A stretch of 64,000 bases of DNA, taken from positions 108,790-172,789 of the forward strand of contig JAHFPV010000007.1 of assembly GCA_023266575.1 (NCBI GenBank), written 5' to 3'. Below the pieces are notes generated by a model. It searched no databases, was not told the DNA's origin, and was given only the letters and a program-made list of their open reading frames with translations. A program made the position numbers and the translations under genes. This document shows positions 1 through 64,000 of the stretch, piece after piece. Position 1 is the first letter of the stretch. Every line of letters starts with the position of its first letter. The DNA is from Sphingobium sp. GTDB taxonomy: Bacteria > Pseudomonadota > Alphaproteobacteria > Sphingomonadales > Sphingomonadaceae.

Positions 1-570
1 CCAGCGGCGCGCCCGCTGGTCCAGGCCGGGCCGGTTCCAAATTTCGCCAAAGACATAGCCATTGATTCCGGCCTCAAAATAGGCAGTTTTCGCAGGCGGG
101 CCGCCAAAGGTCATGACGTCGATGAAGGCAGCTATGCCGTCCGCCATCCGCACATCATGCTGCCATGGTTCGGCCCGGATTGGCGGCACGTCGGCGGGGG
201 ACAAGCCCAGTGCGTCGGCAGCGCTGCTGACCGCTTCATCAAACAAAGCGCCCGCGCTCCATCCGCAATAGATGGCGGAATGGGTCGCGGCTTCGCGCAG
301 TTCAGCCAGCATCAGATCGCCATTTTTGAGCGCCCCCCGCGCATAGGCCGTGGCCATCGCGCGATGGCCGGTATTGGCGGCGCTCGCCAGCGCGATCAGG
401 TAGCGTGAGCGGCGGTCGAGGGCGTCGCGCGACCAGACTTCGGCAAAGACGAAATCGCGCCATGACTGGTCGTAGAGCGTCGCCGCTTCCGGCGCTTGCA
501 GATCGAGTATCTCGCCCTGCAAGGCCAGGCCGCGCGCCGTGCGCTGCTGCGGATCGAGCAGCGTCATCAT
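1..570 (-). CDS. carboxymuconolactone decarboxylase-family protein, tandem domain, 3' end cut off by window
   Basis: The 190 visible codons run to the window edge, so the C-terminus is missing. Two AhpD/CMD-like repeats are visible: residues about 45-115 contain VWSRDALDRRSRYLIALASA followed by HSAIYCGWSAGALFDEA, and a second copy begins near residue 150 with FGEIWNRPGLDQRARR. This is the repeat seen in 4-carboxymuconolactone decarboxylase and related peroxidase-like proteins. No CxxC of AhpD type is seen in the complete repeat, so a peroxidase role is unlikely there. The start ATGATG overlaps the stop of the upstream aldehyde dehydrogenase by 4 bases, implying translational coupling. The substrate is unknown; the family is common in aromatic catabolic operons. 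Confidence 0.8.
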   Translation of the reverse strand, partial: MMTLLDPQQRTARGLALQGEILDLQAPEAATLYDQSWRDFVFAEVWSRDALDRRSRYLIALASAANTGHRAMATAYARGALKNGDLMLAELREAATHSAIYCGWSAGALFDEAVSSAADALGLSPADVPPIRAEPWQHDVRMADGIAAFIDVMTFGGPPAKTAYFEAGINGYVFGEIWNRPGLDQRARRW

Positions 571-2051
571 GCCACCGCCGGGAGAGTCAGATTGACGTAA
601 ACATTCTTGATCCGCAGAAATTCATGCAGACCTGCTTCTCCGCCCAAACGGCCATAGCCGCTTTGCTTCATCCCGCCGAACGGAACGCAGGGGGTCATGG
701 CTTCGCCGGACGCATTGACCTGAATCTGCCCGGCGTCCAGCTGGCTTGCGACATGATGGGCGCGGCGCAGATTTTGCGTGTGAATATAACCACCCAGGCC
801 GAAATCGCTGTCATTGGCGATCGCGATCGCCTCCTCCTCGCTGTCGAAGGGGGTGACCGTCAGGACCGGGCCAAATATCTCTTCGCGGGCGACAGGATGG
901 TTCGGGTTGATATCGGCCAATATCGTCAGTGGCAGGAAATAGCCGTCGGCATAATCACCCTCCAGCCGCGCGCCCCCCGCAACGACCCGCGCGCCGTCGG
1001 CCTTGGCCGCGTCTACGATCCCGGCGATGCGATGCAGGGCAGGCTGGGAGATGACCGGACCGAGCGCCACCGTCTTGTCGAACGGGTCGCCGACGGGGAC
1101 ATGCGCCGCCATGGCACCCAACATCTGGAGATATTGTTCGTAGATCGGCCGCTGGACCAGCAGGCGCGTGCCATTGACGCAGCCCTGGCCGTTGGCGCTG
1201 ACGCCCCCGGACAGGCCACGTCGGGCCGCTTCCTGAAGATCAGCGTCGGCAAAGACGATCACTGCCGACTTGCCGCCCAATTCTAGGCCGCAGGGCTTGA
1301 GCGTTTCCGCCGCGTTGCGCAGCACCGTCTTGGCCGTCGCACCGCTGCCGACGAACTGGATCTTGTCGATGCCGGGATGCGCGACCATTGCCGCCCCGAC
1401 ATCAGCGCCACCGGCAACGACATTGACGACCCCGGCTGGGAAGCCCGCCTCCAGCAGCAATTCGCCCAGCCGCATGACGGCCCATGGGGCAAGTTCGGGT
1501 GCCTTGAGGACGATGCAATTGCCCGCCGCCAGTGCCGGGGCCAGCACCATGGTCGCGGCGAAGAGCGGCCCATTCCACGGCACGATCGCGCCGACCACGC
1601 CATAGGGTTCATAGGCGACATAATCATGGGCAGGGCTGCCCCAGGTCGGCACGGTCTGCCCCTGAATCTTGTCGGCCCAGCCGCCAAAATAGCGGAATTT
1701 CTGTGCCGCATCCATCGCGACGAACGGCGCTGCGCGGATGATCGAGCCATTTTCGATGACGCTGAGCGTGGCCAGCTCCATCATCGCCTGTTCGAACAGA
1801 GCCGCCGCCTTGAACATCAGGTCGCGGCGCTTGTCCCCTGCCAGCGCGCGCCAGCCCGGCAGCGCAGCCCTGGCCGCCTTTACCGCCGCATCGACATCAT
1901 CGGCATTGCCCAGTTGCAGGCTGCGCGTGACCTGGCCGGTGGCGGGATAGATATGGTCGTGGATCGCGCCGCCGCCCGCTTCGGCCCGGCGATCGCCGAT
2001 CAGGATGGGATGGCGCGGCAGCAGATCGATAGCGGGTTGGGTAAAAGCCAT
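567..2051 (-). CDS. NAD(P)-dependent aldehyde dehydrogenase
   Basis: A 494-aa protein of normal ALDH length. It shows the PWNGPL substrate-tunnel motif (about residue 160), FVGSGATAK for the dinucleotide site, ELGGKS with the general-base Glu, and the catalytic Cys in ANGQGCVNGTR. It should oxidise an aldehyde to its acid in the cytoplasm. The start is supported by AGGAGG a few bases upstream. It is the first gene of a two-gene unit with the carboxymuconolactone-decarboxylase-like gene. The substrate cannot be read from sequence; an aromatic or short-chain aldehyde is plausible from the wider catabolic context. Confidence 0.9.
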   Translation of the reverse strand: MAFTQPAIDLLPRHPILIGDRRAEAGGGAIHDHIYPATGQVTRSLQLGNADDVDAAVKAARAALPGWRALAGDKRRDLMFKAAALFEQAMMELATLSVIENGSIIRAAPFVAMDAAQKFRYFGGWADKIQGQTVPTWGSPAHDYVAYEPYGVVGAIVPWNGPLFAATMVLAPALAAGNCIVLKAPELAPWAVMRLGELLLEAGFPAGVVNVVAGGADVGAAMVAHPGIDKIQFVGSGATAKTVLRNAAETLKPCGLELGGKSAVIVFADADLQEAARRGLSGGVSANGQGCVNGTRLLVQRPIYEQYLQMLGAMAAHVPVGDPFDKTVALGPVISQPALHRIAGIVDAAKADGARVVAGGARLEGDYADGYFLPLTILADINPNHPVAREEIFGPVLTVTPFDSEEEAIAIANDSDFGLGGYIHTQNLRRAHHVASQLDAGQIQVNASGEAMTPCVPFGGMKQSGYGRLGGEAGLHEFLRIKNVYVNLTLPAVA

Positions 2052-2107
2052 TCATCCCTCCTGTTGCGCCATCCGTCGGATTTGGCGTCTAGGAGCGGAA
2101 GATAGCA

Positions 2108-2184
2108 TAATATGCGCGTATTACTACAGGTTCATGGCGGATTTAAGCCATATCGCAGTAGCGTTGCGGATATTATGTGCGTAT
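2108..2184. promoter_or_regulatory. repeated operator-like sites upstream of aldehyde dehydrogenase
   Basis: Two near-identical 11-mers, TATGCGCGTAT (2111-2121) and TATGTGCGTAT (2174-2184), lie 63 bases apart, about six helical turns. The first sits inside the near-palindrome TAATATGCGCGTATTA (2108-2123). A 9-bp inverted pair, GATAGCATA (2101-2109 region) and TATGCTATC (about 2193-2201), brackets them. This is what a dimeric regulator binding two sites would need. No regulator gene is adjacent. Confidence 0.4.
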
Positions 2185-2261
2185 AAATATATCTATGCTA
2201 TCGGGGCGTCGGCGTCGCTCCATCCGTCGCAGTTGCAAGGATCGCCGCCGATTTGCGCGCA

Positions 2262-2924
2262 TCAGACCGGCCAGCGTTCAAGCCGCCAAGCGGAATCCCA
2301 GAACATCCATTCGTAACGGGTCGCGTTGCGGAAGGCGCGCGCCATGGCGTCGCGCATTGTCGGCGTTGTGGCGGCGGCGGCTTCGTCCACCAGCGCGCGG
2401 ACCCGGTCGGTCGCTGCGCCAAAGCCGGGGTCGGCATAGGTGTCGATCCATGGCGCATAGGGGTTGAGGCTGGTGGCGCGCGGCTTGATGGCGCAGCCGA
2501 CCTCCCAATAGACCCAGAAGCAGGGGAGGATGCCTGCGATCAGTTCCTCATAGCTGCGGGTCGCGGCCAGGCTGGCCAGATAGCTGGTATAGCCAAGGCA
2601 GGCCGGGGTCGGTTCGGCGGCCTGTGCCATCGCTGCTGTCACGCCGAACTGTGCGAAGAAGGCCTGATGCAGGCCTTCCTCCACCTGCACCGCGACCTTG
2701 GCCCCATCGGAAAATTCCAGCCGTCCGGCAGCGCTGGGTGCGCGGGCCGCAGCGATCGCCAGCACGCGGGCATATTCGGCGAGGTAGAGGCTGTCCTGCA
2801 CGATATAATGCTGGAAACTGTCGCGCGGCAGCGTGCCGTCGGCCAGTGCGGTCAGGAAGGGATGGGTCAGGATCGCCTGCCGCAGCGGGGCGACGTCTGC
2901 CCAGATCTGATCGCAAAAGCCCAT
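2262..2924 (-). CDS. tenA: thiaminase II / aminopyrimidine aminohydrolase TenA
   Basis: A 220-aa all-helical TenA-family protein. Counting from the ATG at 2924, the residues known as catalytic in B. subtilis TenA all fall at the same numbers: Asp44 (IVQDSLYL), Cys135 (LPCFWVYWEVG) and Glu205 (RYEWMFWD). TenA hydrolyses aminopyrimidine degradation products of thiamine to HMP for salvage. The start is preceded by AAAGGA with 7-base spacing; a longer upstream open frame is discarded. It lies 16 bases after a TonB receptor whose leader carries a TPP riboswitch, so both genes are probably thiamine-repressed and act in one uptake-salvage route. Confidence 0.93.
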   Translation of the reverse strand: MGFCDQIWADVAPLRQAILTHPFLTALADGTLPRDSFQHYIVQDSLYLAEYARVLAIAAARAPSAAGRLEFSDGAKVAVQVEEGLHQAFFAQFGVTAAMAQAAEPTPACLGYTSYLASLAATRSYEELIAGILPCFWVYWEVGCAIKPRATSLNPYAPWIDTYADPGFGAATDRVRALVDEAAAATTPTMRDAMARAFRNATRYEWMFWDSAWRLERWPV

Positions 2925-2940
2925 CGCTATGTCCTTTTCG

Positions 2941-5085
2941 TCAGAAACGCACGGAGGCGCTGGCGCCGAACTGGCGGCCGGTGTTGATGGTGAAACTGTC
3001 GAACGGGCCGTTGGGACCAAGGCCCAGCAGCAGCGGCAATTGCTGTTGGCCGAACGCCGAGATCGCCCAGCGTTTATCGAGGAGGTTCTTCGCCCAGAGG
3101 TCGAAGGTCCATGCGCCATGGCTGACGCCGATCCGTCCGTCGACCAATGTGTAGCCGGGCGAATGGAGGATATTGTCGATCTCAAAATCGACGCGGGACA
3201 CATAGGCGACACTGAGCCGTACATCCACAGTTGCTGGACCAGTCGCGCCCTGCCATCCCAAGCCGCCATTGATGGTCCAGTCGGGCGCGTTGGGGGTCCG
3301 CTGGCCGCTAATGTCGAGGATGGCTGGTTCGCCCGGTTCTGGCGTGGGGTTGGGGGTGAAATAGGGGCCGGTGCGGCTGTGGGTCCAAGCCAGCCCACCG
3401 TCGAGACTGAAGCCCGCACCTAGCGCCGCTTGCGCCGATGCCTCGATCCCGTGGACATCGACCTGCGGCACCGACAGCACGACCGAATTGCCCAGGAATA
3501 CGGTGTTCTGGAAATTGTCATAGTCGGTGACGAACCCGGCCAGCGATAGGCGAACGCGGCCATCGGCGCTCTCGCCCTTGACCCCCGCCTCGATCGACCG
3601 GGCGGTTTCGGCCGGGAACACCGCCTGCCATACGTCGGCCGGGCCGGGCAGGGGGTTGAAACCGCCCGCCTTGAATCCGATCGCGCCGGTGACATAGGCG
3701 GTCAGATGATCGGTCGGCCGCCAGGCGATAGACAATTTGGGCTGCCACTTCTCGAACGTCCGGGCGCGTTGGGCAACGGTTGTGCCGCTAACGGTGCCGA
3801 CCGTATCTTCCTTGCGCCGGTCGCGGTCGTAGCGCAGCGCGAGGGTCGCTTCGACCTGGGGCGTGATGTCATAGCTGGCCTGTCCGAAAATGCCGATCTG
3901 GCTGGATCGGGTTTCGGCGCGGAACGCTTCGCCACCGAACAGCAGCGGGCCGAAATCATCGGTGCGGTCGCGCTCCAGCCGCTGGTAGAACAGGCCGACA
4001 TGCCAGCGTAGCGGCCCGTCGCCGCGCGAGGTCAGCCGGGTTTCGCTGGTCCATGCCTTGATATCAACAGGTTGGGCAATGGGTTGGATACCATCTGGAA
4101 AGGCTGGGACGCCAAAGAAGGTCAGCGGCTTGTCGTTGCGGAAATCCAGTTCCTCAACGAAATCCTTGTGATAATCGTCATAGCCACCAGTCCATGTGAA
4201 GAGCAGCGCGTCGCCCGCTTCCTGTTCATAACTGGCCTGCGCGCCCCACCATGTGCGCGATGCCCGGCCTTCAAAATCGCCGAACGGGTTGGTCAGCGCC
4301 GCGCCCGACAGTCGCCCGCCATAGAGACCGGTGACATTGCCCGACGAGATATAGGCCGCGCCGCCTTCCTCATTGGCCCAGCCTAGTCGGAAGCGGAAAG
4401 TGGCGGTTTCGTTGAGTGCGACCTTGGCCTTCAGGCGCAGATTGCGGCTAATGCTGCCATCGACCTTCTTCTCGAGGAACGTGTTGCGGATGAAGCCGTC
4501 GCTGTTGCGATAGGAACCGGACAGACGCAGTTGCACCTGATCCGACACGGGGGCGTTGACCACGCCATCGGCGGTCCAGGTCAGGCCGTTGCCGATGCCG
4601 ACTGCTGCCTCGCCGCCCCAGTCCGGGCCGGGATCATTGGTGGTCATGGCAATCGCCCCGCCCGACGCGGAACGACCGAACAACGCGCCCTGCGGCCCCT
4701 TCAAAATCTCAACCCGCGCCAGATCATAAGGGCGCAGCGTGAACAGTTCGGAATCGGGCAGCGCGAGGCCATCGACGATATAGGCGATCGACGGAGACTG
4801 GCTGCGATTGGTGGATATGCCGCGCACGGAAATAAGGTTGGTGCCGGGGTCCTGATCGTTGATGATGAAGATGCCCGGCGTCGCGGCGATGAAATCGTCG
4901 ATCGTGGTCAGGCGGCGCGCAGCGATGGCGGCTGGACCATAGACGGCGATCGTGTCCGGCACCCGGATTTCCGCTTCCTCGCGGCCGCGCGCGGTTACGA
5001 CGATGCCGTCATCGGCATGGGCGATGCCAGCCCCCAGCAATAGCGCGATCGAGATGGCAGGTGACGTAATGGCGTAAAAACGCAT
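2941..5085 (-). CDS. TonB-dependent receptor, probably for thiamine or thiamine-derived pyrimidine
   Basis: A 714-aa outer-membrane receptor with signal peptide (MRFYAITSPAISIALLLGAG, cleavage near AHA), a short TonB-box-like DGIVVTARG, a plug domain (residues about 40-150, including VEILKGPQGALFGRSASGGA) and a C-terminal beta-barrel ending in aromatic Phe (ASASVRF). No substrate is encoded in the fold itself, but a TPP riboswitch directly upstream and tenA directly downstream point to thiamine, oxidised thiamine or its aminopyrimidine. It lacks the long STN signalling extension, so it is a simple transporter. Confidence 0.9.
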   Translation of the reverse strand: MRFYAITSPAISIALLLGAGIAHADDGIVVTARGREEAEIRVPDTIAVYGPAAIAARRLTTIDDFIAATPGIFIINDQDPGTNLISVRGISTNRSQSPSIAYIVDGLALPDSELFTLRPYDLARVEILKGPQGALFGRSASGGAIAMTTNDPGPDWGGEAAVGIGNGLTWTADGVVNAPVSDQVQLRLSGSYRNSDGFIRNTFLEKKVDGSISRNLRLKAKVALNETATFRFRLGWANEEGGAAYISSGNVTGLYGGRLSGAALTNPFGDFEGRASRTWWGAQASYEQEAGDALLFTWTGGYDDYHKDFVEELDFRNDKPLTFFGVPAFPDGIQPIAQPVDIKAWTSETRLTSRGDGPLRWHVGLFYQRLERDRTDDFGPLLFGGEAFRAETRSSQIGIFGQASYDITPQVEATLALRYDRDRRKEDTVGTVSGTTVAQRARTFEKWQPKLSIAWRPTDHLTAYVTGAIGFKAGGFNPLPGPADVWQAVFPAETARSIEAGVKGESADGRVRLSLAGFVTDYDNFQNTVFLGNSVVLSVPQVDVHGIEASAQAALGAGFSLDGGLAWTHSRTGPYFTPNPTPEPGEPAILDISGQRTPNAPDWTINGGLGWQGATGPATVDVRLSVAYVSRVDFEIDNILHSPGYTLVDGRIGVSHGAWTFDLWAKNLLDKRWAISAFGQQQLPLLLGLGPNGPFDSFTINTGRQFGASASVRF

Positions 5086-5092
5086 ATCCCTA

Positions 5093-5196
5093 TTCCTCCG
5101 CCGGTGTGAGCCGGATCAGGTTCGCGGGTTTGCCGACTGGACGCCCCCTGCGCCCGATCCGCCTCTCAGCCCTGACAGCGCCAGGACACCCCGTGG
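5093..5196 (-). promoter_or_regulatory. TPP (THI-box) riboswitch
   Basis: Read on the minus strand the leader contains the hallmark THI-box pieces in order: ACGGGGTG then GGCTGAGAGG (pyrimidine-sensing arm), then AACCCGCGAACCTGATCCGG (pyrophosphate arm), then CACACCGGCGGAGGAA. The final GGAGGA is also the ribosome binding site, 9 bases before the ATG at 5085, so ligand binding can close the Shine-Dalgarno directly. Known TPP riboswitches repress thiamine synthesis and transport genes when TPP is high. Confidence 0.93.
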
Positions 5197-5393
5197 GTTG
5201 AAACTGAGCGTGCGCCTATGGCGTCCTGCGCCGCGCGTCAAATGATCGCTGGGGGCCTTGCGCATATTCCTGCCGAAGCGGGGGTGGTTTTCAGTCAGCT
5301 ATGGCGTCGATCGAGGATGATCCGTTATCGACGGCGTGGCCAAGCCCTTATTGTTCCTGTGGCTATGATTCATGCTTACCCCCTGGTCCCGTC

Positions 5394-6572
5394 ATGGTGA
5401 TGATCGCCCCCTTTTTGCTGCTGGCCGCCGCGGCGGGCGATGCGATGCCGTCGCGCCCCCATTCGCATATCCATGCAGCGGGAGAGATTGACGAGACGCA
5501 GGGGCCGCTGCTGCTGGAGGTCACCTATACCGGCGAAGTGATGGGCAATGTGGCGGGCGGGGTGAAGCGGCGCGCGCGCTATCTCGACAATCTCGACATT
5601 GTGCTGGAGGCTAATCTGGAAGCGATGCTGGGCTGGCGGGGAGCCGAGGCGCATGTCTATGGCATTTATAATAATGGCGCGTCGATCTCCGATGCGGTGG
5701 GCGACGCCCATGCCGTCAGCAATATCGAGACGGGGACGCGGGCGTTCAAACTTTATGAAGCTTGGATCGACCAGATGGTTGCGCCCGGCCTGTCGCTGCG
5801 CGCGGGCCTGTATGACCTCAATTCGGAATTTGATTCGCTCGATGCGGCTGGGGTGTTCGTCGGCAGCGCCCATGGCATTGGTAGCGATATTTCGCTGACC
5901 GGTCGCAATGGTCCGTCGATCTTTCCTTCGACATCTTTGGCGGCGCGGGTCGAATGGCGGCCTGCCAAGGGCTGGGCGGTGCGCGCCGCCGTGCTGGACG
6001 GGGTGCCGGGCGATCCCGATCATCCCGCTCGCACCGCGATCAAGCTCGGCAAGGGCGACGGCGCGCTGCTGATCGGTGAGTTGGAAGCGCCTGTCGCTGG
6101 CGCGCGGCTATTGCTGGGTCACTGGCGCTATACCGCGACCTTCGATGCGTGGGACGGAAGCCGGGGACAGGGCAATGCCGGTGTCTATCTGCGCGGCGAA
6201 ATGCCACTGATGAGTGATGGTGAGGAACAGATTGACGGCTTCTTCCGGCTCGGCACGTCGAGCGGCCGGTTCAATATGTTCGACCGGTTCGCCAGTATGG
6301 GCGTGAAATGGAAAGGCGCATTGGCCGGGCGACCGGAGGATGAACTGGGTCTGGCGGTCATTACCGCCACGACATCTGCCGACTATCGCCGCACCGGTGG
6401 CGCAGGCCGTTCCGAATCCGTCGCCGAATTCACCTATCGCGCGCCGCTTTCCCATTGGCTCACCGTGCAGCCCAATATGCAATATGTCCGCAATCCCGCC
6501 GCCGACCCGACGATCCGCGACGCCTGGGTGGTCGGGCTGCGCTTTGCCGTCGGGTTCCGGCTGATCGATTAA
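5394..6572 (+). CDS. OprB-family carbohydrate-selective porin
   Basis: A 392-aa outer-membrane protein. The ATG at 5394 gives a plausible signal peptide (MVMIAPFLLLAAAAGDAMPS); the open frame extends further upstream but with no signal-like sequence. The body has the alternating amphipathic strands and motifs of OprB porins, e.g. LYEAWIDQM and LRAGLYDLNSEFDSLDAAGVF, and ends with a strand finishing GLRFAVGFRLID. Such porins admit sugars or other small solutes by diffusion. It is divergent from the riboswitch-controlled receptor and its last codons overlap the end of the convergent MFS gene by 4 bases. The substrate is not evident. Confidence 0.8.
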   Translation: MVMIAPFLLLAAAAGDAMPSRPHSHIHAAGEIDETQGPLLLEVTYTGEVMGNVAGGVKRRARYLDNLDIVLEANLEAMLGWRGAEAHVYGIYNNGASISDAVGDAHAVSNIETGTRAFKLYEAWIDQMVAPGLSLRAGLYDLNSEFDSLDAAGVFVGSAHGIGSDISLTGRNGPSIFPSTSLAARVEWRPAKGWAVRAAVLDGVPGDPDHPARTAIKLGKGDGALLIGELEAPVAGARLLLGHWRYTATFDAWDGSRGQGNAGVYLRGEMPLMSDGEEQIDGFFRLGTSSGRFNMFDRFASMGVKWKGALAGRPEDELGLAVITATTSADYRRTGGAGRSESVAEFTYRAPLSHWLTVQPNMQYVRNPAADPTIRDAWVVGLRFAVGFRLID

Positions 6573-7814
6573 GCGGTTGCGTCAGGCTGGCCCGCGCGGC
6601 GCGCGGCGGGCAGGGCCAATGTGATGAGCAGGCAAAGCGCCATGGGCAGGATGGCGAACAGGAAAAATTGGCTCGGCCCTGCGCCGTGGCCGATCAGCCA
6701 GCCACCGGCCAGCGGGCCACCGATCGCGCCGATCCGGGCCACGGCGACGCCGAAGCCGATAGCAGTAGCGAGGCAATCGGGCGGAAAGACACCGGTGACG
6801 ACCGCCATGATGCACAGATGCACCCCGACAATGCCACCGCCCGCGACCAGCAGCAGCATGTTCCACGACAAAGGGTCGGCGGGCAGGATCGCCAGCAGGG
6901 TGAAGGCGACGATGATCGTGACATAGGCACCCGCCAGCGCCAGCACGGCATGATTGCGATCGATCAGCCAGGCGAGCGCGAGAGCAACGATCAAGCCGCC
7001 CAACTGGATGATGGTGATCGAGCGCGCTGCCTGATCCAGTGTAAAGCCCGCCTGCGGCAACAGGGTTGGTGCCCAACTGGTGATAAGATAGAGGCCAAAG
7101 GCATTGATACCATAGAGTAATGCAAAAATGACGGTCGGGAACCGCAACGGTTTGCGCAATATACGGGCAAGCGGGCGGGTGTCGGGATTGTCAGCCGATG
7201 GCGCCATTTTCTGTTCGATCGGGAACAGCAGAAAAAGGGCCGCGGCCAGCACCAATGTCGCGGCACCCGGCAGCAGGAACAGGGCGCGCCACCCGCCCAG
7301 CGCAACCAGCGGCGGCGCGATCAAACCCGCCGCGATCGCGCCAAAGGAAATGCCGAGCGATACGATCGTCAACGTGCTGGCGCGTCGCCCCGGTGGCGCC
7401 CAGTGCGGTGACATTGGGCAGACATGCCCCCAGCGCCAGACCGGTCAGCAAGCGCCAGACGATGAAGCCGCCGATGCTCGTTCCGGTGGCGGTTGCCATG
7501 GTCAACAGGCCGATACAGATGACAGAAAGGATGATCGTCCGGCGGCGGCCGAAGCGGTCGCCCAGCGGTGCCAGCAGGACCGCGCCGACGCCCAGCCCCA
7601 ACAATACCGCCGACAGGGCAAAACCAAAGCGGGCAGGCGCAATGTCGAGCGCCGTTGCAATGTGGGGGAGCGCCAGCGGCAGCGCCGCCAGATCATAGCC
7701 GTCGATGAACAGCACCAGGCCGCACAGAAATAGCGAAACGATCAGGCGCGGGGTAAAACCCGTGGCGTCGCTGGTCACGCGGCCTGCTCCAGCGGGCGGG
7801 TCATGGATCGGCAT
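6569..7814 (-). pseudogene. MFS transporter (aromatic acid:H+ symporter type), frameshifted
   Basis: Two open frames on one strand together make one 12-helix MFS protein. The first (from 7814 down) carries TM1-TM4, including FIDGYDLAALPLALPHIA and DRFGRRR, typical of AAHS-family carriers, and runs through ACLPNVTAL. The second begins in another frame with APPGRRASTLTIVSLG and continues TM5-TM12 to 6569. The join is near 7395-7410. Compared with the usual PN-x-x-AL-x-SEYAP-x-x-R loop about four residues are missing, so a net deletion of about 11 nt explains the shift. The start may be GTG at 7778, which has a better ribosome site (GGAGCAGG). It is probably non-functional unless the shift is a sequencing error. 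Confidence 0.8.
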
Positions 7815-7909
7815 TCCTCTTATTTTTATCGTAACGAATGATATAATAGGGTTGGCCGGACCCGGACTGTCAAGCGCTAAAAAAGCCGATGCGACAGCTT
7901 GCGATAATA

Positions 7910-7923
7910 ATAACGTTCGTTAT
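7910..7923. promoter_or_regulatory. palindromic operator-like site
   Basis: ATAACGTTCGTTAT is a perfect 6-bp inverted repeat around TT. A related half-site (TAACGAATGATAT) occurs at 7832-7844. Both lie in the divergent 157-bp region between the MFS pseudogene and the aldehyde dehydrogenase, where a dimeric repressor could act. No cognate regulator is identified. Confidence 0.4.
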
Positions 7924-7971
7924 AGTTTGCCAATGACAGGCGTGCAGCGCCGATCAGGAAGAGGATAGACC

Positions 7972-9441
7972 ATGGTTCCCGACAACATCCATATCGCCCA
8001 TCCCGACAAGCTGTTCATCGGCGGCGCGTGGGTCGAATCGACGGGCCACGGCGTGATCGAGATCGTCTCTCCCAATAGCGAGGAAGTCATTGCCCGCGTC
8101 GTCGATTGCACGGAAGCGGATATGGACCGCGCCGTCGCTGCCGCGCGCAAGGCGTTTGATGATGGGCCATGGTCGACCATGGCACCTGCCGATCGCGGCG
8201 CAATTGTGCGGCGGATGGGGGATGAACTGGGCAAGCGCGCGCCTGAACTCGCCGCCGCCTGGACCGCGCAGGTCGGTGGTCTCGCCAGTTTCGCGCCGAT
8301 CATGACCGGCGGCGCGACAGCGACGCTGATGGCGATCGCAGGCTATGCCGACAGCTTTCCCTTTGTCGAAAAGCGCCCGTCGAGCCAGGTCCATACCGCC
8401 ATCGTGGCGCAGGAACCTGCTGGCGTCGTCGCGGCGATCGCGCCATGGAACGCGCCCTATGGCATCATGTCGGCCAAGGTCGCCTATGCCATGGTCGCAG
8501 GCTGCACCGTCATCATGAAGCCATCGCCCGAAACCCCGCTGGAGGCCTATATCATGGCCGAAGCGGCGGAGGCGGCAGGCGTCCCAGCGGGCGTCGTCAA
8601 TCTGGTCGCTGCGGGGCGCGATGCGTCCGACCATCTGGTCCGCAACCCCGGCATCGACAAGGTGACTTTCACTGGATCGACTCTGGCGGGCAAGCGCATC
8701 GGCGAGGTATGCGCAGGGCGGATCGCGCGCTGCACGCTGGAACTGGGCGGCAAGTCGGCGGCCATCGTGCATGACGATTTCCCCATCGAGGCGGCTGCCG
8801 CGATCCTGGGCAACACCATCACCATCATGAGCGGGCAGGTATGCGCAATGCTGAGCCGCGCCATCGTGCCGCGTCACCGCCATGACGAACTGGCCGACGC
8901 GATCGCCAAGGTGATGCAGGGTATCCGCATCGGTCATAGCGAGGCACCCGATACTCAGCTTGGCCCGGTGGCGATGAAGCGCCAGCTTGAACGGGTTGAG
9001 GAGTATGTCGCGATCGGCCGGACAAGTGCCGATCTGGTCACTGGCGGCAACCGCCCGGCCCATATGAACAAGGGCTATTTCATCGAGCCGACCCTGTTTG
9101 CCAATGTCGATAATAAGAGCCGCATCGCGCAGGAGGAAATTTTCGGCCCTGTGCTGTGCCTGATCCCCGCCGATGATGAGGAAGATGCCATCCGCATCGC
9201 CAATGACAGCGCCTTTGGCCTTAACGGATCGGTGCTGACCAATGACGCAGACGCCGCCTATCGTATAGGTCGCCGCATCCGCGCGGGCGGCTTCGGGCAG
9301 AATGGGATGAAGCTGGAATTCGGCCTGCCCTTTGGTGGTTTCAAACAGTCTGGCATTGGGCGCGAGGGCGGGGTGGAAGGACTGCACCCCTATCTGGAAA
9401 GCAAGACCATCCTGCTCGACGCGACGCCCGCCGGCTTCTGA
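7972..9441 (+). CDS. aldehyde dehydrogenase family protein
   Basis: A 489-aa enzyme with PWNAPYG (about residue 160), FTGSTLAGKRIGE for cofactor binding, the general-base Glu in LELGGKSAAIV, and the nucleophilic Cys in MSGQVCAMLSR. The ribosome site GAGGA stands 6 bases before the ATG. It should oxidise an aldehyde using NAD(P). It is divergent from the broken transporter and is followed 2 bases later by a small membrane protein. The substrate is not determined; sequence features resemble medium-chain or aromatic ALDHs rather than acylating forms. Confidence 0.9.
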   Translation: MVPDNIHIAHPDKLFIGGAWVESTGHGVIEIVSPNSEEVIARVVDCTEADMDRAVAAARKAFDDGPWSTMAPADRGAIVRRMGDELGKRAPELAAAWTAQVGGLASFAPIMTGGATATLMAIAGYADSFPFVEKRPSSQVHTAIVAQEPAGVVAAIAPWNAPYGIMSAKVAYAMVAGCTVIMKPSPETPLEAYIMAEAAEAAGVPAGVVNLVAAGRDASDHLVRNPGIDKVTFTGSTLAGKRIGEVCAGRIARCTLELGGKSAAIVHDDFPIEAAAAILGNTITIMSGQVCAMLSRAIVPRHRHDELADAIAKVMQGIRIGHSEAPDTQLGPVAMKRQLERVEEYVAIGRTSADLVTGGNRPAHMNKGYFIEPTLFANVDNKSRIAQEEIFGPVLCLIPADDEEDAIRIANDSAFGLNGSVLTNDADAAYRIGRRIRAGGFGQNGMKLEFGLPFGGFKQSGIGREGGVEGLHPYLESKTILLDATPAGF

Positions 9442-9443
9442 CC

Positions 9444-9854
9444 ATGATCGCGCTGGACGCACAGGGGCGGGGGCAGGGGGCCGCCTATACCGCCGCGCGT
9501 ATCATTTATGGGGGCTGGTTCCTGTTTTCGGGGGTGGAATATTTCACCCCCTTCGACCTTCAGCCGCTGGGCAACACGCCGCTGGCGCGCGAATTTACCC
9601 TGGCGCTGATCCACAGCGGCTTGTTCGCCTGGATCAAGGTGATGGAGGTGGTCGTGGCGCTGCTGGTGCTGGTAAACCGGGGAGTGCTGCCCGCCGCGCT
9701 GGCTAGCCTGCCGCTGAACGCCGTGATCGGTTACTGGAATTTCGTGCTGGATCCGGGCGTGGTCGAATATGCGTTCGGCATCGTCACGCTATTGCTCAAC
9801 GCCATCCTGCTCTGGCCATGGCGCAGGGAATTGATGGGGCTGCTGCGCTGGTAG
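9444..9854 (+). CDS. small four-helix membrane protein (DoxX-like)
   Basis: A 136-aa hydrophobic protein with about four membrane helices (for example AARIIYGGWFLFSGVEYFTP near residue 18 and EYAFGIVTLLLNAILLWPW near the end). The layout, with an early GGWFLFSGVEYF helix, resembles DoxX/DoxD-type proteins, but the match is weak. Its ATG is 2 bases after the aldehyde dehydrogenase stop, so it is translated from the same message. Function unknown. Confidence 0.65.
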   Translation: MIALDAQGRGQGAAYTAARIIYGGWFLFSGVEYFTPFDLQPLGNTPLAREFTLALIHSGLFAWIKVMEVVVALLVLVNRGVLPAALASLPLNAVIGYWNFVLDPGVVEYAFGIVTLLLNAILLWPWRRELMGLLRW

Positions 9855-10002
9855 GTTGTGATATATCGGCCATATTGCCAGCTTCGTATGCCTGGGATAC
9901 TTTCTCTTCCTGTGGGATGACTCGCTGACGACCAGCAATAGCGTCGCGGTGGGCGAAGAGAGGGATGCAGGGCATGGCTCATGATGTTCTAGATCGTGCG
10001 GA

Positions 10003-10941
10003 GTGGGTCCGCTGAGCGCGGTCGAGCGCTTTTCCACCCGGCTGGTGCCGCCGCCGCGTCGCCAGCGTTTCTGGCGCGAGGTTGTCGCCGAAGCCTTCCC
10101 CGGCATGACCGCCCATGCGCCCGAAGGCATCAAGGCCGATCTGGCGCGCTGGTCGCTGGGCGGCGTCGGGCTGGCACGCGCGCGCAGCGAACGGGCGCAG
10201 GTCAGCCGGGTCGCGACCGATGGCGATGAACGGCATCTCCTGCTCCATTTGCTCCATCGCGGGTCGATGACCATGCTGCATGGCGACCGCAGCAGCACCG
10301 CGCGGATCGGCGACATCGTGATCGCCGATGACCGCCACCCCTATGCCATCGACATTTCGCAATATAACGACTGCCTGATCCTCCAGGTGCCGGTTGCGAT
10401 GATGGGCGATGATATTGCCGGGCGCGACTGGCATGGCTGTCTGATGCCATCGACCAATCCTAACGTCTTGTTCCTGGCCCATGTGCTCCATGGCCTGTGG
10501 TCGCAGCGGGACCAGTTTGCCGATCTGGACGACGATGCCGGGGTGCTGCTGGCCGATGCAGCGCGGATGCTCTGCCGTCGCAGCACCCTAGAGCGGCCCG
10601 CTATCCAGCTGCCGCGTTCCCCGGTCGACTATGTGCTGGAGCATCTGGGCAATCCCGATCTTGGTACGGCATTGATCGGCCAGGCGCTCGACCTCTCTCC
10701 CCGTGCGGTGCAAAAAAGCTTCGTTCGCCATGTCGGGCTGACCCCCACTGCCTTCATCACCGCGCGGCGGCTGGAGCGGGCGGCGGCTTTGCTGGCGCGC
10801 GAGGACGGGCGCACGATCACCGACGTCGCGTTCGAGGTGGGGTTCAACGATTCCGCTTTCTTTACCCGCTGCTTTCGTCGGCACTTCGGCGTGGCGCCCA
10901 GCCAGTGGCGGAGTGGCAATGCGCGTTCGCTTGCGTCCTGA
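10003..10941 (+). CDS. AraC-family transcriptional regulator
   Basis: A 312-aa protein starting at GTG. The N-terminal about 180 residues look like the AraC-binding-like cupin domain (HRGSMTMLHGDRSSTARIGD). The C-terminal 100 residues hold two helix-turn-helices with the family signature ITDVAFEVGFNDSAFFTRCFRRHFGVAPSQW in its usual place. It lies just upstream of, and co-directional with, a TonB receptor and alcohol dehydrogenase, and downstream of the aldehyde dehydrogenase unit, so it likely activates one or both in response to the imported compound. Confidence 0.9.
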   Translation: MGPLSAVERFSTRLVPPPRRQRFWREVVAEAFPGMTAHAPEGIKADLARWSLGGVGLARARSERAQVSRVATDGDERHLLLHLLHRGSMTMLHGDRSSTARIGDIVIADDRHPYAIDISQYNDCLILQVPVAMMGDDIAGRDWHGCLMPSTNPNVLFLAHVLHGLWSQRDQFADLDDDAGVLLADAARMLCRRSTLERPAIQLPRSPVDYVLEHLGNPDLGTALIGQALDLSPRAVQKSFVRHVGLTPTAFITARRLERAAALLAREDGRTITDVAFEVGFNDSAFFTRCFRRHFGVAPSQWRSGNARSLAS

Positions 10942-11036
10942 TAGCCGGTTCGCCCTAATCCAAGACCTGCCCCGCCGCTGCGCCTATCATCATCCCAAGT
11001 CGCCGACACAGGCGAGGCATTTTTGGGAGGATGAAG

Positions 11037-13616
11037 ATGGGCAAGTCCATGATTGCGATGCTGATGGCGTCGAGCGCGCTGGTCGCGGCACCGGCGCTGG
11101 CGCAGGAGGCCGAACAGAGCGGCGGCATCGCCGAGATCGTCGTGACCGCGCAGAAACGCGCGGAAAATGTGCAGGACGTGCCGATTGCGATTTCGGCCTT
11201 CACCTCTGAATCCTTGCAGGAACGCGCGGTCGGCAGCGTGTCGCAACTCTCCGCCATCGCCCCCAACGTCAATTTGGACGCTGGCACCCCCTTTTCCGGC
11301 TCCACCGCCGTCTTGGCTGCCTATATTCGCGGCATCGGATCGGATGACTTTGCCTTCAACATCGATCCGGGCGTCGGCATCTATCTGGACGGCGTCTATC
11401 TGGCCCGCACGGTCGGTGCGAACCAGGATCTGCTCGATGTCGCGCGGGTCGAAATTCTGAAAGGGCCGCAGGGGACATTGTTCGGCCGCAACACGATCGG
11501 CGGCGCGATCTCCATTGTCACTGCCGATCCGGGCAAGGAGTTTACCGCCAAGGGCGATGTGACGCTGGGCAGCTACAAGCTGTTCCAGGCGCGTGGATCG
11601 GTGACCGTGCCGATCACCGATGGCCTCAGCTCCGCCTTCACCTTCGGCATCAAGTCGCGCGACGGGTTTTTGAAGCGCCTGCCCTATCCCGACCAGCGCG
11701 CCAATAATGCGCCGCCTTTCACCGCTTTCTCGGCCGCTGGCTATGACAGCGCAGGCAAGGAAGGCGAAAATGACAATTGGAACCTGCGCGGCAAGCTGCG
11801 CTGGGACAATGGTGGCGCAGTGCGGGCGACCTTCTCCGGCGACTATAGCAAGGACAAGGGTACGTCGGCGAACAAGTTGATCGGCACGGCGGAATTCGTT
11901 CCCGGCAATTTCGCTGGCACGACCAACCTGCCCGGCACAGCGTTCGATCCGACCGGCACCACCGGTTTCCTGTTCGCGGGACTGTATAATTTCTGCATCG
12001 GCAGCACCGGTGCGCAAATTGCTGCGCGCAATGCACAGGCGCTCTGCGGCGTTGCTGGCACCCAGTTCAACCCGCAATTCCAGCTGGCGAGCGTCGCCAG
12101 CGTGAATGTCGATGGCAATCCGGCCAATGATCGGCTGCCCTGGGACGGCCGCTATCTGATCGCCAACAAGGACCGCAGCTATGCCAGCGGCAACAGCTAT
12201 TCCAATCTGGAAAGCTGGTGTCTGAGTGGCATCGTCGATTTCGACCTGGCCGACAATGTCGCGCTGAAATCCATCACGGCCTATCGTGAGCTGCACTGGA
12301 ATGCGGGGCTGGACGCAGACGGATCGCCGCTCAACTTCCTGCAACTCAGCTTCACCATGAACCAGTGGCAGTTCAGCCAGGAATTCCAGCTGCTCGGAAA
12401 CGCGTTTGACGAAAAGCTGCGCTATGTGCTGGGTGCCTATTATTTCAAGGAAGCGGGCGACCTGCATGACTATGTGACCTTTGGCGAAGGTCTGGTGCAA
12501 GTCGATGGTCCCAACCAGCTGGGGACCAAAAATTACGCCTTTTTCGGCCAGATCGATTATCGCCCGATCGATTTGATCGGTATCACCATCGGCGGCCGCT
12601 ACACCAATGAACGCAAGCGGTTCGAGGGCGGGCAGCAAGAGCTGAACGGGTTTAACTATAAGCTGTTCGGCTGCGCCGACGCCAATGGCAATATCTTCCC
12701 CGGTGGTGCGTTCCCGCTGGCACCAGTGCCTTGCCAGCCAGCGCTAAGCTATCCCGACCCGACCAATCCCGTGCGGGTCTATACGCCAGGCGTCAATCGC
12801 AAGAAGTTCAACGACTTCTCGCCCAAAGTAGGCGTGCAAATCCATCCGTCCGAAGATGTCATGCTCTATGGCAGCTGGTCGAAGGGCTACAAGACTGGCG
12901 GCTGGACCACGCGCCTCACCAACCCGCAGGGCAACGTCGCGCCGGACTTTAACGAGGAAAAGGCGACGACCTGGGAAGCGGGGATCAAATCGACCCTGCT
13001 CGACCGCCATCTGCAACTCAACGCGGCGGTTTTCTCGACCAAATATCGTGACATCCAGCTCAATATCCAGGTCGGCACATCGCCCACCATCGCCAATGCG
13101 GGTGACGCACGCATCCGCGGTTTCGAGCTGGAAATGGTGGCCGCGCCGGTCGATGGCCTGACCATCAATGGGGCGGTCGGTTATATCGACGCGCAATATA
13201 CGTCGGTGTCGGCGGGCGCAGCGGCGGTCGGCGGGGCCAATCCGTTCCAGGCGGGAACGCTGGTGGGCGAAACCCTGCCCAAGACCCCAAAATGGAAGGT
13301 CAATCTCAGCCCGCGCTACGAAGCAAAGCTTGGCAATGGCGGATCGGTCGTCCTGCTGGCCGACTGGACTTACACGTCGAGCGCTTGGAACGACACCCAG
13401 CGCACATTCCTGCTCAAGCGGGTATCGACCGACATCGTCAACGCCTCGATCAGCTATCGCGAGCCGGACGGCCACTGGTCGCTGACGGCGGGCGGCACCA
13501 ACCTGACCGACAAACGCTTCCTGACGTCGGGTGGGTCGAACATTGCGGCGGGTGCGATCTTCGGCACCTATAACCGGCCGCGCGAATGGTATGTCCGCTT
13601 CGGCTTCGACTTCTGA
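11037..13616 (+). CDS. TonB-dependent receptor
   Basis: An 859-aa receptor. The second ATG (11037) is chosen because GGGAGG sits 6 bases before it, whereas it abuts the first ATG at 11031. The signal peptide ends in APALAQ; a TonB box (AEIVVTAQKRAENVQDVPIA) follows, then a plug with VEILKGPQGTLFGRNTIGGA and a barrel ending RFGFDF. This is the sphingomonad IroN/FecA-like group used for many aromatic compounds and other organic substrates. The following alcohol dehydrogenase starts 3 bases after its stop. The substrate is probably an alcohol-bearing aromatic, by inference only. Confidence 0.9.
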   Translation: MGKSMIAMLMASSALVAAPALAQEAEQSGGIAEIVVTAQKRAENVQDVPIAISAFTSESLQERAVGSVSQLSAIAPNVNLDAGTPFSGSTAVLAAYIRGIGSDDFAFNIDPGVGIYLDGVYLARTVGANQDLLDVARVEILKGPQGTLFGRNTIGGAISIVTADPGKEFTAKGDVTLGSYKLFQARGSVTVPITDGLSSAFTFGIKSRDGFLKRLPYPDQRANNAPPFTAFSAAGYDSAGKEGENDNWNLRGKLRWDNGGAVRATFSGDYSKDKGTSANKLIGTAEFVPGNFAGTTNLPGTAFDPTGTTGFLFAGLYNFCIGSTGAQIAARNAQALCGVAGTQFNPQFQLASVASVNVDGNPANDRLPWDGRYLIANKDRSYASGNSYSNLESWCLSGIVDFDLADNVALKSITAYRELHWNAGLDADGSPLNFLQLSFTMNQWQFSQEFQLLGNAFDEKLRYVLGAYYFKEAGDLHDYVTFGEGLVQVDGPNQLGTKNYAFFGQIDYRPIDLIGITIGGRYTNERKRFEGGQQELNGFNYKLFGCADANGNIFPGGAFPLAPVPCQPALSYPDPTNPVRVYTPGVNRKKFNDFSPKVGVQIHPSEDVMLYGSWSKGYKTGGWTTRLTNPQGNVAPDFNEEKATTWEAGIKSTLLDRHLQLNAAVFSTKYRDIQLNIQVGTSPTIANAGDARIRGFELEMVAAPVDGLTINGAVGYIDAQYTSVSAGAAAVGGANPFQAGTLVGETLPKTPKWKVNLSPRYEAKLGNGGSVVLLADWTYTSSAWNDTQRTFLLKRVSTDIVNASISYREPDGHWSLTAGGTNLTDKRFLTSGGSNIAAGAIFGTYNRPREWYVRFGFDF

Positions 13617-13618
13617 TC

Positions 13619-14704
13619 ATGGGCAGCATCGCGATCGACGCGGCGGTGGTGGAGAGGGCTGGCAGCCCCTTCCGCTTCGAGACGCTGGCGATGGACGCGC
13701 CCGGTCCTGACCAGATCAGGGTGCGGCTCCACGCTTGCGGGATTTGCCACACGGACATGGTCATGCGCGATGGCGCGCTGCCCATCCCCTTCCCGGTCAT
13801 ATTGGGCCATGAAGGGGCGGGCGTGGTCGATGCGGTGGGATCGGGCGTTACTAGGGTCGCACCCGGCGACCATGTATTGCTCAGCTTCCACAGTTGCGGC
13901 GCGTGTGGTGCCTGTCACGATCATCAGCCCGGCTATTGCGTGGAATTCGTGCCGCGCAACTTTCTGGGGGTGACGCAAGCGGGGCAGGGCGGCATCTGGC
14001 GCGGAGACCAGCGGATCGGCGGCAATATTTTTGGCCAGTCGGCTTTTGCGACCCACGCCTTTGCGCATAGCGACAATGTGGTGCGGATTGACCAGGACCT
14101 GCCACTCGACATTCTAGCGCCGCTGGGTTGCGGAGTGCAGACCGGCGCGGGCACGGTGCTGGAAACATTGAAGGTCGCACCGGGCCAGTCGATCGCGATA
14201 TTGGGCGCGGGCGCGGTCGGCCTGTCGGCGCTGATGGCGGCAGTGATCGCAGGCGCGGGGCGGATAATCGTGATCGATCGCCATGCCAGTCGGCTGGCGC
14301 TGGCGCGGGAACTGGGCGCGACAGAGACGGGGGATGATCTGGTGACGCTGGACGGACTGTTCGACCATATCGTTGATACGACCGGCGTAGCTGCGCTGCT
14401 CGGGATGGCGGTCGAGCGGCTGGCGCAGCGCGGCACTTTGGCGCTGGTCGGCGCCTATCCGCCCGGCGGTTTCAGCATTGACCCGTCATCCATCATGAGC
14501 ATGGGGCGGCGGATTGTTGGCGTGGTGGAAGGCGGCATCGATCCGCAGACCTTCATCCCACGTCTGATCACTTATTATCGTGAAGGCCGCCTGCCGCTGG
14601 AAAAGCTAATCCAGCGATACGACTTCGCCGATCTGGAAGCCGCTTTTGCGGCGTCGGAAAGCGGGGCGGTAGTCAAGCCGGTGGTGGTGATGCCGCAATC
14701 CTGA
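13619..14704 (+). CDS. zinc-dependent alcohol dehydrogenase (aryl-alcohol dehydrogenase type)
   Basis: A 361-aa medium-chain dehydrogenase. Catalytic zinc ligands are visible: Cys in HACGICHTD, His in GHEGAGVV, and Cys in LGCGVQTGAG. The structural zinc lobe SCGACGACHDHQPGYC keeps four cysteines. A Rossmann site ILGAGAVGLSALMAA is followed by an acidic VIDRH, indicating NAD preference. The motifs fit benzyl/aryl-alcohol dehydrogenases that oxidise alcohols to aldehydes. The open frame extends upstream into the receptor gene; the ATG at 13619 is the first codon after the receptor stop. It forms a unit with the TonB receptor and converges on the CmcJ-like gene. Confidence 0.9.
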   Translation: MGSIAIDAAVVERAGSPFRFETLAMDAPGPDQIRVRLHACGICHTDMVMRDGALPIPFPVILGHEGAGVVDAVGSGVTRVAPGDHVLLSFHSCGACGACHDHQPGYCVEFVPRNFLGVTQAGQGGIWRGDQRIGGNIFGQSAFATHAFAHSDNVVRIDQDLPLDILAPLGCGVQTGAGTVLETLKVAPGQSIAILGAGAVGLSALMAAVIAGAGRIIVIDRHASRLALARELGATETGDDLVTLDGLFDHIVDTTGVAALLGMAVERLAQRGTLALVGAYPPGGFSIDPSSIMSMGRRIVGVVEGGIDPQTFIPRLITYYREGRLPLEKLIQRYDFADLEAAFAASESGAVVKPVVVMPQS

Positions 14705-14707
14705 CCG

Positions 14708-15619
14708 TCACTCAAAGAAGGCGATTGCCCGCACCTCGATACTGGCCCGTGTCCTTGTGCCGGGCAGGCTGCTATCGTGGAAGGCGGTATGTGGGCAGCG
14801 CCAGGTGACGTCATGGTCGCTGTCCTGAAATTTGAACAGCAGCACATCGTCCGCCGCCATGTTGGAGAAATACCACCAGCGGTGGCGGTCGCGATGGCGG
14901 AAGATCGACGCGGCAATCATCTGATCCTCGCCATCGACCGGCGCGGTCAGCGCGTCGCCGACGGGCAAGTCATCGACCACGAACAATGTGTTGGACGTCG
15001 CTTCCTCGTCCGAAACGGTGCGCCCGTCGCATACCGCCAGCGGCCAGTCCTGCGGGCCGGAAGAAAAGCTGCGCCAGAAACTGACGCAGACATAGCGTTT
15101 ATAGCCCGGCCTATCAGGAAAGGCTGTGGCATAGGCGCGTTCGGCGGCGCGGCGTCCCGTAATCTCATTATAATCGACATGCGCCTCGCCAGCCGGTGGC
15201 TGGATACCGCCTTCATGGCGATAATTGGCGACCTTCTCCTGCGCCCGTGCCGTCAGGTCAGCCGACGTGCGGATCATCCAGCCCCCCGCCGCCACGCAGC
15301 TTGCGCCGGTCAGGCTTTGGATCGCCGCTTCACATTCGCGCAGATAGAGGCGGTCAACCTCCGCCTTGTCCCAAAAATCGCTGATCGCGGTGCGATGCCT
15401 GCCCAGCATGAAGCCATGGGTGTCGAAGGCGAAATGATCGCGGATCGGCATCCCGTCGCGCACGACCATCGGATAGTCGCGATAGCGGCCGGTGTTGATC
15501 TCCAAGCCCTGCGACACATAGCGACGAGTGACGAAATCGCCTTCTTCGAGATAGCGGATCAGCGCGGGCGCCTGCCGCGCGCTGTCCTCGATCGCGTCTA
15601 CGTCCAGCAGCGTCGCCAT
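14708..15619 (-). CDS. CmcJ/NvfI-family oxidoreductase (GA4-desaturase-like)
   Basis: A 303-aa protein with the family's layout: an N-terminal region with RDHFAFDTHGFML, a central GEAHVDYNEITGRRAAERAY, the block VCVSFWRSFSSGPQDWPLAVCD, and the C-terminal WYFSNMAADDVLLFKFQDSD plus CPHTAFHDSSLPGTRTRASIEVRA. Relatives include fungal and bacterial enzymes with non-heme-iron-like folds or methyltransferase-partner roles; the His/Asp pair in AHVDYNE and a later His are candidate metal ligands. It is the last gene of the ligF-ligG-aldehyde dehydrogenase operon and its ATG overlaps the preceding stop (TGATG). A role in lignin-dimer breakdown is an inference; I know of no characterised counterpart there. 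Confidence 0.7.
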   Translation of the reverse strand: MATLLDVDAIEDSARQAPALIRYLEEGDFVTRRYVSQGLEINTGRYRDYPMVVRDGMPIRDHFAFDTHGFMLGRHRTAISDFWDKAEVDRLYLRECEAAIQSLTGASCVAAGGWMIRTSADLTARAQEKVANYRHEGGIQPPAGEAHVDYNEITGRRAAERAYATAFPDRPGYKRYVCVSFWRSFSSGPQDWPLAVCDGRTVSDEEATSNTLFVVDDLPVGDALTAPVDGEDQMIAASIFRHRDRHRWWYFSNMAADDVLLFKFQDSDHDVTWRCPHTAFHDSSLPGTRTRASIEVRAIAFFE

Positions 15620-17055
15620 CAGTCCACCTCTTCCGGCAGCGCGCCGATGACGGACTTGACCTCCAGAAACTCCTCCAGCCCGAAACGGCCGAATTCGCGG
15701 CCATTGCCCGACTGCTTGTAGCCGCCAAAGGGCATGTCGAAGGCAAGGCCAACGGCATTGACGAACACCGCGCCCGCGCGCAGACGGCTGACGAATTTGC
15801 GCGCATGGGCCGGGTCGCCCGCGACATAGGCGCCCAGCCCATAGGGCGTGTCGTTGGCGATGCGGATCGCCGCCTCATCATCATCATAGGGCATCAGCAC
15901 CAGCACCGGCCCGAAAATCTCCTCCCGCGCGATCGTCATGTCGGGCGTCACATTGGCGAACACGGTCGGGCGGACATAGCTGCCATGCGCCATCCCTTCG
16001 GGACGACCCAGCCCGCCGGTCACGAGCGTCGCGCCTTCGTCAATGCCAGTCTGGATCAGCGACTGGATGCGGTTCCACTGGCGCTGGCTGACGACCGGTC
16101 CGATATGGTCGCCCTCGACCTGCGGATCGCCGACCTTCTTGGCCGCGAACAGCGCGCCGACCTTTTGCGCGGCCTCGTCATGCTGCGAGCGATGCACCAG
16201 CATCCGCGTTGGCGCGACGCAGCTCTGGCCGCTGTTGAGCAGCACGCCGCCCACTCCTCCCGGCAAGGCGACGTCCAGCGGCGTGCCTTCCAGGATGATG
16301 TTAGGCGACTTGCCGCCCAGTTCCTGCGCGACGCGCTTGACCGTATCGGCGGCATTTTTGGCCACCATGATGCCCGCGCGGGTCGATCCGGTGAAGCTCA
16401 CCATATCAATGTCGGGATGTTTGGCGAGCGCGGTGCCGACGCCTTCGCCATCGCCTTGCACCAGGTTGAACACGCCCGGCGGCACACCCGCGGCATCCAT
16501 AATCTCGGCAAAGATCGCGGCGCAGCTTGGCGCTTCTTCGGAGGGTTTGAGGATCATCGTGCAGCCAGCGGCGAGCGCCGGGCCGACCTTGGCGAGGATC
16601 TGGTTCATCGGCCAGTTCCACGGCGTAATGAGCGCCACCACGCCGATCGCTTCGCGCACCACCCGGTTATTGCCGATCTTCTCGCTGAAGGCATAATCCT
16701 TGAGCGCTGCGAGCGCTTGCCCCAGATGGCCAAGGCCAGAACCCGCCTGCGCGGTCTGCGCGATAGAGATCGGGCAGCCCATTTCGGTGGCGATGGCGCG
16801 GGCGATGTCGGGGATGCGCTTTTGATATTCAGCGATGATGCGTTCGAGCAGCGCGATTCGCTCCTCCCGACTGGTGAGCGAGAAACTCTCGAACGCGCGC
16901 CGGGCGGCGATCGCCGCCGCGTCGACATCGGCCGCCGTGCCAAGAATCAGGTCGGCCGCGCTGGCGTCGGTCGCCGGGTTGATCACCGCGATGGTGCGGC
17001 CACCTTGGCTGTCGACCCATTGGCCATCGATATAATGCTGGAGTATATTGGGCAT
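15619..17055 (-). CDS. aldehyde dehydrogenase in ligFG operon
   Basis: A 478-aa ALDH with TPWNWPMNQI, FTGSTRAGIMVAKNA, general-base Glu in QELGGKSPNIIL and catalytic Cys in NSGQSCVAPTR. The start MPNILQHYIDGQWVD is chosen because it opens the conserved N-terminal strand; a longer open frame reads back into ligG. It is third in the ligF-ligG-ALDH-CmcJ operon. In SYK-6 the lignin intermediate HPV is oxidised at its gamma carbon to an aldehyde and then to vanilloylacetate by aldehyde dehydrogenases, so this gene is a good candidate for that step. That role is inferred from position only. Confidence 0.9.
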   Translation of the reverse strand: MPNILQHYIDGQWVDSQGGRTIAVINPATDASAADLILGTAADVDAAAIAARRAFESFSLTSREERIALLERIIAEYQKRIPDIARAIATEMGCPISIAQTAQAGSGLGHLGQALAALKDYAFSEKIGNNRVVREAIGVVALITPWNWPMNQILAKVGPALAAGCTMILKPSEEAPSCAAIFAEIMDAAGVPPGVFNLVQGDGEGVGTALAKHPDIDMVSFTGSTRAGIMVAKNAADTVKRVAQELGGKSPNIILEGTPLDVALPGGVGGVLLNSGQSCVAPTRMLVHRSQHDEAAQKVGALFAAKKVGDPQVEGDHIGPVVSQRQWNRIQSLIQTGIDEGATLVTGGLGRPEGMAHGSYVRPTVFANVTPDMTIAREEIFGPVLVLMPYDDDEAAIRIANDTPYGLGAYVAGDPAHARKFVSRLRAGAVFVNAVGLAFDMPFGGYKQSGNGREFGRFGLEEFLEVKSVIGALPEEVD

Positions 17056-17066
17056 GGGGTCAGTCC

Positions 17067-17897
17067 TTATGCGGGAATCAGGCCGAGTTCGGCGTCGGTG
17101 GCGGGCGTGCCCCATTTGTCGCGTGGCGGCATGGGGCGGCTGGTCCAGGGTGGGTCGAGGGTGAAGCTGGAGACGGTTCGCCCCTCTGGCAGGCGACCAT
17201 TGCCGCCGCCCTGAGCATAATCATAATAGAGCGTCATCAGCTCGGCATGGCCATGATGGCGCTGGGCGACCGGGTGCGACAGACACGACTCGCGCCAGCG
17301 CAGCAGCCGGGTCAGATGCTGGGGGATCGCGTAATTCTCATAATAGTCGAGAAACCATAACCGTTTGAACATGGGCGTGAAGGCAACCTCCGCCCAACCG
17401 AAACGGTCGAACAGGTAATCGCCGTCCGGCGCATAATGGCGCAGAAAATCGTCCAGCCGCGCATATTGCGCATCGACTTCTGCCTTATGCTCGTCGCGCT
17501 TGGCCGGATCGCGGTTCAGGATCATGCGATAGCCAGCGCCAGTAAACTGCCCGTCCGTGGCGCACAGCATTGCCTCGACAGCATGTTCATAGGGGTCATG
17601 CCGCGCCACCGGGGGATCGGGAAAGCGATCCTCCACATAGCGCATGATGACCATGCTCTCTTTCAGCGTTTCGCAATTTTCCAGTTCCAGCGCCGGGAGC
17701 GACGTCGTGCCGCGCGTCTTGGCGAGCAACCAGTCCGGGCGCGGCTGCGATATGTCGATTTCATGATCGGCCATGATGCCGTGCAGCCCTTTCAGGTCGA
17801 GCAGCAACTCGATCCGCTCGGAAAAGGGGCAGCCGGGGATATGATACATGCGTAGCTGGCCACCAGCCGGTTCGTCATGCCAGGCCATGGGCGTCAT
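17067..17897 (-). CDS. ligG: LigG-type omega-class glutathione S-transferase (glutathione lyase)
   Basis: A 276-aa protein that closely follows my memory of SYK-6 LigG: YHIPGCPFSER with the omega-class catalytic Cys (Cys23 here), EIDISQPRPDWLLAKT, TLKESMVIMRYVE, FGWAEVAFTPMFKRLWFLDY, YYDYAQGGGNGRLPEGR and PMPPRDKWG near the end. LigG removes glutathione from the beta carbon of the GS-HPV thioether made by beta-etherases, giving HPV and GSSG. Its ATG overlaps the stop of the ligF-type gene by 4 bases. The N-terminus is a few residues longer than LigG; an internal ATG at 17888 is an alternative. Confidence 0.92.
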   Translation of the reverse strand: MTPMAWHDEPAGGQLRMYHIPGCPFSERIELLLDLKGLHGIMADHEIDISQPRPDWLLAKTRGTTSLPALELENCETLKESMVIMRYVEDRFPDPPVARHDPYEHAVEAMLCATDGQFTGAGYRMILNRDPAKRDEHKAEVDAQYARLDDFLRHYAPDGDYLFDRFGWAEVAFTPMFKRLWFLDYYENYAIPQHLTRLLRWRESCLSHPVAQRHHGHAELMTLYYDYAQGGGNGRLPEGRTVSSFTLDPPWTSRPMPPRDKWGTPATDAELGLIPA

Positions 17898-18646
17898 GCC
17901 GCCGACATGGCCGGGCGCGGCGGCATTTCACTCTGCGATCGGGCGAACATCGCCTGGGTGGCGGGGCGGGTGTTGATCCGGTCGATCCAGGCCAGCAGGT
18001 GCGGCGTCGCCTGCCCGTTGACGATGTCGGCGTAACCGAACTGCATCCCGTTCGCGATCGCGAAATTGCAGATATCGGCCAGCGTATAATCGTCGCCCGC
18101 CAGCCAGGGGCTTTGCGACAGGCGTTTCTCCAGCCGGTCGATCGACACGCGGATCTTGCGCATTTCCTCGTCCAGCACCTCTTTGGGGAAACCAGCGCGC
18201 GCGCTGCGCCATTTCGCCTGCTGTTCGGGGATGGGGATATGTTTGAGCTTCTCCTCAAATTCCTCATCGCTTAGCTTGCGCGCCATCGGGCCGATCATCC
18301 GCTCCCATCCGATCGTGGACACGCACCAGCAGAAATATTCGTCCACCCATTTGGTCCAGACGCGCATCTCCGCGATCGTCACCGGATCGGTCGGGCGCAG
18401 GCGCGGCGCATCGGGGAAAGCATCCTCCAGATATTCGCAGATCACCGTCGATTCGGTGATGATATGCCCATCATGGTCGAGCGCAGGCACCTGACCGCGT
18501 GGGTTGATCGCCTTGAACCAATCCTCATGATGCTCGAACCGGGTCGGATCGACGAAGCGCGGCGTGAATTCCAGCCCCTTTTCATAAAGCGCCAGCAACG
18601 GCTTCATCGAATTGGCGGCCGGACCGAAGCTGTAGAGCGTCAACAT
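17894..18646 (-). CDS. ligF: LigF-type glutathione-dependent beta-etherase
   Basis: A 250-aa GST. The N-terminal thioredoxin fold opens LYSFGPAANSMKP, with Asn12-Ser13 at the glutathione-activating place of LigF, and continues INPRGQVPALDHDG and TESTVICEYLEDAFPDAP. The helical domain has MRVWTKWVDEYFCWCVSTIGW and ICNFAIANGMQFG, all matching LigF as I remember it. LigF cleaves the beta-aryl ether of MPHPV-type ketones (beta-S isomer), releasing guaiacol and forming GS-HPV. It heads the operon ligF-ligG-ALDH-CmcJ. The ATG at 18646 is chosen because the GST fold begins there; the upstream open frame is GC-driven. Confidence 0.92.
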   Translation of the reverse strand: MLTLYSFGPAANSMKPLLALYEKGLEFTPRFVDPTRFEHHEDWFKAINPRGQVPALDHDGHIITESTVICEYLEDAFPDAPRLRPTDPVTIAEMRVWTKWVDEYFCWCVSTIGWERMIGPMARKLSDEEFEEKLKHIPIPEQQAKWRSARAGFPKEVLDEEMRKIRVSIDRLEKRLSQSPWLAGDDYTLADICNFAIANGMQFGYADIVNGQATPHLLAWIDRINTRPATQAMFARSQSEMPPRPAMSAA

Positions 18647-18785
18647 GGCAGTCTTCCTCACCTTATGATGTGTAGCGTCTGTGCGCCTTCGCCGACGGTG
18701 GTGCAGGGCCGGGCCGCGGCCCACAAGTCGTCTGTCTATACTATCAGTGGCGCTACCCGGCGGGCGGCCGCGCAACCTGTCATAG

Positions 18786-18808
18786 TCAATGCCTGTTACT
18801 GGCAATGA
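18786..18808. promoter_or_regulatory. palindromic operator-like site between ligF and the Nu-class GST
   Basis: TCAATGCC and GGCAATGA form an 8-bp inverted repeat (one mismatch) around TGTTACT. It lies in the 250-bp divergent region between the ligFG operon and the Nu-GST/thioesterase pair, so one regulator could control both. Confidence 0.45.
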
Positions 18809-18896
18809 TAGCGCCGCCACTCGCCTTGCCGGGACGGGCGCACTTTGCTTTGGGTGATACAAGAGCGGGCATTGACCCCGCCATGGAGAGAAGCGG

Positions 18897-19565
18897 ATGC
18901 TCGAATTGCTGACGTCGGAGACGCCCAATGGCTGGAAGGTCTCGATCCTGCTGGAGGAACTGGGTGTCCCCTATAAGGTGACACCGATCGCGCTGACCGA
19001 CCGGGTGCAGAAACAGGACTGGTATGTCGCGCTCAACCCCAATGGCCGCATCCCGACGCTGATCGATCATGAGGCGGGGGATTTCGCCGTCTTTGAATCG
19101 GGCGCGATCCTGCTTTATCTGGCGGAAAAATATGGCCGTTTCATCCCCGCTGATGCCAAGGATCGCAGCCGGGTGATCCAGTGGGTGATGTGGCAGATGT
19201 CCGGGCTTGGCCCGATGATGGGGCAGGCGACGGTGTTTACCCGCTATTTCGACGAAAAACTGCCATCGGTGATCGACCGCTATGTCCGCGAAAGCCAGCG
19301 GCTGTTCGGCGTGCTGGACGCGCAACTGGCTGGCCGCGACTATCTGGTCGGCGATTATTCCATCGCCGACATTGCCTGCTTCCCTTGGATACGCGGCCAT
19401 GACTGGGCTGGGGTGGACATCAGTGCCTTTTCGAACATCTTGCGCTGGTATGACCGGGTCGCCGAACGTCCCGCGGTGCAGCGCGGCCTGCTCGTGCCGC
19501 CACCGCCCACGGCCAAAGACATGGCGGAAAAGACCATTTTGCAAGGAAAGACCATCATCGCGTGA
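18897..19565 (+). CDS. Nu-class glutathione S-transferase
   Basis: A 222-aa GST with the Nu/YfcG-Ure2 signature TSETPNGWKVSILLEELG at residues 6-23, followed by LNPNGRIPTLIDHEAGDFAVFESGAILLYL for glutathione contacts and DYSIADIACFPWIRG in the helical domain. Nu-class enzymes act as disulfide-bond reductases, and the N. aromaticivorans member is known to remove glutathione from both stereoisomers of GS-HPV. Divergence from ligFG supports that role here, making it functionally redundant with LigG but not stereo-restricted. GGAGAGAAG precedes the start. Its stop overlaps the thioesterase start. Confidence 0.88.
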   Translation: MLELLTSETPNGWKVSILLEELGVPYKVTPIALTDRVQKQDWYVALNPNGRIPTLIDHEAGDFAVFESGAILLYLAEKYGRFIPADAKDRSRVIQWVMWQMSGLGPMMGQATVFTRYFDEKLPSVIDRYVRESQRLFGVLDAQLAGRDYLVGDYSIADIACFPWIRGHDWAGVDISAFSNILRWYDRVAERPAVQRGLLVPPPPTAKDMAEKTILQGKTIIA

Positions 19566-19987
19566 CAGTATTTCTCCATCGGATCGTCCGCATCGAATGG
19601 GGCCATTGCGACCCTGCCGGTATCGTTCACGCGCCCCGCTATTTCGACATTTTCGGCCAAAGCACAATGCTGCTGTTCGAACAGGCGGGCCTGCCCAAGA
19701 AACGCGAGATGCTGGCGACCATGCCTTTTGCGGGGTTTCCGATGGTGGATGTGTCGGCGCGCTTTTTCGTCCCGACCGCCTATGGCGACGATGTGGTGGT
19801 GGAGGCAGACGCGCCGATATTCGGCAATAGCAGCTTCACGGTTGCGCACCGTCTGTCGCTCGATGGACGGCTATGCGTCGAATGCACTGAAAAGCGCGTC
19901 TGGACCACGCCCGACGCGACCCGGCCCGGCGGTTTGCGGGCGGAGCGGGTGCCGGACGCGGTGCGCGCCCTGTTTGCGACTGGCTGA
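19562..19987 (+). CDS. hotdog-fold acyl-CoA thioesterase (4HBT type); VceB candidate
   Basis: A 141-aa single-hotdog protein starting at GTG, which overlaps the GST stop by 4 bases. The motif RIEWGHCDPAGIVHAPRYF carries the catalytic Asp of 4-hydroxybenzoyl-CoA thioesterase-type enzymes. A cytoplasmic hydrolase for aryl-CoA esters is expected. In SYK-6 a thioesterase (VceB) releases vanillate from vanilloyl-CoA in the last step of HPV catabolism; co-translation with a glutathione lyase and a beta-keto-acid cleavage enzyme 11 kb away fit that role, but this is inference. It meets the TetR gene tail-to-tail with no gap. Confidence 0.85.
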   Translation: MTVFLHRIVRIEWGHCDPAGIVHAPRYFDIFGQSTMLLFEQAGLPKKREMLATMPFAGFPMVDVSARFFVPTAYGDDVVVEADAPIFGNSSFTVAHRLSLDGRLCVECTEKRVWTTPDATRPGGLRAERVPDAVRALFATG

Positions 19988-20617
19988 TCAGGTGCGCGGC
20001 GCGAGGCCGCTGATCAATATATCGACCATCGAGTCGGCAATCTGCTCTGCGCTCAGCGGCCCGTCCGGCTCATGCCAGCGTCCCGGCCAGTTAAGCGCGC
20101 CCGCCAGGGCAAAAGCGGTCATGCGCACGTCGAGCGGCGCGATCGAACCGTCGGCGATGCCATCCTCTATCAGCGCACGGATCGACAGGTCGATTGCCCG
20201 CTTACGCGCGCGGAACAGGGCGGCCCCTTCGGCGGAGAGAAATTCGTCGCCGGTGCGCACGACACAGCGCCCGAAATCGTCCATCATCACCAGGGAGTAA
20301 CGACGCAGAACGCTGCGCAGTCGAGCCAGGCCGTTGCCGGGCTGCGCGCGCGCCGTGTCGGCGGCGGCGCTGAGCAATTCCAGCCCGCGCGTCACGCATT
20401 CGATCAGCACCTGCTCCTTATTGCCCAGATAATGATAGATGGTCGGCTTGCTGATCCCCAGGCTCGCAGCAACGTCGTCCAGCGAGGTGGCATGAAAACC
20501 GCGCGCGTTGAACATCCGCACCGCCGCCCGCAGCACGGCCTCTCGCTTCTCCTCACGGTCACGTTCTCGCTCCTCACGCGATCGGAAGGGGGATGGGGCG
20601 GCGTTCGGTTGGGGCAA
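19988..20617 (-). CDS. TetR-family transcriptional regulator
   Basis: A 209-aa protein. The N-terminal helix-turn-helix reads FHATSLDDVAASLGISKPTI then YHYLGNKEQVL; the C-terminal ligand domain is helical. No ATG opens the frame; TTG at 20617 is preferred because AAGGAG lies 6 bases before it, with TTG at 20647 as alternative. It is divergent from a beta-oxidation operon whose promoter carries a TATAC-N6-GTATA palindrome, so it probably represses that operon until an acyl-CoA binds. Confidence 0.9.
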   Translation of the reverse strand: MPQPNAAPSPFRSREERERDREEKREAVLRAAVRMFNARGFHATSLDDVAASLGISKPTIYHYLGNKEQVLIECVTRGLELLSAAADTARAQPGNGLARLRSVLRRYSLVMMDDFGRCVVRTGDEFLSAEGAALFRARKRAIDLSIRALIEDGIADGSIAPLDVRMTAFALAGALNWPGRWHEPDGPLSAEQIADSMVDILISGLAPRT

Positions 20618-20640
20618 GCTGGTCTCCTTACCCGTTTGCC

Positions 20641-20682
20641 TTGACAAGAAACCCGCTGATAATCAATATACCCGTGAGTATA
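20641..20682 (+). promoter_or_regulatory. promoter and TetR operator of the beta-oxidation operon
   Basis: A consensus -35 TTGACA (20641-20646) is followed about 17-18 bases later by a weak -10 (CAATAT/AATATA). Overlapping the -10 is the perfect inverted repeat TATAC-CCGTGA-GTATA (20667-20682). A repressor bound there would block polymerase. The adjacent divergent TetR gene is the obvious candidate. Confidence 0.6.
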
Positions 20683-20701
20683 GAGGAGACGATTGGGTTT
20701 T

Positions 20702-21826
20702 ATGCTGACCGAAATCCAGACGGCCATCCGCGATACGGTGCGCAGCTTCGCGCAGGACACGATCCGCCCGCACAGCGCGCGCTTCGAGTCGGAAGGCGGC
20801 TATCCGCCTGCGTTGTTCGAGGAGATGGCGGGGCTGGGCCTGTGGGGCATGACCGCGCCGGAAAGCTATGGTGGGGCGGAAACTGACGCCGTGTCCTATG
20901 CGCTGGCGCTGATCGAACTGGCGGCGGCGGACGGGGCATTGTCCACCATCGTCTCGATCCAGAACAGCATCCTTGTGGCCGGCCTGCTCAAGGATGGGAG
21001 TGAGGCGCAGAAGGCCCGCTTCCTGCCCGACCTGATCGGCGGCCGGACCATCGGCGCCTTTGCCCTGACCGAGGCGGATGCCGGGTCGGATGCGTCGGCA
21101 GTGCGGACCCGCGCGGTCAAGGTCGATGGCGGCTGGCGTATCACCGGTGCCAAGCAATTCATCACGTCGGGCAAGATTGCTGGCGTCGTCATGGTCGTCG
21201 CGGTGACGGACCCGGACGCGGGCAAGAAAGGCCTGTCGGTGTTCATCGTGCCGACTGATCGGCCCGGCTACAGCGTCGACAAGGTTGAGCATAAATTGGG
21301 GCAGGGCGCATCGGACACCTGCGCGCTGCGGTTTGACGACATGTTTGTCCAGGATGACCTGCTGATCGGCCAGCCGGGGCAAGGTTACCGCATAGCGCTC
21401 GCCAATCTGGAAACCGGCCGCATCGGCATCGCCGCGCAATGCGTCGGCATGGCGCAGGCCGCACTGGACATTGCGGTCGCCTATGCCAAGGATCGCAAGA
21501 GCTTTGGCAAGCCTATCATGGAGCATCAGGCGGTGGGCTTCCGCCTCGCCGACCTCGCCACCCGGCTGGAGGCGGCGCGGCAGCTGGTGCTGAACGCCGC
21601 GCGGGTCAAGGATGCGGGCCAGCCCTGCCTTACCGAAGCGTCGATGGCAAAGCTGTTTGCATCGGAAGCCGCCGAACAGATCGTATCCGGCGCGCTCCAG
21701 ACGCTGGGTGGCTATGGCTATCTGGAAGAATATGGCGTCGCCAAAATCTATCGCGATGTGCGGGTATGCCAGATTTACGAAGGCACGTCGGACATCCAGC
21801 GCATGGTCATTGCGCGCAGTCTTTGA
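20702..21826 (+). CDS. acyl-CoA dehydrogenase
   Basis: A 374-aa flavoprotein. It shows FALTEADAGSDASA and the ITGAKQFITSGKIAG segment around the FAD site, and the catalytic Glu in QIYEGTSDIQRMVIARSL at the C-terminus, as in short/branched-chain acyl-CoA dehydrogenases. It inserts the alpha-beta double bond. ATG at 20702 is chosen; a TTG at 20693 lies nearer the GAGGAG ribosome site and could be used. It opens a six-gene beta-oxidation operon. Confidence 0.93.
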   Translation: MLTEIQTAIRDTVRSFAQDTIRPHSARFESEGGYPPALFEEMAGLGLWGMTAPESYGGAETDAVSYALALIELAAADGALSTIVSIQNSILVAGLLKDGSEAQKARFLPDLIGGRTIGAFALTEADAGSDASAVRTRAVKVDGGWRITGAKQFITSGKIAGVVMVVAVTDPDAGKKGLSVFIVPTDRPGYSVDKVEHKLGQGASDTCALRFDDMFVQDDLLIGQPGQGYRIALANLETGRIGIAAQCVGMAQAALDIAVAYAKDRKSFGKPIMEHQAVGFRLADLATRLEAARQLVLNAARVKDAGQPCLTEASMAKLFASEAAEQIVSGALQTLGGYGYLEEYGVAKIYRDVRVCQIYEGTSDIQRMVIARSL

Positions 21827-21837
21827 AAGGAATTGAT

Positions 21838-23022
21838 ATGCAGGACGATCCGGTAGTCATCGCCAGCTATGCCCGCACGCCGATGGGCGGGTTTCAGGGT
21901 GCCTTGTCGGGCCTCAAGGCCACGGAGCTGGGCGCGGCGGCGGTCAAGGCGGCGGTCGAGCGCGCGGGCGTTTCGGTCGATGCGGTCGATCGCATCTATA
22001 TGGGCTGCGTCCTGCCTGCGGGCCTGGGTCAAGCGCCTGCGCGGCAGGCGGCGCTGGGCGCTGGCCTTGGCCTCCGCACCGAAGCCACCACCGTCAACAA
22101 GATGTGTGGTTCCGGTATGCAGGCCGCGATCATGGCGCATGAGGCGCTGGCATCGGGCGCGGTCGATGTCGTGATTGCCGGCGGGATGGAGAGCATGACC
22201 AATGCGCCCTATGCCTTGCCCAAGCATCGCAGCGGCGCGCGGATCGGCCATGATCGGATCATCGACACGATGATGATGGACGGGCTGGAAGACGCCTATG
22301 AACCCGGCAAGGCGATGGGCGTGTTCGCCGAAGAAGCGGTGCGCGACTATCAGTTCACCCGCGCCGACCAGGATGATTATGCCATCCGTTCGCTCGAACG
22401 CGCCAATGCCGCGATCGGCAGCGGGGCGTTCGTCCGCGAAATCACGCCGGTGACGGTCAAGGGCCGGAGCGGCAACACGATCGTCGATACCGACGAACAG
22501 CCGGGCAAGGCGCGGCCGGACAAGATCCCCGGCCTCAAGCCCGCCTTCGTCAAGGATGGCACGATTACCGCCGCCAATGCCTCGTCCATTTCCGATGGCG
22601 CAGCCGCGCTGGTGATGACGCGGCAGAGCGTGGCGGACAAGCAGGGGATGAAGGTCGTCGCCCGCGTGGTCGCGACTGCGGGGCATGCCCATGAGCCATC
22701 AAAATTCACCACGGCCCCGGTCCCGGCGATGCGCAAGCTGCTGGAAAAGGCAGGCTGGTCGGTCGACGATGTCGATCTATTCGAGGTCAACGAAGCCTTT
22801 GCCGTCGTCGCGATGATTGCGGCGAAGGAACTGGGCATCCCGGCGGAGAAGCTGAACGTCAATGGCGGCGCGACCGCGCTCGGCCATCCGATCGGCGCAT
22901 CGGGCGCGCGTATCGTCGCGACGCTGATCGGAGCGTTGGAAAAGCGCGGGCTGAAGCGCGGTGTTGCCAGCCTGTGCATCGGCGGGGGCGAAGCGACGGC
23001 GATGGCGATCGAACTGGTCTGA
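21838..23022 (+). CDS. acetyl-CoA acetyltransferase (thiolase)
   Basis: A 394-aa thiolase. The nucleophilic Cys is in NKMCGSGMQA (about residue 90); NEAFAV, the His of GHPIGASGAR and the second Cys in SLCIGGGEA complete the active site. It cleaves 3-ketoacyl-CoA with CoA, or makes acetoacetyl-CoA. AAAGGA precedes the start and it follows the acyl-CoA dehydrogenase by 11 bases. A second, different thiolase is four genes on, suggesting different chain or branch specificities. Confidence 0.93.
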   Translation: MQDDPVVIASYARTPMGGFQGALSGLKATELGAAAVKAAVERAGVSVDAVDRIYMGCVLPAGLGQAPARQAALGAGLGLRTEATTVNKMCGSGMQAAIMAHEALASGAVDVVIAGGMESMTNAPYALPKHRSGARIGHDRIIDTMMMDGLEDAYEPGKAMGVFAEEAVRDYQFTRADQDDYAIRSLERANAAIGSGAFVREITPVTVKGRSGNTIVDTDEQPGKARPDKIPGLKPAFVKDGTITAANASSISDGAAALVMTRQSVADKQGMKVVARVVATAGHAHEPSKFTTAPVPAMRKLLEKAGWSVDDVDLFEVNEAFAVVAMIAAKELGIPAEKLNVNGGATALGHPIGASGARIVATLIGALEKRGLKRGVASLCIGGGEATAMAIELV

Positions 23023-23042
23023 TCGAATAGGGGCGAGTATTT

Positions 23043-23804
23043 ATGGATATCAAGGGTTTGGCCGCCATTGTTACGGGCGGCGCTTCGGGTCTGGGTAAGG
23101 CGACGGCGACGATGCTGGCGGCGCAGGGTGCCAAGGTTGCGATCTTCGACCTCAATGAGGAAGCAGGCAAGGCGGTCGCCGCCGAACTGGGCGGCGTCTA
23201 TGTCGGGGTCAATGTCGCCGACGATGCCAGCGTGGCGGCGGGACTGGACGCGGCAGAGGCGGCACATGGCGTTGCCCGCATCCTGGTCAACTGCGCGGGC
23301 ATCGCGCCTGCGGTCAAGACGGTGGGCAAGGAGAATGCGCCCCATCCGCTCGACACTTTTGCCAAGACCGTGACCGTCAACCTGATCGGCACGTTCAACG
23401 TCATTTCCAAATTTTCCGCCCGGCTTGCCGCGGCGGAGGAAATTGACGGCGAGCGCGGCGTCATCGTCAACACCGCATCGGTCGCGGCCTATGACGGGCA
23501 GATCGGGCAGGCGGCCTATAGCGCGTCCAAGGGCGGCGTCGTCGGCATGACCCTGCCGATCGCGCGCGATCTGGCGCAGCACAAGATCCGCGTCATGACG
23601 ATCGCGCCGGGCATTTTCCTTACCCCCATGCTGGAAGCCTTCCCGCAAAATGTGCAGGACGCCTTGGGCGCGCAGGTGCCGCATCCCAGCCGCCTCGGCA
23701 AACCAGCCGAATATGCGCAGCTGGTCGAATCGATCGTCCGCAACCCGATGCTGAATGGCGACGTCATTCGCCTTGACGGCGCGATCCGCATGGCGCCGCG
23801 CTGA
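23043..23804 (+). CDS. SDR 3-hydroxyacyl-CoA dehydrogenase (HSD10/3-hydroxy-2-methylbutyryl-CoA type)
   Basis: A 253-aa SDR with TGGASGLG cofactor site, NCAGI, catalytic Ser in NTASVAAYDGQIGQ and YSASKGG. The insert KTVGKENAPHPLDTFAKTV and the following VNLIGTFNVI are typical of the type-2 hydroxyacyl-CoA dehydrogenases related to human HSD17B10. It supplies the NAD-dependent 3-hydroxyacyl oxidation of the operon. Its stop overlaps the hydratase start as TGATG. Confidence 0.9.
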   Translation: MDIKGLAAIVTGGASGLGKATATMLAAQGAKVAIFDLNEEAGKAVAAELGGVYVGVNVADDASVAAGLDAAEAAHGVARILVNCAGIAPAVKTVGKENAPHPLDTFAKTVTVNLIGTFNVISKFSARLAAAEEIDGERGVIVNTASVAAYDGQIGQAAYSASKGGVVGMTLPIARDLAQHKIRVMTIAPGIFLTPMLEAFPQNVQDALGAQVPHPSRLGKPAEYAQLVESIVRNPMLNGDVIRLDGAIRMAPR

Positions 23805-24586
23805 TGGACGGGATCGCCTTTACGGTCGAGGACGGGATCGGGCGGATCACGCTCGACCGGCCCGAGGCAGGCAACGCCATCACCCTGCCACTGGCGCGCG
23901 CGCTGCTGGCAGCGACGATCCGGTGCCAGACCGACGAGGCGATCCGCTGTATCCTGCTGACCGGCAATGGCCGGCTATTCTGCGCCGGGGGTGACGTGCA
24001 ATTGCTGGCGGGTGCCGGGGACAAGCGGTCAGAGGTTCTGAGCGAGCTGATCGCGACCTTCCATGCCGCCGTCGCGCGGCTGGCGCGCGCGCCCAAGCCG
24101 CTGGTCACATTGGTCAATGGCCCGGCGGCGGGCGCTGGGTTCAGCCTCGCCATGCTAGGCGATGTCGTGATCGGCGCGCGGTCGGCGCATTTCACCGCCG
24201 CTTATGGCGCGATCGGGCTGACCCCGGATGGCGGCCTCAGCTGGCTGCTGCCGCGTCTGGTGGGGCTGCGGAAGGCGCAGGAGATCATCCTGACCAACCG
24301 CCGCATCAAGGCGGACGAGGCCGAGGCGATCGGGCTGGTGACGCGCATCGTGGACGATGAGGCGCTGGCTGCCGAAGGGTTGAAGGTCGCTACCGCGCTG
24401 GCCGACGCGCCGGTGGCAGCGCTGGCCGCCAGCCGCGCGCTGCTGGCCGACAGTTTCGAAACCGGGCTGGAGACGCAACTGGACCGCGAATTGCGCAGCA
24501 TGGCGACGGCAGGTGCCGGACGGGAAAGCGAAGAGGGGCTGAGCGCATTGCTCGCGAAACGCCCCGCCAATTTTAGGGGAGTTTGA
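23804..24586 (+). CDS. enoyl-CoA hydratase/isomerase
   Basis: A 260-aa crotonase-fold protein. The oxyanion-hole segments are FCAGGDVQLL (about residue 60) and NGPAAGAGFSLAML (about 105); ITLDRPEAGNAI opens the fold. The acid/base positions read YGAIGLTPDGG, with Asp rather than a second catalytic Glu, as in PaaG-like isomerase/hydratases. It hydrates or isomerises an enoyl-CoA in the operon. Translation is coupled to the SDR. Confidence 0.9.
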   Translation: MDGIAFTVEDGIGRITLDRPEAGNAITLPLARALLAATIRCQTDEAIRCILLTGNGRLFCAGGDVQLLAGAGDKRSEVLSELIATFHAAVARLARAPKPLVTLVNGPAAGAGFSLAMLGDVVIGARSAHFTAAYGAIGLTPDGGLSWLLPRLVGLRKAQEIILTNRRIKADEAEAIGLVTRIVDDEALAAEGLKVATALADAPVAALAASRALLADSFETGLETQLDRELRSMATAGAGRESEEGLSALLAKRPANFRGV

Positions 24587-24590
24587 GACC

Positions 24591-26749
<2,159 letters not shown>

Positions 26750-26752
26750 ACC

Positions 26753-28360
26753 TCATTGCTCGATCAACAAGGCAGCATAAGGGGGCAGGTCGCCCGGCGC
26801 TGCCCCGTTGACGGCGCTCAGGATGCGGCCTGACCCGTCAACGCCTGCGGGCCAGTCAATCGACCCGCGCGACAGGTTGAAAATGCAGAGCAAAGACTGG
26901 TCGCCGCTGGTCCGTCGGAACGCGAGGCAGTCGGTGTCGGCAATCACTATGTCGAGCGCGCCATGGCGCAGCGCCGGGTTCGCCTTGCGCAGCGCCAGCA
27001 TGGTGCGGGTGAAGTTGAGCAGCGATTCGGGATCACCCTCCTGCGCATCCACAGCCAGCGCGAGATGATCCTCGCCATGGGGCAGCCAGGGTTCGACGCT
27101 GGAAAATCCCGCCTGCTTGGCGTCGGCAGACCAGGGTAGCGGCGTGCGTGCGCCATCACGCGACAGGGTCAGCGGCCAGTTGGCGATAGCTTCGGGGTCC
27201 TGCAACCGCTCGAACGGGATATCGACCTGGGTGATCCCCAGTTCCTCCCCCTGATAGAGGATAGCGTTGCCGCGCAGCGCCATCAGCAGCGCCATCTTCA
27301 TCCGGGCAAAGGCGGGGCGATCTTCGGGCGCGCACCATCGCGACAGGGCGCGGGGGGCGTCATGATTTTCGAACGCCCAGCTTGGCCAGCCCATGCCCGG
27401 TTCGTCGGGCCAGCGATCGACCGTTTCCGCGACCAGCGCCGGTGTGAGCGCAGGCGCGTAGAGGAAGGTGAAGCCGTAAGCGCTGTTGAGGCGCTTGTCC
27501 CCGGCGGTATAGGCTTTCATTTCCTGCTCGGCGATCGCCCCGCCGACTTCGGCGACAGTGAAGATCGCGCCATATTCGTCGCACAGCACCCGGATACGCT
27601 CGACAAAGGGGACGACGCCGGGGTGCGACTGGCTGTAGCGCTTGATCTGATAATCGAACGGGCGGGTGCGCGGACTGCCATCGTCGGGGGCAGGGGGATT
27701 GTCGCGGAAATCGGGGTCGTGCATCGCATGGTTCAAGGCGTCGAGGCGGAAACCGTCCACGCCGCGATCGAGCCAGAATCGCATGACGTCCAGCAGCGCG
27801 TCCTGCACTTGCGGGTTGTGGACGTTGAGTTGCGGCTGGCTGGCCAGGAACTGGTGCATATAATATTGGCCGCGCCGCGCGTCCCAGGTCCAGGCCGGGC
27901 CACCGAACACCGATTGCCAATTGTTGGGCGGGGTGCCGTCCGCTTTAGGGTCGGCCCAGACATACCAGTCTGCCTTGTCGCCGCCGCGACTCGCGCGGCT
28001 TTGTGCGAACCAGTCATGCAGGTCGGAACTATGGGCATAGACCTGGTCGATCGTGACCTTGAGGCCCAAAGCGTGGGCGCGGGCGACCAGCGCATCGAAA
28101 TCGGCAAGCGTGCCAAAGATCGGATCGACATCGCAATAATCGGCTATGTCGTAACCGAAGTCGCGCATGGGCGAGGTGAAGAAGGGCGAAATCCAGATCG
28201 CATCCGCCCCCAGCCGGGCGATATGATCGAGCCTTTGCGTGATGCCGTTCAGATCGCCAATGCCGTCATCATTGCTGTCCTGAAAGCTGCGTGGATAGAT
28301 TTGATAGATGACCGCGCCCTTCCACCAGGGCTGGTCAGCTTTGTCGGTGGCATGGGGCAT
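26753..28360 (-). CDS. GH13 alpha-glucosidase
   Basis: A 535-aa glycoside hydrolase. Conserved GH13 regions appear in order: AIWISPFFTSPMRDFGYDI, GLKVTIDQVYAHSS, DGFRLDALNHAM (nucleophile Asp), FTVAEVGG (acid/base Glu) and FENHDAPR (transition-state Asp). GVDGFRLD and the QIYPRSFQDSN opening mark the oligo-1,6-glucosidase/alpha-glucosidase subgroup, active on maltose, sucrose or isomaltose. The start at 28360 (MPHATDK) is chosen just before the conserved WWKGAVIYQIYPRSF. No signal peptide is seen, so it is cytoplasmic. It is not obviously tied to neighbouring catabolic genes and meets the nitronate gene convergently. Confidence 0.92.
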   Translation of the reverse strand: MPHATDKADQPWWKGAVIYQIYPRSFQDSNDDGIGDLNGITQRLDHIARLGADAIWISPFFTSPMRDFGYDIADYCDVDPIFGTLADFDALVARAHALGLKVTIDQVYAHSSDLHDWFAQSRASRGGDKADWYVWADPKADGTPPNNWQSVFGGPAWTWDARRGQYYMHQFLASQPQLNVHNPQVQDALLDVMRFWLDRGVDGFRLDALNHAMHDPDFRDNPPAPDDGSPRTRPFDYQIKRYSQSHPGVVPFVERIRVLCDEYGAIFTVAEVGGAIAEQEMKAYTAGDKRLNSAYGFTFLYAPALTPALVAETVDRWPDEPGMGWPSWAFENHDAPRALSRWCAPEDRPAFARMKMALLMALRGNAILYQGEELGITQVDIPFERLQDPEAIANWPLTLSRDGARTPLPWSADAKQAGFSSVEPWLPHGEDHLALAVDAQEGDPESLLNFTRTMLALRKANPALRHGALDIVIADTDCLAFRRTSGDQSLLCIFNLSRGSIDWPAGVDGSGRILSAVNGAAPGDLPPYAALLIEQ

Positions 28361-28599
28361 CGCTGGTTCGCTCCGATCAGGAAAGGCGGCAAGGTTGCGC
28401 AGTCGCAACCGGGGCAATCTACACATCGACAACGGCAGGTGAAGCCCCGGTCGGCGCGAGTCGGTGCAATATCGTGCGTCTGCCAATCCATGATTTTCTG
28501 GATATTGCTACTCTACCGCGCATGGACGCGCTTTGCTTTCCGTTACGGAATACAACGTAATTGCGGCAGGTGCATATTTTGCAACCGCGAACAAGGATT

Positions 28600-28700
28600 T
28601 CGCACTTGCAGCAAAGCCTAATTTGCCGGACATAGGAGGTGCCTTTCAGGCATCCTCTCCTAAACTTTCATGGGCTGGTCTTCGGATCGGCCCTTTTTTT
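28600..28700 (+). ncRNA. candidate small RNA ending in a UUCG terminator
   Basis: A first hairpin (GAGGTGCC with GGCATCCTC, 28635-28659) exposes CCTCTCCT, complementary to Shine-Dalgarno sequences, before the terminal hairpin. An intrinsic terminator without an upstream plus-strand gene implies a short transcript or an attenuated leader. The 5' end is a guess. Confidence 0.35.
28672..28700 (+). terminator. Rho-independent terminator with TTCG tetraloop
   Basis: GGGCTGGTC (28672-28680) pairs along 9 positions with GATCGGCCC (28685-28693), two of them G-U pairs, around loop TTCG, followed by seven T. It faces plus and sits before, not after, the next plus-strand gene. Confidence 0.8.
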
Positions 28701-28820
28701 GTGCATTTCAGCGATGCCATCGCCAGTCGTTTGGCCGCAGCATGTCATATAATAGTCATTTTCGACGACACGAAAGGTCGGGGTGATTGTCACACCGTCA
28801 TGTGTTCGTCATAAGGCGCC

Positions 28821-29513
28821 ATGACATTGCCCTCTGGCCCATCCTCTCCTCCGATCGATCGCATCCAGCAAAATGTGCTGGCAGCATCCGAACGCCGCCT
28901 CCTCAACTGGCTGTGCGCCCGTATGCCGCGATGGGTCACGCCCGACCTTTTGACCGTACTTGGCATGATCGGGGCATTTGCCATTTTTGCCGGTTACGCT
29001 GCCAGCAGTCTGCATGTCCATTGGTTGTGGCTCGCCATTGGTGGCTATGTGCTGCAATGGTTCGGCGATTCGATGGACGGCAGCCTGGCGCGGTTCCGCC
29101 GGATCGAGCGGCCATCCTATGGCTATTTTATCGACCATAGTTGCGATGGTCTTGCCACTTTGCTGATATTGGCGGGGATGGGGGCCAGCCCCTATATTCG
29201 CATGGATGTCGCGCTGGTGGCGCTGGCCGGTTATCTACTGCTATCGATCCATGCTTATCTGGCGGCGCGGGTGATGGGGGAGTTCAAGCTGTCCTATCTT
29301 TCCGCCGGGCCGACGGAATTGCGGCTGATGCTGATCGGCCTGACGCTGGCGATGATGGCGCTCGGCTATGCGCCCGGCCTGTTCGGCGCGATTTCCGGGT
29401 TTGACCTGTTTGTCGGCGTCGTCTCGGTCATACTGATCCTGCTGTTCGTCATCCAGACGCTCACGACCGCGAAGCGTCTGGCGATCAGCGACGCAAAGGA
29501 CGCGGGCCGCTAA
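28821..29513 (+). CDS. CDP-alcohol phosphatidyltransferase family protein
   Basis: A 230-aa membrane enzyme with the full family motif: Asp83, Asp86-Gly87, Ala90-Arg91, Gly101, Asp105 and Asp109 (DSMDGSLAR then YGYFIDHSCD). About six membrane helices follow the layout of CDP-diacylglycerol-dependent phosphotransferases. It should condense a CDP-activated lipid with an alcohol head group; which one is unclear. The terminator 121 bases upstream could act as a leader attenuator. Confidence 0.88.
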   Translation: MTLPSGPSSPPIDRIQQNVLAASERRLLNWLCARMPRWVTPDLLTVLGMIGAFAIFAGYAASSLHVHWLWLAIGGYVLQWFGDSMDGSLARFRRIERPSYGYFIDHSCDGLATLLILAGMGASPYIRMDVALVALAGYLLLSIHAYLAARVMGEFKLSYLSAGPTELRLMLIGLTLAMMALGYAPGLFGAISGFDLFVGVVSVILILLFVIQTLTTAKRLAISDAKDAGR

Positions 29514-29551
29514 CCGGCTTTACCGACAGGCCCTCAATATCTCGACAAGGT

Positions 29552-29704
29552 TCAGCGATGCGGAAGCGATTGTGCGGTTGCGTCATGCGCCGCGGCTGAT
29601 CGCTGGGTCGCACCCAGGATCAACTCGTTCAGACGCATTTCGTCCTGAACGCCCGATGCAAAAGCGAGGCAAAGCCAGTCCAGACACCGTGCCAGTAGCA
29701 GCAT
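29552..29704 (-). CDS. possible 50-aa small protein
   Basis: An ATG at 29704 is preceded by GGAGAGGGAACC, a strong ribosome site, and by a TATGAT -10-like box about 25 bases further up. The 50-aa product starts MLLLARCLDWLCLAFASGVQ, moderately hydrophobic, and ends in a polar tail (SLPHR). It resembles nothing I know. It follows the HTH regulator gene in the same direction. Confidence 0.35.
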   Translation of the reverse strand: MLLLARCLDWLCLAFASGVQDEMRLNELILGATQRSAAAHDATAQSLPHR

Positions 29705-29785
29705 GGTTCCCTCTCCATTATTTTATGACGCCGATCATAGCATAATTGCGCGGCGGGAGAAGAGGCTTGTTCGCGGCGATTTCGC

Positions 29786-30619
29786 TCAGGCAGTAACCGG
29801 ATCGGCTTCCGCCACCAGCCGAGCCAAACGCGCTGCACTGACATCGTCCAATGGCGCGAATAGCAGCAGCCTTTGCCCCGGCGCTTCCTCGATCGCATAG
29901 CTGGTGTGGCGGAACATGATTTCGCCCACGCCGGGCATATCGGCGATGTTGGTATCCTCGAAATGCGCCATGATCTCGGACTCTTGCCAGTATTGGCGGA
30001 AAAATTCAGATTGCTCCATCATGTCGGCAATGATGCCTTCAAACACGTCGGGCTGGCTGGTGCGGCTATAGTCCCATTTGAAGCGCGCGATCAGGCGGCG
30101 GCACATATCCTGAAACTTGTCCGGGTCGGCACGGTAGCGCGGGTTGAGCATCAGGATGCGGAACAGGTTGCGCTGCTCCCGCGGCATCTGGCTGTAATCG
30201 CGAAAGGCGCGGGCGACCAGCCGGTTCCAGCCGATGACCGTCCAATCCTCTATGATGACCAGCGCCGGAATGGACAGCGCATCCATCAGATGCTGGGTGC
30301 CGGCATGGATCGTTTCGTCCGGCCGCATGGCCAGCGGCGGCGGGCGGTGCTGGGCCAGGGCGAAGAGAAATTCGCGTTCATTGGGGGAAAGACGCAGGGT
30401 GCGGCTAAGGCGCTCCAGCATCGGCGCGGACAGTTGCACCTCTCGCCCCTGTTCGAACCATGTGTACCAGGTCACGCTCATCCCCGCGAGCGTTGCCACC
30501 TCCTCGCGCCGCAGGCCGCGTGTTCGCCGACGTTCACCTGCAGGCAGGCCGACATCGGACGGTGCCAGCTTGGCGCGGGCGGCTTTCAGGAAACGCGACA
30601 ATTCTTCCCGCTGTGCCAT
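29786..30619 (-). CDS. XRE-type HTH regulator with MmyB-like ligand domain
   Basis: A 277-aa protein. The N-terminal helix-turn-helix contains RRTRGLRREEVATLAGMSVT and WYTWFEQGRE, the diagnostic motif of this group; the rest is the MmyB-like domain (VIIEDWTVIGWNRLVARAF, and later EIMFRHTSYAIEE), which binds fatty acids in known members. It is divergent from the beta-keto-acid cleavage enzyme and SDR genes, with a palindrome between, so it probably regulates that pair. Confidence 0.88.
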   Translation of the reverse strand: MAQREELSRFLKAARAKLAPSDVGLPAGERRRTRGLRREEVATLAGMSVTWYTWFEQGREVQLSAPMLERLSRTLRLSPNEREFLFALAQHRPPPLAMRPDETIHAGTQHLMDALSIPALVIIEDWTVIGWNRLVARAFRDYSQMPREQRNLFRILMLNPRYRADPDKFQDMCRRLIARFKWDYSRTSQPDVFEGIIADMMEQSEFFRQYWQESEIMAHFEDTNIADMPGVGEIMFRHTSYAIEEAPGQRLLLFAPLDDVSAARLARLVAEADPVTA

Positions 30620-30700
30620 GCCTTATCCAGTTACTCTCTATAATGGGACATCCACCGGCCTTCTTGCGGGCCGCTTCCTCTGCAAGACCCCTGTTCAAGG

Positions 30701-30718
30701 GTCGGCAACATAGCCGAC
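30701..30718. promoter_or_regulatory. perfect palindrome upstream of the BKACE gene
   Basis: GTCGGC-AACATA-GCCGAC is a perfect 6-bp inverted repeat 20 bases before the TTG start of the BKACE gene. TATAAT occurs at 30639-30644. It is a likely operator for the divergent HTH/MmyB regulator. Confidence 0.5.
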
Positions 30719-30737
30719 ACAAGACAGGAGAGTGCGG

Positions 30738-31613
30738 TTGGCTGGCAAGCTATTTCTGACCTGCGCGGTGACGGGAAGTTCGCCGATGCCCGATCATCCC
30801 AATTTCCCGTTCCGGCCCGATCATGTCGCAGCCGAAGCGCTGGCGGCGGCCGAAGCGGGTGCCTCGATCATCCACCTGCATGTCCGCGACCGCGAAACCG
30901 GCGATCCATCACAGGCGCTGGAGGATTATCGCGAGGTGGTAGGCCTCATCCGTGCGAAAAATAACGAGGTGATCCTTAACGTCACGACCGGGCCGGGCTG
31001 CACCTGGATGCAGAGCGCAGACGATCCGGCGGTCTGCGGGCCGGGGACGCTGATGTTCACGGCGCAGCGGCGGCTGGAGCATATTCTCGACCTGAAGCCC
31101 GACATGTGTACGCTCGATATTTGCACGATGCAGCTGTGGGGCGGGGTGGCGATCAATCTTGATCCCATGATCACCACCATGGGGCATATGATTCAGGATG
31201 CGGGCGTCCTGCCGGAGATTGAATGTTTCGAGGCAGGCGATTTCGTCTTTGCCGATGATCTGATGGCCAAGGGCGCTATTCCCAAAAATGCGCCCTTCAC
31301 CTTCGTGCTGGGGACCAAATATGGCCTGCCCGCGACGACCGAAGCGATGCTCTACGCCAAGAGCCAGATACCGCGCGGCACGCCCTTCACCGGCTTTGGC
31401 GTCAGCCGCCACAGTTTTCCGATGGCGGCGCAATCAGTGCTGCTGGGTGGCAATGTCCGGGTCGGTTTTGAGGACACCATCTATCTGCGGCGCGGGCGCA
31501 TGGCGGCGGACAATGCCGATCTGGTCCGCTGGGGCGTCGAGATGATCGAGCGGATGGGCGGCGACATCGCCAGCGCCGGGGAAGCGCGCGCGATGCTTGG
31601 CCTGAAACAGTAA
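30738..31613 (+). CDS. beta-keto acid cleavage enzyme (BKACE/DUF849); VceA candidate
   Basis: A 291-aa TIM-barrel enzyme. The zinc-binding pair is in ASIIHLHVRDRETG, NVTTGPG and VRVGFED form the other active-site loops, and LTCAVTGS opens the barrel. The family condenses a beta-keto acid with acetyl-CoA to give acetoacetate plus a shortened acyl-CoA. Vanilloylacetate, the lignin intermediate after HPV, is exactly a beta-keto acid, and SYK-6 uses an enzyme (VceA) to make vanilloyl-CoA from it; I believe it is of this family but cannot verify. TTG at 30738 is preferred over GTG at 30732 because AGGAG is 7 bases away. It is followed by a C-alpha-dehydrogenase-like SDR. Confidence 0.85.
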   Translation: MAGKLFLTCAVTGSSPMPDHPNFPFRPDHVAAEALAAAEAGASIIHLHVRDRETGDPSQALEDYREVVGLIRAKNNEVILNVTTGPGCTWMQSADDPAVCGPGTLMFTAQRRLEHILDLKPDMCTLDICTMQLWGGVAINLDPMITTMGHMIQDAGVLPEIECFEAGDFVFADDLMAKGAIPKNAPFTFVLGTKYGLPATTEAMLYAKSQIPRGTPFTGFGVSRHSFPMAAQSVLLGGNVRVGFEDTIYLRRGRMAADNADLVRWGVEMIERMGGDIASAGEARAMLGLKQ

Positions 31614-31624
31614 GGGAGAGAGAG

Positions 31625-32563
31625 ATGACGCAGGCAAGCAAGGCACCTATGGCCGATGTGCGGGGGCGGACGGCCTTCATCACCGGCGGCGCGAATGGTA
31701 TTGGCCTCGGCATCGCGCGGGCGCTGGTGCGGGCCGGGACCAATGTCGTGATCGCCGACATCCGGCAGGACGCGCTGGCAGCCGCCAAGGCCGATCTGGC
31801 CGCCGATGCCCAGGTCGAGACGGTGCAGCTGGACGTCACCGACCGCGCCGCTTTCGCCCGTGCGGCCGATGCAGCGGAGGCGCGGTTCGGGAAAATCCAT
31901 ATGCTGATCGGCAATGCGGGGGTTGGCGTCATGGGTCCGGTGCTGGACGCGCGGTTCGATGACTGGGACTGGGGCATGGGGGTCAATCTGGGCGGAGTCA
32001 TCAACGGCCTCGTCACCATCCTTCCCCGGATCAAGGCGCATGGCGAGGGCGGGCAGATCGTCACCACATCGTCCCAGTCGGCGCTGATCCCGATCAGCTA
32101 TTCGGCCATCTATACCGCGGCCAAGGCGGCGGTGCTGGGGATTTCCGAAGCGATAAGGGGGGAACTGGCGGCGGAAAATATCGGCGTCTCAGCCTTCATG
32201 CCGGGACCGGTGCAGAGCAATATCGCCCATAGCGGCGAGTTGCGGCCCGCCGAATATCGCGAAGATAGCGGCTATCGCGCGCGCGAGGAGGAACTGGAGA
32301 AGCGCCCTGTCTCGCCGCTGTGGATGAGCGCCGACGAAGTGGGTGAGCGGGTGCTGGCGGGAATATGCGCCAACGACCTTTATATATTGACCCACCCCGA
32401 ATTTGCCGACGGGATGCGGACTCGTTTCGACGCGATCCTGGCGTCGATGCCGCACGAAACGGTCAATCAGGACCGGGCTAAGGAGATTGGTTTCCTGCTG
32501 TCCAACCCGGTGTTCGACGCCCAGCTGGCGCAGCGTAGCGCCAGGGAAACAGTCGACAGCTGA
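31625..32563 (+). CDS. SDR, LigL/LigN-type C-alpha dehydrogenase candidate
   Basis: A 312-aa SDR with TGGANGIG, IGNAGVG, catalytic Ser in TTSSQSALIPIS and YTAAK. The stretch FDDWDWGMGVNLGGVINGLV and the long C-terminal extension (ILTHPEFADGMRTRFDAIL) match the SYK-6 C-alpha dehydrogenases LigD/L/N/O, closest in memory to LigL/LigN, which oxidise the alpha-S alcohol of guaiacylglycerol-beta-guaiacyl ether to the ketone. GGGAGAGAG precedes the ATG. It is co-directional with the BKACE gene and followed by a strong terminator. Confidence 0.82.
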   Translation: MTQASKAPMADVRGRTAFITGGANGIGLGIARALVRAGTNVVIADIRQDALAAAKADLAADAQVETVQLDVTDRAAFARAADAAEARFGKIHMLIGNAGVGVMGPVLDARFDDWDWGMGVNLGGVINGLVTILPRIKAHGEGGQIVTTSSQSALIPISYSAIYTAAKAAVLGISEAIRGELAAENIGVSAFMPGPVQSNIAHSGELRPAEYREDSGYRAREEELEKRPVSPLWMSADEVGERVLAGICANDLYILTHPEFADGMRTRFDAILASMPHETVNQDRAKEIGFLLSNPVFDAQLAQRSARETVDS

Positions 32564-32577
32564 ATTTTTACGTCCCT

Positions 32578-32616
32578 CTGGCCGGGCGAAAAGGGGTTAG
32601 CCCGGCCAGCTTTTTT
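32578..32616 (+). terminator. Rho-independent terminator
   Basis: CTGGCCGGGC (32578-32587) and GCCCGGCCAG (32600-32609) form a perfect 10-bp stem with a 12-base loop, followed by six T. It ends the BKACE-SDR transcript. Confidence 0.92.
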
Positions 32617-32670
32617 CTGAACGTCAAAATCCTACAGCCGTGCGCTTAACTTCGCATATTTCCCGGCAAA

Positions 32671-32704
32671 TGCGACATTTTATATCCATTTTGCGACATT
32701 ATAT
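32671..32704. repeat. direct repeat TGCGACATT(TT)ATAT
   Basis: TGCGACATTTTATAT (32671-32685) and TGCGACATTATAT (32692-32704) are spaced 21 bases apart, two helical turns. The second overlaps the palindrome GACAT-TAT-ATGTC. They lie between the terminator and the end of the porin gene, with no gene start nearby, so their role is unclear. Confidence 0.45.
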
Positions 32705-32787
32705 GTCTTTTCTGGCTGCGATCCCGACAGGCTTTTTAGCATGGTCGACTGATGTAGGACAGCGCCCGCCAAGCAGGCGATGACCCA

Positions 32788-34203
32788 TTAATAGTTCCAC
32801 TGCACCTGGGTGCGGATCAGATCGCCTTCGGCGCGGCCGGTGCGGCGTTCGTCGGCTTCGGCGCGCTTCATCCGGGCATAGGCAAAGGTGAATTCCAGCG
32901 CCTTCCATGGCTGCCATTCGACGCCCAGTTCAAATTCGTCGGTTTCCAGACGCGGGGCGTTGGTCCCCGCCTTCCATCCGCCGCGATAATGCTGCCAGCG
33001 GCCATAGGGCATCATCGATCCCAGATTTTCGGTCGGCAGGCGCATCATCGCCTGGACATAGCCGCCCTGCAAATTCTTGGTCTGGATCGACTGGGTGGCG
33101 ACATCAAATTCCGGGCCCTTGCCCCAGTTCCATTCCGCCTGGATGCCGAACGGCTTGGGATAAAGCATGGCGTGCAGGCCGACGCGATTATCCTTATAAG
33201 CGACCGGGCTGATGATGCCGCTGCGCAGTTCGGGCTGAACATCGTTCAGCATCGCCGATCCGCCAAATTCGACGACCTGATCGCCAATTTCGAACGGCCA
33301 TGTCGCCAGCGCAACCTTCATCAGGCCGCGATTCTGCTCGGTCTTGTTGATGCCCTGGCCGTTGAACACGCCGACGCCGAAGGCACCATAATTGCCGAAC
33401 AATTTTTGTCCGTCGTGGGTCAGATCGTCCCAGATTTTCTGGACCGAAGGCGGGGTGTAATAGGCAACGATGCCCAGATCGCGCTCGCTCGGCACCGCGC
33501 TGTTGATCGCGTCGCTGCGGTCGAGCGTCAGCCGGTTGGACGAGGATTGCATATTTTCCCAGCCATAGGGGACTTTGGACTGGCCAAAGCGCACGCGAAA
33601 GCTCTTGGCCTTGTCCAGGAACACGTCGGCATAGGCGTCGCGCAACTGGACGAAACCTTCGCGCCGTTCGGAGCCGGCCTGATTATTGACCGCTGTTGCA
33701 AAATCGGGCTGGAGATAGAGCGAGACGCGATCGGAAATATCGCCCTGCACGATCAGGCGGACGCGGCGGAGCGAGAAGCTGCCGCGGTCCGAAATGCTGC
33801 TGTCATGCACGGACCGCAGGCGCGAAACGCCCGCAGGCGCCGTGTCGTCGCCCGACAGGAAAGCATTATAGCGCATCTGGGTATAGCCGCGCAGGGTCAG
33901 GCGATCATACCAGGCCTTCGACTTGGCCGGTGCTGCGGCAGGTATTGTTGCGGGGGCCGATGCCAGCACGGTGGGCGCTGCGGCAGATGTCGTGGCGGGC
34001 GTTGCCGACTGAGGCGGCACCTGCGCGACGGCGGGCGCGGTCTGGCTCTTGCTGGCAGCGAGCGCCGAGACGAGCGACTGGACCTGGGCTTTCAGCTCAT
34101 CAATCTGCGTTTGCAGCTGCTCTACCGTCTGCGCCTGCGCGGCCTGCGGCATCAGCGCCAACAGGCTGACCGCCAGACCCGTCTGCATATGTCTCGATCG
34201 CAT
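32788..34203 (-). CDS. OprO/OprP-type phosphate-selective porin
   Basis: A 471-aa outer-membrane protein. After a signal peptide (ending AAQAQ) comes a short coiled coil (VEQLQTQIDELKAQVQSLVS) and an Ala/Pro linker, then the barrel with the family hallmarks RLRSVHDSSISDRGSFSLRR and FGQSKVPYGWENMQSSS, ending with the strand TQVQWNY. Such N-terminal coiled coils occur in trimeric OprO/P porins. ATG at 34203 is preferred to GTG at 34209 because of AAGGG spacing. A Pho-box-like element upstream supports phosphate-starvation control, so the gene is probably unrelated to the lignin genes on both sides. Confidence 0.85.
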   Translation of the reverse strand: MRSRHMQTGLAVSLLALMPQAAQAQTVEQLQTQIDELKAQVQSLVSALAASKSQTAPAVAQVPPQSATPATTSAAAPTVLASAPATIPAAAPAKSKAWYDRLTLRGYTQMRYNAFLSGDDTAPAGVSRLRSVHDSSISDRGSFSLRRVRLIVQGDISDRVSLYLQPDFATAVNNQAGSERREGFVQLRDAYADVFLDKAKSFRVRFGQSKVPYGWENMQSSSNRLTLDRSDAINSAVPSERDLGIVAYYTPPSVQKIWDDLTHDGQKLFGNYGAFGVGVFNGQGINKTEQNRGLMKVALATWPFEIGDQVVEFGGSAMLNDVQPELRSGIISPVAYKDNRVGLHAMLYPKPFGIQAEWNWGKGPEFDVATQSIQTKNLQGGYVQAMMRLPTENLGSMMPYGRWQHYRGGWKAGTNAPRLETDEFELGVEWQPWKALEFTFAYARMKRAEADERRTGRAEGDLIRTQVQWNY

Positions 34204-34249
34204 ATTCACTTGCCCTTCGTCGTGTCGAGCGGGCGTTTATGTCGATTAG

Positions 34250-34267
34250 ATGACATATATATGACTG
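34250..34267 (-). promoter_or_regulatory. Pho box-like PhoB site
   Basis: On the minus strand: CAGTCAT-ATAT-ATGTCAT, two 7-mers 11 bases apart. It differs at two positions from the classical Pho box CTGTCAT-N4-CTGTCAT. It lies 47 bases before the porin ATG. Confidence 0.6.
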
Positions 34268-34312
34268 CAACAGACTTGAATCTGTAACAATCCAGCCATG
34301 GGGATTGGCAGT

Positions 34313-35185
34313 TCAGCCGAGCCCAAGCAGCTTGACCGCATTATCCTTCATGATCAGCGGCAGCACCTCTTCCCGAAAACCCGCCTCACGCGCGGCATCG
34401 ATCCATTTTTCCGGGCGAATGAGCGGCCAGTCCGACCCGAACAGCATCTTAGTTTTAAGTTGCGTATTTGCGTATTGGATCACCTGTTTGGGAAAATATT
34501 TGGGCGACCAGCCCGACAGGTCCATGAACACATTATCCTTGTGCAGCGCCATCGACAGGCTTTCGTCGGTCCAGGGCCAGCTGGGATGGGCCAGGATGAT
34601 TTTCATGTCGGGGAAATCGACCGCGACATCATCCACCAATATGGGCTGGCCATATTTCAGGCGCACGCCGCCACCGCCTTTCATCCCCGTGCCCATGCCT
34701 GAATGACCGGTGTGGAAGATGGCGGGTAATTTATATTCCGCGATGACTTCATAGATGGGGTAGGCGACCCGGTCGGCGGGGTGGCAATCCTGCATGATGC
34801 CATGGAATTTGAAGCCCCTGACCCCATGATTTTCCACCAGATCGCGGGCTTCGCGCGCACCGAACTTGCCTTTGTGCGGGTCGATCGAGGCGAAGGGGAT
34901 GACGATGTCGTCATGTTCCGCCGCGATGTCCGCCACTTCATAATTGCTGATCCGCTTGGCCCCGATGCCGCTCTCACAATCGACCGTGAACAGGCAGAAG
35001 GCGATATTCTGCGCGCGATAATAAGCGATGGTTTCCGGGATGGTCGGGCGCTTGCGATCCGCCTTGAAATAGGCCGACGCTGCGTCGAAATATTTGGCCA
35101 TCACCGGGTCTTCAGGATCATGGCAGGACACTTCGGCGTGAACATGCACGTCGATGGCCAGGATTTTGGACGGATCAATCGGCAT
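34313..35185 (-). CDS. amidohydrolase-superfamily protein (ACMSD-like)
   Basis: A 290-aa TIM-barrel protein with metal ligands in IDVHVHAEV (HxH), GFKFHGIMQD, FHTGHSG and the terminal Asp in LFGSDWP. This arrangement is that of the ACMSD/LigY-type branch, whose members decarboxylate aromatic acids or hydrolyse C-C and lactone bonds. It is the last gene of the operon with the PQQ dehydrogenase, whose stop it overlaps by 11 bases. The substrate is unknown; a role in breaking down the released phenol or side chain is conjecture. Confidence 0.85.
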   Translation of the reverse strand: MPIDPSKILAIDVHVHAEVSCHDPEDPVMAKYFDAASAYFKADRKRPTIPETIAYYRAQNIAFCLFTVDCESGIGAKRISNYEVADIAAEHDDIVIPFASIDPHKGKFGAREARDLVENHGVRGFKFHGIMQDCHPADRVAYPIYEVIAEYKLPAIFHTGHSGMGTGMKGGGGVRLKYGQPILVDDVAVDFPDMKIILAHPSWPWTDESLSMALHKDNVFMDLSGWSPKYFPKQVIQYANTQLKTKMLFGSDWPLIRPEKWIDAAREAGFREEVLPLIMKDNAVKLLGLG

Positions 35186-37292
35186 GTGCGGTTTCCAGTG
35201 CTTTATCTTCATTGGCGCGGTGGATGACATAGGCGCGAATGTCATCAATTTCTGCTGCTGAGAAGATCGATGCGAAGCTGACCATGCCATTGTCCTTGAG
35301 CGCACCGTCATGGACGACCTGCTTCCATATGTCAGCGTCGTTGAGCGTGCCGCTATGGCGCAGGTCGGTGACCAGGCTGCCGCCGACCGCCGCGTCGCCA
35401 TGGCAGGTGCTGCAATAGCGGCCAAAGCGCGCTGCGCCTGCCGCGATCGTTGCGCGGCTGGCGGTAGAGGGTGGGGGATCGAGCGGCATTGTCGGCAGCG
35501 GCGGGGCAGGGGGCAGGGCCGCCTTGCCATCCAGCCTGAACACCAGCAGGCGGGAGATATTGCGGCTTGGCCCGCTCTTGTCTGATAGGATGCCGGGCGC
35601 CAACGCCCAGACGCCACCCCAGCCCGCCATCACAGCGACATATTGCTGCCCGTCCAGTTCATAGCTGATCGGAGCCGCGACGATGCCGGTCTGCGCGGGG
35701 AAGGACCAGAGCTTGCGCCCATCCTTCGTCGCATAGGCGTTGAAGTCCCCGGTCGCTGTCCCCTGAAACACCAGGTCGCCGCCGGTCGCCAGCAGCCCGC
35801 CATTCCATGGTCCCTTATAGGACACGCGCCAGCGTTCCTTTTGCGCGATCGGGTCCCAGGCGATGAGGGCGCCGGTGGTCGCCTTCATCGCCGCGTCGCG
35901 CATCGCCTTGTCGGCTGGCATCGCGGCGGCGGCGATATCGACACCGACGTTGAAGCCCAGTCTGTTCGCTTTCCATCCCTTTTCAGGAATATAGGGGAAG
36001 GCGGCGAGATTGGCGGGGATGAACACCAGCGATGATTTGGGATCGAACGCCATCGGGTGCCAGCTATGCGCGCCAGTCGCGCCGGGGGAGCCGATGAAGG
36101 GCTTGCCGGTCTTGTAATAACGCGCCGCGGGGTTTTCGATCGGCCGCCCGGTGGTCATGTCGATGCCGCTGGCCCAATTGACCGGCACGAAATTTTTGGC
36201 CGACAACAGCTTTCCGTTGGTGCGGTCGAGCATGTAGAAAAAGCCGTTCTTGGGCGCCTGCATCAGCACCTTGCGCCTGGCACCGCCCATGTCGAGATCG
36301 GCCAGCATGATATGTTGGGTGGCGGTAAAGTCCCAGCTGTCGCCCGGCGTGGTCTGATAGTGCCACGCATATTCCCCGGTTTTCGCATGAACCGCGACGA
36401 TCGAGGACAGATAGAGATTGTCGCCTTTCCCCTCCGACCGATAGGCCTGATTCCAGGGCGACCCGTTGCCGACGCCGATATAGAGCAGGTCCAGTTCCGG
36501 GTCATAGGCCATCGCATCCCATACGGTGCCACCGCCGCCCTGCTTCCACCATTCGCCATGCCAGGTGGCCGCCGCTTTCTTGAGATAATCCGGTTCCTGT
36601 TCCGTGCCGGGTTGCGCCGGGACGGTGTAGAAACGCCAGCGCTCCTTGCCCGTGTCCGCATCATAGGCCGCGACATAGCCGCGCGCGCCGAATTCCGCGC
36701 CGCCATTACCGATGATGACCATGCCGTTCACGACGCGCGGCGCGCCGGTGATCGTATAATTTTTGCTCTGGTCGAGCGTGACGACGCTCCATGCCGCTTT
36801 GCCCGTCTTGCGGTTGATGGCGATCAGCCGACCGTCGAGCGTACCGACGAAGATCTTGTCGCCCCATGCCGCCACGCCGCGATTGACCGCGTCGCAGCAG
36901 GCCTTGACCAAGGTTTCGCGCGGCACCGCCGGGTCGAACGACCAGAGCAGCTTGCCGGTGCGGGCGTCGTAGGCCTTCACCATGCTCCACGCCGTCGAGA
37001 CATAGAGGATGCCGTCGATGAACAGCGGGGTCGCCTCCTGCCCGCGATTGGTGTCGAGATCGGCGAACCAGTCGAGGCCCAGTCTGCCGATCGTATCCTG
37101 ATTGATCGTAGTCAGCGGGCTGAAACGCTGCTCGTCATAGGTGCGCCCGGTCGAGAGCCATTGCGCCGGCGCGGCAGCAATGATCCGCGCTGCATCGACG
37201 CCGCTGGCGCCCGTTGCGCCATTGCCCTGGCTACATGCGGCCAGCGCCAGACTGCCTATCGTCATTGCCCAGAGTGCAACCCGCATCCTCAT
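35175..37292 (-). CDS. PQQ-dependent quinohemoprotein alcohol dehydrogenase (type II), lipoprotein
   Basis: A 705-aa periplasmic enzyme. The N-terminus has a lipobox (GSLALAACSQG), so it is membrane-anchored. The eight-bladed propeller shows the vicinal disulfide KACCDAVNRG, tryptophan-docking repeats, NGSPWNQAY and GDSWDFTATQ around PQQ-Ca, and a C-terminal cytochrome c with CSTCH. It oxidises primary alcohols and feeds electrons to the respiratory chain. Among lignin genes, oxidation of a gamma-hydroxyl of an aryl propanol such as HPV is attractive but unproven. The start at 37292 follows AAAGGA; ATG at 37322 is an alternative with a poor site. Confidence 0.9.
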   Translation of the reverse strand: MRMRVALWAMTIGSLALAACSQGNGATGASGVDAARIIAAAPAQWLSTGRTYDEQRFSPLTTINQDTIGRLGLDWFADLDTNRGQEATPLFIDGILYVSTAWSMVKAYDARTGKLLWSFDPAVPRETLVKACCDAVNRGVAAWGDKIFVGTLDGRLIAINRKTGKAAWSVVTLDQSKNYTITGAPRVVNGMVIIGNGGAEFGARGYVAAYDADTGKERWRFYTVPAQPGTEQEPDYLKKAAATWHGEWWKQGGGGTVWDAMAYDPELDLLYIGVGNGSPWNQAYRSEGKGDNLYLSSIVAVHAKTGEYAWHYQTTPGDSWDFTATQHIMLADLDMGGARRKVLMQAPKNGFFYMLDRTNGKLLSAKNFVPVNWASGIDMTTGRPIENPAARYYKTGKPFIGSPGATGAHSWHPMAFDPKSSLVFIPANLAAFPYIPEKGWKANRLGFNVGVDIAAAAMPADKAMRDAAMKATTGALIAWDPIAQKERWRVSYKGPWNGGLLATGGDLVFQGTATGDFNAYATKDGRKLWSFPAQTGIVAAPISYELDGQQYVAVMAGWGGVWALAPGILSDKSGPSRNISRLLVFRLDGKAALPPAPPLPTMPLDPPPSTASRATIAAGAARFGRYCSTCHGDAAVGGSLVTDLRHSGTLNDADIWKQVVHDGALKDNGMVSFASIFSAAEIDDIRAYVIHRANEDKALETAHAD

Positions 37293-37327
37293 CCCGTCCT
37301 TTGTTCTCGCGGATGTTTTCATCCTGC

Positions 37328-38890
37328 TTAGTTGACCATCCGCTCGCCCGACCAATGGGCCGCGCGCAGGGTTTTCTTGTCCATCTTGCCCGCTGCCGTC
37401 CGTGGGATGGCGGGGACGAAGGCGACGCTTTTGGGCGCTTTCACCCCGCCCAGCCGGGACTTGGCATGGGCGATGATGGCAGCTTCATCGATTTCGTCGG
37501 CCACGACAATGGCATGGACCGCTTCGCCCCATTTGGCGTCGGGGATGCCGATGACGGCACATTCGCGCACGGCGGCCAGTTCGGTGATCGCAGCCTCCAC
37601 CTCGGCAGTGAACACATTGAAACCGCCGGACACGACCATGTCCTTCTTGCGATCGACAATGTAGAGAAAGCCATCCGCGTCGCGGCGGGCAATGTCGCCG
37701 GTGTGGTGCCAGCCGAAGGTGCGGATGTCCGCCGTTTCCTGCGGCAGCGCATGATATTCGCGCGATACCAGCGCGCCGCGCACCACCAGTTCGCCTGCCT
37801 CACCATCGGGCAGCAAATGGCCATCATCATCCATGATGCCGACCATGACTGATCGGGTCGGCAGGCCGCAGCTGGCGAGCCGTTCAGGCCGGTCGCCTGC
37901 CGCTGCTGCTGCCACGACTTCGGGCGAAAGCCAGGTGACGATCATCGGTGCTTCCACCTGCCCATAGGCCTGGCAGAGGCACGGGCCGAACAGTTCCACC
38001 GCACGGCGGAGTTTTTCCGGGGAAACGGGCGAACCGACGAGCAGGAAGATTTCGAGCGACGACGTGTCCGCTTCCGCCAGTTGCGGCGCGTCGAGCAGGC
38101 CATAGAGCGCAGTCGGCGGCATATAGACATGGGTGACGCGATGCGTGGCGATCGCATCCAGCACGGCGGCTGCGTCGAAGCCGGGCAGGATGATCTGGGT
38201 CGCGCCCAGCGAGAGCGTCGCCAGCGCGACCGGCCCGGCGGCATGGGTGATCGGCGCGACCACCAGCGACACCGGGGCGGGCGTGCGGCCATCGACCGCC
38301 TGCGCGACCGTCTCTATCATGGTGCCCCAACCTGAGTTGGTGACGACTACCCCTTTGGACGGGCCGGTGGTGCCGCCGGTGGGGAAAAGGCCAACGACAT
38401 CATCGGGCCGACCGAACGGATCGGACAGGTCGGGCAGGGCGTCGCCATCGGCCCCGGCGATGAACTGGTCGAGCGAGGGGTCGCCATCCTGCGCCCGGTC
38501 GAGGCAGATGAACCGCGTCAGGGCGGGAACGCGCGCCCTGAGCTGCATCACGTCGCCCGACTGGCTGCTATGATAGAAGAGCCAGCTACAGCCGACATAG
38601 TCGAGATAGGCGGCGTTCGCGTCGATCGCGTTGCGGGTGTTGACCGGCACCCACTGGCCATTGGCGCGCCATATGGCGAGCAAGGCGACCATCATCGCAG
38701 CGCTGTTGGGACCGTAGAGCGCGACTGGTTCCTGGTTACGAAAACCCGCAGCATAGAGTGCGACGGCGATCCGCCGGGTCAGCACGCTGACCTCCGCAAA
38801 GCTCAACCTTTCGCCGCTGGCCGCGTCGATCAGGCAGACATGGTCGGGAGCGATGTCATGGCCCCGGTCGAAATAGTCGATCGCACGCAT
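37328..38890 (-). CDS. AMP-dependent acyl/aryl-CoA ligase
   Basis: A 520-aa adenylate-forming enzyme. Motif A3 is PTGGTTGPSKG (about residue 170), A5 is YGQVEAP, A7-A8 is TGDIARRDADGFLYIVDRKK followed by DMVVSGGFNVF, and the catalytic Lys is in PRTAAGKMDKK at the end. It activates a carboxylate to its CoA thioester. It lies between the GST pair and the PQQ dehydrogenase, so it may activate the acid produced when the propanol side chain is oxidised. A 70-residue upstream open extension is discarded as it overlaps the GST gene. Confidence 0.9.
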   Translation of the reverse strand: MRAIDYFDRGHDIAPDHVCLIDAASGERLSFAEVSVLTRRIAVALYAAGFRNQEPVALYGPNSAAMMVALLAIWRANGQWVPVNTRNAIDANAAYLDYVGCSWLFYHSSQSGDVMQLRARVPALTRFICLDRAQDGDPSLDQFIAGADGDALPDLSDPFGRPDDVVGLFPTGGTTGPSKGVVVTNSGWGTMIETVAQAVDGRTPAPVSLVVAPITHAAGPVALATLSLGATQIILPGFDAAAVLDAIATHRVTHVYMPPTALYGLLDAPQLAEADTSSLEIFLLVGSPVSPEKLRRAVELFGPCLCQAYGQVEAPMIVTWLSPEVVAAAAAGDRPERLASCGLPTRSVMVGIMDDDGHLLPDGEAGELVVRGALVSREYHALPQETADIRTFGWHHTGDIARRDADGFLYIVDRKKDMVVSGGFNVFTAEVEAAITELAAVRECAVIGIPDAKWGEAVHAIVVADEIDEAAIIAHAKSRLGGVKAPKSVAFVPAIPRTAAGKMDKKTLRAAHWSGERMVN

Positions 38891-38894
38891 TGTC

Positions 38895-39644
38895 TCAGCC
38901 CCAGCGGTTAATCTCCGGGCCGGGCGCCCAGATCGCTTCGGGATGAGGCACGGTGGCACGGCCGAGCGCCTGCATTACCGCCGGGCGGGCGCGCAAACGG
39001 GTTTCCCAGGCGTCCGTCAGCGGCGAGGCGGCAAAGGCATCCGGCACGATGCCCCGCATCCCCGCCAGCCAGGCGTAGCTTTCCAGATCGGCGATCGAGA
39101 AATCCCCCATCAGCCAGTCGCGCCCGTCCGCCAGTTGCGTTTCGATCTTCTCGACCGCCTGCCCGATCTTCGCGCGGCTGTCGGTCAGTTGCGCCTCGTC
39201 GGCGCTGCCCGCCACTGCGTCACGCCAGCGTGCGGCAAGGTCGGCGCTGGCGATCCCGGCAGGAACAGCAGTGGGGCGCGCAGTGGCAACGCCAAGGCAC
39301 GCGGCGGCGGGAGCCACACGCTCGATGACATAGCGGCACCAGGCCATCATCTGCCAGCGGGCATAGGGATCGGCCGGGCGCAGTGCCGGACCATTGCCCA
39401 CTTCATCGAGATAGCAGGCCAGAAACACGCTGTCGGTCATCGCGACGCCATCGACCACCAACACCGGGCCTTCACCCTCGATCGACTGATCGACCTCAAG
39501 CGGGTGGGGCAGGGCGGTCGAATGACGCTCGCCCGCGACCAGGTCAATCGCGCGCAATTCAAGCGCGACATCCTTCTCGAACGCTGCGGCCAGCACGGTG
39601 AAAGAGGGGCCATTGGGCTGGCCATGGTACAGGATGGTCGTCAT
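38895..39644 (-). CDS. GST-like protein, second subunit of a possible heterodimeric beta-etherase
   Basis: A 249-aa GST-fold protein (LYHGQPNGPSFTVLAAAFEK at the N-terminus, DWLMGDFSIADLESYAWLAG in the helical domain). The Asn-Ser pair found in LigF at the glutathione-activating position is replaced by Asn-Gly-Pro-Ser, and the INPRGQVPAL block is degenerate (PLEVDQSIEGEGPVLV), suggesting weakened glutathione binding. Its start overlaps the stop of the preceding, better conserved GST by 4 bases. The pairing recalls the N. aromaticivorans BaeAB heterodimer, of which one subunit is catalytic. Equivalence is a hypothesis. Confidence 0.72.
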   Translation of the reverse strand: MTTILYHGQPNGPSFTVLAAAFEKDVALELRAIDLVAGERHSTALPHPLEVDQSIEGEGPVLVVDGVAMTDSVFLACYLDEVGNGPALRPADPYARWQMMAWCRYVIERVAPAAACLGVATARPTAVPAGIASADLAARWRDAVAGSADEAQLTDSRAKIGQAVEKIETQLADGRDWLMGDFSIADLESYAWLAGMRGIVPDAFAASPLTDAWETRLRARPAVMQALGRATVPHPEAIWAPGPEINRWG

Positions 39645-40408
39645 GCCGGTTCGCTTTCGAGCAGGGAGATGCGGCGGGCGAGGTCGGTGCGGCCCAGCGC
39701 CCAGCAGGCGCGGGTCGCAGGGCGCGCATAGATGGCGCGCAGCCAGCGCATGATGTTGGGGGTCAGGCTGTCATTGCACAGCTGCGGCTGCGACAGGGGC
39801 ATGGCGTAGGCAAGGTTGAAGCCGTTTATATCGGCAAGTCCATAACTGTCCGACGCCAGCCATTGTCGCTGGCCCAGCGCCCGTTCGAGATAACCGATGC
39901 CAAGCGCCACGCGACGCTGGGATTCGGCCATCTCCTCCGCCGAAAAAGCGCCATTGATCGCCTTGCGCCAGGCAACGCGCCGTTCTGGCATCGGGATGCG
40001 GTCGATCGCCGCCTCCAGTTCAGCGGGGTCTTTCTGCCGTACCGAAGGACCGACGAACACGCTCCAGCCGATCATCGAGAAGCTGGGGGCAAGCCACTGG
40101 TCGAGGAACTTCATCCACCAGCGGGTGCGCCACTGGTCGACCGGATCGGCGGGCATCAGGCGCGGGCCGTCGAACGCCTCGTCGACATATTCCATGATCG
40201 CGGTGGATTCGGTCAGCACATATTGCCCATGGGTCATGGCGGGGATGGTGCCGAGCGGGTTGACCGCCAGATAATCGGGCTTGTGCTGGTCGAAATTCAA
40301 CAGGTCGAGATAATGGCTGTCGAACGCCACGCCCTTTTCAAACAGCGCCAGCATGGGCTTGCCCGAATTGGCGTTGGGTTCCCAATGGTAGAGGGTAACG
40401 TCGGTCAT
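39641..40408 (-). CDS. LigF-like glutathione S-transferase (possible BaeA-like beta-etherase subunit)
   Basis: A 255-aa GST resembling LigF in architecture: LYHWEPNANSGKPMLALFEKG with Asn14-Ser15 retained, VNPLGTIPAM, LTESTAIMEYVDEAF, and a long helical domain containing WWMKFLDQWLAPSFSMIGW. This suggests a glutathione-dependent ether-cleaving enzyme rather than a detoxification GST. It follows a TonB receptor and overlaps a second, degenerate GST. In known systems LigF cleaves the beta-S ether and LigE/LigP or BaeAB the beta-R ether; this pair could supply the beta-R activity. The start was taken where the fold begins; the ribosome site is weak. Confidence 0.78.
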   Translation of the reverse strand: MTDVTLYHWEPNANSGKPMLALFEKGVAFDSHYLDLLNFDQHKPDYLAVNPLGTIPAMTHGQYVLTESTAIMEYVDEAFDGPRLMPADPVDQWRTRWWMKFLDQWLAPSFSMIGWSVFVGPSVRQKDPAELEAAIDRIPMPERRVAWRKAINGAFSAEEMAESQRRVALGIGYLERALGQRQWLASDSYGLADINGFNLAYAMPLSQPQLCNDSLTPNIMRWLRAIYARPATRACWALGRTDLARRISLLESEPA

Positions 40409-40469
40409 GCCGATAGTGTCTCCATGATCCAGGGGACCGGGCGGCATGGGCCGCCCGGTCAGGCGGGGA

Positions 40470-42974
40470 TTAGAATTTCTTTTTGACCGAAATCGCCCAT
40501 TCGCGCGGGTTGCCGGGGCGTCCCTTGCGCACGCCCGCGCCTGCGCCACGCAGGTCGAACACCGACAGGAAATAATATTTGTCGAACAGGTTGGTGACTT
40601 CCAGCGATATGTCGAGGTCATTGTCCGCATTCGCCCAGGTCAGCCGCGCATTGGCGAGCGTATAGGCTGGCACGAAATTGAGATTGCGGGTCGTGCCGAT
40701 CACGGATGATCCGGCATATTTCTTGTCCTCATAGGTGACGTCGAAGCGGGGGGTCAGGCTGCCGGCGCTGTCGAGGTCGATCTTGTACTGCGCGCCCAGG
40801 CTGAATTTCCAGGGCGGCGAGACTGGCGGATCGTCGGCCGACACGCCGCCCGGATTGGTCGGATAGGCCGCAGCCGGGCTGAGGCTGCCCGCCTTATATT
40901 TGAAGTCGAGATAGCTGATCGAGGCGTCGATCGCGAGGCCATCGACCGGATAGGCGGTCAGTTCCGCCTCGAACCCCTTGACCTGCGCATCGCCCGCATT
41001 GAGGCGAGCGGCACAGGGCGCGCCGGGGCAGGTCAGCACCGGGATCTGGATGTCGGTATAATCGTTGATGAAGGCCGCGGCATTGAAGCGCAGGCGGCGG
41101 TTGAGCATGTCGCTCTTGAAGCCGATCTCATAGGCAATGAGCTTTTCCGGCTGGAAGGCGATGACCTGCTGCGTATTGAAGGGACGCGGATTGCTGCCGC
41201 CGCCCTTGAAGCCGGTGGAGACCGACCCATAGACCATGAAATTGTCCGACAGGCGGTAATCGGCCGCGATCCGATAGTCCCAGCGCTTGGCACTATAATG
41301 GGCGGTCAACCCCGACAAGGCCGTCACACTTTCGGTCACATTGCCATTACGGTTGTAATCCAGCGTATCGGCGCCCGCATACCCAATGCCATAGGTAGCG
41401 CCGACCGGGTCAAGGAAGGCGTTGACGGTGCCGTCATAGTTCAGGCGGAAATAGGTCTGGTCCTTGGACTCGCTGGTGTAGCGCACCCCGCCGCTGATCG
41501 TCATCCGCTCCATCGGCTTCCAGGACAGATGCGCGAACACGGCCTTGGCGTCCGCCTTGGTCGGATCGGGTTGCCGGAACTGGAGTGGATAGACCGGAAC
41601 ATAGCGAATGTCCTGAAGGGAGTCGTATGTCGATTTCTGCTTGAAATAATAGCCGCCGACCGTGCCGTTCAGCGTCTCGCCCAGTTCCGCGTTCAGCCGG
41701 ACTTCCTGACTGAAACTCCAATTTTCCAGATAGTTGCGGCCAAAACCAATATTGGCGGGTGAGATATCGTCGTCGGAATCAAACTGCGTGTCGAAGGCGC
41801 GATAGCCAGTGATGGAGGTCAGCGCGAAGGCGTCGCTGAGCTTATAGTTGATCTGGCCCGACACGCCCCAGCCCTGATAGAGGCTGCGGTCCGTACCCCG
41901 CGTGGCGGCGAGGGGCGTCCCGGCCGCACCGAACGGATCGACCGGAATGGGCGGCACCCAGACGCCCGCAGGCTGGCCAGTGCCGATATAGTTGCAGTAG
42001 CGGCCGCATATGAATCGATTGTCATAGGGGATGCCCGGTGCCGGAATGGTATTGGGTGAATTGACCGTGCTGGTTTCCAGCAAGACTTCACCAGCGATCG
42101 TATGTTCGTCGCGGGTATAGTCCCCGATGACGGTTACATCGAGCTTGTCGCTCGGCTCCCAGAACAGGATGCCACGGATCGCCTGATAGCCAACGCCGCC
42201 CAGCTTGCTGATGACGCAGTCGCCCGCTGGCTGGGTCGATGCGATACCGCTGCCGGGATTGGCGCAGCCATAGTCAATGCGATCGACAAAGCCCTCCTGT
42301 TGCCGTGCGACACCGGAAATGCGCGCCGACAGCGTGCTGGTAATGCCAAAGTCCGCCGCTGCACGGATGCCGATACGGTTACGGATGCCGTAATTGACCT
42401 CGACAAAGCCGCCGCCATCACCCGACGGCCGCTTGGAATAGAGCTTGATCGCGCCGCCTTCCGCATTGCGCCCCGCCAGCGTTCCCTGCGGGCCGCGCAA
42501 AATCTCGACGCGGTCAAGATCGAGCAGCTCGAACACTGCGCCCGTCAGTTGGGGATAATAGACGTCGTCAATATAGATGCCGACACCCGGTTCATAGGCG
42601 GGGTTGAAATCATTCTGGCCCACGCCACGGATGCTGGCGGAAATGGATGGGCCAAAGGACGCGCCCTGGGGCTTGAGCGACACGTTGGGCGCGGCGTCGG
42701 CGACCTGGGCCAGATTGACCTGGCTCTTCGCTTCCAGCTCCGCGGCACTGACCGCTGTGATGGAAATGGGCGTGTCCTGAAGCCGCTGTTCGCGGAACTG
42801 GGCGGTGACGACGATGTCCGCGACCATGCCCGGCGACAGCGTCTCCTGCTCGGCGGCCTGTGGTGCCGTTTGTGGCGGTGCCGACGACTGCGCCGATGCA
42901 GGCGTGGTGATTGCGAGGATGGACGCCGACGCCAACAGGGCGTGCGTCATCGTGGTACGAAGCGCGTACTGCAT
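40470..42974 (-). CDS. TonB-dependent receptor
   Basis: An 834-aa receptor with signal peptide ending TPASAQ, TonB box ADIVVTAQFREQRLQDTPIS, plug with VEILRGPQGTLAGRNAEGGA and a barrel ending AISVKKKF. GGAGAGGGG is 7 bases before the ATG. It leads the operon receptor, GST, GST, AMP-ligase, PQQ dehydrogenase, amidohydrolase, so it probably imports an oligolignol or other aryl ether across the outer membrane. The TLAGRN instead of TLFGRN variant is the only plug oddity. Confidence 0.9.
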   Translation of the reverse strand: MQYALRTTMTHALLASASILAITTPASAQSSAPPQTAPQAAEQETLSPGMVADIVVTAQFREQRLQDTPISITAVSAAELEAKSQVNLAQVADAAPNVSLKPQGASFGPSISASIRGVGQNDFNPAYEPGVGIYIDDVYYPQLTGAVFELLDLDRVEILRGPQGTLAGRNAEGGAIKLYSKRPSGDGGGFVEVNYGIRNRIGIRAAADFGITSTLSARISGVARQQEGFVDRIDYGCANPGSGIASTQPAGDCVISKLGGVGYQAIRGILFWEPSDKLDVTVIGDYTRDEHTIAGEVLLETSTVNSPNTIPAPGIPYDNRFICGRYCNYIGTGQPAGVWVPPIPVDPFGAAGTPLAATRGTDRSLYQGWGVSGQINYKLSDAFALTSITGYRAFDTQFDSDDDISPANIGFGRNYLENWSFSQEVRLNAELGETLNGTVGGYYFKQKSTYDSLQDIRYVPVYPLQFRQPDPTKADAKAVFAHLSWKPMERMTISGGVRYTSESKDQTYFRLNYDGTVNAFLDPVGATYGIGYAGADTLDYNRNGNVTESVTALSGLTAHYSAKRWDYRIAADYRLSDNFMVYGSVSTGFKGGGSNPRPFNTQQVIAFQPEKLIAYEIGFKSDMLNRRLRFNAAAFINDYTDIQIPVLTCPGAPCAARLNAGDAQVKGFEAELTAYPVDGLAIDASISYLDFKYKAGSLSPAAAYPTNPGGVSADDPPVSPPWKFSLGAQYKIDLDSAGSLTPRFDVTYEDKKYAGSSVIGTTRNLNFVPAYTLANARLTWANADNDLDISLEVTNLFDKYYFLSVFDLRGAGAGVRKGRPGNPREWAISVKKKF

Positions 42975-43108
42975 GGGAAATCCCCTCTCCTAAACCGGCT
43001 TGAGATCCGTCCTGCCCGGACGTGACCCGCCAATGACGCTGCTGTGCGTCGATTGTTAGTAAGACATACAATTTTCTGCGTTGCAAGAGCCTCCGTGACC
43101 CCGCAACG

Positions 43109-43135
43109 AATATTGACGCAATATTTGGCAATATT
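43109..43135. repeat. three phased AATATT elements upstream of the TonB receptor
   Basis: AATATT occurs at 43109-43114, 43120-43125 and 43130-43135, i.e. at 11- and 10-base intervals, the last two within the exact direct repeat GCAATATT. Such helical phasing suits a bent promoter region or an array of binding sites in the 271-bp gap between the receptor and the MarR gene. The same gap has ACATACAAT at 43064-43072, also found beside the lignostilbene dioxygenase. Confidence 0.4.
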
Positions 43136-43245
43136 ACGAGAGAGCAAATAATGCTGTTATCTATGTTGGTGGTATTGGCAGTAACAGGTTGAAAACAGGT
43201 CAATCGACAACTGGTTGAAAAGCCCTGCTTCTGCCGTTCTAGCGG

Positions 43246-43713
43246 TCAGACATAGACGCGGCGCAGCAACTCCACCAACATCGCCGTTTCGGCCGGACTG
43301 AACCGGGCCTTGAGCCAGTTTTCATGCTCGGCAATGCAAGTGCGCGCCGCCGCCAGCGACTCGCGCCCCGCGTCGGTCAGGCTGAGCGTCTGGCGACGAC
43401 GATCCTGCGTGGATTCGCCGCGTTTCAGGAAGCCGCGATCCTGCATCCGGTTGACGATCGCCATCACGCTGGCCCGGTCCATCTTCAGTCGTCGGCCAAT
43501 GTCGGCCTGCGCGATGGCGGGCTGATCCTCGATCAGCCACAGCACCGCGACCTGCTTCTGGGTCAGGCCAAGGTCACTGAATGTCTCGGTAAAATGCTGA
43601 TAGACCGCCGCACTCGCCAGCCGGATGTGGAAACCGACCAGGCCGTCAATGCCGCTGAGGCGTGGGTCGGGGAACAGGGTGAGCGGATCGAGATCCTTGT
43701 CCATGGTATTCAT
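43246..43713 (-). CDS. MarR-family transcriptional regulator
   Basis: A 155-aa winged-helix protein. LTQKQVAVLWLIEDQPAIAQ, then IGRRLKMDRASVMAIVNRMQ and the wing RGESTQDRRRQTLSLTDAGR are the standard MarR DNA-binding segments. The start is set at the first ATG of the conserved region; the upstream open frame covers the operator. It is divergent from the lignostilbene dioxygenase with a 27-bp palindrome in between and lies upstream of the TonB receptor operon, so it may control both in response to a phenolic ligand. Confidence 0.88.
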   Translation of the reverse strand: MNTMDKDLDPLTLFPDPRLSGIDGLVGFHIRLASAAVYQHFTETFSDLGLTQKQVAVLWLIEDQPAIAQADIGRRLKMDRASVMAIVNRMQDRGFLKRGESTQDRRRQTLSLTDAGRESLAAARTCIAEHENWLKARFSPAETAMLVELLRRVYV

Positions 43714-43768
43714 AGTAACAGTGTGGAGACTAAAGGGCTGAGCGTCAATCCTGCGGCTTGAAAATATG

Positions 43769-43795
43769 TGTGGGTTACATACAATGTGATCCACA
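43769..43795. promoter_or_regulatory. MarR operator candidate at the lignostilbene dioxygenase promoter
   Basis: TGTGGGTTACA (43769-43779) and TGTGATCCACA (43785-43795) are inverted with 9 of 11 matches around TACAA. It lies between the divergent MarR gene and the dioxygenase, 21 bases before the latter's GTG. Confidence 0.6.
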
Positions 43796-43816
43796 ATCAT
43801 AAGCAGAGGATCAGCC

Positions 43817-45286
43817 GTGGCGCATTTCCCCGAAACGCCGTCCTTCACCGGATTCAACACGCCGTCGCGGACCGAGGCGGATATTGCCGATCTGGACATT
43901 GTCGGTGCGGTGCCGCCCGAACTGGATGGCGCTTTCTACCGGGTGCAGCCCGACCCGCAATTTCCGCCACGGCTGGGCGATGACATCGCCTTCAACGGCG
44001 ACGGGATGATCACCATGTTCCGCTTCCATGACGGCCGGGTCGATTTCCGCCAGCGCTGGGCGAAAACCGACAAATGGAAGCTGGAGCACGAGGCTGGACG
44101 CGGGCTGTTCGGCGCCTATCGCAATCCGCTGACCGACGACGAGTCCGTCAAGGGCCAGATACGCGGCACCGCCAACACCACCGCCTTCATCCATGGCGGC
44201 AAACTCTATGCGCTGAAAGAGGACAGCCCTGCGCTGGCGATGAACCCGGCGACGCTGGAGACGGACGGCTATACCCGCTTTGGCGGCGCGATGACGGGCC
44301 AGACCTTCACTGCTCACCCCAAGATTGACCCGGCGACCGGCGACATGATCGCCTTCGGCTATGCGGCCAAGGGGGTGCTGACCCGCGACATGACCTATTA
44401 TGTCGTGTCACCCGACGGGACGCTGAAACAGGAGCTTTGGTTCGAGCTGCCCTATTATGCGATGATGCATGATTTCGCGATCACGCCCGATTATGCGCTG
44501 TTCCATGTCGTCCCCAGCACGTCCAGTTGGGAACGGCTGGAACAGGGCTTGCCGCATTTTGGTTTCGACACGACGCTGCCCGTTTACCTGGGCGTCCTGC
44601 CGCGTCGCGCCGATGCGACTGCCGCCGACATACGCTGGTTCAAGCGCGACAATTGCTTTGCCAGCCATGTCATGAACGCCTTTCAGGAGGGGACGAAAAT
44701 CCATTTCGACACGCCTGAAGCGAAGAATAATATGTTCCCCTTCTTCCCCGACGTCCATGGCGCGCCGTTCAATCCGCAGGAGGCGGCGAGTTTCCTGACC
44801 CGATGGACGGTGAACATGGCGTCCAATGGCGATGATTTTGCAGGCACGCGGCGGCTGACCAACATGATGGGCGAATTTCCGCGCATCGACGATCGCTTTA
44901 CCGGGTTGCCCTATCGCTATGGCTGGATGCTCGTGATCGATCCCGCCCAGCCGGTCGAACTGAAGGGCGGCAGCGCGGGCGGCATGATCATGAACACGCT
45001 GGGCATGGTCGATCATGCGACGGGGCAGGAGCAAAAATGGTGGTGCGGGCCGGTCTCGTCCCTCCAGGAACCCTGCTTCATTCCGCGTTCGGCCGATGCG
45101 GCGGAGGGGGACGGGTGGATCGTCATGGTGTGCAACCGGTTGGCCGAACATCGGTCCGACCTGTTGCTGTTCGATGCGACCGACATCGCCAAGGGACCGA
45201 TCGCGCAGGTCCGTGTGCCGATCCGCCTGCGCTTTGGCCTGCATGGCAATTGGGCAAACGCCGACCAGATCGGACTGGCGGCGTAA
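43817..45286 (+). CDS. lignostilbene-alpha,beta-dioxygenase (carotenoid oxygenase family)
   Basis: A 489-aa seven-bladed-propeller iron dioxygenase. Counting from the GTG at 43817, the iron ligands of N. aromaticivorans NOV1 are at identical numbers: His167 (TAHPKI), His218 (MMHDFA), His284 (FASHVM) and His476 (GLHGNW). The stilbene-binding residues Phe59, Tyr101 and Lys134 also coincide. Such enzymes split 4-hydroxystilbenes such as lignostilbene into two benzaldehydes (vanillin). AGAGGA precedes the start. It is controlled by the divergent MarR gene and meets the leftward ligW operon, which carries an LdpA-like gene that could make the stilbene. Confidence 0.95.
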
Positions 45287-45290
45287 AGCT

Positions 45291-46895
45291 TCAGACCGGC
45301 TCCCCCGCCGCACGGGCGCGGGGGAGCAGGCTGGCATGATCGCGCTCGACCCGGAACAGGATGATCAGCAGCAGGATGACGATGACCGGCGCGACCCAGT
45401 TGATCGCGAGGATCGCCCCGCCCAGATCGCCGCCGCGCGCGTCGCTGATCATGCCCACGACATAGGGACCAGTCCCCAGGCCGAAAATGGTCGAGACGAC
45501 GACATAGAGGCTGACGGTCAGCCCCCGCATCCGCGGCAACACCTGTTCGAACATCAACGCATAGATGGGTGGCATCCACATCGTCAGGATCAGGCTGTAG
45601 AGGGTGAAGCGCAGGTAGAAATCGCCTGCATCCGGGGCGCGATAGACCCACAGAGCGACGAACGGCGATACACCCATGGCGAACAGCGCCACCCATACCC
45701 GGCGCGACAGGCGATGCGCGCCGATACGGTCGGACAGGGGACCGGCGATCATCGGGCCGATGATGCCAAGCCCCGCCGAAAGCAGGCCGAACTGCATCCC
45801 CGTCACCGCTGGCGACAGGCCATAGGCCTTCATCAGGAAGGATGGGGTAAAGCCCATGACGCCATAGTTGATGACACATTGCAGCGCGCCCGCCGCGATG
45901 CAGAGAAGCAGCGAAGGCTTGCCGGTGATGACGGCGAAGGCCACCGGATCGCGCCGTTTGAGATTTTGCAGCAGGTTGGCGATGACGAAAGCGCCAAAGC
46001 CGATGACGCTCCACTGGACGACATGCGGGCTGACCGAAAATCCGCCGAGCAGCAAGGGCGGGCGCGGCGACACTATCTGCGCGCCGTGCATCGCGCCAAG
46101 CGAAGCGAGGATGATCAGCGCCAGCAAGCCGACATTGAGCGTCCATTCCCTGCCGCTGGCGCGCGCCTGTCGCAGGCTCAGCCAATGGACGCCCGGCGTC
46201 ACCGCCACCAGTACCGCGAAGCTGGCGCGGAAGGGGTGGGGATCGGGCGGGGTGGCGATACCGTCGATCGCGCCGCGCTGTGGCTCCTTCAGCCGCGCCA
46301 TCAACATGGCGATGATGAAACCGGGCGCGGCAGCGACGGCGAAAGCGAATTGCCAGCCTGCCAGCCCCAGCGGTGCGCCGCCACCGGCATAGCGCGCGCT
46401 CCACCATTGGGCCGCAACCCCGCCGATGATCAGCGATCCGCCAAGACCCATGGCGATGGCCGCCGCAATGACCGCCATGACCAGCCCGCGCCGCTGGTGG
46501 GGAAAATAATCATAGGCCAGGCTCGTACCGGCCGGTTGGGCCGCTGCCTCACCGATACCCACGGACAGGCGCGAAAGCATCAGGGTGAAGGAGCCCCCGG
46601 CAAAGGCGGCCCCGGCGGTGGCGATCGACCAGAAACTGATGCTGGTCGCCAGCAACCGCGTGCGTATCCAGCCATCGGCCAGCCGCCCCAAAGGCAGGGA
46701 GAAAAGCGCATAGAAGAGCGCGAACACCGTGCCGTAGAGCAGACCCATTTCCGCGTCGCCGATATGCAGGTCCGCCTTGATCGCGGGGGCCAATATGGCG
46801 AGGATATTGCGGTCGAGCAGGCTGACCATATTGGTCGCCGCCACCAGCGCCAGCGCATAATAGGCCGTCCTGCGCGGTGGCACTATGATGCTCAT
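45291..46895 (-). CDS. MFS transporter
   Basis: A 534-aa 12-helix carrier of the spinster-like/aromatic-acid-related MFS type: NMVSLLDRNILAILAPAIK in TM1 and GRLADGWIRTRLLA in the TM2-3 loop, then GIGEAAAQPAGTSLAYDYF in TM4-5. A longer central loop carries extra residues before TM7. It overlaps the ligW stop by 4 bases and is the last gene of the leftward operon, so it likely carries the aromatic acid handled by that operon across the inner membrane. Confidence 0.87.
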   Translation of the reverse strand: MSIIVPPRRTAYYALALVAATNMVSLLDRNILAILAPAIKADLHIGDAEMGLLYGTVFALFYALFSLPLGRLADGWIRTRLLATSISFWSIATAGAAFAGGSFTLMLSRLSVGIGEAAAQPAGTSLAYDYFPHQRRGLVMAVIAAAIAMGLGGSLIIGGVAAQWWSARYAGGGAPLGLAGWQFAFAVAAAPGFIIAMLMARLKEPQRGAIDGIATPPDPHPFRASFAVLVAVTPGVHWLSLRQARASGREWTLNVGLLALIILASLGAMHGAQIVSPRPPLLLGGFSVSPHVVQWSVIGFGAFVIANLLQNLKRRDPVAFAVITGKPSLLLCIAAGALQCVINYGVMGFTPSFLMKAYGLSPAVTGMQFGLLSAGLGIIGPMIAGPLSDRIGAHRLSRRVWVALFAMGVSPFVALWVYRAPDAGDFYLRFTLYSLILTMWMPPIYALMFEQVLPRMRGLTVSLYVVVSTIFGLGTGPYVVGMISDARGGDLGGAILAINWVAPVIVILLLIILFRVERDHASLLPRARAAGEPV

Positions 46896-47947
46896 AGGGC
46901 GAACAGGCGCTGGGCGTTGGTCTGCATCAGCTTGCGCTTGGCCGTGTCGGATATGTCGAGCAGGTCATGGGCGCGCACCTCGTCCGGCACATATTGATAG
47001 GGATAGTCCATCGCGTACAGCACCCGATCCTCCCCCAGCACTTTTTGCGCAAACTGGATCGCGGGTTCCCATGCCATGCCGCTGGTGGTGACGCTGACAT
47101 TGCTGCGCATATAGTCGTGGATCGTTTTTTTGAGCGGCTTCATCCGTTCATAGCGCTGCGACCGCACGCCCGCCTGATGCATATAATCCAGCCGATAGAG
47201 CCAATAGGGCAACGCCTCCCCCATATGGCCAACAACGATCTGGAGATCGGGATAGCGGTCGAAAATGCCGATGGTGATGAGGCGCAGCAGGTGCATCCCC
47301 GTCTCCACGCCAAAGCCGAAGATCGCGCCGTCCAGCCCCGCGTCCAGCATCGGCCCGATCATCGCGTCGGGCGGGGTCGATGGATGGATGTATAGCGGCT
47401 GGCCCACGTCAGTGAGCGCGCGGAAGATCGGATCGAATTTGGTATCGTCGAGATATTCGCCCTGGGTATGGCTGTTGACCATCACGCCCTTGAAGCCAAG
47501 ATCGCGCGCCCCGCGCCGGATTTCGGCGGCGGACCAGTCCGGGTCTTGCGGGGCGATGGAGGTCATGCCGACGAAGCGCGTGGGGTGGGCGGCGCAGCGG
47601 TCGGCGAGATGATCATTGGCGCGCGTCACCATCGCCTTGGCCTCTGCCATATCCAGCAGTGGCTGCACGCCGGGCGAGGTCAGCGAGAGGATGGCGACGT
47701 CGATCCCGGTCGCGTCCATGTCCGCCAGCCGCCGCTCGCCCAGGTCCAGCAGCCGGTCGACAATCTGCGTCGCGCGGGGCGATGGCGACTGGCCGTAAAA
47801 GCCCCAGAGCGACACCATGCCCCGGTCAGCGCTGCCATCGCGCACCATGCGCAGATAGGCGTCGATCTGCTCTCGCGTGGCAAAGGCTTCCTCGGTCGCG
47901 ATTCGCAGGTAGGCGCGGTCTCCGCCAATATTCAATGCGTGCGTCAT
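46892..47947 (-). CDS. ligW: 5-carboxyvanillate decarboxylase LigW
   Basis: A 351-aa amidohydrolase-superfamily decarboxylase. All residues I remember for LigW fall at the same numbers: manganese ligands Glu19 (RIATEEAF), His188 (YIHPS) and Asp314 (AMDYP), and the active-site residues Arg58, His241 and Arg252. LigW removes the carboxyl group of 5-carboxyvanillate, the product of biphenyl-type (5,5'-dehydrodivanillate) lignin catabolism, giving vanillate. It is 4 bases downstream of an aldehyde dehydrogenase. The upstream biphenyl genes (ligX, ligZ, ligY) are not in the window. Confidence 0.95.
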   Translation of the reverse strand: MTHALNIGGDRAYLRIATEEAFATREQIDAYLRMVRDGSADRGMVSLWGFYGQSPSPRATQIVDRLLDLGERRLADMDATGIDVAILSLTSPGVQPLLDMAEAKAMVTRANDHLADRCAAHPTRFVGMTSIAPQDPDWSAAEIRRGARDLGFKGVMVNSHTQGEYLDDTKFDPIFRALTDVGQPLYIHPSTPPDAMIGPMLDAGLDGAIFGFGVETGMHLLRLITIGIFDRYPDLQIVVGHMGEALPYWLYRLDYMHQAGVRSQRYERMKPLKKTIHDYMRSNVSVTTSGMAWEPAIQFAQKVLGEDRVLYAMDYPYQYVPDEVRAHDLLDISDTAKRKLMQTNAQRLFAL

Positions 47948-47950
47948 GGC

Positions 47951-49378
47951 TTATCCTTCGTGGATGGCTTTGGTGACGAGGCAGGCGTCAATGCCTTCCG
48001 GCCCGTCCTCCGCGCCATGGCCCGACCATTTGACCCCGCCAAAGGGCGAGTCCGACCCGCCGATCATCGCGGTGTTGATTCCCACCATCCCCGCCTCGAT
48101 CGCGCGCGCGACCCGGCGCTGGCGCGCGGTATCGCTGGTCCAGGCATAGGCGGCCAGCCCATAAGGCAGGCGATTGGCCTCAGCAATCATCGCAGCTTCG
48201 TCGGCGAAACTGTTGATAAGCGCTACCGGTCCGAAGGGTTCTTCGTTCATGATCGCGGCGGTCAGCGGCGTGGCGGACAGGACAGTAGGCGCATAGAAAT
48301 AGCCCGCATTGCCGATCCGCGCACCACCAGTTTCGAGGCGCGCACCCTTCTCCACCGCGTCACCGATCAGCCGGTCCATCGCGTCGAGCCGCCGGGCGTT
48401 CGCCATCGGCCCCATGATGCTGCCATCGACCAGACCATCACCAACGACGATCTTCTCCGCCCGCTCGACAAAGCCTGTCAGGAACCGCTCATAAACCCCT
48501 GATTCCACAATGAAGCGGGTTGGCGACACGCAAACCTGTCCCGCATTGCGATATTTGCCCGCCACCACCGTATCGAGCGCGCGGTTGAGATCGGCATCGT
48601 TGAAGATCAGCACCGGGCCATGACCGCCCAGTTCCATCGTCGTGCGCTTGCAATCCTCCGCCGCCAGCTTGGCCAGATGCTTGCCCACGCTGGTGGAACC
48701 GGTGAAGCTCATCTTGCGGATGATGGGGGAGGAGAGGAGATGTCGGGACACTTCGTCCGGCACGCCGAACACCGCCTGCGCGACATCGCCCGGCAGACCT
48801 GCGTCAAGCAGGCATTGCAAGATACCCAGCGCCGACGCCGGGGTTTCCTCCGCCGCCTTCAGGATCACCGAGCATCCCGCCGCGATCGGCGCGCCCAGTT
48901 TCCGCCCCGGATTGCCGAGCGGGAAATTCCAGGGCGCAAAGGCGGCGACCGGGCCGACCGGCTCCTTCGTCACGGTCGATCGCTGGCCGGCCGGGCGCAC
49001 CAGCGCGCGGCCATAGAGGCGGAAGGTTTCACCCGCGTAGAAATTGAACAGGCCGACATTCATCATCACTTCGATGCGCGCTTCGGCCAGCGTCTTGCCC
49101 TGTTCCAGCGTGGCGATGCGGGCAAGCTGCTCCTGCCGCTCGACCATCAGCCGCGCCGCGCCCTGCAACACTGCTGCGCGCTCCTGCGGCGTCGAGTCAC
49201 GCCAACGCAGGAAGCCGCGCTGCGCCGCCGCCAGCGCCGAGTCCAGATCCGCCGCGTCGGCCAGCGGCAATGCGGCCAGCGTCTCGCCCGTGGCGGGGTT
49301 GACGACGCTGTGCGTGCGCCGTCCCCCGCCAGCAACGCGCTGGCCATCTATCATCAGATATAGCTCTGGATAGGTCAT
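47951..49378 (-). CDS. NAD(P)-dependent aldehyde dehydrogenase
   Basis: A 475-aa ALDH of the succinate-semialdehyde dehydrogenase-like subgroup. It shows PWNFPLGNPGRKLGAPIAAG, FTGSTSVGKHLAK, general-base Glu in MELGGHGPVLIF and catalytic Cys in NAGQVCVSPTR. In the operon with an LdpA-like protein and LigW, an aryl-aldehyde substrate such as vanillin or 5-formylvanillate (giving 5-carboxyvanillate for LigW) would make sense, but the sequence alone does not show it. Confidence 0.9.
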   Translation of the reverse strand: MTYPELYLMIDGQRVAGGGRRTHSVVNPATGETLAALPLADAADLDSALAAAQRGFLRWRDSTPQERAAVLQGAARLMVERQEQLARIATLEQGKTLAEARIEVMMNVGLFNFYAGETFRLYGRALVRPAGQRSTVTKEPVGPVAAFAPWNFPLGNPGRKLGAPIAAGCSVILKAAEETPASALGILQCLLDAGLPGDVAQAVFGVPDEVSRHLLSSPIIRKMSFTGSTSVGKHLAKLAAEDCKRTTMELGGHGPVLIFNDADLNRALDTVVAGKYRNAGQVCVSPTRFIVESGVYERFLTGFVERAEKIVVGDGLVDGSIMGPMANARRLDAMDRLIGDAVEKGARLETGGARIGNAGYFYAPTVLSATPLTAAIMNEEPFGPVALINSFADEAAMIAEANRLPYGLAAYAWTSDTARQRRVARAIEAGMVGINTAMIGGSDSPFGGVKWSGHGAEDGPEGIDACLVTKAIHEG

Positions 49379-49383
49379 GGGGG

Positions 49384-50142
49384 TCAGACGCTCACAGCTT
49401 CACGGGCAGCGCGTTCACGATCGATGTCGCCCTGCCAGCGTTCCGCAACGATCTCTTCGCCGGTCACCGGATGCTTCATGTGGAAGGGGACGACCTTGTG
49501 CGTCGGCCACAGCCAGGCATCCTCGATCAGCGCGTCGGGACCGGTCGGGTCGGCGGGATAGATGTCCTTGGGGAAGGGGACATATTCCGGCCTTGTATTG
49601 GCCCAGCCAGTGTCAAAATCGGCGTGCCATTGCGGCAGATAGTTCAGGATCGCGATGCGCCAGATACCGTCCACCTTCCTGTAGGTGTTTTCATAGATGC
49701 CGCCTTCCCACCATTGACGCGGCCCCAGCATCGGGTTGGACGGGTCGCAATGATCCTTGTGCCGCCCCGCCTGCATCATCGATCGGGCGCGGGCATGGGC
49801 GGTGACTCCATCTTCGGCAATATCGACAATGTCCTGCAACTGCGGATGATCGAGCAGGAAGCCATCGATCGGCCCGTTGGTGCCATGGGTAAAGCGCTTC
49901 TGGAACCGATCGACATAGAGGCGGCGTATCCCCTCCTTGCCACGCCAGATGCCGCCGAAGAAGCGCACCTCACCATCGTCGGTGAACAGATCCACCGTCT
50001 CGTTGTAGAGGCATTTGTCGATCAGATAGCCGTAGAGATATTGCAGCTTGCGCACGTCCAGCTCATCCTCGCGCCGTTGCAGGCGGCTGGACAGGCTGGC
50101 GACGCTCTGTTCGAGTTTGGCGATACGATCTATGTCAGACAT
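49384..50142 (-). CDS. SnoaL/NTF2-fold protein, LdpA-type diarylpropane lyase candidate
   Basis: A 252-aa protein. An N-terminal helix (IAKLEQSVASLSSRLQRRED) precedes the SnoaL_4 cone fold: LQYLYGYLIDKCLYNETVDL, FTDDGEVRFFGGIWRGKEGI, then YENTYRKVDGIWRIAILNYL. A long C-terminal tail (TGWANTRPEYVPFPKDIYPA) is added. Sphingomonads use an NTF2-fold enzyme, LdpA, for cofactor-free loss of formaldehyde from 1,2-diguaiacylpropane-1,3-diol, giving lignostilbene. The size, extra tail and a lignostilbene dioxygenase 4 kb away fit. Equivalence to LdpA is my inference. The GGGAGAG ribosome site supports the start at 50142. Confidence 0.75.
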   Translation of the reverse strand: MSDIDRIAKLEQSVASLSSRLQRREDELDVRKLQYLYGYLIDKCLYNETVDLFTDDGEVRFFGGIWRGKEGIRRLYVDRFQKRFTHGTNGPIDGFLLDHPQLQDIVDIAEDGVTAHARARSMMQAGRHKDHCDPSNPMLGPRQWWEGGIYENTYRKVDGIWRIAILNYLPQWHADFDTGWANTRPEYVPFPKDIYPADPTGPDALIEDAWLWPTHKVVPFHMKHPVTGEEIVAERWQGDIDRERAAREAVSV

Positions 50143-50156
50143 TCCACTCTCCCTAT

Positions 50157-50180
50157 TGTATAGGATACTTACATAAATTC
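50157..50180. promoter_or_regulatory. GTATAG-N3-ACTTACA element, copy 1
   Basis: GTATAGGATACTTACATAAA sits in the 44-bp gap between the MFS gene and the LdpA-like gene. A second, inverted copy (GTATAGTTCACTTACAAATT read on the minus strand) is at 51659-51679 upstream of the MFS gene. Shared text GTATAG-N3-ACTTACA suggests binding by one regulator. Confidence 0.4.
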
Positions 50181-50186
50181 TACCTG

Positions 50187-51602
50187 TCAGGCAGTCTGGG
50201 CAGCGATCCGCTCCACCTCTTCGCGATAGGGAGGGATGGCCCGGACCATGCAGAGCGTGGCGATGGGCAGCAGCACGCTGGCCGTCATCACCAGCGCCTT
50301 CCACAATTGGGTCGGGTCGCCGACCAGATAGTCCTGCACCAGCCCGACCAGGAAGCTGCCCATCGCGCCGAAGAAGGTGAACATGAACAGGTAGATCGCC
50401 GTCACCTGCCCCCGCATGGCGTTGGGGGCGACCCGCTGGATCGCGGCATTTTGCGGCACGGCGCCTGCCATGCCGAACATCGCGCCGACGCTCGACACCG
50501 CCAGCGACGCATAGCCATTGGGCATCAGCGGCGCGAGGATGGCGCAGACGGTGACGCAGCCAAAGAAGATCGCGGCAGCCCGCACATTGGCGTCGGCATG
50601 GCGCTTGGCCAGCCATTCGACGAACACCCCGCCCAGCAGCAGGCCGAGCAGCGAGGCGACCAATGTCATCGACCCCATGACCGCGCCGATCTGCGCCTCG
50701 TTCCAGCCATAGGTGCGGATCATGAACGGCACGCGCCAGAATTGCAGGCCGAATACCTCGATCGCGCTCAGCGCCAGTCCCGCAAACAAAGGATAATAGA
50801 CCCGCCGCTTGGCGTGGATCGCCTTGGCCGCGTCCAGCCCGGTAAATGTCAGGATGCGGCGGCCCAGCGACGCGCGGTCTGGCGGGGTGATGCTATCGGG
50901 CGACGCCGCCTGACGCGGCGGTTCCCTGACGGTCAGGAACAGCAAAGCGACCAGTAGCGCGGGCAGGCCTAGCCAGATCATCAGCCATTGCCAGCCCAAT
51001 ATGGTAAGGCCGCCATGGACCGTCGGCGCCCATCCGGCCGCCACGCCGATCAGCATACCGCCGATGATAGGCCCGAGCGTCGTGCCGCCGATGAAGCCGA
51101 ATTGTAGCAAAGCAAAGGCGCGGGTCAGGATGCGCGGCGGAAATGCGTCGGCCAGCAGCGAATAGGATGCAGGCGCATGGGCCGATCCGCCCGCCGCCAG
51201 GAAAACTCGCGTGCCGACAAACTGGGTGAAGCTCTGCGCGATGCCGCCCAGCGCAGTGATGACCCCGATCGCCGCGACCCCGCCCGCCAGCACGAATTTG
51301 CGCGGGAAAACATCGGCCAGCCGCGCCAGCGGGATGCCCACGAACAGATAGCAGATGATGCTCGCTGGTCCCGCCAGAAAGCCAAGCTGCGAATCGGACA
51401 GGCCGAAATCCGCCTTGATCCGTTCCGCCAGCATCGCGAACACGACCTGTTCGAAAAAGGTCACGAAGGTCGCTAGGATGATGACGAACAAGGCCCAATA
51501 GGCCGCCGCCATGGAGTAAGACGGCGCAGCAGCGTCCGTGACCGGGCGCGCCTGGTCCACCCACCGACTCTCGGTCGCGATCGGCGCAGGTGCCAGGGCC
51601 AC
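50187..51602 (-). CDS. MFS transporter
   Basis: A 471-aa carrier of spinster-like type with FFEQVVFAMLAERIKADFGL in TM1, GIPLARLADVFPRKFVLAGG after TM2 and GTRVFLAAGGSAHAPASYSL in TM4. The start is taken as GTG at 51602 because AGGAGAAGG lies just before it; the frame opens further upstream into the promoter. It heads the leftward operon MFS, LdpA-like, ALDH, ligW, MFS. It is a probable inner-membrane importer of an aromatic dimer or acid. Confidence 0.86.
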   Translation of the reverse strand: MALAPAPIATESRWVDQARPVTDAAAPSYSMAAAYWALFVIILATFVTFFEQVVFAMLAERIKADFGLSDSQLGFLAGPASIICYLFVGIPLARLADVFPRKFVLAGGVAAIGVITALGGIAQSFTQFVGTRVFLAAGGSAHAPASYSLLADAFPPRILTRAFALLQFGFIGGTTLGPIIGGMLIGVAAGWAPTVHGGLTILGWQWLMIWLGLPALLVALLFLTVREPPRQAASPDSITPPDRASLGRRILTFTGLDAAKAIHAKRRVYYPLFAGLALSAIEVFGLQFWRVPFMIRTYGWNEAQIGAVMGSMTLVASLLGLLLGGVFVEWLAKRHADANVRAAAIFFGCVTVCAILAPLMPNGYASLAVSSVGAMFGMAGAVPQNAAIQRVAPNAMRGQVTAIYLFMFTFFGAMGSFLVGLVQDYLVGDPTQLWKALVMTASVLLPIATLCMVRAIPPYREEVERIAAQTA

Positions 51603-51658
51603 AAGCCTTCTCCTCTTCCTCGCCTGCCCCTGTTGCCGGGGCGATATTTCGGCTTGGC

Positions 51659-51679
51659 GAATTTGTAAGTGAACTATAC
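51659..51679. promoter_or_regulatory. GTATAG-N3-ACTTACA element, copy 2
   Basis: Read on the minus strand: GTATAGTTCACTTACAAATT. It lies in the 134-bp divergent region between the MFS-headed operon and the LigD/O-type SDR and matches copy 1 at 50157-50180. It is a likely operator for both directions. Confidence 0.4.
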
Positions 51680-51736
51680 GAATATGGCGAGAGTAAAAAT
51701 TCACGACCGTTAGAAATATGAATGAGGGAGAGAGCG

Positions 51737-52639
51737 ATGCTGAACTTTGAAGGGCGAACCGCTTTTGTGACCGGGGGTGCCAATGGCATCGGCCTGGGGC
51801 TGGCCCGTGCCTTGCTGGCGCGGGGCGCGAAGGTGGCGATCGCCGATATCCGCGAGGATGCGATTGATGCGGCGCTCAGGACGCTCGATAATCAGCATGT
51901 CATCGGCATCCCGCTCGACGTCGCGTCGCGTGGCGGCTTCGCCGACGCGGCGGAGGAGGCGGAGCGCGCGCTTGGTCCGGTCAGCCTGTTGTTCAACAAT
52001 GCCGGGATCAACCTGTTCCAGACGATCGACGAATCCAGCTATGACGATTGGGACTGGGTGATGGGGGTCAATCTGCATGGCGTCATCAACGGCGTCATGA
52101 CCTTTGCTCCTCGCATGAAGGCGGCGGGGTTGGGCGGCTATATCGTCAACACGGCATCAATGGCCAGCTTCCTGTGCGGCGGCGCGCCGGGCATCTACAA
52201 CACCACCAAATTCGCGGTCCGGGGCATGAGCGAATCCCTGCGCTACAGCCTGGCCCCGCACAATATCGGCGTGTCCGTGCTATGCCCCGGTCTGGTCAAA
52301 AGCCACATCTACGCCAGCGACGAAGTGCGCCCGGCGACGCTGAGCGATAACGCAAAGCCGGTGGACAGCAATGCCGTGGCGCGACTGGCCCAGATCCACG
52401 AATTTGGCATGGAACCAGACGTGATCGCCGCGCGGACATTGGACGCGATGCAGGAAAACCGCTTCCACATCTTCCCGCACCCCGAATTTGAGGATGAGTT
52501 GCGCACCGTGTTCGACGAGATCCTCGCCGACTTCCGCCCTTATCCGGCCGACGCAGGCCACGACCAGCGCGTCGGGTTCGAGAAGATGCGGCGGGAGAGT
52601 TACGCCAAGGCGAGACAGGCCGCGCGCGAGAGGACTTAG
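51737..52639 (+). CDS. SDR, LigD/LigO-type C-alpha dehydrogenase candidate
   Basis: A 300-aa SDR with TGGANGIG, NNAGIN, catalytic Ser in NTASMASFLCGG and YNTTK. SYDDWDWVMGVNLHGVINGV, LCPGLVKSHIYASDEVRPA and IFPHPEFEDELRTVFDEIL follow the pattern of SYK-6 LigD and LigO, which oxidise the alpha-R alcohol of beta-aryl-ether dimers. The second ATG (51737) is used because GGGAGAG precedes it. With the LigL/N-like SDR at 31625 the window may hold both stereospecificities. It is divergent from the ligW operon. Confidence 0.8.
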   Translation: MLNFEGRTAFVTGGANGIGLGLARALLARGAKVAIADIREDAIDAALRTLDNQHVIGIPLDVASRGGFADAAEEAERALGPVSLLFNNAGINLFQTIDESSYDDWDWVMGVNLHGVINGVMTFAPRMKAAGLGGYIVNTASMASFLCGGAPGIYNTTKFAVRGMSESLRYSLAPHNIGVSVLCPGLVKSHIYASDEVRPATLSDNAKPVDSNAVARLAQIHEFGMEPDVIAARTLDAMQENRFHIFPHPEFEDELRTVFDEILADFRPYPADAGHDQRVGFEKMRRESYAKARQAARERT

Positions 52640-52671
52640 GACTTGATGACTTTAGGTTGAAATCCCCAACC

Positions 52672-52740
52672 TCCGTTCGTTTCGAGCGAAGTCGAGAAAC
52701 GGTGGCGCAGGGTTTCTCGACTTCGCTCGAAACGAACGGA
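52672..52740. repeat. 29-bp perfect inverted repeat (REP-like), copy 1
   Basis: Arms 52672-52700 and 52712-52740 are perfect 29-base complements around an 11-base loop. The core is TTCGAGCGAAGTCGAGAAAC. A second copy is at 55186-55252. From memory this sequence is scattered through sphingomonad genomes. It follows the SDR and could also serve as a hairpin terminator or mRNA stabiliser. Confidence 0.92.
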
Positions 52741-52816
52741 CCAAGGTAAAGGCCTTGGGAACAGAGCTATCCTCTGCCTTCACCGAGGAGCAGTGTGCGT
52801 GGGTCAAGCGCCTGCT

Positions 52817-53392
52817 TCAAGCAGCGAACAGATCGCCCTGTCGCGGCCGGGCTGGCGGCGTCGCAGTCTGGCGCGGCGCGCCGACCAGCACGCGCGCCCG
52901 TCCGGTCAGCGTATAGACCGCCTGCCGCTGCGCCCCGCGATTGAGGTGATCGACGCGATAGCCCTGATAATGGCGCTTGAGCAGCCCGGCCTTCACCAGC
53001 TCGGACGCTGCCCGGCTGAGGTTGGTCTTGCCCGACGCGCGCACCCGCGTCCGTACTTCATCCTGCACCAGCGCCTCATCCACCGCCGCGTCCCCGGTCA
53101 GCCGTTCCTCCTTGCGCAATTCCTCGCGCACCCGCTCGACCAGCGCCATGCGCCGGGGATCGCGATGCCCCATCGGCGTCAGCGCGTCGCACAGCCAGTC
53201 GCGCAAGGGGACCAGCGCCTTGCCCACCCGCACCATCGGCCCCGCGCTGCCGTCAGGCCTGGCGACGTCCGCGATCAGGGTCAGCAGCATGAAGGCGTAG
53301 CGGGGGCGGGAGCAGCAATGCGACAACTGGTCGAGCAGCAACGACAAATCGCTGCCGCCGGGAATGCGAGAGGAAACGGGCGCATGAAACAT
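52817..53392 (-). CDS. conserved-looking protein with winged-helix-like C-terminal half, unknown function
   Basis: A 191-aa protein I do not recognise. Residues about 120-170 (TNLSRAASELVKAGLLKRHY, then GAQRQAVYTLTGRARVL) look like a winged helix with a recognition helix and wing, as in MarR/PadR-like or replication-control proteins. The N-terminal half is helical with many Arg/Glu (ERVREELRKEERLTG). The start is uncertain: ATG at 53392 or TTG at 53404, neither with a clear ribosome site. Upstream is a striking pair of overlapping palindromes, so an autoregulated DNA-binding protein is likely. Confidence 0.65.
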   Translation of the reverse strand: MFHAPVSSRIPGGSDLSLLLDQLSHCCSRPRYAFMLLTLIADVARPDGSAGPMVRVGKALVPLRDWLCDALTPMGHRDPRRMALVERVREELRKEERLTGDAAVDEALVQDEVRTRVRASGKTNLSRAASELVKAGLLKRHYQGYRVDHLNRGAQRQAVYTLTGRARVLVGAPRQTATPPARPRQGDLFAA

Positions 53393-53460
53393 AAGGTGAA
53401 TCAAGCATAGTCGGCCCGCCTTGTGAATCCCCTATTTCCGCCGAGTCGCACTTTGTCGTC

Positions 53461-53509
53461 CGTGACACTTTGCCAGCCGGTAAAGTGTCACGGGGGAGCC
53501 TTTACCGGC
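53461..53509. promoter_or_regulatory. two overlapping, mutually exclusive palindromes
   Basis: CGTGACACTTT (53461-53471) pairs perfectly with AAAGTGTCACG (53482-53492). GCCGGTAAAG (53476-53485) pairs perfectly with CTTTACCGGC (53500-53509). The two stems share 53482-53485 and cannot form together. A further GCACTTTGTCG lies at about 53447. They sit between the esterase end and the start of the winged-helix-like gene. Confidence 0.7.
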
Positions 53510-53517
53510 GTGGCGCA

Positions 53518-54618
53518 CTATGGGCGCTGAAGCTTCAGATAGCGGGTAAAGAATCGCGCCATGACGTCAAAGGCCTCACGCGATTCCGGCAAGGCGGGAT
53601 CATAGAAAAAGGCGTGGCCCAACCCGTCCCAGATATGCAGGTCGGCATCGACCCCGGCCTTGACCAATTCCTTATGCGTATTGACCGCTGCGCTCATCTC
53701 GAAGGCGCGAGTGCCGGTAATCACCAGCGTCGGCGGGAACTGCGCCAATGTCGCGGGCGATGTGATGGGGGAGACGAGCGGGTCGGCCAGGTCGATATCC
53801 TTGAAATAGCCGCGACTATCCTCCCGCTGCGCCAATGCCTGGAACGGCCGCCCGAACGCCCGGCTGTCCCCACCCCAGCGCGCATCCGCCGACGCGCAGA
53901 AAATGCCGATCGCAGCGGGCAGGGGCAGCTTGTCGCGGATCAGCGCCGCCATGGTTTCGGCGGTCAGCAGTCCGCCCGCCGAGCAGCCGAAGATCGCAAT
54001 ATCCTGCGGCTTATGGGTCTTGAGCAGGTCGCGATAGACGGTCAGCACATCCTGCGTCGCGGCGGGATAGGTGAATTCCGGCGCCTGCCTGTAGGTGATG
54101 CTGACAATCTCTACCCCGGCAAGGCCCGCCAGCGGAATCGATTCGAGCATCCCGGTCCCTGTCGCCGCCCCCATGATGAAGCCGCCGCCCGGCAGGTTGA
54201 GCAATATCTTGCCCCGATTGGCCTTCGCCACGCCGCCGACAGGGGTCGCGCGGACGGCGGGGATGCCCGCGATCACCTCGTCGCGGGTTACCACCTTGTA
54301 CATCTGTTTAAGCTTGTCGAGGCGGGGGGCCATGATCTGCGGCATCCGCGCCCGCAGCGTCCCGGCCTGACCCGCCGCGACAGCCCGCATCATCGGTTCT
54401 TCAGGATCGGTTGGGGTGCGCGGCAAGGCCTTCTTGGCGGCATCGCTCAGATAGACGGACGGGGGCAGGCGGAAAGAGGGGACGACCACGGTGCCATCCG
54501 GTTCGATCGTACCGGGACCAGCCAGCGGCGGCGGTGTTTGCGCCATAGCGAGGGCGGGCAGCGCGCAAACCGCTGCGCTCAGGGCCAATTGACGCACGCT
54601 GGACAGTGAGCCGTACAT
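53518..54618 (-). CDS. exported HSL-family alpha/beta-hydrolase (esterase)
   Basis: A 366-aa hydrolase with signal peptide (QLALSAAVCALPALAMAQ). The oxyanion loop reads LNLPGGGFIMG, i.e. Pro-Gly-Gly-Gly in place of the usual His-Gly-Gly-Gly; the nucleophile is in IFGCSAGG and the His in WDGLGHAFF. Such enzymes cleave carboxylic esters in the periplasm. It is divergent from a MarR regulator with a perfect palindrome at the promoter. The substrate is not evident; phenolic or acyl esters are possible. Confidence 0.88.
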   Translation of the reverse strand: MYGSLSSVRQLALSAAVCALPALAMAQTPPPLAGPGTIEPDGTVVVPSFRLPPSVYLSDAAKKALPRTPTDPEEPMMRAVAAGQAGTLRARMPQIMAPRLDKLKQMYKVVTRDEVIAGIPAVRATPVGGVAKANRGKILLNLPGGGFIMGAATGTGMLESIPLAGLAGVEIVSITYRQAPEFTYPAATQDVLTVYRDLLKTHKPQDIAIFGCSAGGLLTAETMAALIRDKLPLPAAIGIFCASADARWGGDSRAFGRPFQALAQREDSRGYFKDIDLADPLVSPITSPATLAQFPPTLVITGTRAFEMSAAVNTHKELVKAGVDADLHIWDGLGHAFFYDPALPESREAFDVMARFFTRYLKLQRP

Positions 54619-54636
54619 ATAAATCTCCTCTACAAT

Positions 54637-54654
54637 TTATGTTATTAAACATAA
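54637..54654. promoter_or_regulatory. MarR operator candidate (esterase/MarR promoter)
   Basis: TTATGTT-ATTA-AACATAA is a perfect 7-bp inverted repeat in the 79-bp gap between the divergent esterase and MarR genes, typical of an autoregulatory MarR site. Confidence 0.65.
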
Positions 54655-54697
54655 TATGCAGGGTTGAGAGCCGGACGCAAGCGCGTTATCGCGGCAT

Positions 54698-55153
54698 ATG
54701 TCCAACTCACTGTCGCCTTTGTCCGAACTGGTCGATCCGCTCGACCCGCTGATCGGCTATCACCTGCGCCGCACCACCGTCGCGGTGACAGCGGCGCTGG
54801 CCGACCTGCTCCAGCCATTGGGCATCAATGTGGGGGAGGCGACGCTGCTATTGTTTCTGGGGGCCAATCAGGGCTGCACCCAGAGCGACATCGGCCGCGC
54901 CCTTCGCGCCCAGCCCGCCAACCTGGTGCCGCTGATCAACAAGCTGGCGCTGCTTGGCGCGCTCGACAAGCAGCCGGGCAAGGGGCGGGCGATCACCCTG
55001 TCGCTGACGCCCGATGGCGAGCGGCTCCACGCCAGGGTGAGCGAGGCGTTCGAGCGCCATGAAAGCAAGATCGGCCGGTCGATCCCACCCAATCGGCGCG
55101 ACGAACTGCTGGCGCTGCTGCGCCAACTCTGCCGCGACGCCTGCCACCCTTAA
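54698..55153 (+). CDS. MarR-family transcriptional regulator
   Basis: A 151-aa winged-helix regulator: LGINVGEATLLLFLGANQGC, then IGRALRAQPANLVPLINKLA and the wing KGRAITLSLTPDGERLHARV. It probably represses the divergent esterase gene, and itself, by binding the palindrome between them. The ribosome site is weak. A REP-like inverted repeat follows its stop. Confidence 0.88.
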   Translation: MSNSLSPLSELVDPLDPLIGYHLRRTTVAVTAALADLLQPLGINVGEATLLLFLGANQGCTQSDIGRALRAQPANLVPLINKLALLGALDKQPGKGRAITLSLTPDGERLHARVSEAFERHESKIGRSIPPNRRDELLALLRQLCRDACHP

Positions 55154-55185
55154 AAGTCCGACGGCTTTTTATTGAAATGTCCACT

Positions 55186-55252
55186 TCCGTTCGTTTCGAG
55201 CGAAGTCGAGAAACGCAGCGCACAGGTTTCGACTTCGATCGAAACGAACGGA
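55186..55252. repeat. 29-bp inverted repeat (REP-like), copy 2, imperfect
   Basis: The left arm (55186-55214) is identical to copy 1. The right arm (55226-55252) has lost two bases and carries one substitution. It lies between the MarR gene and the convergent SDR. Confidence 0.9.
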
Positions 55253-55271
55253 GCAAGGCAGAATTTCCGGT

Positions 55272-56051
55272 TCAGGCGTCTGGCTCGACCCATGTCGTGG
55301 TCAACGCACGGGGCGAGAGATATTTGGTGGTGGTCCAGCCGCCATCGACCACGATCGTCTGCCCATTGATGAACCCCGCGCCGGGCGAACAGAGGAAGGC
55401 GATGGTGCTGGCGATATCCTCTACTTCGCCGAGGCGAGGAAAGGGAGTCGTCTCGACATTCACCCGCTTGAACATCTCATCCTCGAACCGGTGCCGCACC
55501 ATGTCGGTCATGGTGACGCCGGGCGCGACGCAATTGGCGCGAATACCGCGCGGGCCATAGTCGCAGGCGATATGCTGGGTCAGCGCGCCCAGCCCGCCCT
55601 TGGCCGCCGAATAGGCGCCGCCACGCCGCCCGCCGATCATCGCATAGGTGGAACTCACATTCACAATGCCGCAGCCCTCGCCCATATGGCCGATGACTTC
55701 GCGGCACAGCCGGAACGGCGCGCGCAGCATCAGCCCCAGAAAATAGTCGAGCGTCTCATCGTCCGTCTCGTGCAATGGTTTGGGACTGCCCGCGCCCGCA
55801 TTGTTGACCAGAAAGTCGATACGGCCAAAGCGCGCCAGCGCCAGCGCGACGATCTGCGCCGGGGCATCGTCAGCCGTGATATCGACCGACAGCGTCGCGA
55901 TCCGCGCCGGGTCACCAATCACCTGCTCCAGGGTCGCCAGCTTGTCTGCGTCCCGGCCCACGCCGACGATCGCCATCCCTGCCTCGGCCAGCATCTTTGC
56001 CGTCGCCAGGCCAATGCCGCTGCCCGCCCCGGTGATGATCGCAACCTGCAT
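55272..56051 (-). CDS. short-chain dehydrogenase/reductase
   Basis: A 259-aa classical SDR with TGAGSGIG, NNAGAG, catalytic Ser in VNVSSTYAMIGGRRGG, YSAAK and a C-terminal INGQTIVVDGGW. It should be an NAD(P)-dependent oxidoreductase of an alcohol or ketone. GRD after the second strand allows NADP. It is divergent from the next SDR. The substrate is unknown. Confidence 0.9.
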   Translation of the reverse strand: MQVAIITGAGSGIGLATAKMLAEAGMAIVGVGRDADKLATLEQVIGDPARIATLSVDITADDAPAQIVALALARFGRIDFLVNNAGAGSPKPLHETDDETLDYFLGLMLRAPFRLCREVIGHMGEGCGIVNVSSTYAMIGGRRGGAYSAAKGGLGALTQHIACDYGPRGIRANCVAPGVTMTDMVRHRFEDEMFKRVNVETTPFPRLGEVEDIASTIAFLCSPGAGFINGQTIVVDGGWTTTKYLSPRALTTTWVEPDA

Positions 56052-56195
56052 CGTTCTTTCCCTTTATCCTGTCTTGGCCCTTTCATATCCGCCTTCCGCG
56101 CCCGCCGCGAACCGCTGGAGCGATGCCTTGCCGGGGCGGCTTGAACCGGCGCCAGCGACGGTTCACCCACGGGGTCGATATCAAGGAGCATCGCG

Positions 56196-57104
56196 ATGGC
56201 ATACTATCGTTTTGACGATCGCGTTGCGGTCATCACCGGGGCGGGCCGGGGGCTGGGCCGCGCCTATGCGCTGCTGCTGGCGGCGCGCGGCGCGAAGGTG
56301 ATCGTCAACGATCCGGGCGGCGCAATCCGGGGCGAGGGCGGGGACGATGGCCCGGCGGCGGACGTGGTCGCGGAGATCAAGGCACTGGGCGGCGAAGCGA
56401 TCGCCTGCACCGAATCGGTCGCCACGCCCGAAGGCGGGCGTGCCATCATCGAGAGCGGGCTCGACCATTATGGCCGCATCGACACGCTGATCCATAATGC
56501 GGGCAATGTCCGTTACGGGTCGATGAAGGAATTGAGCCAGGAGGATTTCGACGCCGTCCTTGACGTCCATCTGCGCGGTGCCTTCCACGTCACCCGCCCT
56601 GCCTTTCCGATCATGTGCAAGGCAGGCTATGGCCGGATCGTGCTGACCTCCTCAATCGGCGGAATTTACGGCAACGAAAATTGCGTCAATTACGGCATGT
56701 CCAAATCGGGCATGATCGGCCTCAACAACATATTGGCGCTGGAGGGAGAGGCCGAGGGCGTCCGATCCAACATCATCGTGCCCGGTGCGGTCACCCGCAT
56801 GGCCGAAGGGATTGACGTATCGGCCTATCCGCCAATGGGACCGGAACTGGTCGCGCCCGTCGTTGGCTGGCTGGCGCATGAAAGCTGCTCGATCACCGGA
56901 CAGATGCTGGCGTCGATGGCCGGGCGGGTCGCGCGGGTTTTTATCGCGGAAAGCCAGGGCGTCTATCAGCCCGACTGGTCGATCGAGGATGTCGGCAACC
57001 GGATCGACGCGATCATGGACAGCGCCGATCCGGTGACGTTCGGCCTGCACGGCCATGTCGATCATATCCGCTACAGCTTCGAACGCGCCGTCGCGGGGAA
57101 ATAA
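56196..57104 (+). CDS. SDR of the multifunctional-enzyme type 2 (HSD17B4-like) group
   Basis: A 302-aa SDR with TGAGRGLG, VNDPGGAIRGEGGDDG (the Asp-containing NAD loop of (3R)-hydroxyacyl-CoA dehydrogenases), HNAGNV, catalytic Ser in LTSSIGGIYGNEN and YGMSK. The insert after strand 2 and the C-terminal extension are as in bacterial MFE-2 dehydrogenase domains without a hydratase domain. It probably oxidises a 3-hydroxyacyl-CoA or cyclic alcohol. It ends 8 bases before the convergent uronate transporter. Confidence 0.88.
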   Translation: MAYYRFDDRVAVITGAGRGLGRAYALLLAARGAKVIVNDPGGAIRGEGGDDGPAADVVAEIKALGGEAIACTESVATPEGGRAIIESGLDHYGRIDTLIHNAGNVRYGSMKELSQEDFDAVLDVHLRGAFHVTRPAFPIMCKAGYGRIVLTSSIGGIYGNENCVNYGMSKSGMIGLNNILALEGEAEGVRSNIIVPGAVTRMAEGIDVSAYPPMGPELVAPVVGWLAHESCSITGQMLASMAGRVARVFIAESQGVYQPDWSIEDVGNRIDAIMDSADPVTFGLHGHVDHIRYSFERAVAGK

Positions 57105-57111
57105 GGGTCCG

Positions 57112-58386
57112 CTATATGGAGTTGACCCGTTCCAGCCGTGGCGAAAGAAGATGGACGGCGCCAAGGGCGACGAAATAGGCGCTGCCCGCCACCGCGAAGA
57201 GCGGCGTATAGCTGCCGATGCCGTCGAGGATGTAGCCGGCATATTTGGCCATGACCATGCCGCCGATCGCCCCGACCGTGCCGCCGATCCCGACGACCGA
57301 TCCCACCGCGCCGCGCGGGAACAGGTCCGACGGCAAAGTGTAAAGGTTGGCCGAAAAGGCCTGATGCGCGGCGGTGGCGATGCCGATCACCAAGACGGCA
57401 AGCCAAAGGTTATCGATCGACTGGGCAAAGAAGATCGGCAGCACGGCGCAGGCGCACAGCAACATGGTCAGCTTGCGCGCGGCGTTGACGCTCTTGCCAG
57501 CCTTCATCAACCGGCCCGACATCCAGCCGCCAAAGATACTGCCACCATCAGACAGCAGGTAGATCGCCACCAGCGGCGGGCCGAAGCTGATCAGGTCGAG
57601 GCCATAGCGGGTGCCGAGATAGCCAGGCAGCCAGAAGAGGAAGAACCACCAGATGGGATCAATGCAGAATTTGCCGATCGCATAGGCCCAAGTCTCCTTG
57701 ACGGTGATCAGCTTGGCCCAACCGATCGGTTCGACCGGGTCGGCGGGGTCCTGACGGATATAGGCCAATTCTTCGGCGGTAACCTTGGGATGCTGGTCGG
57801 GGCTGCGGTAAAAGACCAGCCAGGCGATCAGCCAGAGGATGCCGAAAATACCGGTCGCGTAGAATGCAACGCGCCAGCCATAGGCGACGGTCAGCCACGG
57901 CACCAGCAGCGGGGTGATGATCGCGCCGATATTGGCCCCGGCGTTGAACAGGCCGATAGCGAACGCGCGCTCCTTTTGCGGGAACCATTCGGTCACCGCC
58001 TTGATACCGGCGGGGAAATTGCCCGACTCGCCGACCCCCAGGCCAAAGCGCGCCATGGCGAACTGGGTCACGCCATGCACGCCGCCATGGGCCATATGGG
58101 CGATGGTCCAGATGGTGACGGCGATGGCATAGCCAAAGCGCGCACCGATGACATCGACCACCCGGCCAAAGCCCAGATAGCCGACCGCATAGGCCGCCTG
58201 AAACCAGAACACGATGTTCGCATAGTCGGTTTCCGACCATTGCATTTCCGCCGACAAGGTGGGCTTCAACACGCCGATCATCTGCCGGTCGACATAGTTG
58301 ATCGCCGTCGCGGCGAACAACAGCGCGACCACCACCCAGCGGTAACGTCCGACCGGCGGACCCTGCACCCCTGCTTCGTTCATCAT
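57112..58386 (-). CDS. MFS transporter, ExuT/ACS-family hexuronate type
   Basis: A 424-aa 12-helix carrier. AINYVDRQMIGVLKPTLSAE in TM1 and GVGESGNFPAGIKAVTEWFP in TM4-5 are the anion:cation symporter signatures of ExuT/GudP. Such proteins import galacturonate or glucuronate with protons. TAGGAG stands before ATG-ATG at 58386. It lies beside a LacI regulator, kduI and kduD, which supports uronate as substrate. The frame opens 25 codons upstream but without a ribosome site. Confidence 0.9.
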   Translation of the reverse strand: MMNEAGVQGPPVGRYRWVVVALLFAATAINYVDRQMIGVLKPTLSAEMQWSETDYANIVFWFQAAYAVGYLGFGRVVDVIGARFGYAIAVTIWTIAHMAHGGVHGVTQFAMARFGLGVGESGNFPAGIKAVTEWFPQKERAFAIGLFNAGANIGAIITPLLVPWLTVAYGWRVAFYATGIFGILWLIAWLVFYRSPDQHPKVTAEELAYIRQDPADPVEPIGWAKLITVKETWAYAIGKFCIDPIWWFFLFWLPGYLGTRYGLDLISFGPPLVAIYLLSDGGSIFGGWMSGRLMKAGKSVNAARKLTMLLCACAVLPIFFAQSIDNLWLAVLVIGIATAAHQAFSANLYTLPSDLFPRGAVGSVVGIGGTVGAIGGMVMAKYAGYILDGIGSYTPLFAVAGSAYFVALGAVHLLSPRLERVNSI

Positions 58387-58420
58387 CCTGGCTCCTATCT
58401 GGCTTGGTCGGCCGCTTGTT

Positions 58421-59221
58421 TCAGCGCGGCTCTTGTGCGGCAATCGCGCAGTGAAGAACACCCAGCGGGCCGAAATCGGCGTCCACCTTCTGTCCCGGCG
58501 TCACCGGATGGACACCCGATACCGCGCCGGTCGATATCCACCAGCCTGCCTTTATCGCGATCCCGCGGGCAATCAGATTTTCGAGCAGGAACTGCACCGA
58601 TCCGATCGCGCCCAGCGCGAAGGCCGCGGCGGTGCCGCTGCCGACCGCTTCGCCGTCGATGCGGGTCGTCACCAGTTGATCGGCATAAGCGCCGCTGCGC
58701 CAGTCGGGCACGGCTGGGCCGATCAGCAGGCCGTTATTATTGCCAAAGTCGGAGACGGTAACAGCCGGGCCGTGGCCGTTGATCCCGGCAAAGGGCGAGC
58801 TGGCGATTTCAATGCCGATATGAACAGCGTCGATATGATCGGCCGCCTCCTCCAGGGTGAAATGCGTTTTTCCGGCGGCCGGTATCGTGCCGATGCGGAA
58901 GAGAAATTCCGCTTCGACCGCGCCGAAACCTTCGGCAAAGACCAATCCCTGCGCTTGCTCGTCAGCGCTCGATACGGTCGAGGCGAAGATCGGCCCAGCC
59001 AGCCGGTCGCAGCCATAGCGATCAGCCAGATCGCCCAATATCCGGCCGACTTTCCAGCCCGCGACCGCCTCTGTCATGCGCGCCAGTGCCGCGTCCTGGA
59101 CGATATAGGCCTCATCCAGCGTCGCAGGGATTGGGCCTGGATAATCGGCAAGTCCCTGTGCGGACTGTCGTGCCGCCAGAAAACGCTCTGCGGTCGCTTC
59201 GGCCGGGCTGCTGGCGCTCAC
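58421..59221 (-). CDS. FAH-superfamily 2-keto-4-pentenoate hydratase-like protein
   Basis: A 266-aa MhpD-like protein: AGWKVGRILGDLADRYGCDR, GAVEAEFLFRIG with acidic metal ligands, HIGIEIASSPFAG, and WWISTGAVSGVHPVTPGQK near the end. Family members hydrate 2-keto-4-pentenoates or act on keto-sugar acids. GTG at 59221 is preferred: GGAAAGGA is 7 bases away, and an alternative ATG at 59275 overlaps a LacI operator copy. Position in the uronate locus suggests action on a dehydrated keto-deoxy sugar acid, by inference. Confidence 0.85.
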   Translation of the reverse strand: MSASSPAEATAERFLAARQSAQGLADYPGPIPATLDEAYIVQDAALARMTEAVAGWKVGRILGDLADRYGCDRLAGPIFASTVSSADEQAQGLVFAEGFGAVEAEFLFRIGTIPAAGKTHFTLEEAADHIDAVHIGIEIASSPFAGINGHGPAVTVSDFGNNNGLLIGPAVPDWRSGAYADQLVTTRIDGEAVGSGTAAAFALGAIGSVQFLLENLIARGIAIKAGWWISTGAVSGVHPVTPGQKVDADFGPLGVLHCAIAAQEPR

Positions 59222-59257
59222 TGCGAAATCCTTTCCATCCTCGTTGATCCTGTCGGT

Positions 59258-59276
59258 AATGGAAACCGGTGTCATT
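59258..59276 (-). promoter_or_regulatory. LacI operator copy 1
   Basis: Read on the minus strand: AATGACACCGGTTTCCATT. It shares TGACACCGGT-TCCA-T with the site before kduI and sits just upstream of the leftward hydratase and ExuT-like genes. Confidence 0.65.
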
Positions 59277-59336
59277 GACAAGCCGGATCGCGGAGGGTTG
59301 CGCTGGCGGGGCGCGTAAACTGCGTTATAAGGCGCT

Positions 59337-60389
59337 ATGGCAAAGCAGAACCAGGATGAGGGACAGGCGCCCAAGCTGACGATCAACGACATTGCCCGCA
59401 TGGCGGATGTGTCGAAAAAGACGGTTAGCCGGGTCATCAACCGATCGCCGCTGCTGAACCGCGAGACCCGCGACAAGGTGGAGGCGATCATCCGGGAAAC
59501 CGGTTACGTCCCCAATCCGCAAGCGCGGGCGCTGGCATTGGGGCGTAACTTCCTGATCGGACTGGTCTATGACAATCCCAATGCCCAGATGATCCTTTCG
59601 ATGCAGCGCGGTATATTGGAAGCGTTGCACGGCACCGAATTCGAACTAGTGATTCGCCCGGTCGATCGCGGATCGAACTTGGTGATGGATGATATTCGCG
59701 GATTCGTGACGCGCCAGCGGCTGTTTGGCGTCGTGCTGCTGCCGCCCATGTCGGAAAATGACGCACTGGCGCGAATGCTGGACGAGCAGGGCTGCCGCTA
59801 TGTGCGGATGGGGTCGGCGGTGCTGGACGATCCCGAACATATGGTGGCGTCCAACGACAAGGAGGCGGTCGCTGACGCAGTCCGCTACCTGATCGCGCAG
59901 GGGCATCGGCGGATCGGCCTGATCGCCGGGCCGCACGGTTTCCGGTCCGCGCAGGAGCGGCGCGAAGGCTTTGAGCAGGCGCTCACTGAAGCGGGAATCA
60001 GCCTGCCGCGCAGCCTGATCGCTGACGGCCAATATACGTTCGAATCGGGTCTGTCCGCGTCGGAGAGCCTGTTCGACCTGACGCCGCGCCCGACCGCGAT
60101 CTTCGCCAGCAATGACGAAATGGCGGCGGGCGTGCTGTATGCGGCGCGGATGCGGGGGATTGCGGTGCCGGAGGAATTGTCGATCATCGGTTTCGATGAC
60201 ACGCCGCTCACCACCCGCGTCTGGCCGCCGCTCAGTACAGTGCGCTGGCCTATCGTCGCCATGGGGCGGGCGGCGGCGCTCAAGCTGATCGGCACGGCGA
60301 TTGGCGAGGGGTCGGAGGTCAACGAGCCGTCGATGTTCAGTTCGACATTGATCCGTCGCGCATCGGTTGCACCGCCCGCCATATCCTGA
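59337..60389 (+). CDS. LacI-family transcriptional regulator
   Basis: A 350-aa regulator. The helix-turn-helix and hinge (LTINDIARMADVSKKTVSRV, later NPQARALALG) precede a periplasmic-binding-like domain with FASNDEMAAGVLYAA and IIGFDDTPLT. Two matching operators flank the gene, one per divergent transcript, so it should control both the transporter/hydratase and the kduI/kduD arms, with a uronate metabolite as inducer. Confidence 0.92.
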   Translation: MAKQNQDEGQAPKLTINDIARMADVSKKTVSRVINRSPLLNRETRDKVEAIIRETGYVPNPQARALALGRNFLIGLVYDNPNAQMILSMQRGILEALHGTEFELVIRPVDRGSNLVMDDIRGFVTRQRLFGVVLLPPMSENDALARMLDEQGCRYVRMGSAVLDDPEHMVASNDKEAVADAVRYLIAQGHRRIGLIAGPHGFRSAQERREGFEQALTEAGISLPRSLIADGQYTFESGLSASESLFDLTPRPTAIFASNDEMAAGVLYAARMRGIAVPEELSIIGFDDTPLTTRVWPPLSTVRWPIVAMGRAAALKLIGTAIGEGSEVNEPSMFSSTLIRRASVAPPAIS

Positions 60390-60402
60390 TAGGCGATGTT
60401 TC

Positions 60403-60420
60403 ATGACACCGGTGTCCAAT
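60403..60420 (+). promoter_or_regulatory. LacI operator copy 2 at the kduI promoter
   Basis: ATGACACCGGTGTCCAAT contains the perfect 12-bp palindrome GACACCGGTGTC (60405-60416) with the central CG typical of LacI sites. A -10-like TATACT follows at 60429-60434. Confidence 0.7.
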
Positions 60421-60457
60421 AGGACATCTATACTGGATGAAGGACGAGGGGCCGACC

Positions 60458-61297
60458 ATGTTCGACAAGACCTATTACGCGACGCACCCGGACATGATGG
60501 AGTGCGTCAGCAATGACGAGCTGCGCGATCGCTATCTGATCGGCGGGCTGTTCCGCGATGGCGAATGCGTGCTGAACTACACCCATGCCGAGCGCTTCGT
60601 CATCGGTGGCGTCGCGGTCGCCGATGCGCCGGTCGCGCTCCCCGCCCAGACCGAACCCGCGTCCGCCGCTGGCCACCCCTTCTTGGAGCGGCGTGAACTG
60701 GCGATCGTCAATGTGTCGGGCGTCACCGGCACCGTGACCGTCGATGGCAAGAGCTTCACGCTGGGCAACAAGGATTGCCTCTACGTCACCATGGGCGCGA
60801 AGGACGTGGTCTTTTCCGGCGCAGGCGCGCGCTACTATCTCGCCTCCTGCCCCGCGCACAAGGCGTTCACCACCCGCCTGATCTCGCTGGCCGACGCCAC
60901 CACGCTCGAACGCGGCAGCCTGGAGGAATCCAACGAGCGCACCATCTATCAGCTGGTCATCCCCGGCATTTGCGAGAGCGCCCAGCTGGTCATGGGCCTC
61001 ACGGTGCTGAAGCCCGGCAGCGTCTGGAACACCATGCCCCCGCATATCCATGAGCGGCGCAGCGAGATTTATTTCTATTTCGAGCTGGATGGCCCTGCCG
61101 ACCGCGTATTTCATTATATGGGCGAGGGCGACGCGATGCGGCACATCGTCATGGCAAACGAGGAAGCGGTCATCTCCCCGCCCTGGTCGATCCATATGGG
61201 GTCCGGCACCAAGGCTTATGCCTTCATCTGGGCGATGGCGGGCGAGAATCAGGACTATACCGACATGAACGTGCTGGACATCTGCCAGCTGGCGTAA
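60458..61297 (+). CDS. kduI: 5-dehydro-4-deoxy-D-glucuronate isomerase KduI
   Basis: A 279-aa bicupin, the usual KduI length. [20 protein letters not shown] followed by RFVIGG opens the fold. The zinc site is in [20 protein letters not shown], with further [20 protein letters not shown] and [11 protein letters not shown]. It isomerises 5-keto-4-deoxyuronate, a pectin/polyuronate lyase product, to 2,5-diketo-3-deoxygluconate. The ATG at 60458 is chosen for length and for the GGACGAGGGG site; ATG at 60437 lies too close to the -10. Confidence 0.94.
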
Positions 61298-61302
61298 TTC
61301 TT

Positions 61303-61320
61303 CCCTCCCTTCAGGGAGGG
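61303..61320 (+). other. hairpin between kduI and kduD containing the kduD ribosome site
   Basis: CCCTCCC-TTCA-GGGAGGG is a perfect 7-bp stem; its right arm with the following GGG is a strong Shine-Dalgarno-like tract, though 14 or more bases before the kduD ATG. It may tune the translation or stability of the second gene. Confidence 0.5.
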
Positions 61321-61334
61321 GGACAGGAAACCCC

Positions 61335-62090
61335 ATGACCAACCCATTCGACCTCAGTGGCAAAGTCGCCATCGTCACCGGCGCGAATACCGGCATTGGC
61401 CAAGCGATCGCCCTGTCGCTGGCACAAGCAGGCGCGGACATCGCCGCCGTTGGCCGCACCCCTGCGCTGGAGACGGTGCAGAAGGTCCGCGCGCTGGGTC
61501 GCCGGGCCGAGATCGTCTCGGCGGACCTGTCGTCGATCGAGCCGGTCCAGCGCGTCATCGACGAAACCATCGCCACGCTGGGTGGCCTCCATATCCTCGT
61601 CAACAATGCCGGGATCATCCGTAGAGCCGACAGCGTGGACTTTACGGAAGACGACTGGGACGCAGTGATCGACACCAATTTGAAGGTGCTGTTCTTCCTC
61701 AGCCAGGCCGCCGGTCGCCACATGATCGGTCAAGGCCATGGCAAGATCATCAACATCGCGTCCCTGCTCTCCTTCCAGGGCGGCATCCGCGTGCCGAGCT
61801 ACACCGCGTCCAAGAGCGGCGTCGCGGGCCTGACCAAGCTGCTGGCGAACGAATGGGCCGCCAAGGGCGTCAACGTCAACGCCATCGCGCCCGGCTATAT
61901 CGCCACCAACAACACCGCCGCCCTGCAAGCCGACGAGACCCGCAACCGCCAGATTCAGGAGCGCATCCCCGCAGGCCGCTGGGGCGACGCATCCGACATT
62001 GGCGGAGCCGCCGTGTTCCTCGCGTCGAGCGCCGCGGGCTACATCCACGGCCACACCCTCGCCGTCGATGGCGGATGGCTGGCGCGGTAA
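61335..62090 (+). CDS. kduD: 2-dehydro-3-deoxy-D-gluconate 5-dehydrogenase KduD
   Basis: A 251-aa SDR with TGANTGIG, NNAGIIRRADS, catalytic Ser in NIASLLSFQGGIRVPSYTAS (YTASK) and GHTLAVDGGW. The FQGGIRVPSYTASK block and NAIAPGYIATNNT are characteristic of KduD. It reduces 2,5-diketo-3-deoxygluconate from KduI to KDG. It follows kduI by 37 bases and is followed at 1 base by a carboxylesterase. Confidence 0.93.
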   Translation: MTNPFDLSGKVAIVTGANTGIGQAIALSLAQAGADIAAVGRTPALETVQKVRALGRRAEIVSADLSSIEPVQRVIDETIATLGGLHILVNNAGIIRRADSVDFTEDDWDAVIDTNLKVLFFLSQAAGRHMIGQGHGKIINIASLLSFQGGIRVPSYTASKSGVAGLTKLLANEWAAKGVNVNAIAPGYIATNNTAALQADETRNRQIQERIPAGRWGDASDIGGAAVFLASSAAGYIHGHTLAVDGGWLAR

Positions 62091-62091
62091 C

Positions 62092-63633
62092 ATGGTCGGC
62101 GTCGATCGCCGCCATTTTGTTGCAGGCGCGATTGGCCTGAGCGCTGCGCCCGTTTCCGCTGCGCGGCCTGATCCGGTTATCGCGACGACAAACGGGCGGA
62201 TCAGGGGTCGGCGGGAGGCGGGACTGCATGTGTTTCGCGGCGTGCGCTATGGGCAGGACACGGCGCAGCGCCGCTTCCAGCCGCCGCTGCCGCCCGAACC
62301 CTGGGGCGGGATCTTGGAGGCGACCGCCTTTGCGCCATCCTGCCCGCAGCGGGCGATGCAGGCAGGGACCAGCGAGGATTGCCTGTTCCTCAATATCTGG
62401 ACGCCGGGGACGGAGGCAGCGGCGAAGCATCCGGTGATGCTCTATATCCATGGCGGCGCCTATGCCAATGGCAGCGTGGTCGATCCGCTGAATGACGGGC
62501 GACACCTGGCGGCGGCGGGCGATGTCGTGGTTGTGACGGTCAATCATCGGCTGAATGCGCTGGGCTATCTCTATCTCGCGCGGCTCGATCCGCGCTTTGC
62601 TGATAGCGGTAATGTCGGGCAGCTGGACCTGATCCTGGCGCTGCGCTGGGTGCGGGACAATATTGCCGCGTTCGGCGGTGATCCGGCCAATGTGACCCTG
62701 TTCGGCCAGTCGGGCGGCGGAGCGAAGATCGCGACGATGATGGCGATGCGTGCGGCCAAAGGGCTGTTCCACCGCGCGATCACGATGAGCGGGCAGCAAG
62801 TGACGGCCAGCGGGCCGATCAATGCGTCGCGGCGGACGGCAGCCTATCTCGATCGGCTGGGGGTTAAGCCCGATGCGCTGGCACCATTGCTGACGATGCC
62901 GGTGGCGCGGCTGATCGAGGGGCTGGAGGCGATCGATCCGATCCTGGGCGGGGGCGTCTATATGGGGCCGGTGCTGGATATGCGGTCGCTGGCGCGCCAT
63001 CCCTTCTGGCCTGACGCCGCGCCGCAGGGCAATGCCATTCCGATGGTACTGGGCAATACGCTGGACGAGACGCGGGCTTTTATCGATCCTGACGGGCCGC
63101 TGCTGCGGGGGCTGGACTGGGGTAATCTGGCGGCGCGGATGGCGGGGGAGTTGCGGATCGACCTGTCGCCCGAGTGGATCGTGGACCAGTATCGCGCGCG
63201 CTTTCCCGACTGGACGGCGGAGCGGATCTTCTATGCCGCGACGACGGCGGGGCGGAGCTGGCCGGGGCAGGTGATCGAGGCGGAAGCGCGGGCGCGGGCC
63301 GATGCGCCAACTTGGGTCTATCAGGTCGATTTCCAGTCGCCGACCCAGCCCAAGCGGGGGGCGCCGCATACCATGGACATTGCGCTGGCGTTCGGGACGC
63401 TGGATGCGCCGGGGTCTTTCACCGGGACGGGTGTGGGTGCGCGAGCGGCATCGGCGGCGATGATGACGCGATTTGTCGCTTTTGCGCGGGCAGGGCGGGC
63501 GGATTGGCCGCAATATCGGCTGGATCGGCGCGCGACGATGATCTTTGACGTCCAAAGCAGGGTCGAAGATGATCCGCGTGGCTGGGAGCGGGAACTGTTT
63601 GCGCGGGCGCCCTATATTCAGCCGGGGAGTTGA
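62092..63633 (+). CDS. type-B carboxylesterase, probably exported
   Basis: A 513-aa esterase. The N-terminus DRRHFVAGAIGLSAAPVSAA has a twin-arginine-like signal. The fold shows SEDCLFLNIWTP, oxyanion loop YIHGGAYANGS, nucleophile Ser in LFGQSGGGAK and the catalytic His in GAPHTMDIALAFG. It starts 1 base after kduD, so it belongs to the uronate operon; removal of acetyl, methyl or feruloyl groups from pectin fragments is a reasonable but unproven role. Confidence 0.88.
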   Translation: MVGVDRRHFVAGAIGLSAAPVSAARPDPVIATTNGRIRGRREAGLHVFRGVRYGQDTAQRRFQPPLPPEPWGGILEATAFAPSCPQRAMQAGTSEDCLFLNIWTPGTEAAAKHPVMLYIHGGAYANGSVVDPLNDGRHLAAAGDVVVVTVNHRLNALGYLYLARLDPRFADSGNVGQLDLILALRWVRDNIAAFGGDPANVTLFGQSGGGAKIATMMAMRAAKGLFHRAITMSGQQVTASGPINASRRTAAYLDRLGVKPDALAPLLTMPVARLIEGLEAIDPILGGGVYMGPVLDMRSLARHPFWPDAAPQGNAIPMVLGNTLDETRAFIDPDGPLLRGLDWGNLAARMAGELRIDLSPEWIVDQYRARFPDWTAERIFYAATTAGRSWPGQVIEAEARARADAPTWVYQVDFQSPTQPKRGAPHTMDIALAFGTLDAPGSFTGTGVGARAASAAMMTRFVAFARAGRADWPQYRLDRRATMIFDVQSRVEDDPRGWERELFARAPYIQPGS

Positions 63634-64000
63634 AAAACAAGGACTTGGGGCCACGCGAAGGCGCGGGGACGCGGAGGGATTGGGAGTGGAACTTCGCTAA
63701 CTTCGCCCATGTCATCTATGGAGATTTGGGGCGAAGTTTTGGGTCGGCGCGCGCTTGGGGGCGGGGCCGGGTGAGGGGTGTGGACGATGGGAAGGAGCCG
63801 GGTTGCGGTATAGCAGGGGGCGGGGGTGTAGGACAGGGGGGTAGGCAAGGGTGGATCGCGGGCGTAGCGAGTTTGTCGTCTAACGACCCAGCCTGTGTGA
63901 AAACGCTGCAGATGTAGCTGCTGGAAGGCGATGTCCCGTAGATAGCGGGCAGATTCTGGCGCAATATCCGTCAGGTTGCGATGGCTTTGAGGATTGCCTT
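63634..64000. other. 367-bp terminal stretch without a recognised gene
   Basis: No convincing gene. On the minus strand one frame stays open from the window edge to 63618 and begins NLTDIAPESARYLRDIAFQQ, which looks protein-like for about 45 residues and then becomes Pro/Arg-rich GC filler. It could be the 3' end of a gene continuing outside the window, or a remnant. Confidence 0.3.

Follow-up and report, generated by a model that had tools for sequence, protein, structure and literature searches.

A predicted catabolic island for lignin-derived dimers in Sphingobium sp. joins LigF/LigG- and BaeAB-type etherase genes to a candidate side-chain route

The window analysed here, a 64,000-nt stretch of a Sphingobium sp. 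contig, very likely holds a catabolic island for lignin-derived dimers, along which a flow of beta-O-4 compounds can be laid out. On this predicted route, a TonB-dependent receptor would import the dimers, two SDRs would oxidise C-alpha, LigF would cleave the beta(S) ether and the BaeAB heterodimer the beta(R) ether, and LigG together with a Nu-type GST would strip glutathione to yield HPV. The gamma carbon of HPV would then be oxidised, with a PQQ alcohol dehydrogenase as the candidate, an aldehyde dehydrogenase would carry the product on to vanilloylacetate, BKACE with acetyl-CoA would cleave the latter to vanilloyl-CoA and acetoacetate, and a thioesterase would free vanillate from vanilloyl-CoA; a putative phenylcoumaran (beta-5) cluster adjoins the beta-O-4 set. 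The reactions of LigF, LigG, GST3 and BaeAB have been shown by others on homologues, and the substrates assigned here are predictions, those of the side-chain half most of all. The pathway itself is known, and what appears to be new is a variant of it. Every gene named by the first-pass annotation is present where it had been placed, and the island runs beyond the interval that it had delimited (14708..32563), up to 52.6 kb, taking in BaeAB.

Knowledge of the beta-O-4 pathway is weakest for the steps that come after the ether has been cleaved. According to the available part of a 2025 paper, N. aromaticivorans F199 has no recognised VceA/VceB homologues, and more enzymes are to be discovered (PMC11837543). 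The tie of BKACE, thioesterase and aldehyde dehydrogenase genes (and a nearby quinoprotein dehydrogenase) to LigF/LigG in three genera offers named genes for deletion and assay; by term counts, none of the 15 papers listed (of 43) joins LigF with a BKACE term.

The etherase half is anchored by LigF (17894..18646, minus strand), which matches PDB 4xt0, whose chain is named LigF, at E=1.6e-105 and keeps the ANS motif with the active-site serine, and by LigG, an omega-class glutathione-removing GST (17067..17897, minus strand), which matches PDB 4g10, presumably LigG itself, at E=4e-118 (397 bits) and keeps the GCPF motif with the catalytic Cys-Pro. Their reading frames share 4 nt, and each is 65% identical to its counterpart in the ligDFEG-type locus L112, presumed to be that of SYK-6, which bears out the proposal that LigF- and LigG-like proteins are encoded in one operon. 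We assign LigF as a beta(S)-etherase, predicted to cleave beta(S)-MPHPV stereospecifically. Next to LigG lies an aldehyde dehydrogenase (15619..17055, minus strand; PF00171, 488 bits), a candidate for vanilloyl acetaldehyde oxidation. We rejected its orthology to SLG_20400, the VAL dehydrogenase: the closest match in SYK-6 (70%) sits elsewhere, and none of the 16 aldehyde dehydrogenase matches at E <= 1e-60 in G144, the presumed SYK-6 genome, lies near the interpolated 2.20 Mb position of that gene. Beyond it lies a CmcJ/NvfI-family oxidoreductase (14708..15619, minus strand), for which a Pfam profile search gave no match and NF041278 gave 258.6 bits (cut-off 80). Its H147, D149, R291 and S293 are invariant in 22/22 aligned sequences, and its HxD, distal H and RxS look to us like an iron/2-oxoglutarate site. 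The gene occurs at 21 of 26 LigF loci, a homologue (35%) adjoins the 4HBT gene in the presumed SYK-6 genome, and S. xenophagum lacks it at its colinear island.

The gene set is conserved in relatives. At the LigF loci L009-L034, LigG, the aldehyde dehydrogenase and the Nu-type GST are present in 26 of 26 cases, the thioesterase in 21 (the other five lack it within the stretch examined) and BKACE in 19, and 17 of these loci hold all five genes together, as a compact set in relatives. By contrast, the other 54 LigF loci hold one GST and one thioesterase gene between them, and no LigG, aldehyde dehydrogenase or BKACE gene. The synteny of BKACE, thioesterase and aldehyde dehydrogenase with LigF/LigG spans Sphingobium, Sphingomonas and Novosphingobium. 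That unrelated GSTs, SDRs and a BKACE came together by chance is extremely improbable. SDRs are indeed abundant, this genome holding 45 matches to the SDR at 31625, but the high identity of LigF, LigG and BaeAB to named counterparts and the conserved gene order in relatives refute such a reading, and for the named genes chance is excluded by E-values and conservation in relatives. As for the suggestion that the genes form separate regulons, other genes do split the set here, but this arrangement is a derived state, the cluster being compact in many relatives.

Divergent from LigF lies the Nu-type GST (18897..19565, plus strand), whose gene overlaps by 4 nt that of a VceB-like 4HBT_2 hotdog thioesterase (19562..19987, plus strand; PF13279), so that the reported co-location of the two was correct. 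An equation of this GST with NaGSTNu does not hold: PDB 5uun, which we take to be NaGSTNu, scores 117 bits, far below the best entries 4eci and 6tum (264-270 bits), and the sole SYK-6 match (42%) lies near the expected position of LigQ (SLG_04120); we therefore reject NaGSTNu/LigQ orthology. The thioesterase also has a single SYK-6 match (66%), which a count by eye starting at a LigC-like gene puts at SLG_12450 and interpolation at ~12470; the gene at about SLG_12450 is, we assume, VceB. This matching, like that of BKACE to VceA, rests on gene counting and presumed names, not on VceA/VceB sequences. In place and orientation beside LigF, in 26/26 loci, the GST corresponds to GST3 of Novosphingobium sp. 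MBES04 and may be of the same type. As described in the available part of the source, the GST3-GST6 cluster of MBES04/PP1Y likewise has an opposite-strand Nu-type GST beside LigF/LigG-type genes and a C-alpha SDR a few genes off; it also has GST5, of the LigE type, which is absent here, and BKACE, thioesterase and aldehyde dehydrogenase are not named in that part (PMC4609964).

Between the two halves of the set lies a block (19988..29513) of genes for TetR, acyl-CoA dehydrogenase, thiolases, SDR, enoyl-CoA hydratase, nitronate monooxygenase, GH13 and CDP-alcohol transferase, named by eye except for TetR, which was found by profile search. The block is shared by the window, S. terrigena and S. 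xenophagum, and no close copies of its acyl-CoA genes were found in L011-L034. Beyond it, an XRE/MmyB-like regulator (29786..30619, minus strand; PF17765, PF13560), present at 21 of 26 LigF loci, is divergent from BKACE (30732..31613, plus strand; PF05853, 284 bits), a VceA-like candidate for vanilloylacetate cleavage. Its residues H48, H50, R243 and E247, presumably the metal and active-site residues, are invariant in 24/24 sequences. BKACE is 73-74% identical to one SYK-6 BKACE and 30% to the other; the closer homologue lies, by eye, four genes before a DesA-like gene, which makes it SLG_24960 if the latter is SLG_25000, and interpolation gives about 24980. SLG_24960 is the gene that we take to be VceA. 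Moreover, BKACE and thioesterase genes are neighbours on a contig of a more distant genome, G117.

Only 11 nt separate the end of BKACE from the start of an SDR (31625..32563, plus strand) whose best PDB match is 4yae, named C alpha-dehydrogenase (241 bits), and which shares 48% identity with the gene occupying the LigN position in SYK-6. In the SDR tree, a starred fork (98/91) unites LigL, LigN and this SDR, the SYK-6 names being given by position and the branches being long, so the pairing of BKACE with a LigL/LigN-like SDR proved right. We did not equate it with MBES04 SDR3, since the second, LigO-like SDR that relatives carry there suits the alpha(R) activity better; by gene numbers, five genes lie between SDR3 and GST3 in MBES04, as at locus L030.

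Compared with SYK-6 (Parasphingobium lignivorans (Sphingobium); ligDFEG, ligL/N/O/P/Q, hpvZ, vceA/B), the genome studied here shares LigF, LigG, the C-alpha SDR family and the BKACE and 4HBT homologues, lacks a LigE/LigP match and an HpvZ-type oxidase, and has BaeAB. In SYK-6 the BKACE and thioesterase genes are unlinked to ligDFEG, whereas here and in relatives they are linked to LigF. The distance between these two SYK-6 genes, and of both from ligDFEG, suits another reading, in which the etherase half is real while BKACE, thioesterase, aldehyde dehydrogenase and the PQQ dehydrogenase act on different aromatic side chains, for example beta-keto acids derived from acetovanillone or ferulate. 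HPV would then be a final product or a signal, as has been suggested for MBES04. The mismatch of the aldehyde dehydrogenase to SLG_20400 also favours this reading, as does the absence of a close BKACE from some LigG genomes (of 11 searched, G401 and G032 had none at E <= 1e-15, and G115 had one of only 33%). Physiology points the same way: phenylpropanones accumulate in MBES04 and are not assimilated, and S. xenophagum, according to the accessible part of the report, makes beta-etherase intermediates from GGE yet gains no biomass and cannot use vanillate (PMC5892560). Against it stands the synteny with LigF/LigG in three genera, almost wholly missing at the 54 other LigF loci, and we consider it unlikely.

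For our preferred reading, a catabolic island with a vanillate-forming side-chain route, these growth data mean that the side-chain half, in practice, may not follow our scheme. The island of S. xenophagum NBRC 107872 is colinear with ours (85-97% protein identity), so that the description of the pathway as near-complete applies to gene content and not to a working whole. The further claim that a candidate exists for every step but the HPV oxidase finds support in the identity of LigF and LigG, in C-alpha-dehydrogenase-type SDRs that fall into each half of the tree, and in BKACE and thioesterase, which resemble the sole close SYK-6 homologues and lie in conserved synteny with LigF/LigG.

That enzymes for opposite stereoisomers are encoded is supported for beta(S) by LigF; the beta(R) side depends on BaeAB, which had been overlooked. 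BaeA, the catalytic member of the beta(R)-etherase heterodimer (39641..40408, minus strand; GST_N/C), is 96-97% identical to the S. xenophagum gene and keeps Asn14 and Ser15; its partner BaeB (38895..39644, minus strand; weak GST_C) is 85% identical and keeps Ser14. The genes are adjacent, with a 4-nt overlap. BaeAB of S. xenophagum NBRC 107872, the only products of that locus assayed according to the available part of the paper, are active on beta(R)-MPHPV (PMC6369299), and the BaeAB-like pair at the same place in that strain is presumably the assayed one. LigE was rejected as the beta(R) enzyme, with no match at E <= 1e-20 in this genome (G000), nor in G397 or G398.

The BaeAB operon is headed by the TonB-dependent receptor (40470..42974, minus strand; PF00593), which is not the PQQ importer PqqU (model score 37.9 bits, cut-off 1200). 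Downstream of baeB come an AMP-forming acyl-CoA ligase (37328..38890, minus strand; PF00501), which abuts or overlaps its neighbours, a type II quinohemoprotein (PQQ and cytochrome c) alcohol dehydrogenase (35175..37355, minus strand; TIGR03075, 637 bits, cut-off 480) and an Amidohydrolase_2 protein (34313..35185, minus strand; PF04909) found at 16 of 26 LigF loci. The dehydrogenase, whose exact start is unsure, matches PDB 1kv9 at 790 bits and has a PQQ propeller, a vicinal Cys pair, a C-terminal CxxCH and, by eye, a lipobox.

This dehydrogenase may replace HpvZ. In line with what had been stated for the window, the genome lacks a dedicated HPV oxidase of the HpvZ type: no GMC protein exceeds 60% identity to the HpvZ group, the best reaching 44%. 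Among 26 genomes, 21 have the PQQ dehydrogenase without HpvZ, four HpvZ alone, one both and none neither, with the dehydrogenase counted at >=65% identity and its absence from HpvZ-only genomes meaning no copy of >=60%. Fisher's test gives p = 3e-4, which overstates the pattern because it reflects about three switches, not 26 independent genomes; the PQQ label on the LigF tree needs 3 changes (bootstrap 2-4). Although this distribution mirrors that of HpvZ, the enzyme might instead oxidise dimers (at gamma or cinnamyl alcohol groups in beta-O-4 or beta-5 compounds) in the periplasm, a credible minority prospect given its operon with the TonB receptor and BaeAB, its type II quinohemoprotein nature and lipobox, and an adjoining beta-5 cluster whose pathway requires oxidation of an alcohol. 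PqqE was above cut-off in 0/5 genomes, so the predicted HPV route would depend on PQQ from neighbours. The combined scheme, with a periplasmic PQQ-cytochrome dehydrogenase and not a GMC protein as HPV oxidase, neighbours' PQQ as a need and the CmcJ-type oxygenase acting at a further step, is put forward tentatively, as rather doubtful in full. If true, PQQ dependence could help to explain the unused products of S. xenophagum and MBES04 in laboratory media, and adding PQQ would be a simple way to learn why HPV goes unused in some strains.

On the far side of BaeAB, a MarR-family regulator (43246..43899, minus strand; PF12802) is followed by an LsdD-like lignostilbene dioxygenase (43817..45286, plus strand; NF053778, 895.9 bits, cut-off 800), 71% identical to the gene that occupies the LsdD place in SYK-6. 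A LigW2-like amidohydrolase (46892..47947, minus strand) and a FerD-like aldehyde dehydrogenase (47951..49378, minus strand) are 66% and 77% identical, respectively, to SYK-6 genes near the HpvZ-type gene. Next comes a SnoaL/NTF2 protein (49384..50142, minus strand; PF13577, 89.7 bits), a candidate PcfL/LdpA-like gamma-formaldehyde lyase. The second C-alpha-dehydrogenase-type SDR (51737..52639, plus strand) ends this putative beta-5 cluster. Its best match is 3ioy (435 bits), followed by C alpha-dehydrogenase chains at 230, 202 and 185 bits; it is 37% identical to LigD of L112 and, at 42%, is the next best match in its own genome of the SDR at 31625. It had been called LigD/LigO-like and is indeed of the C-alpha-dehydrogenase type, but it forms its own clade in the LigD/LigO half: a starred fork (99/95) unites LigD, LigO and 13 relatives' neighbour SDRs without it, in a tree with long branches where LigO and the neighbour SDRs join at only 85/38, and orthology to LigD/LigO was rejected. 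The F199 beta-5 genes lsdD, ligW, ferD, pcfL, ligN and ligO, listed in Table 1 of PMC12997858, find the same LSD, LigW-like, FerD-like, SnoaL/NTF2 and SDR kinds at 43.2-52.6 kb of the window, and the lyase candidate rests on this match of its neighbours to the F199 lsdD-ferD-pcfL tags. The likeness is drawn from gene kinds, and here, as opposed to F199, the beta-5 set is joined to LigF/LigG/BaeAB genes.

The genes named in the first-pass annotation, which had described a near-complete, stereo-inclusive beta-O-4 pathway, were each identified in Pfam, NCBIfam and PDB searches; single PDB entries were taken to be LigL, LigO, LigD, LigG and NaGSTNu where the entry carries only a general name. The pathway is already known, and the window, on contig 14 of a 3.62-Mb genome, holds a variant of it. 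LigF (17894-18646) shares 98% identity with its counterpart in Sphingobium terrigena EO9 and 94% with that of S. xenophagum NBRC 107872. Its gene overlaps that of LigG (17067-17897) by 4 nt, and an aldehyde dehydrogenase (ALDH; gap of 11 nt) and then a CmcJ/NvfI-family protein (gap of -1 nt) lie downstream. Across a 250-nt divergent region from LigF lies the Nu-type GST, which overlaps a 4HBT_2 thioesterase by 4 nt. Identity to the presumed SYK-6 genome (G144) is 65% for LigF and LigG, 73-74% for BKACE and 66% for the thioesterase. LigG is rare, occurring in 7 of 397 sampled family genomes (E <= 1e-60), the window genome included. As for the CmcJ/NvfI-type proteins, those at 14708-15619 and L155:7780-8625 have an iron/2-oxoglutarate-like motif, and a Pfam search assigned no family; in the presumed SYK-6 genome such a gene adjoins that of the thioesterase, whereas S. 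xenophagum (L115/L116) lacks it in an otherwise colinear island. We know of no role for it in the beta-O-4 pathway.

What is new is that BKACE, thioesterase and ALDH are syntenic with LigF/LigG. Window proteins were compared with 80 LigF loci, out of 149 relatives, presence being scored by identity thresholds. Within the 26 loci L009-L034 (LigF 78-98%), LigG, ALDH and the Nu-type GST are universal, the thioesterase and the CmcJ-like gene occur in 21 each and BKACE in 19, with BKACE, thioesterase, GST, LigG and ALDH all present in 17; the other 54 loci contain no LigG, ALDH or BKACE, one thioesterase and one GST. Two of the seven loci scored without BKACE (L009, L010) carry it just beyond the 20 kb compared, two (L017, L024) are cut short by contig ends, and in L027, L029 and L034 it is absent inside the stretch compared. 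Among 11 genomes searched, no BKACE was found at E <= 1e-15 in the S. pokkalii genome carrying L034 (G401) or in G032, and G115 had only a 33% match. LigE is located between LigF and LigG in 9 of the 26 loci. In the more distant LigG genome G117, the BKACE and thioesterase genes lie side by side in convergent orientation (L158). An acyl-CoA gene block (20.7-26.7 kb) and further genes stand between the LigF and BKACE halves in the window and also in S. terrigena and S. xenophagum. The first-pass interpretation is partly supported: side-chain genes are linked to an etherase set for both stereoisomers, in a gene order derived from a compact cluster, later split, where separate regulons had been supposed. 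Within the inserted block, an enoyl-CoA hydratase-like gene (23804-24586) is only 67% identical between the window and S. terrigena (L009/L118) amid neighbours at 97-99%, which suggests local replacement by recombination. In G117, a family member (L158, L159), LigG lies <9 kb from two BaeA-like genes (45% and 27%), an SDR and a PQQ dehydrogenase (48%), and the BKACE/thioesterase pair is on a different contig from LigG.

The proposed pairing of BKACE with a LigL/N-like SDR was confirmed: SDR31625, the C-alpha-dehydrogenase-type SDR at 31625, is spaced 11 nt from BKACE and groups with LigL and LigN in a tree in which SYK-6 names were assigned by position and long branches were flagged by the tool. 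The SDR at 51737, described as LigD/O-like, forms a clade of its own within the LigD/LigO half of this tree, on long branches. In many relatives an extra LigO-group SDR, missing from the window lineage, adjoins SDR31625; the fork joining it with LigO has support of only 85/38. The Nu-type GST, for which a homology check against NaGSTNu had been proposed, was ruled out as a NaGSTNu/LigQ orthologue by sequence comparison. In position it corresponds to GST3 of Novosphingobium MBES04, which lies upstream of and in opposite orientation to GST4-6 (of the LigF, LigE and LigG types, respectively) and takes glutathione off both isomers (PMC4609964).

The first-pass observation extends further than stated, and it overlooked a second operon, that of BaeAB. 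Running from 42974 to 34313 on the minus strand, this operon comprises genes for a TonB receptor, BaeA, BaeB, an acyl-CoA ligase, a PQQ alcohol dehydrogenase and an amidohydrolase; the computed gaps between them range from -14 to 61 nt, some start codons being uncertain. The S. xenophagum genes in the same position share 96% (BaeA) and 85% (BaeB) identity and are presumably the pair assayed when purified S. xenophagum BaeAB was found to cleave beta(R)-MPHPV (PMC6369299). Asn14 and Ser15, which matter in BaeA of the N. aromaticivorans enzyme (PMC6369299), are retained. LigE gave no match at E <= 1e-20 in G000 (the window genome), G397 or G398. On this evidence, LigF would act on the beta(S) isomer and BaeAB on the beta(R) isomer. 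The amidohydrolase (34313-35185) travels with the cluster in 16 of the 26 LigF loci, among them L034 of S. pokkalii, in whose genome no PQQ dehydrogenase reached the threshold applied.

For HPV oxidation, the step for which no candidate had been named, the PQQ dehydrogenase is a new candidate. In the presumed SYK-6 genome, a GMC gene between LigW2/FerD-type genes and LSD occupies the place of HpvZ (SLG_12830 by order, from the tags of PMC12997858), and HpvZ-type GMC genes (>60% identity) also occur within L020, L022 and L034. The window genome has no HpvZ-type GMC at >60%; at E <= 1e-60 its GMCs show just 37-44% identity. We surveyed 26 genomes (24 via L009-L016 and L019-L034, plus G144 and G391; the window genome lay outside this set, as did L017 and L018). 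HpvZ-type GMC was found in 5 and PQQ dehydrogenase at >=60% in 22 (>=65% in 21 of these): 21 genomes had PQQ dehydrogenase only, four GMC only (G144, G391, G401 and G410, the last a possibly incomplete MAG of 2.9 Mb), one both (G399, PQQ 60%) and none neither. This distribution gives a Fisher p = 3e-4 with kinship ignored, and the tree requires only 3 changes. G144, G391 and G410 carry more distant PQQ dehydrogenases (52-54%). Five of the 22 matches contain one in-frame TGA, which, the query start being unsure, may lie upstream of the true start. Alternatively, the 44% GMC could oxidise HPV, since HpvY of F199 does so though only 39% identical to HpvZ (PMC11837543). A search covering PqqE alone among the pqq genes found it above cut-off in none of five genomes, with weak matches there and in all 14 control genomes, so that PQQ for the dehydrogenase would be taken up from outside, as is the practice of many Gram-negative bacteria (PMC12124388). 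Neither the synteny of LigF/LigG with BKACE, thioesterase and ALDH nor a PQQ-dependent HPV oxidase was reported in the open-licence literature searched; the 2019 VceA/VceB paper may say more.

Several observations count against a fully functioning pathway. S. xenophagum NBRC 107872 turned some erythro-GGE into etherase intermediates, with no GGE carbon entering biomass and vanillate not metabolised (PMC5892560), and MBES04 did not use phenylpropanones (PMC10866074). Such behaviour would fit a complete etherase half with an idle or cofactor-limited side-chain half, although the vanillate defect by itself could explain the S. xenophagum result. SLG_20400 has been named as the vanilloyl acetaldehyde dehydrogenase (PMC7691349); the best SYK-6 match of the window ALDH (70%) lies at 1.30 Mb, away from the interpolated place of SLG_20400.

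The neighbouring stretch at 43.2-52.6 kb encodes LSD (exceeding its NCBIfam cut-off), LigW2-like, FerD-like and SnoaL/NTF2 proteins, two transporters and an SDR. It matches the SYK-6 lsdD/ligW2/ferD region, at 58-77% for the MFS, ALDH, amidohydrolase and LSD genes, and also the F199 lsdD-ferD-pcfL tags (PMC12997858; PMC11323797). The end of the window (55272-64000) may hold a separate sugar-acid cluster, judging from the several SDRs, MFS transporter, LacI regulator and KduI/IolB protein encoded there.
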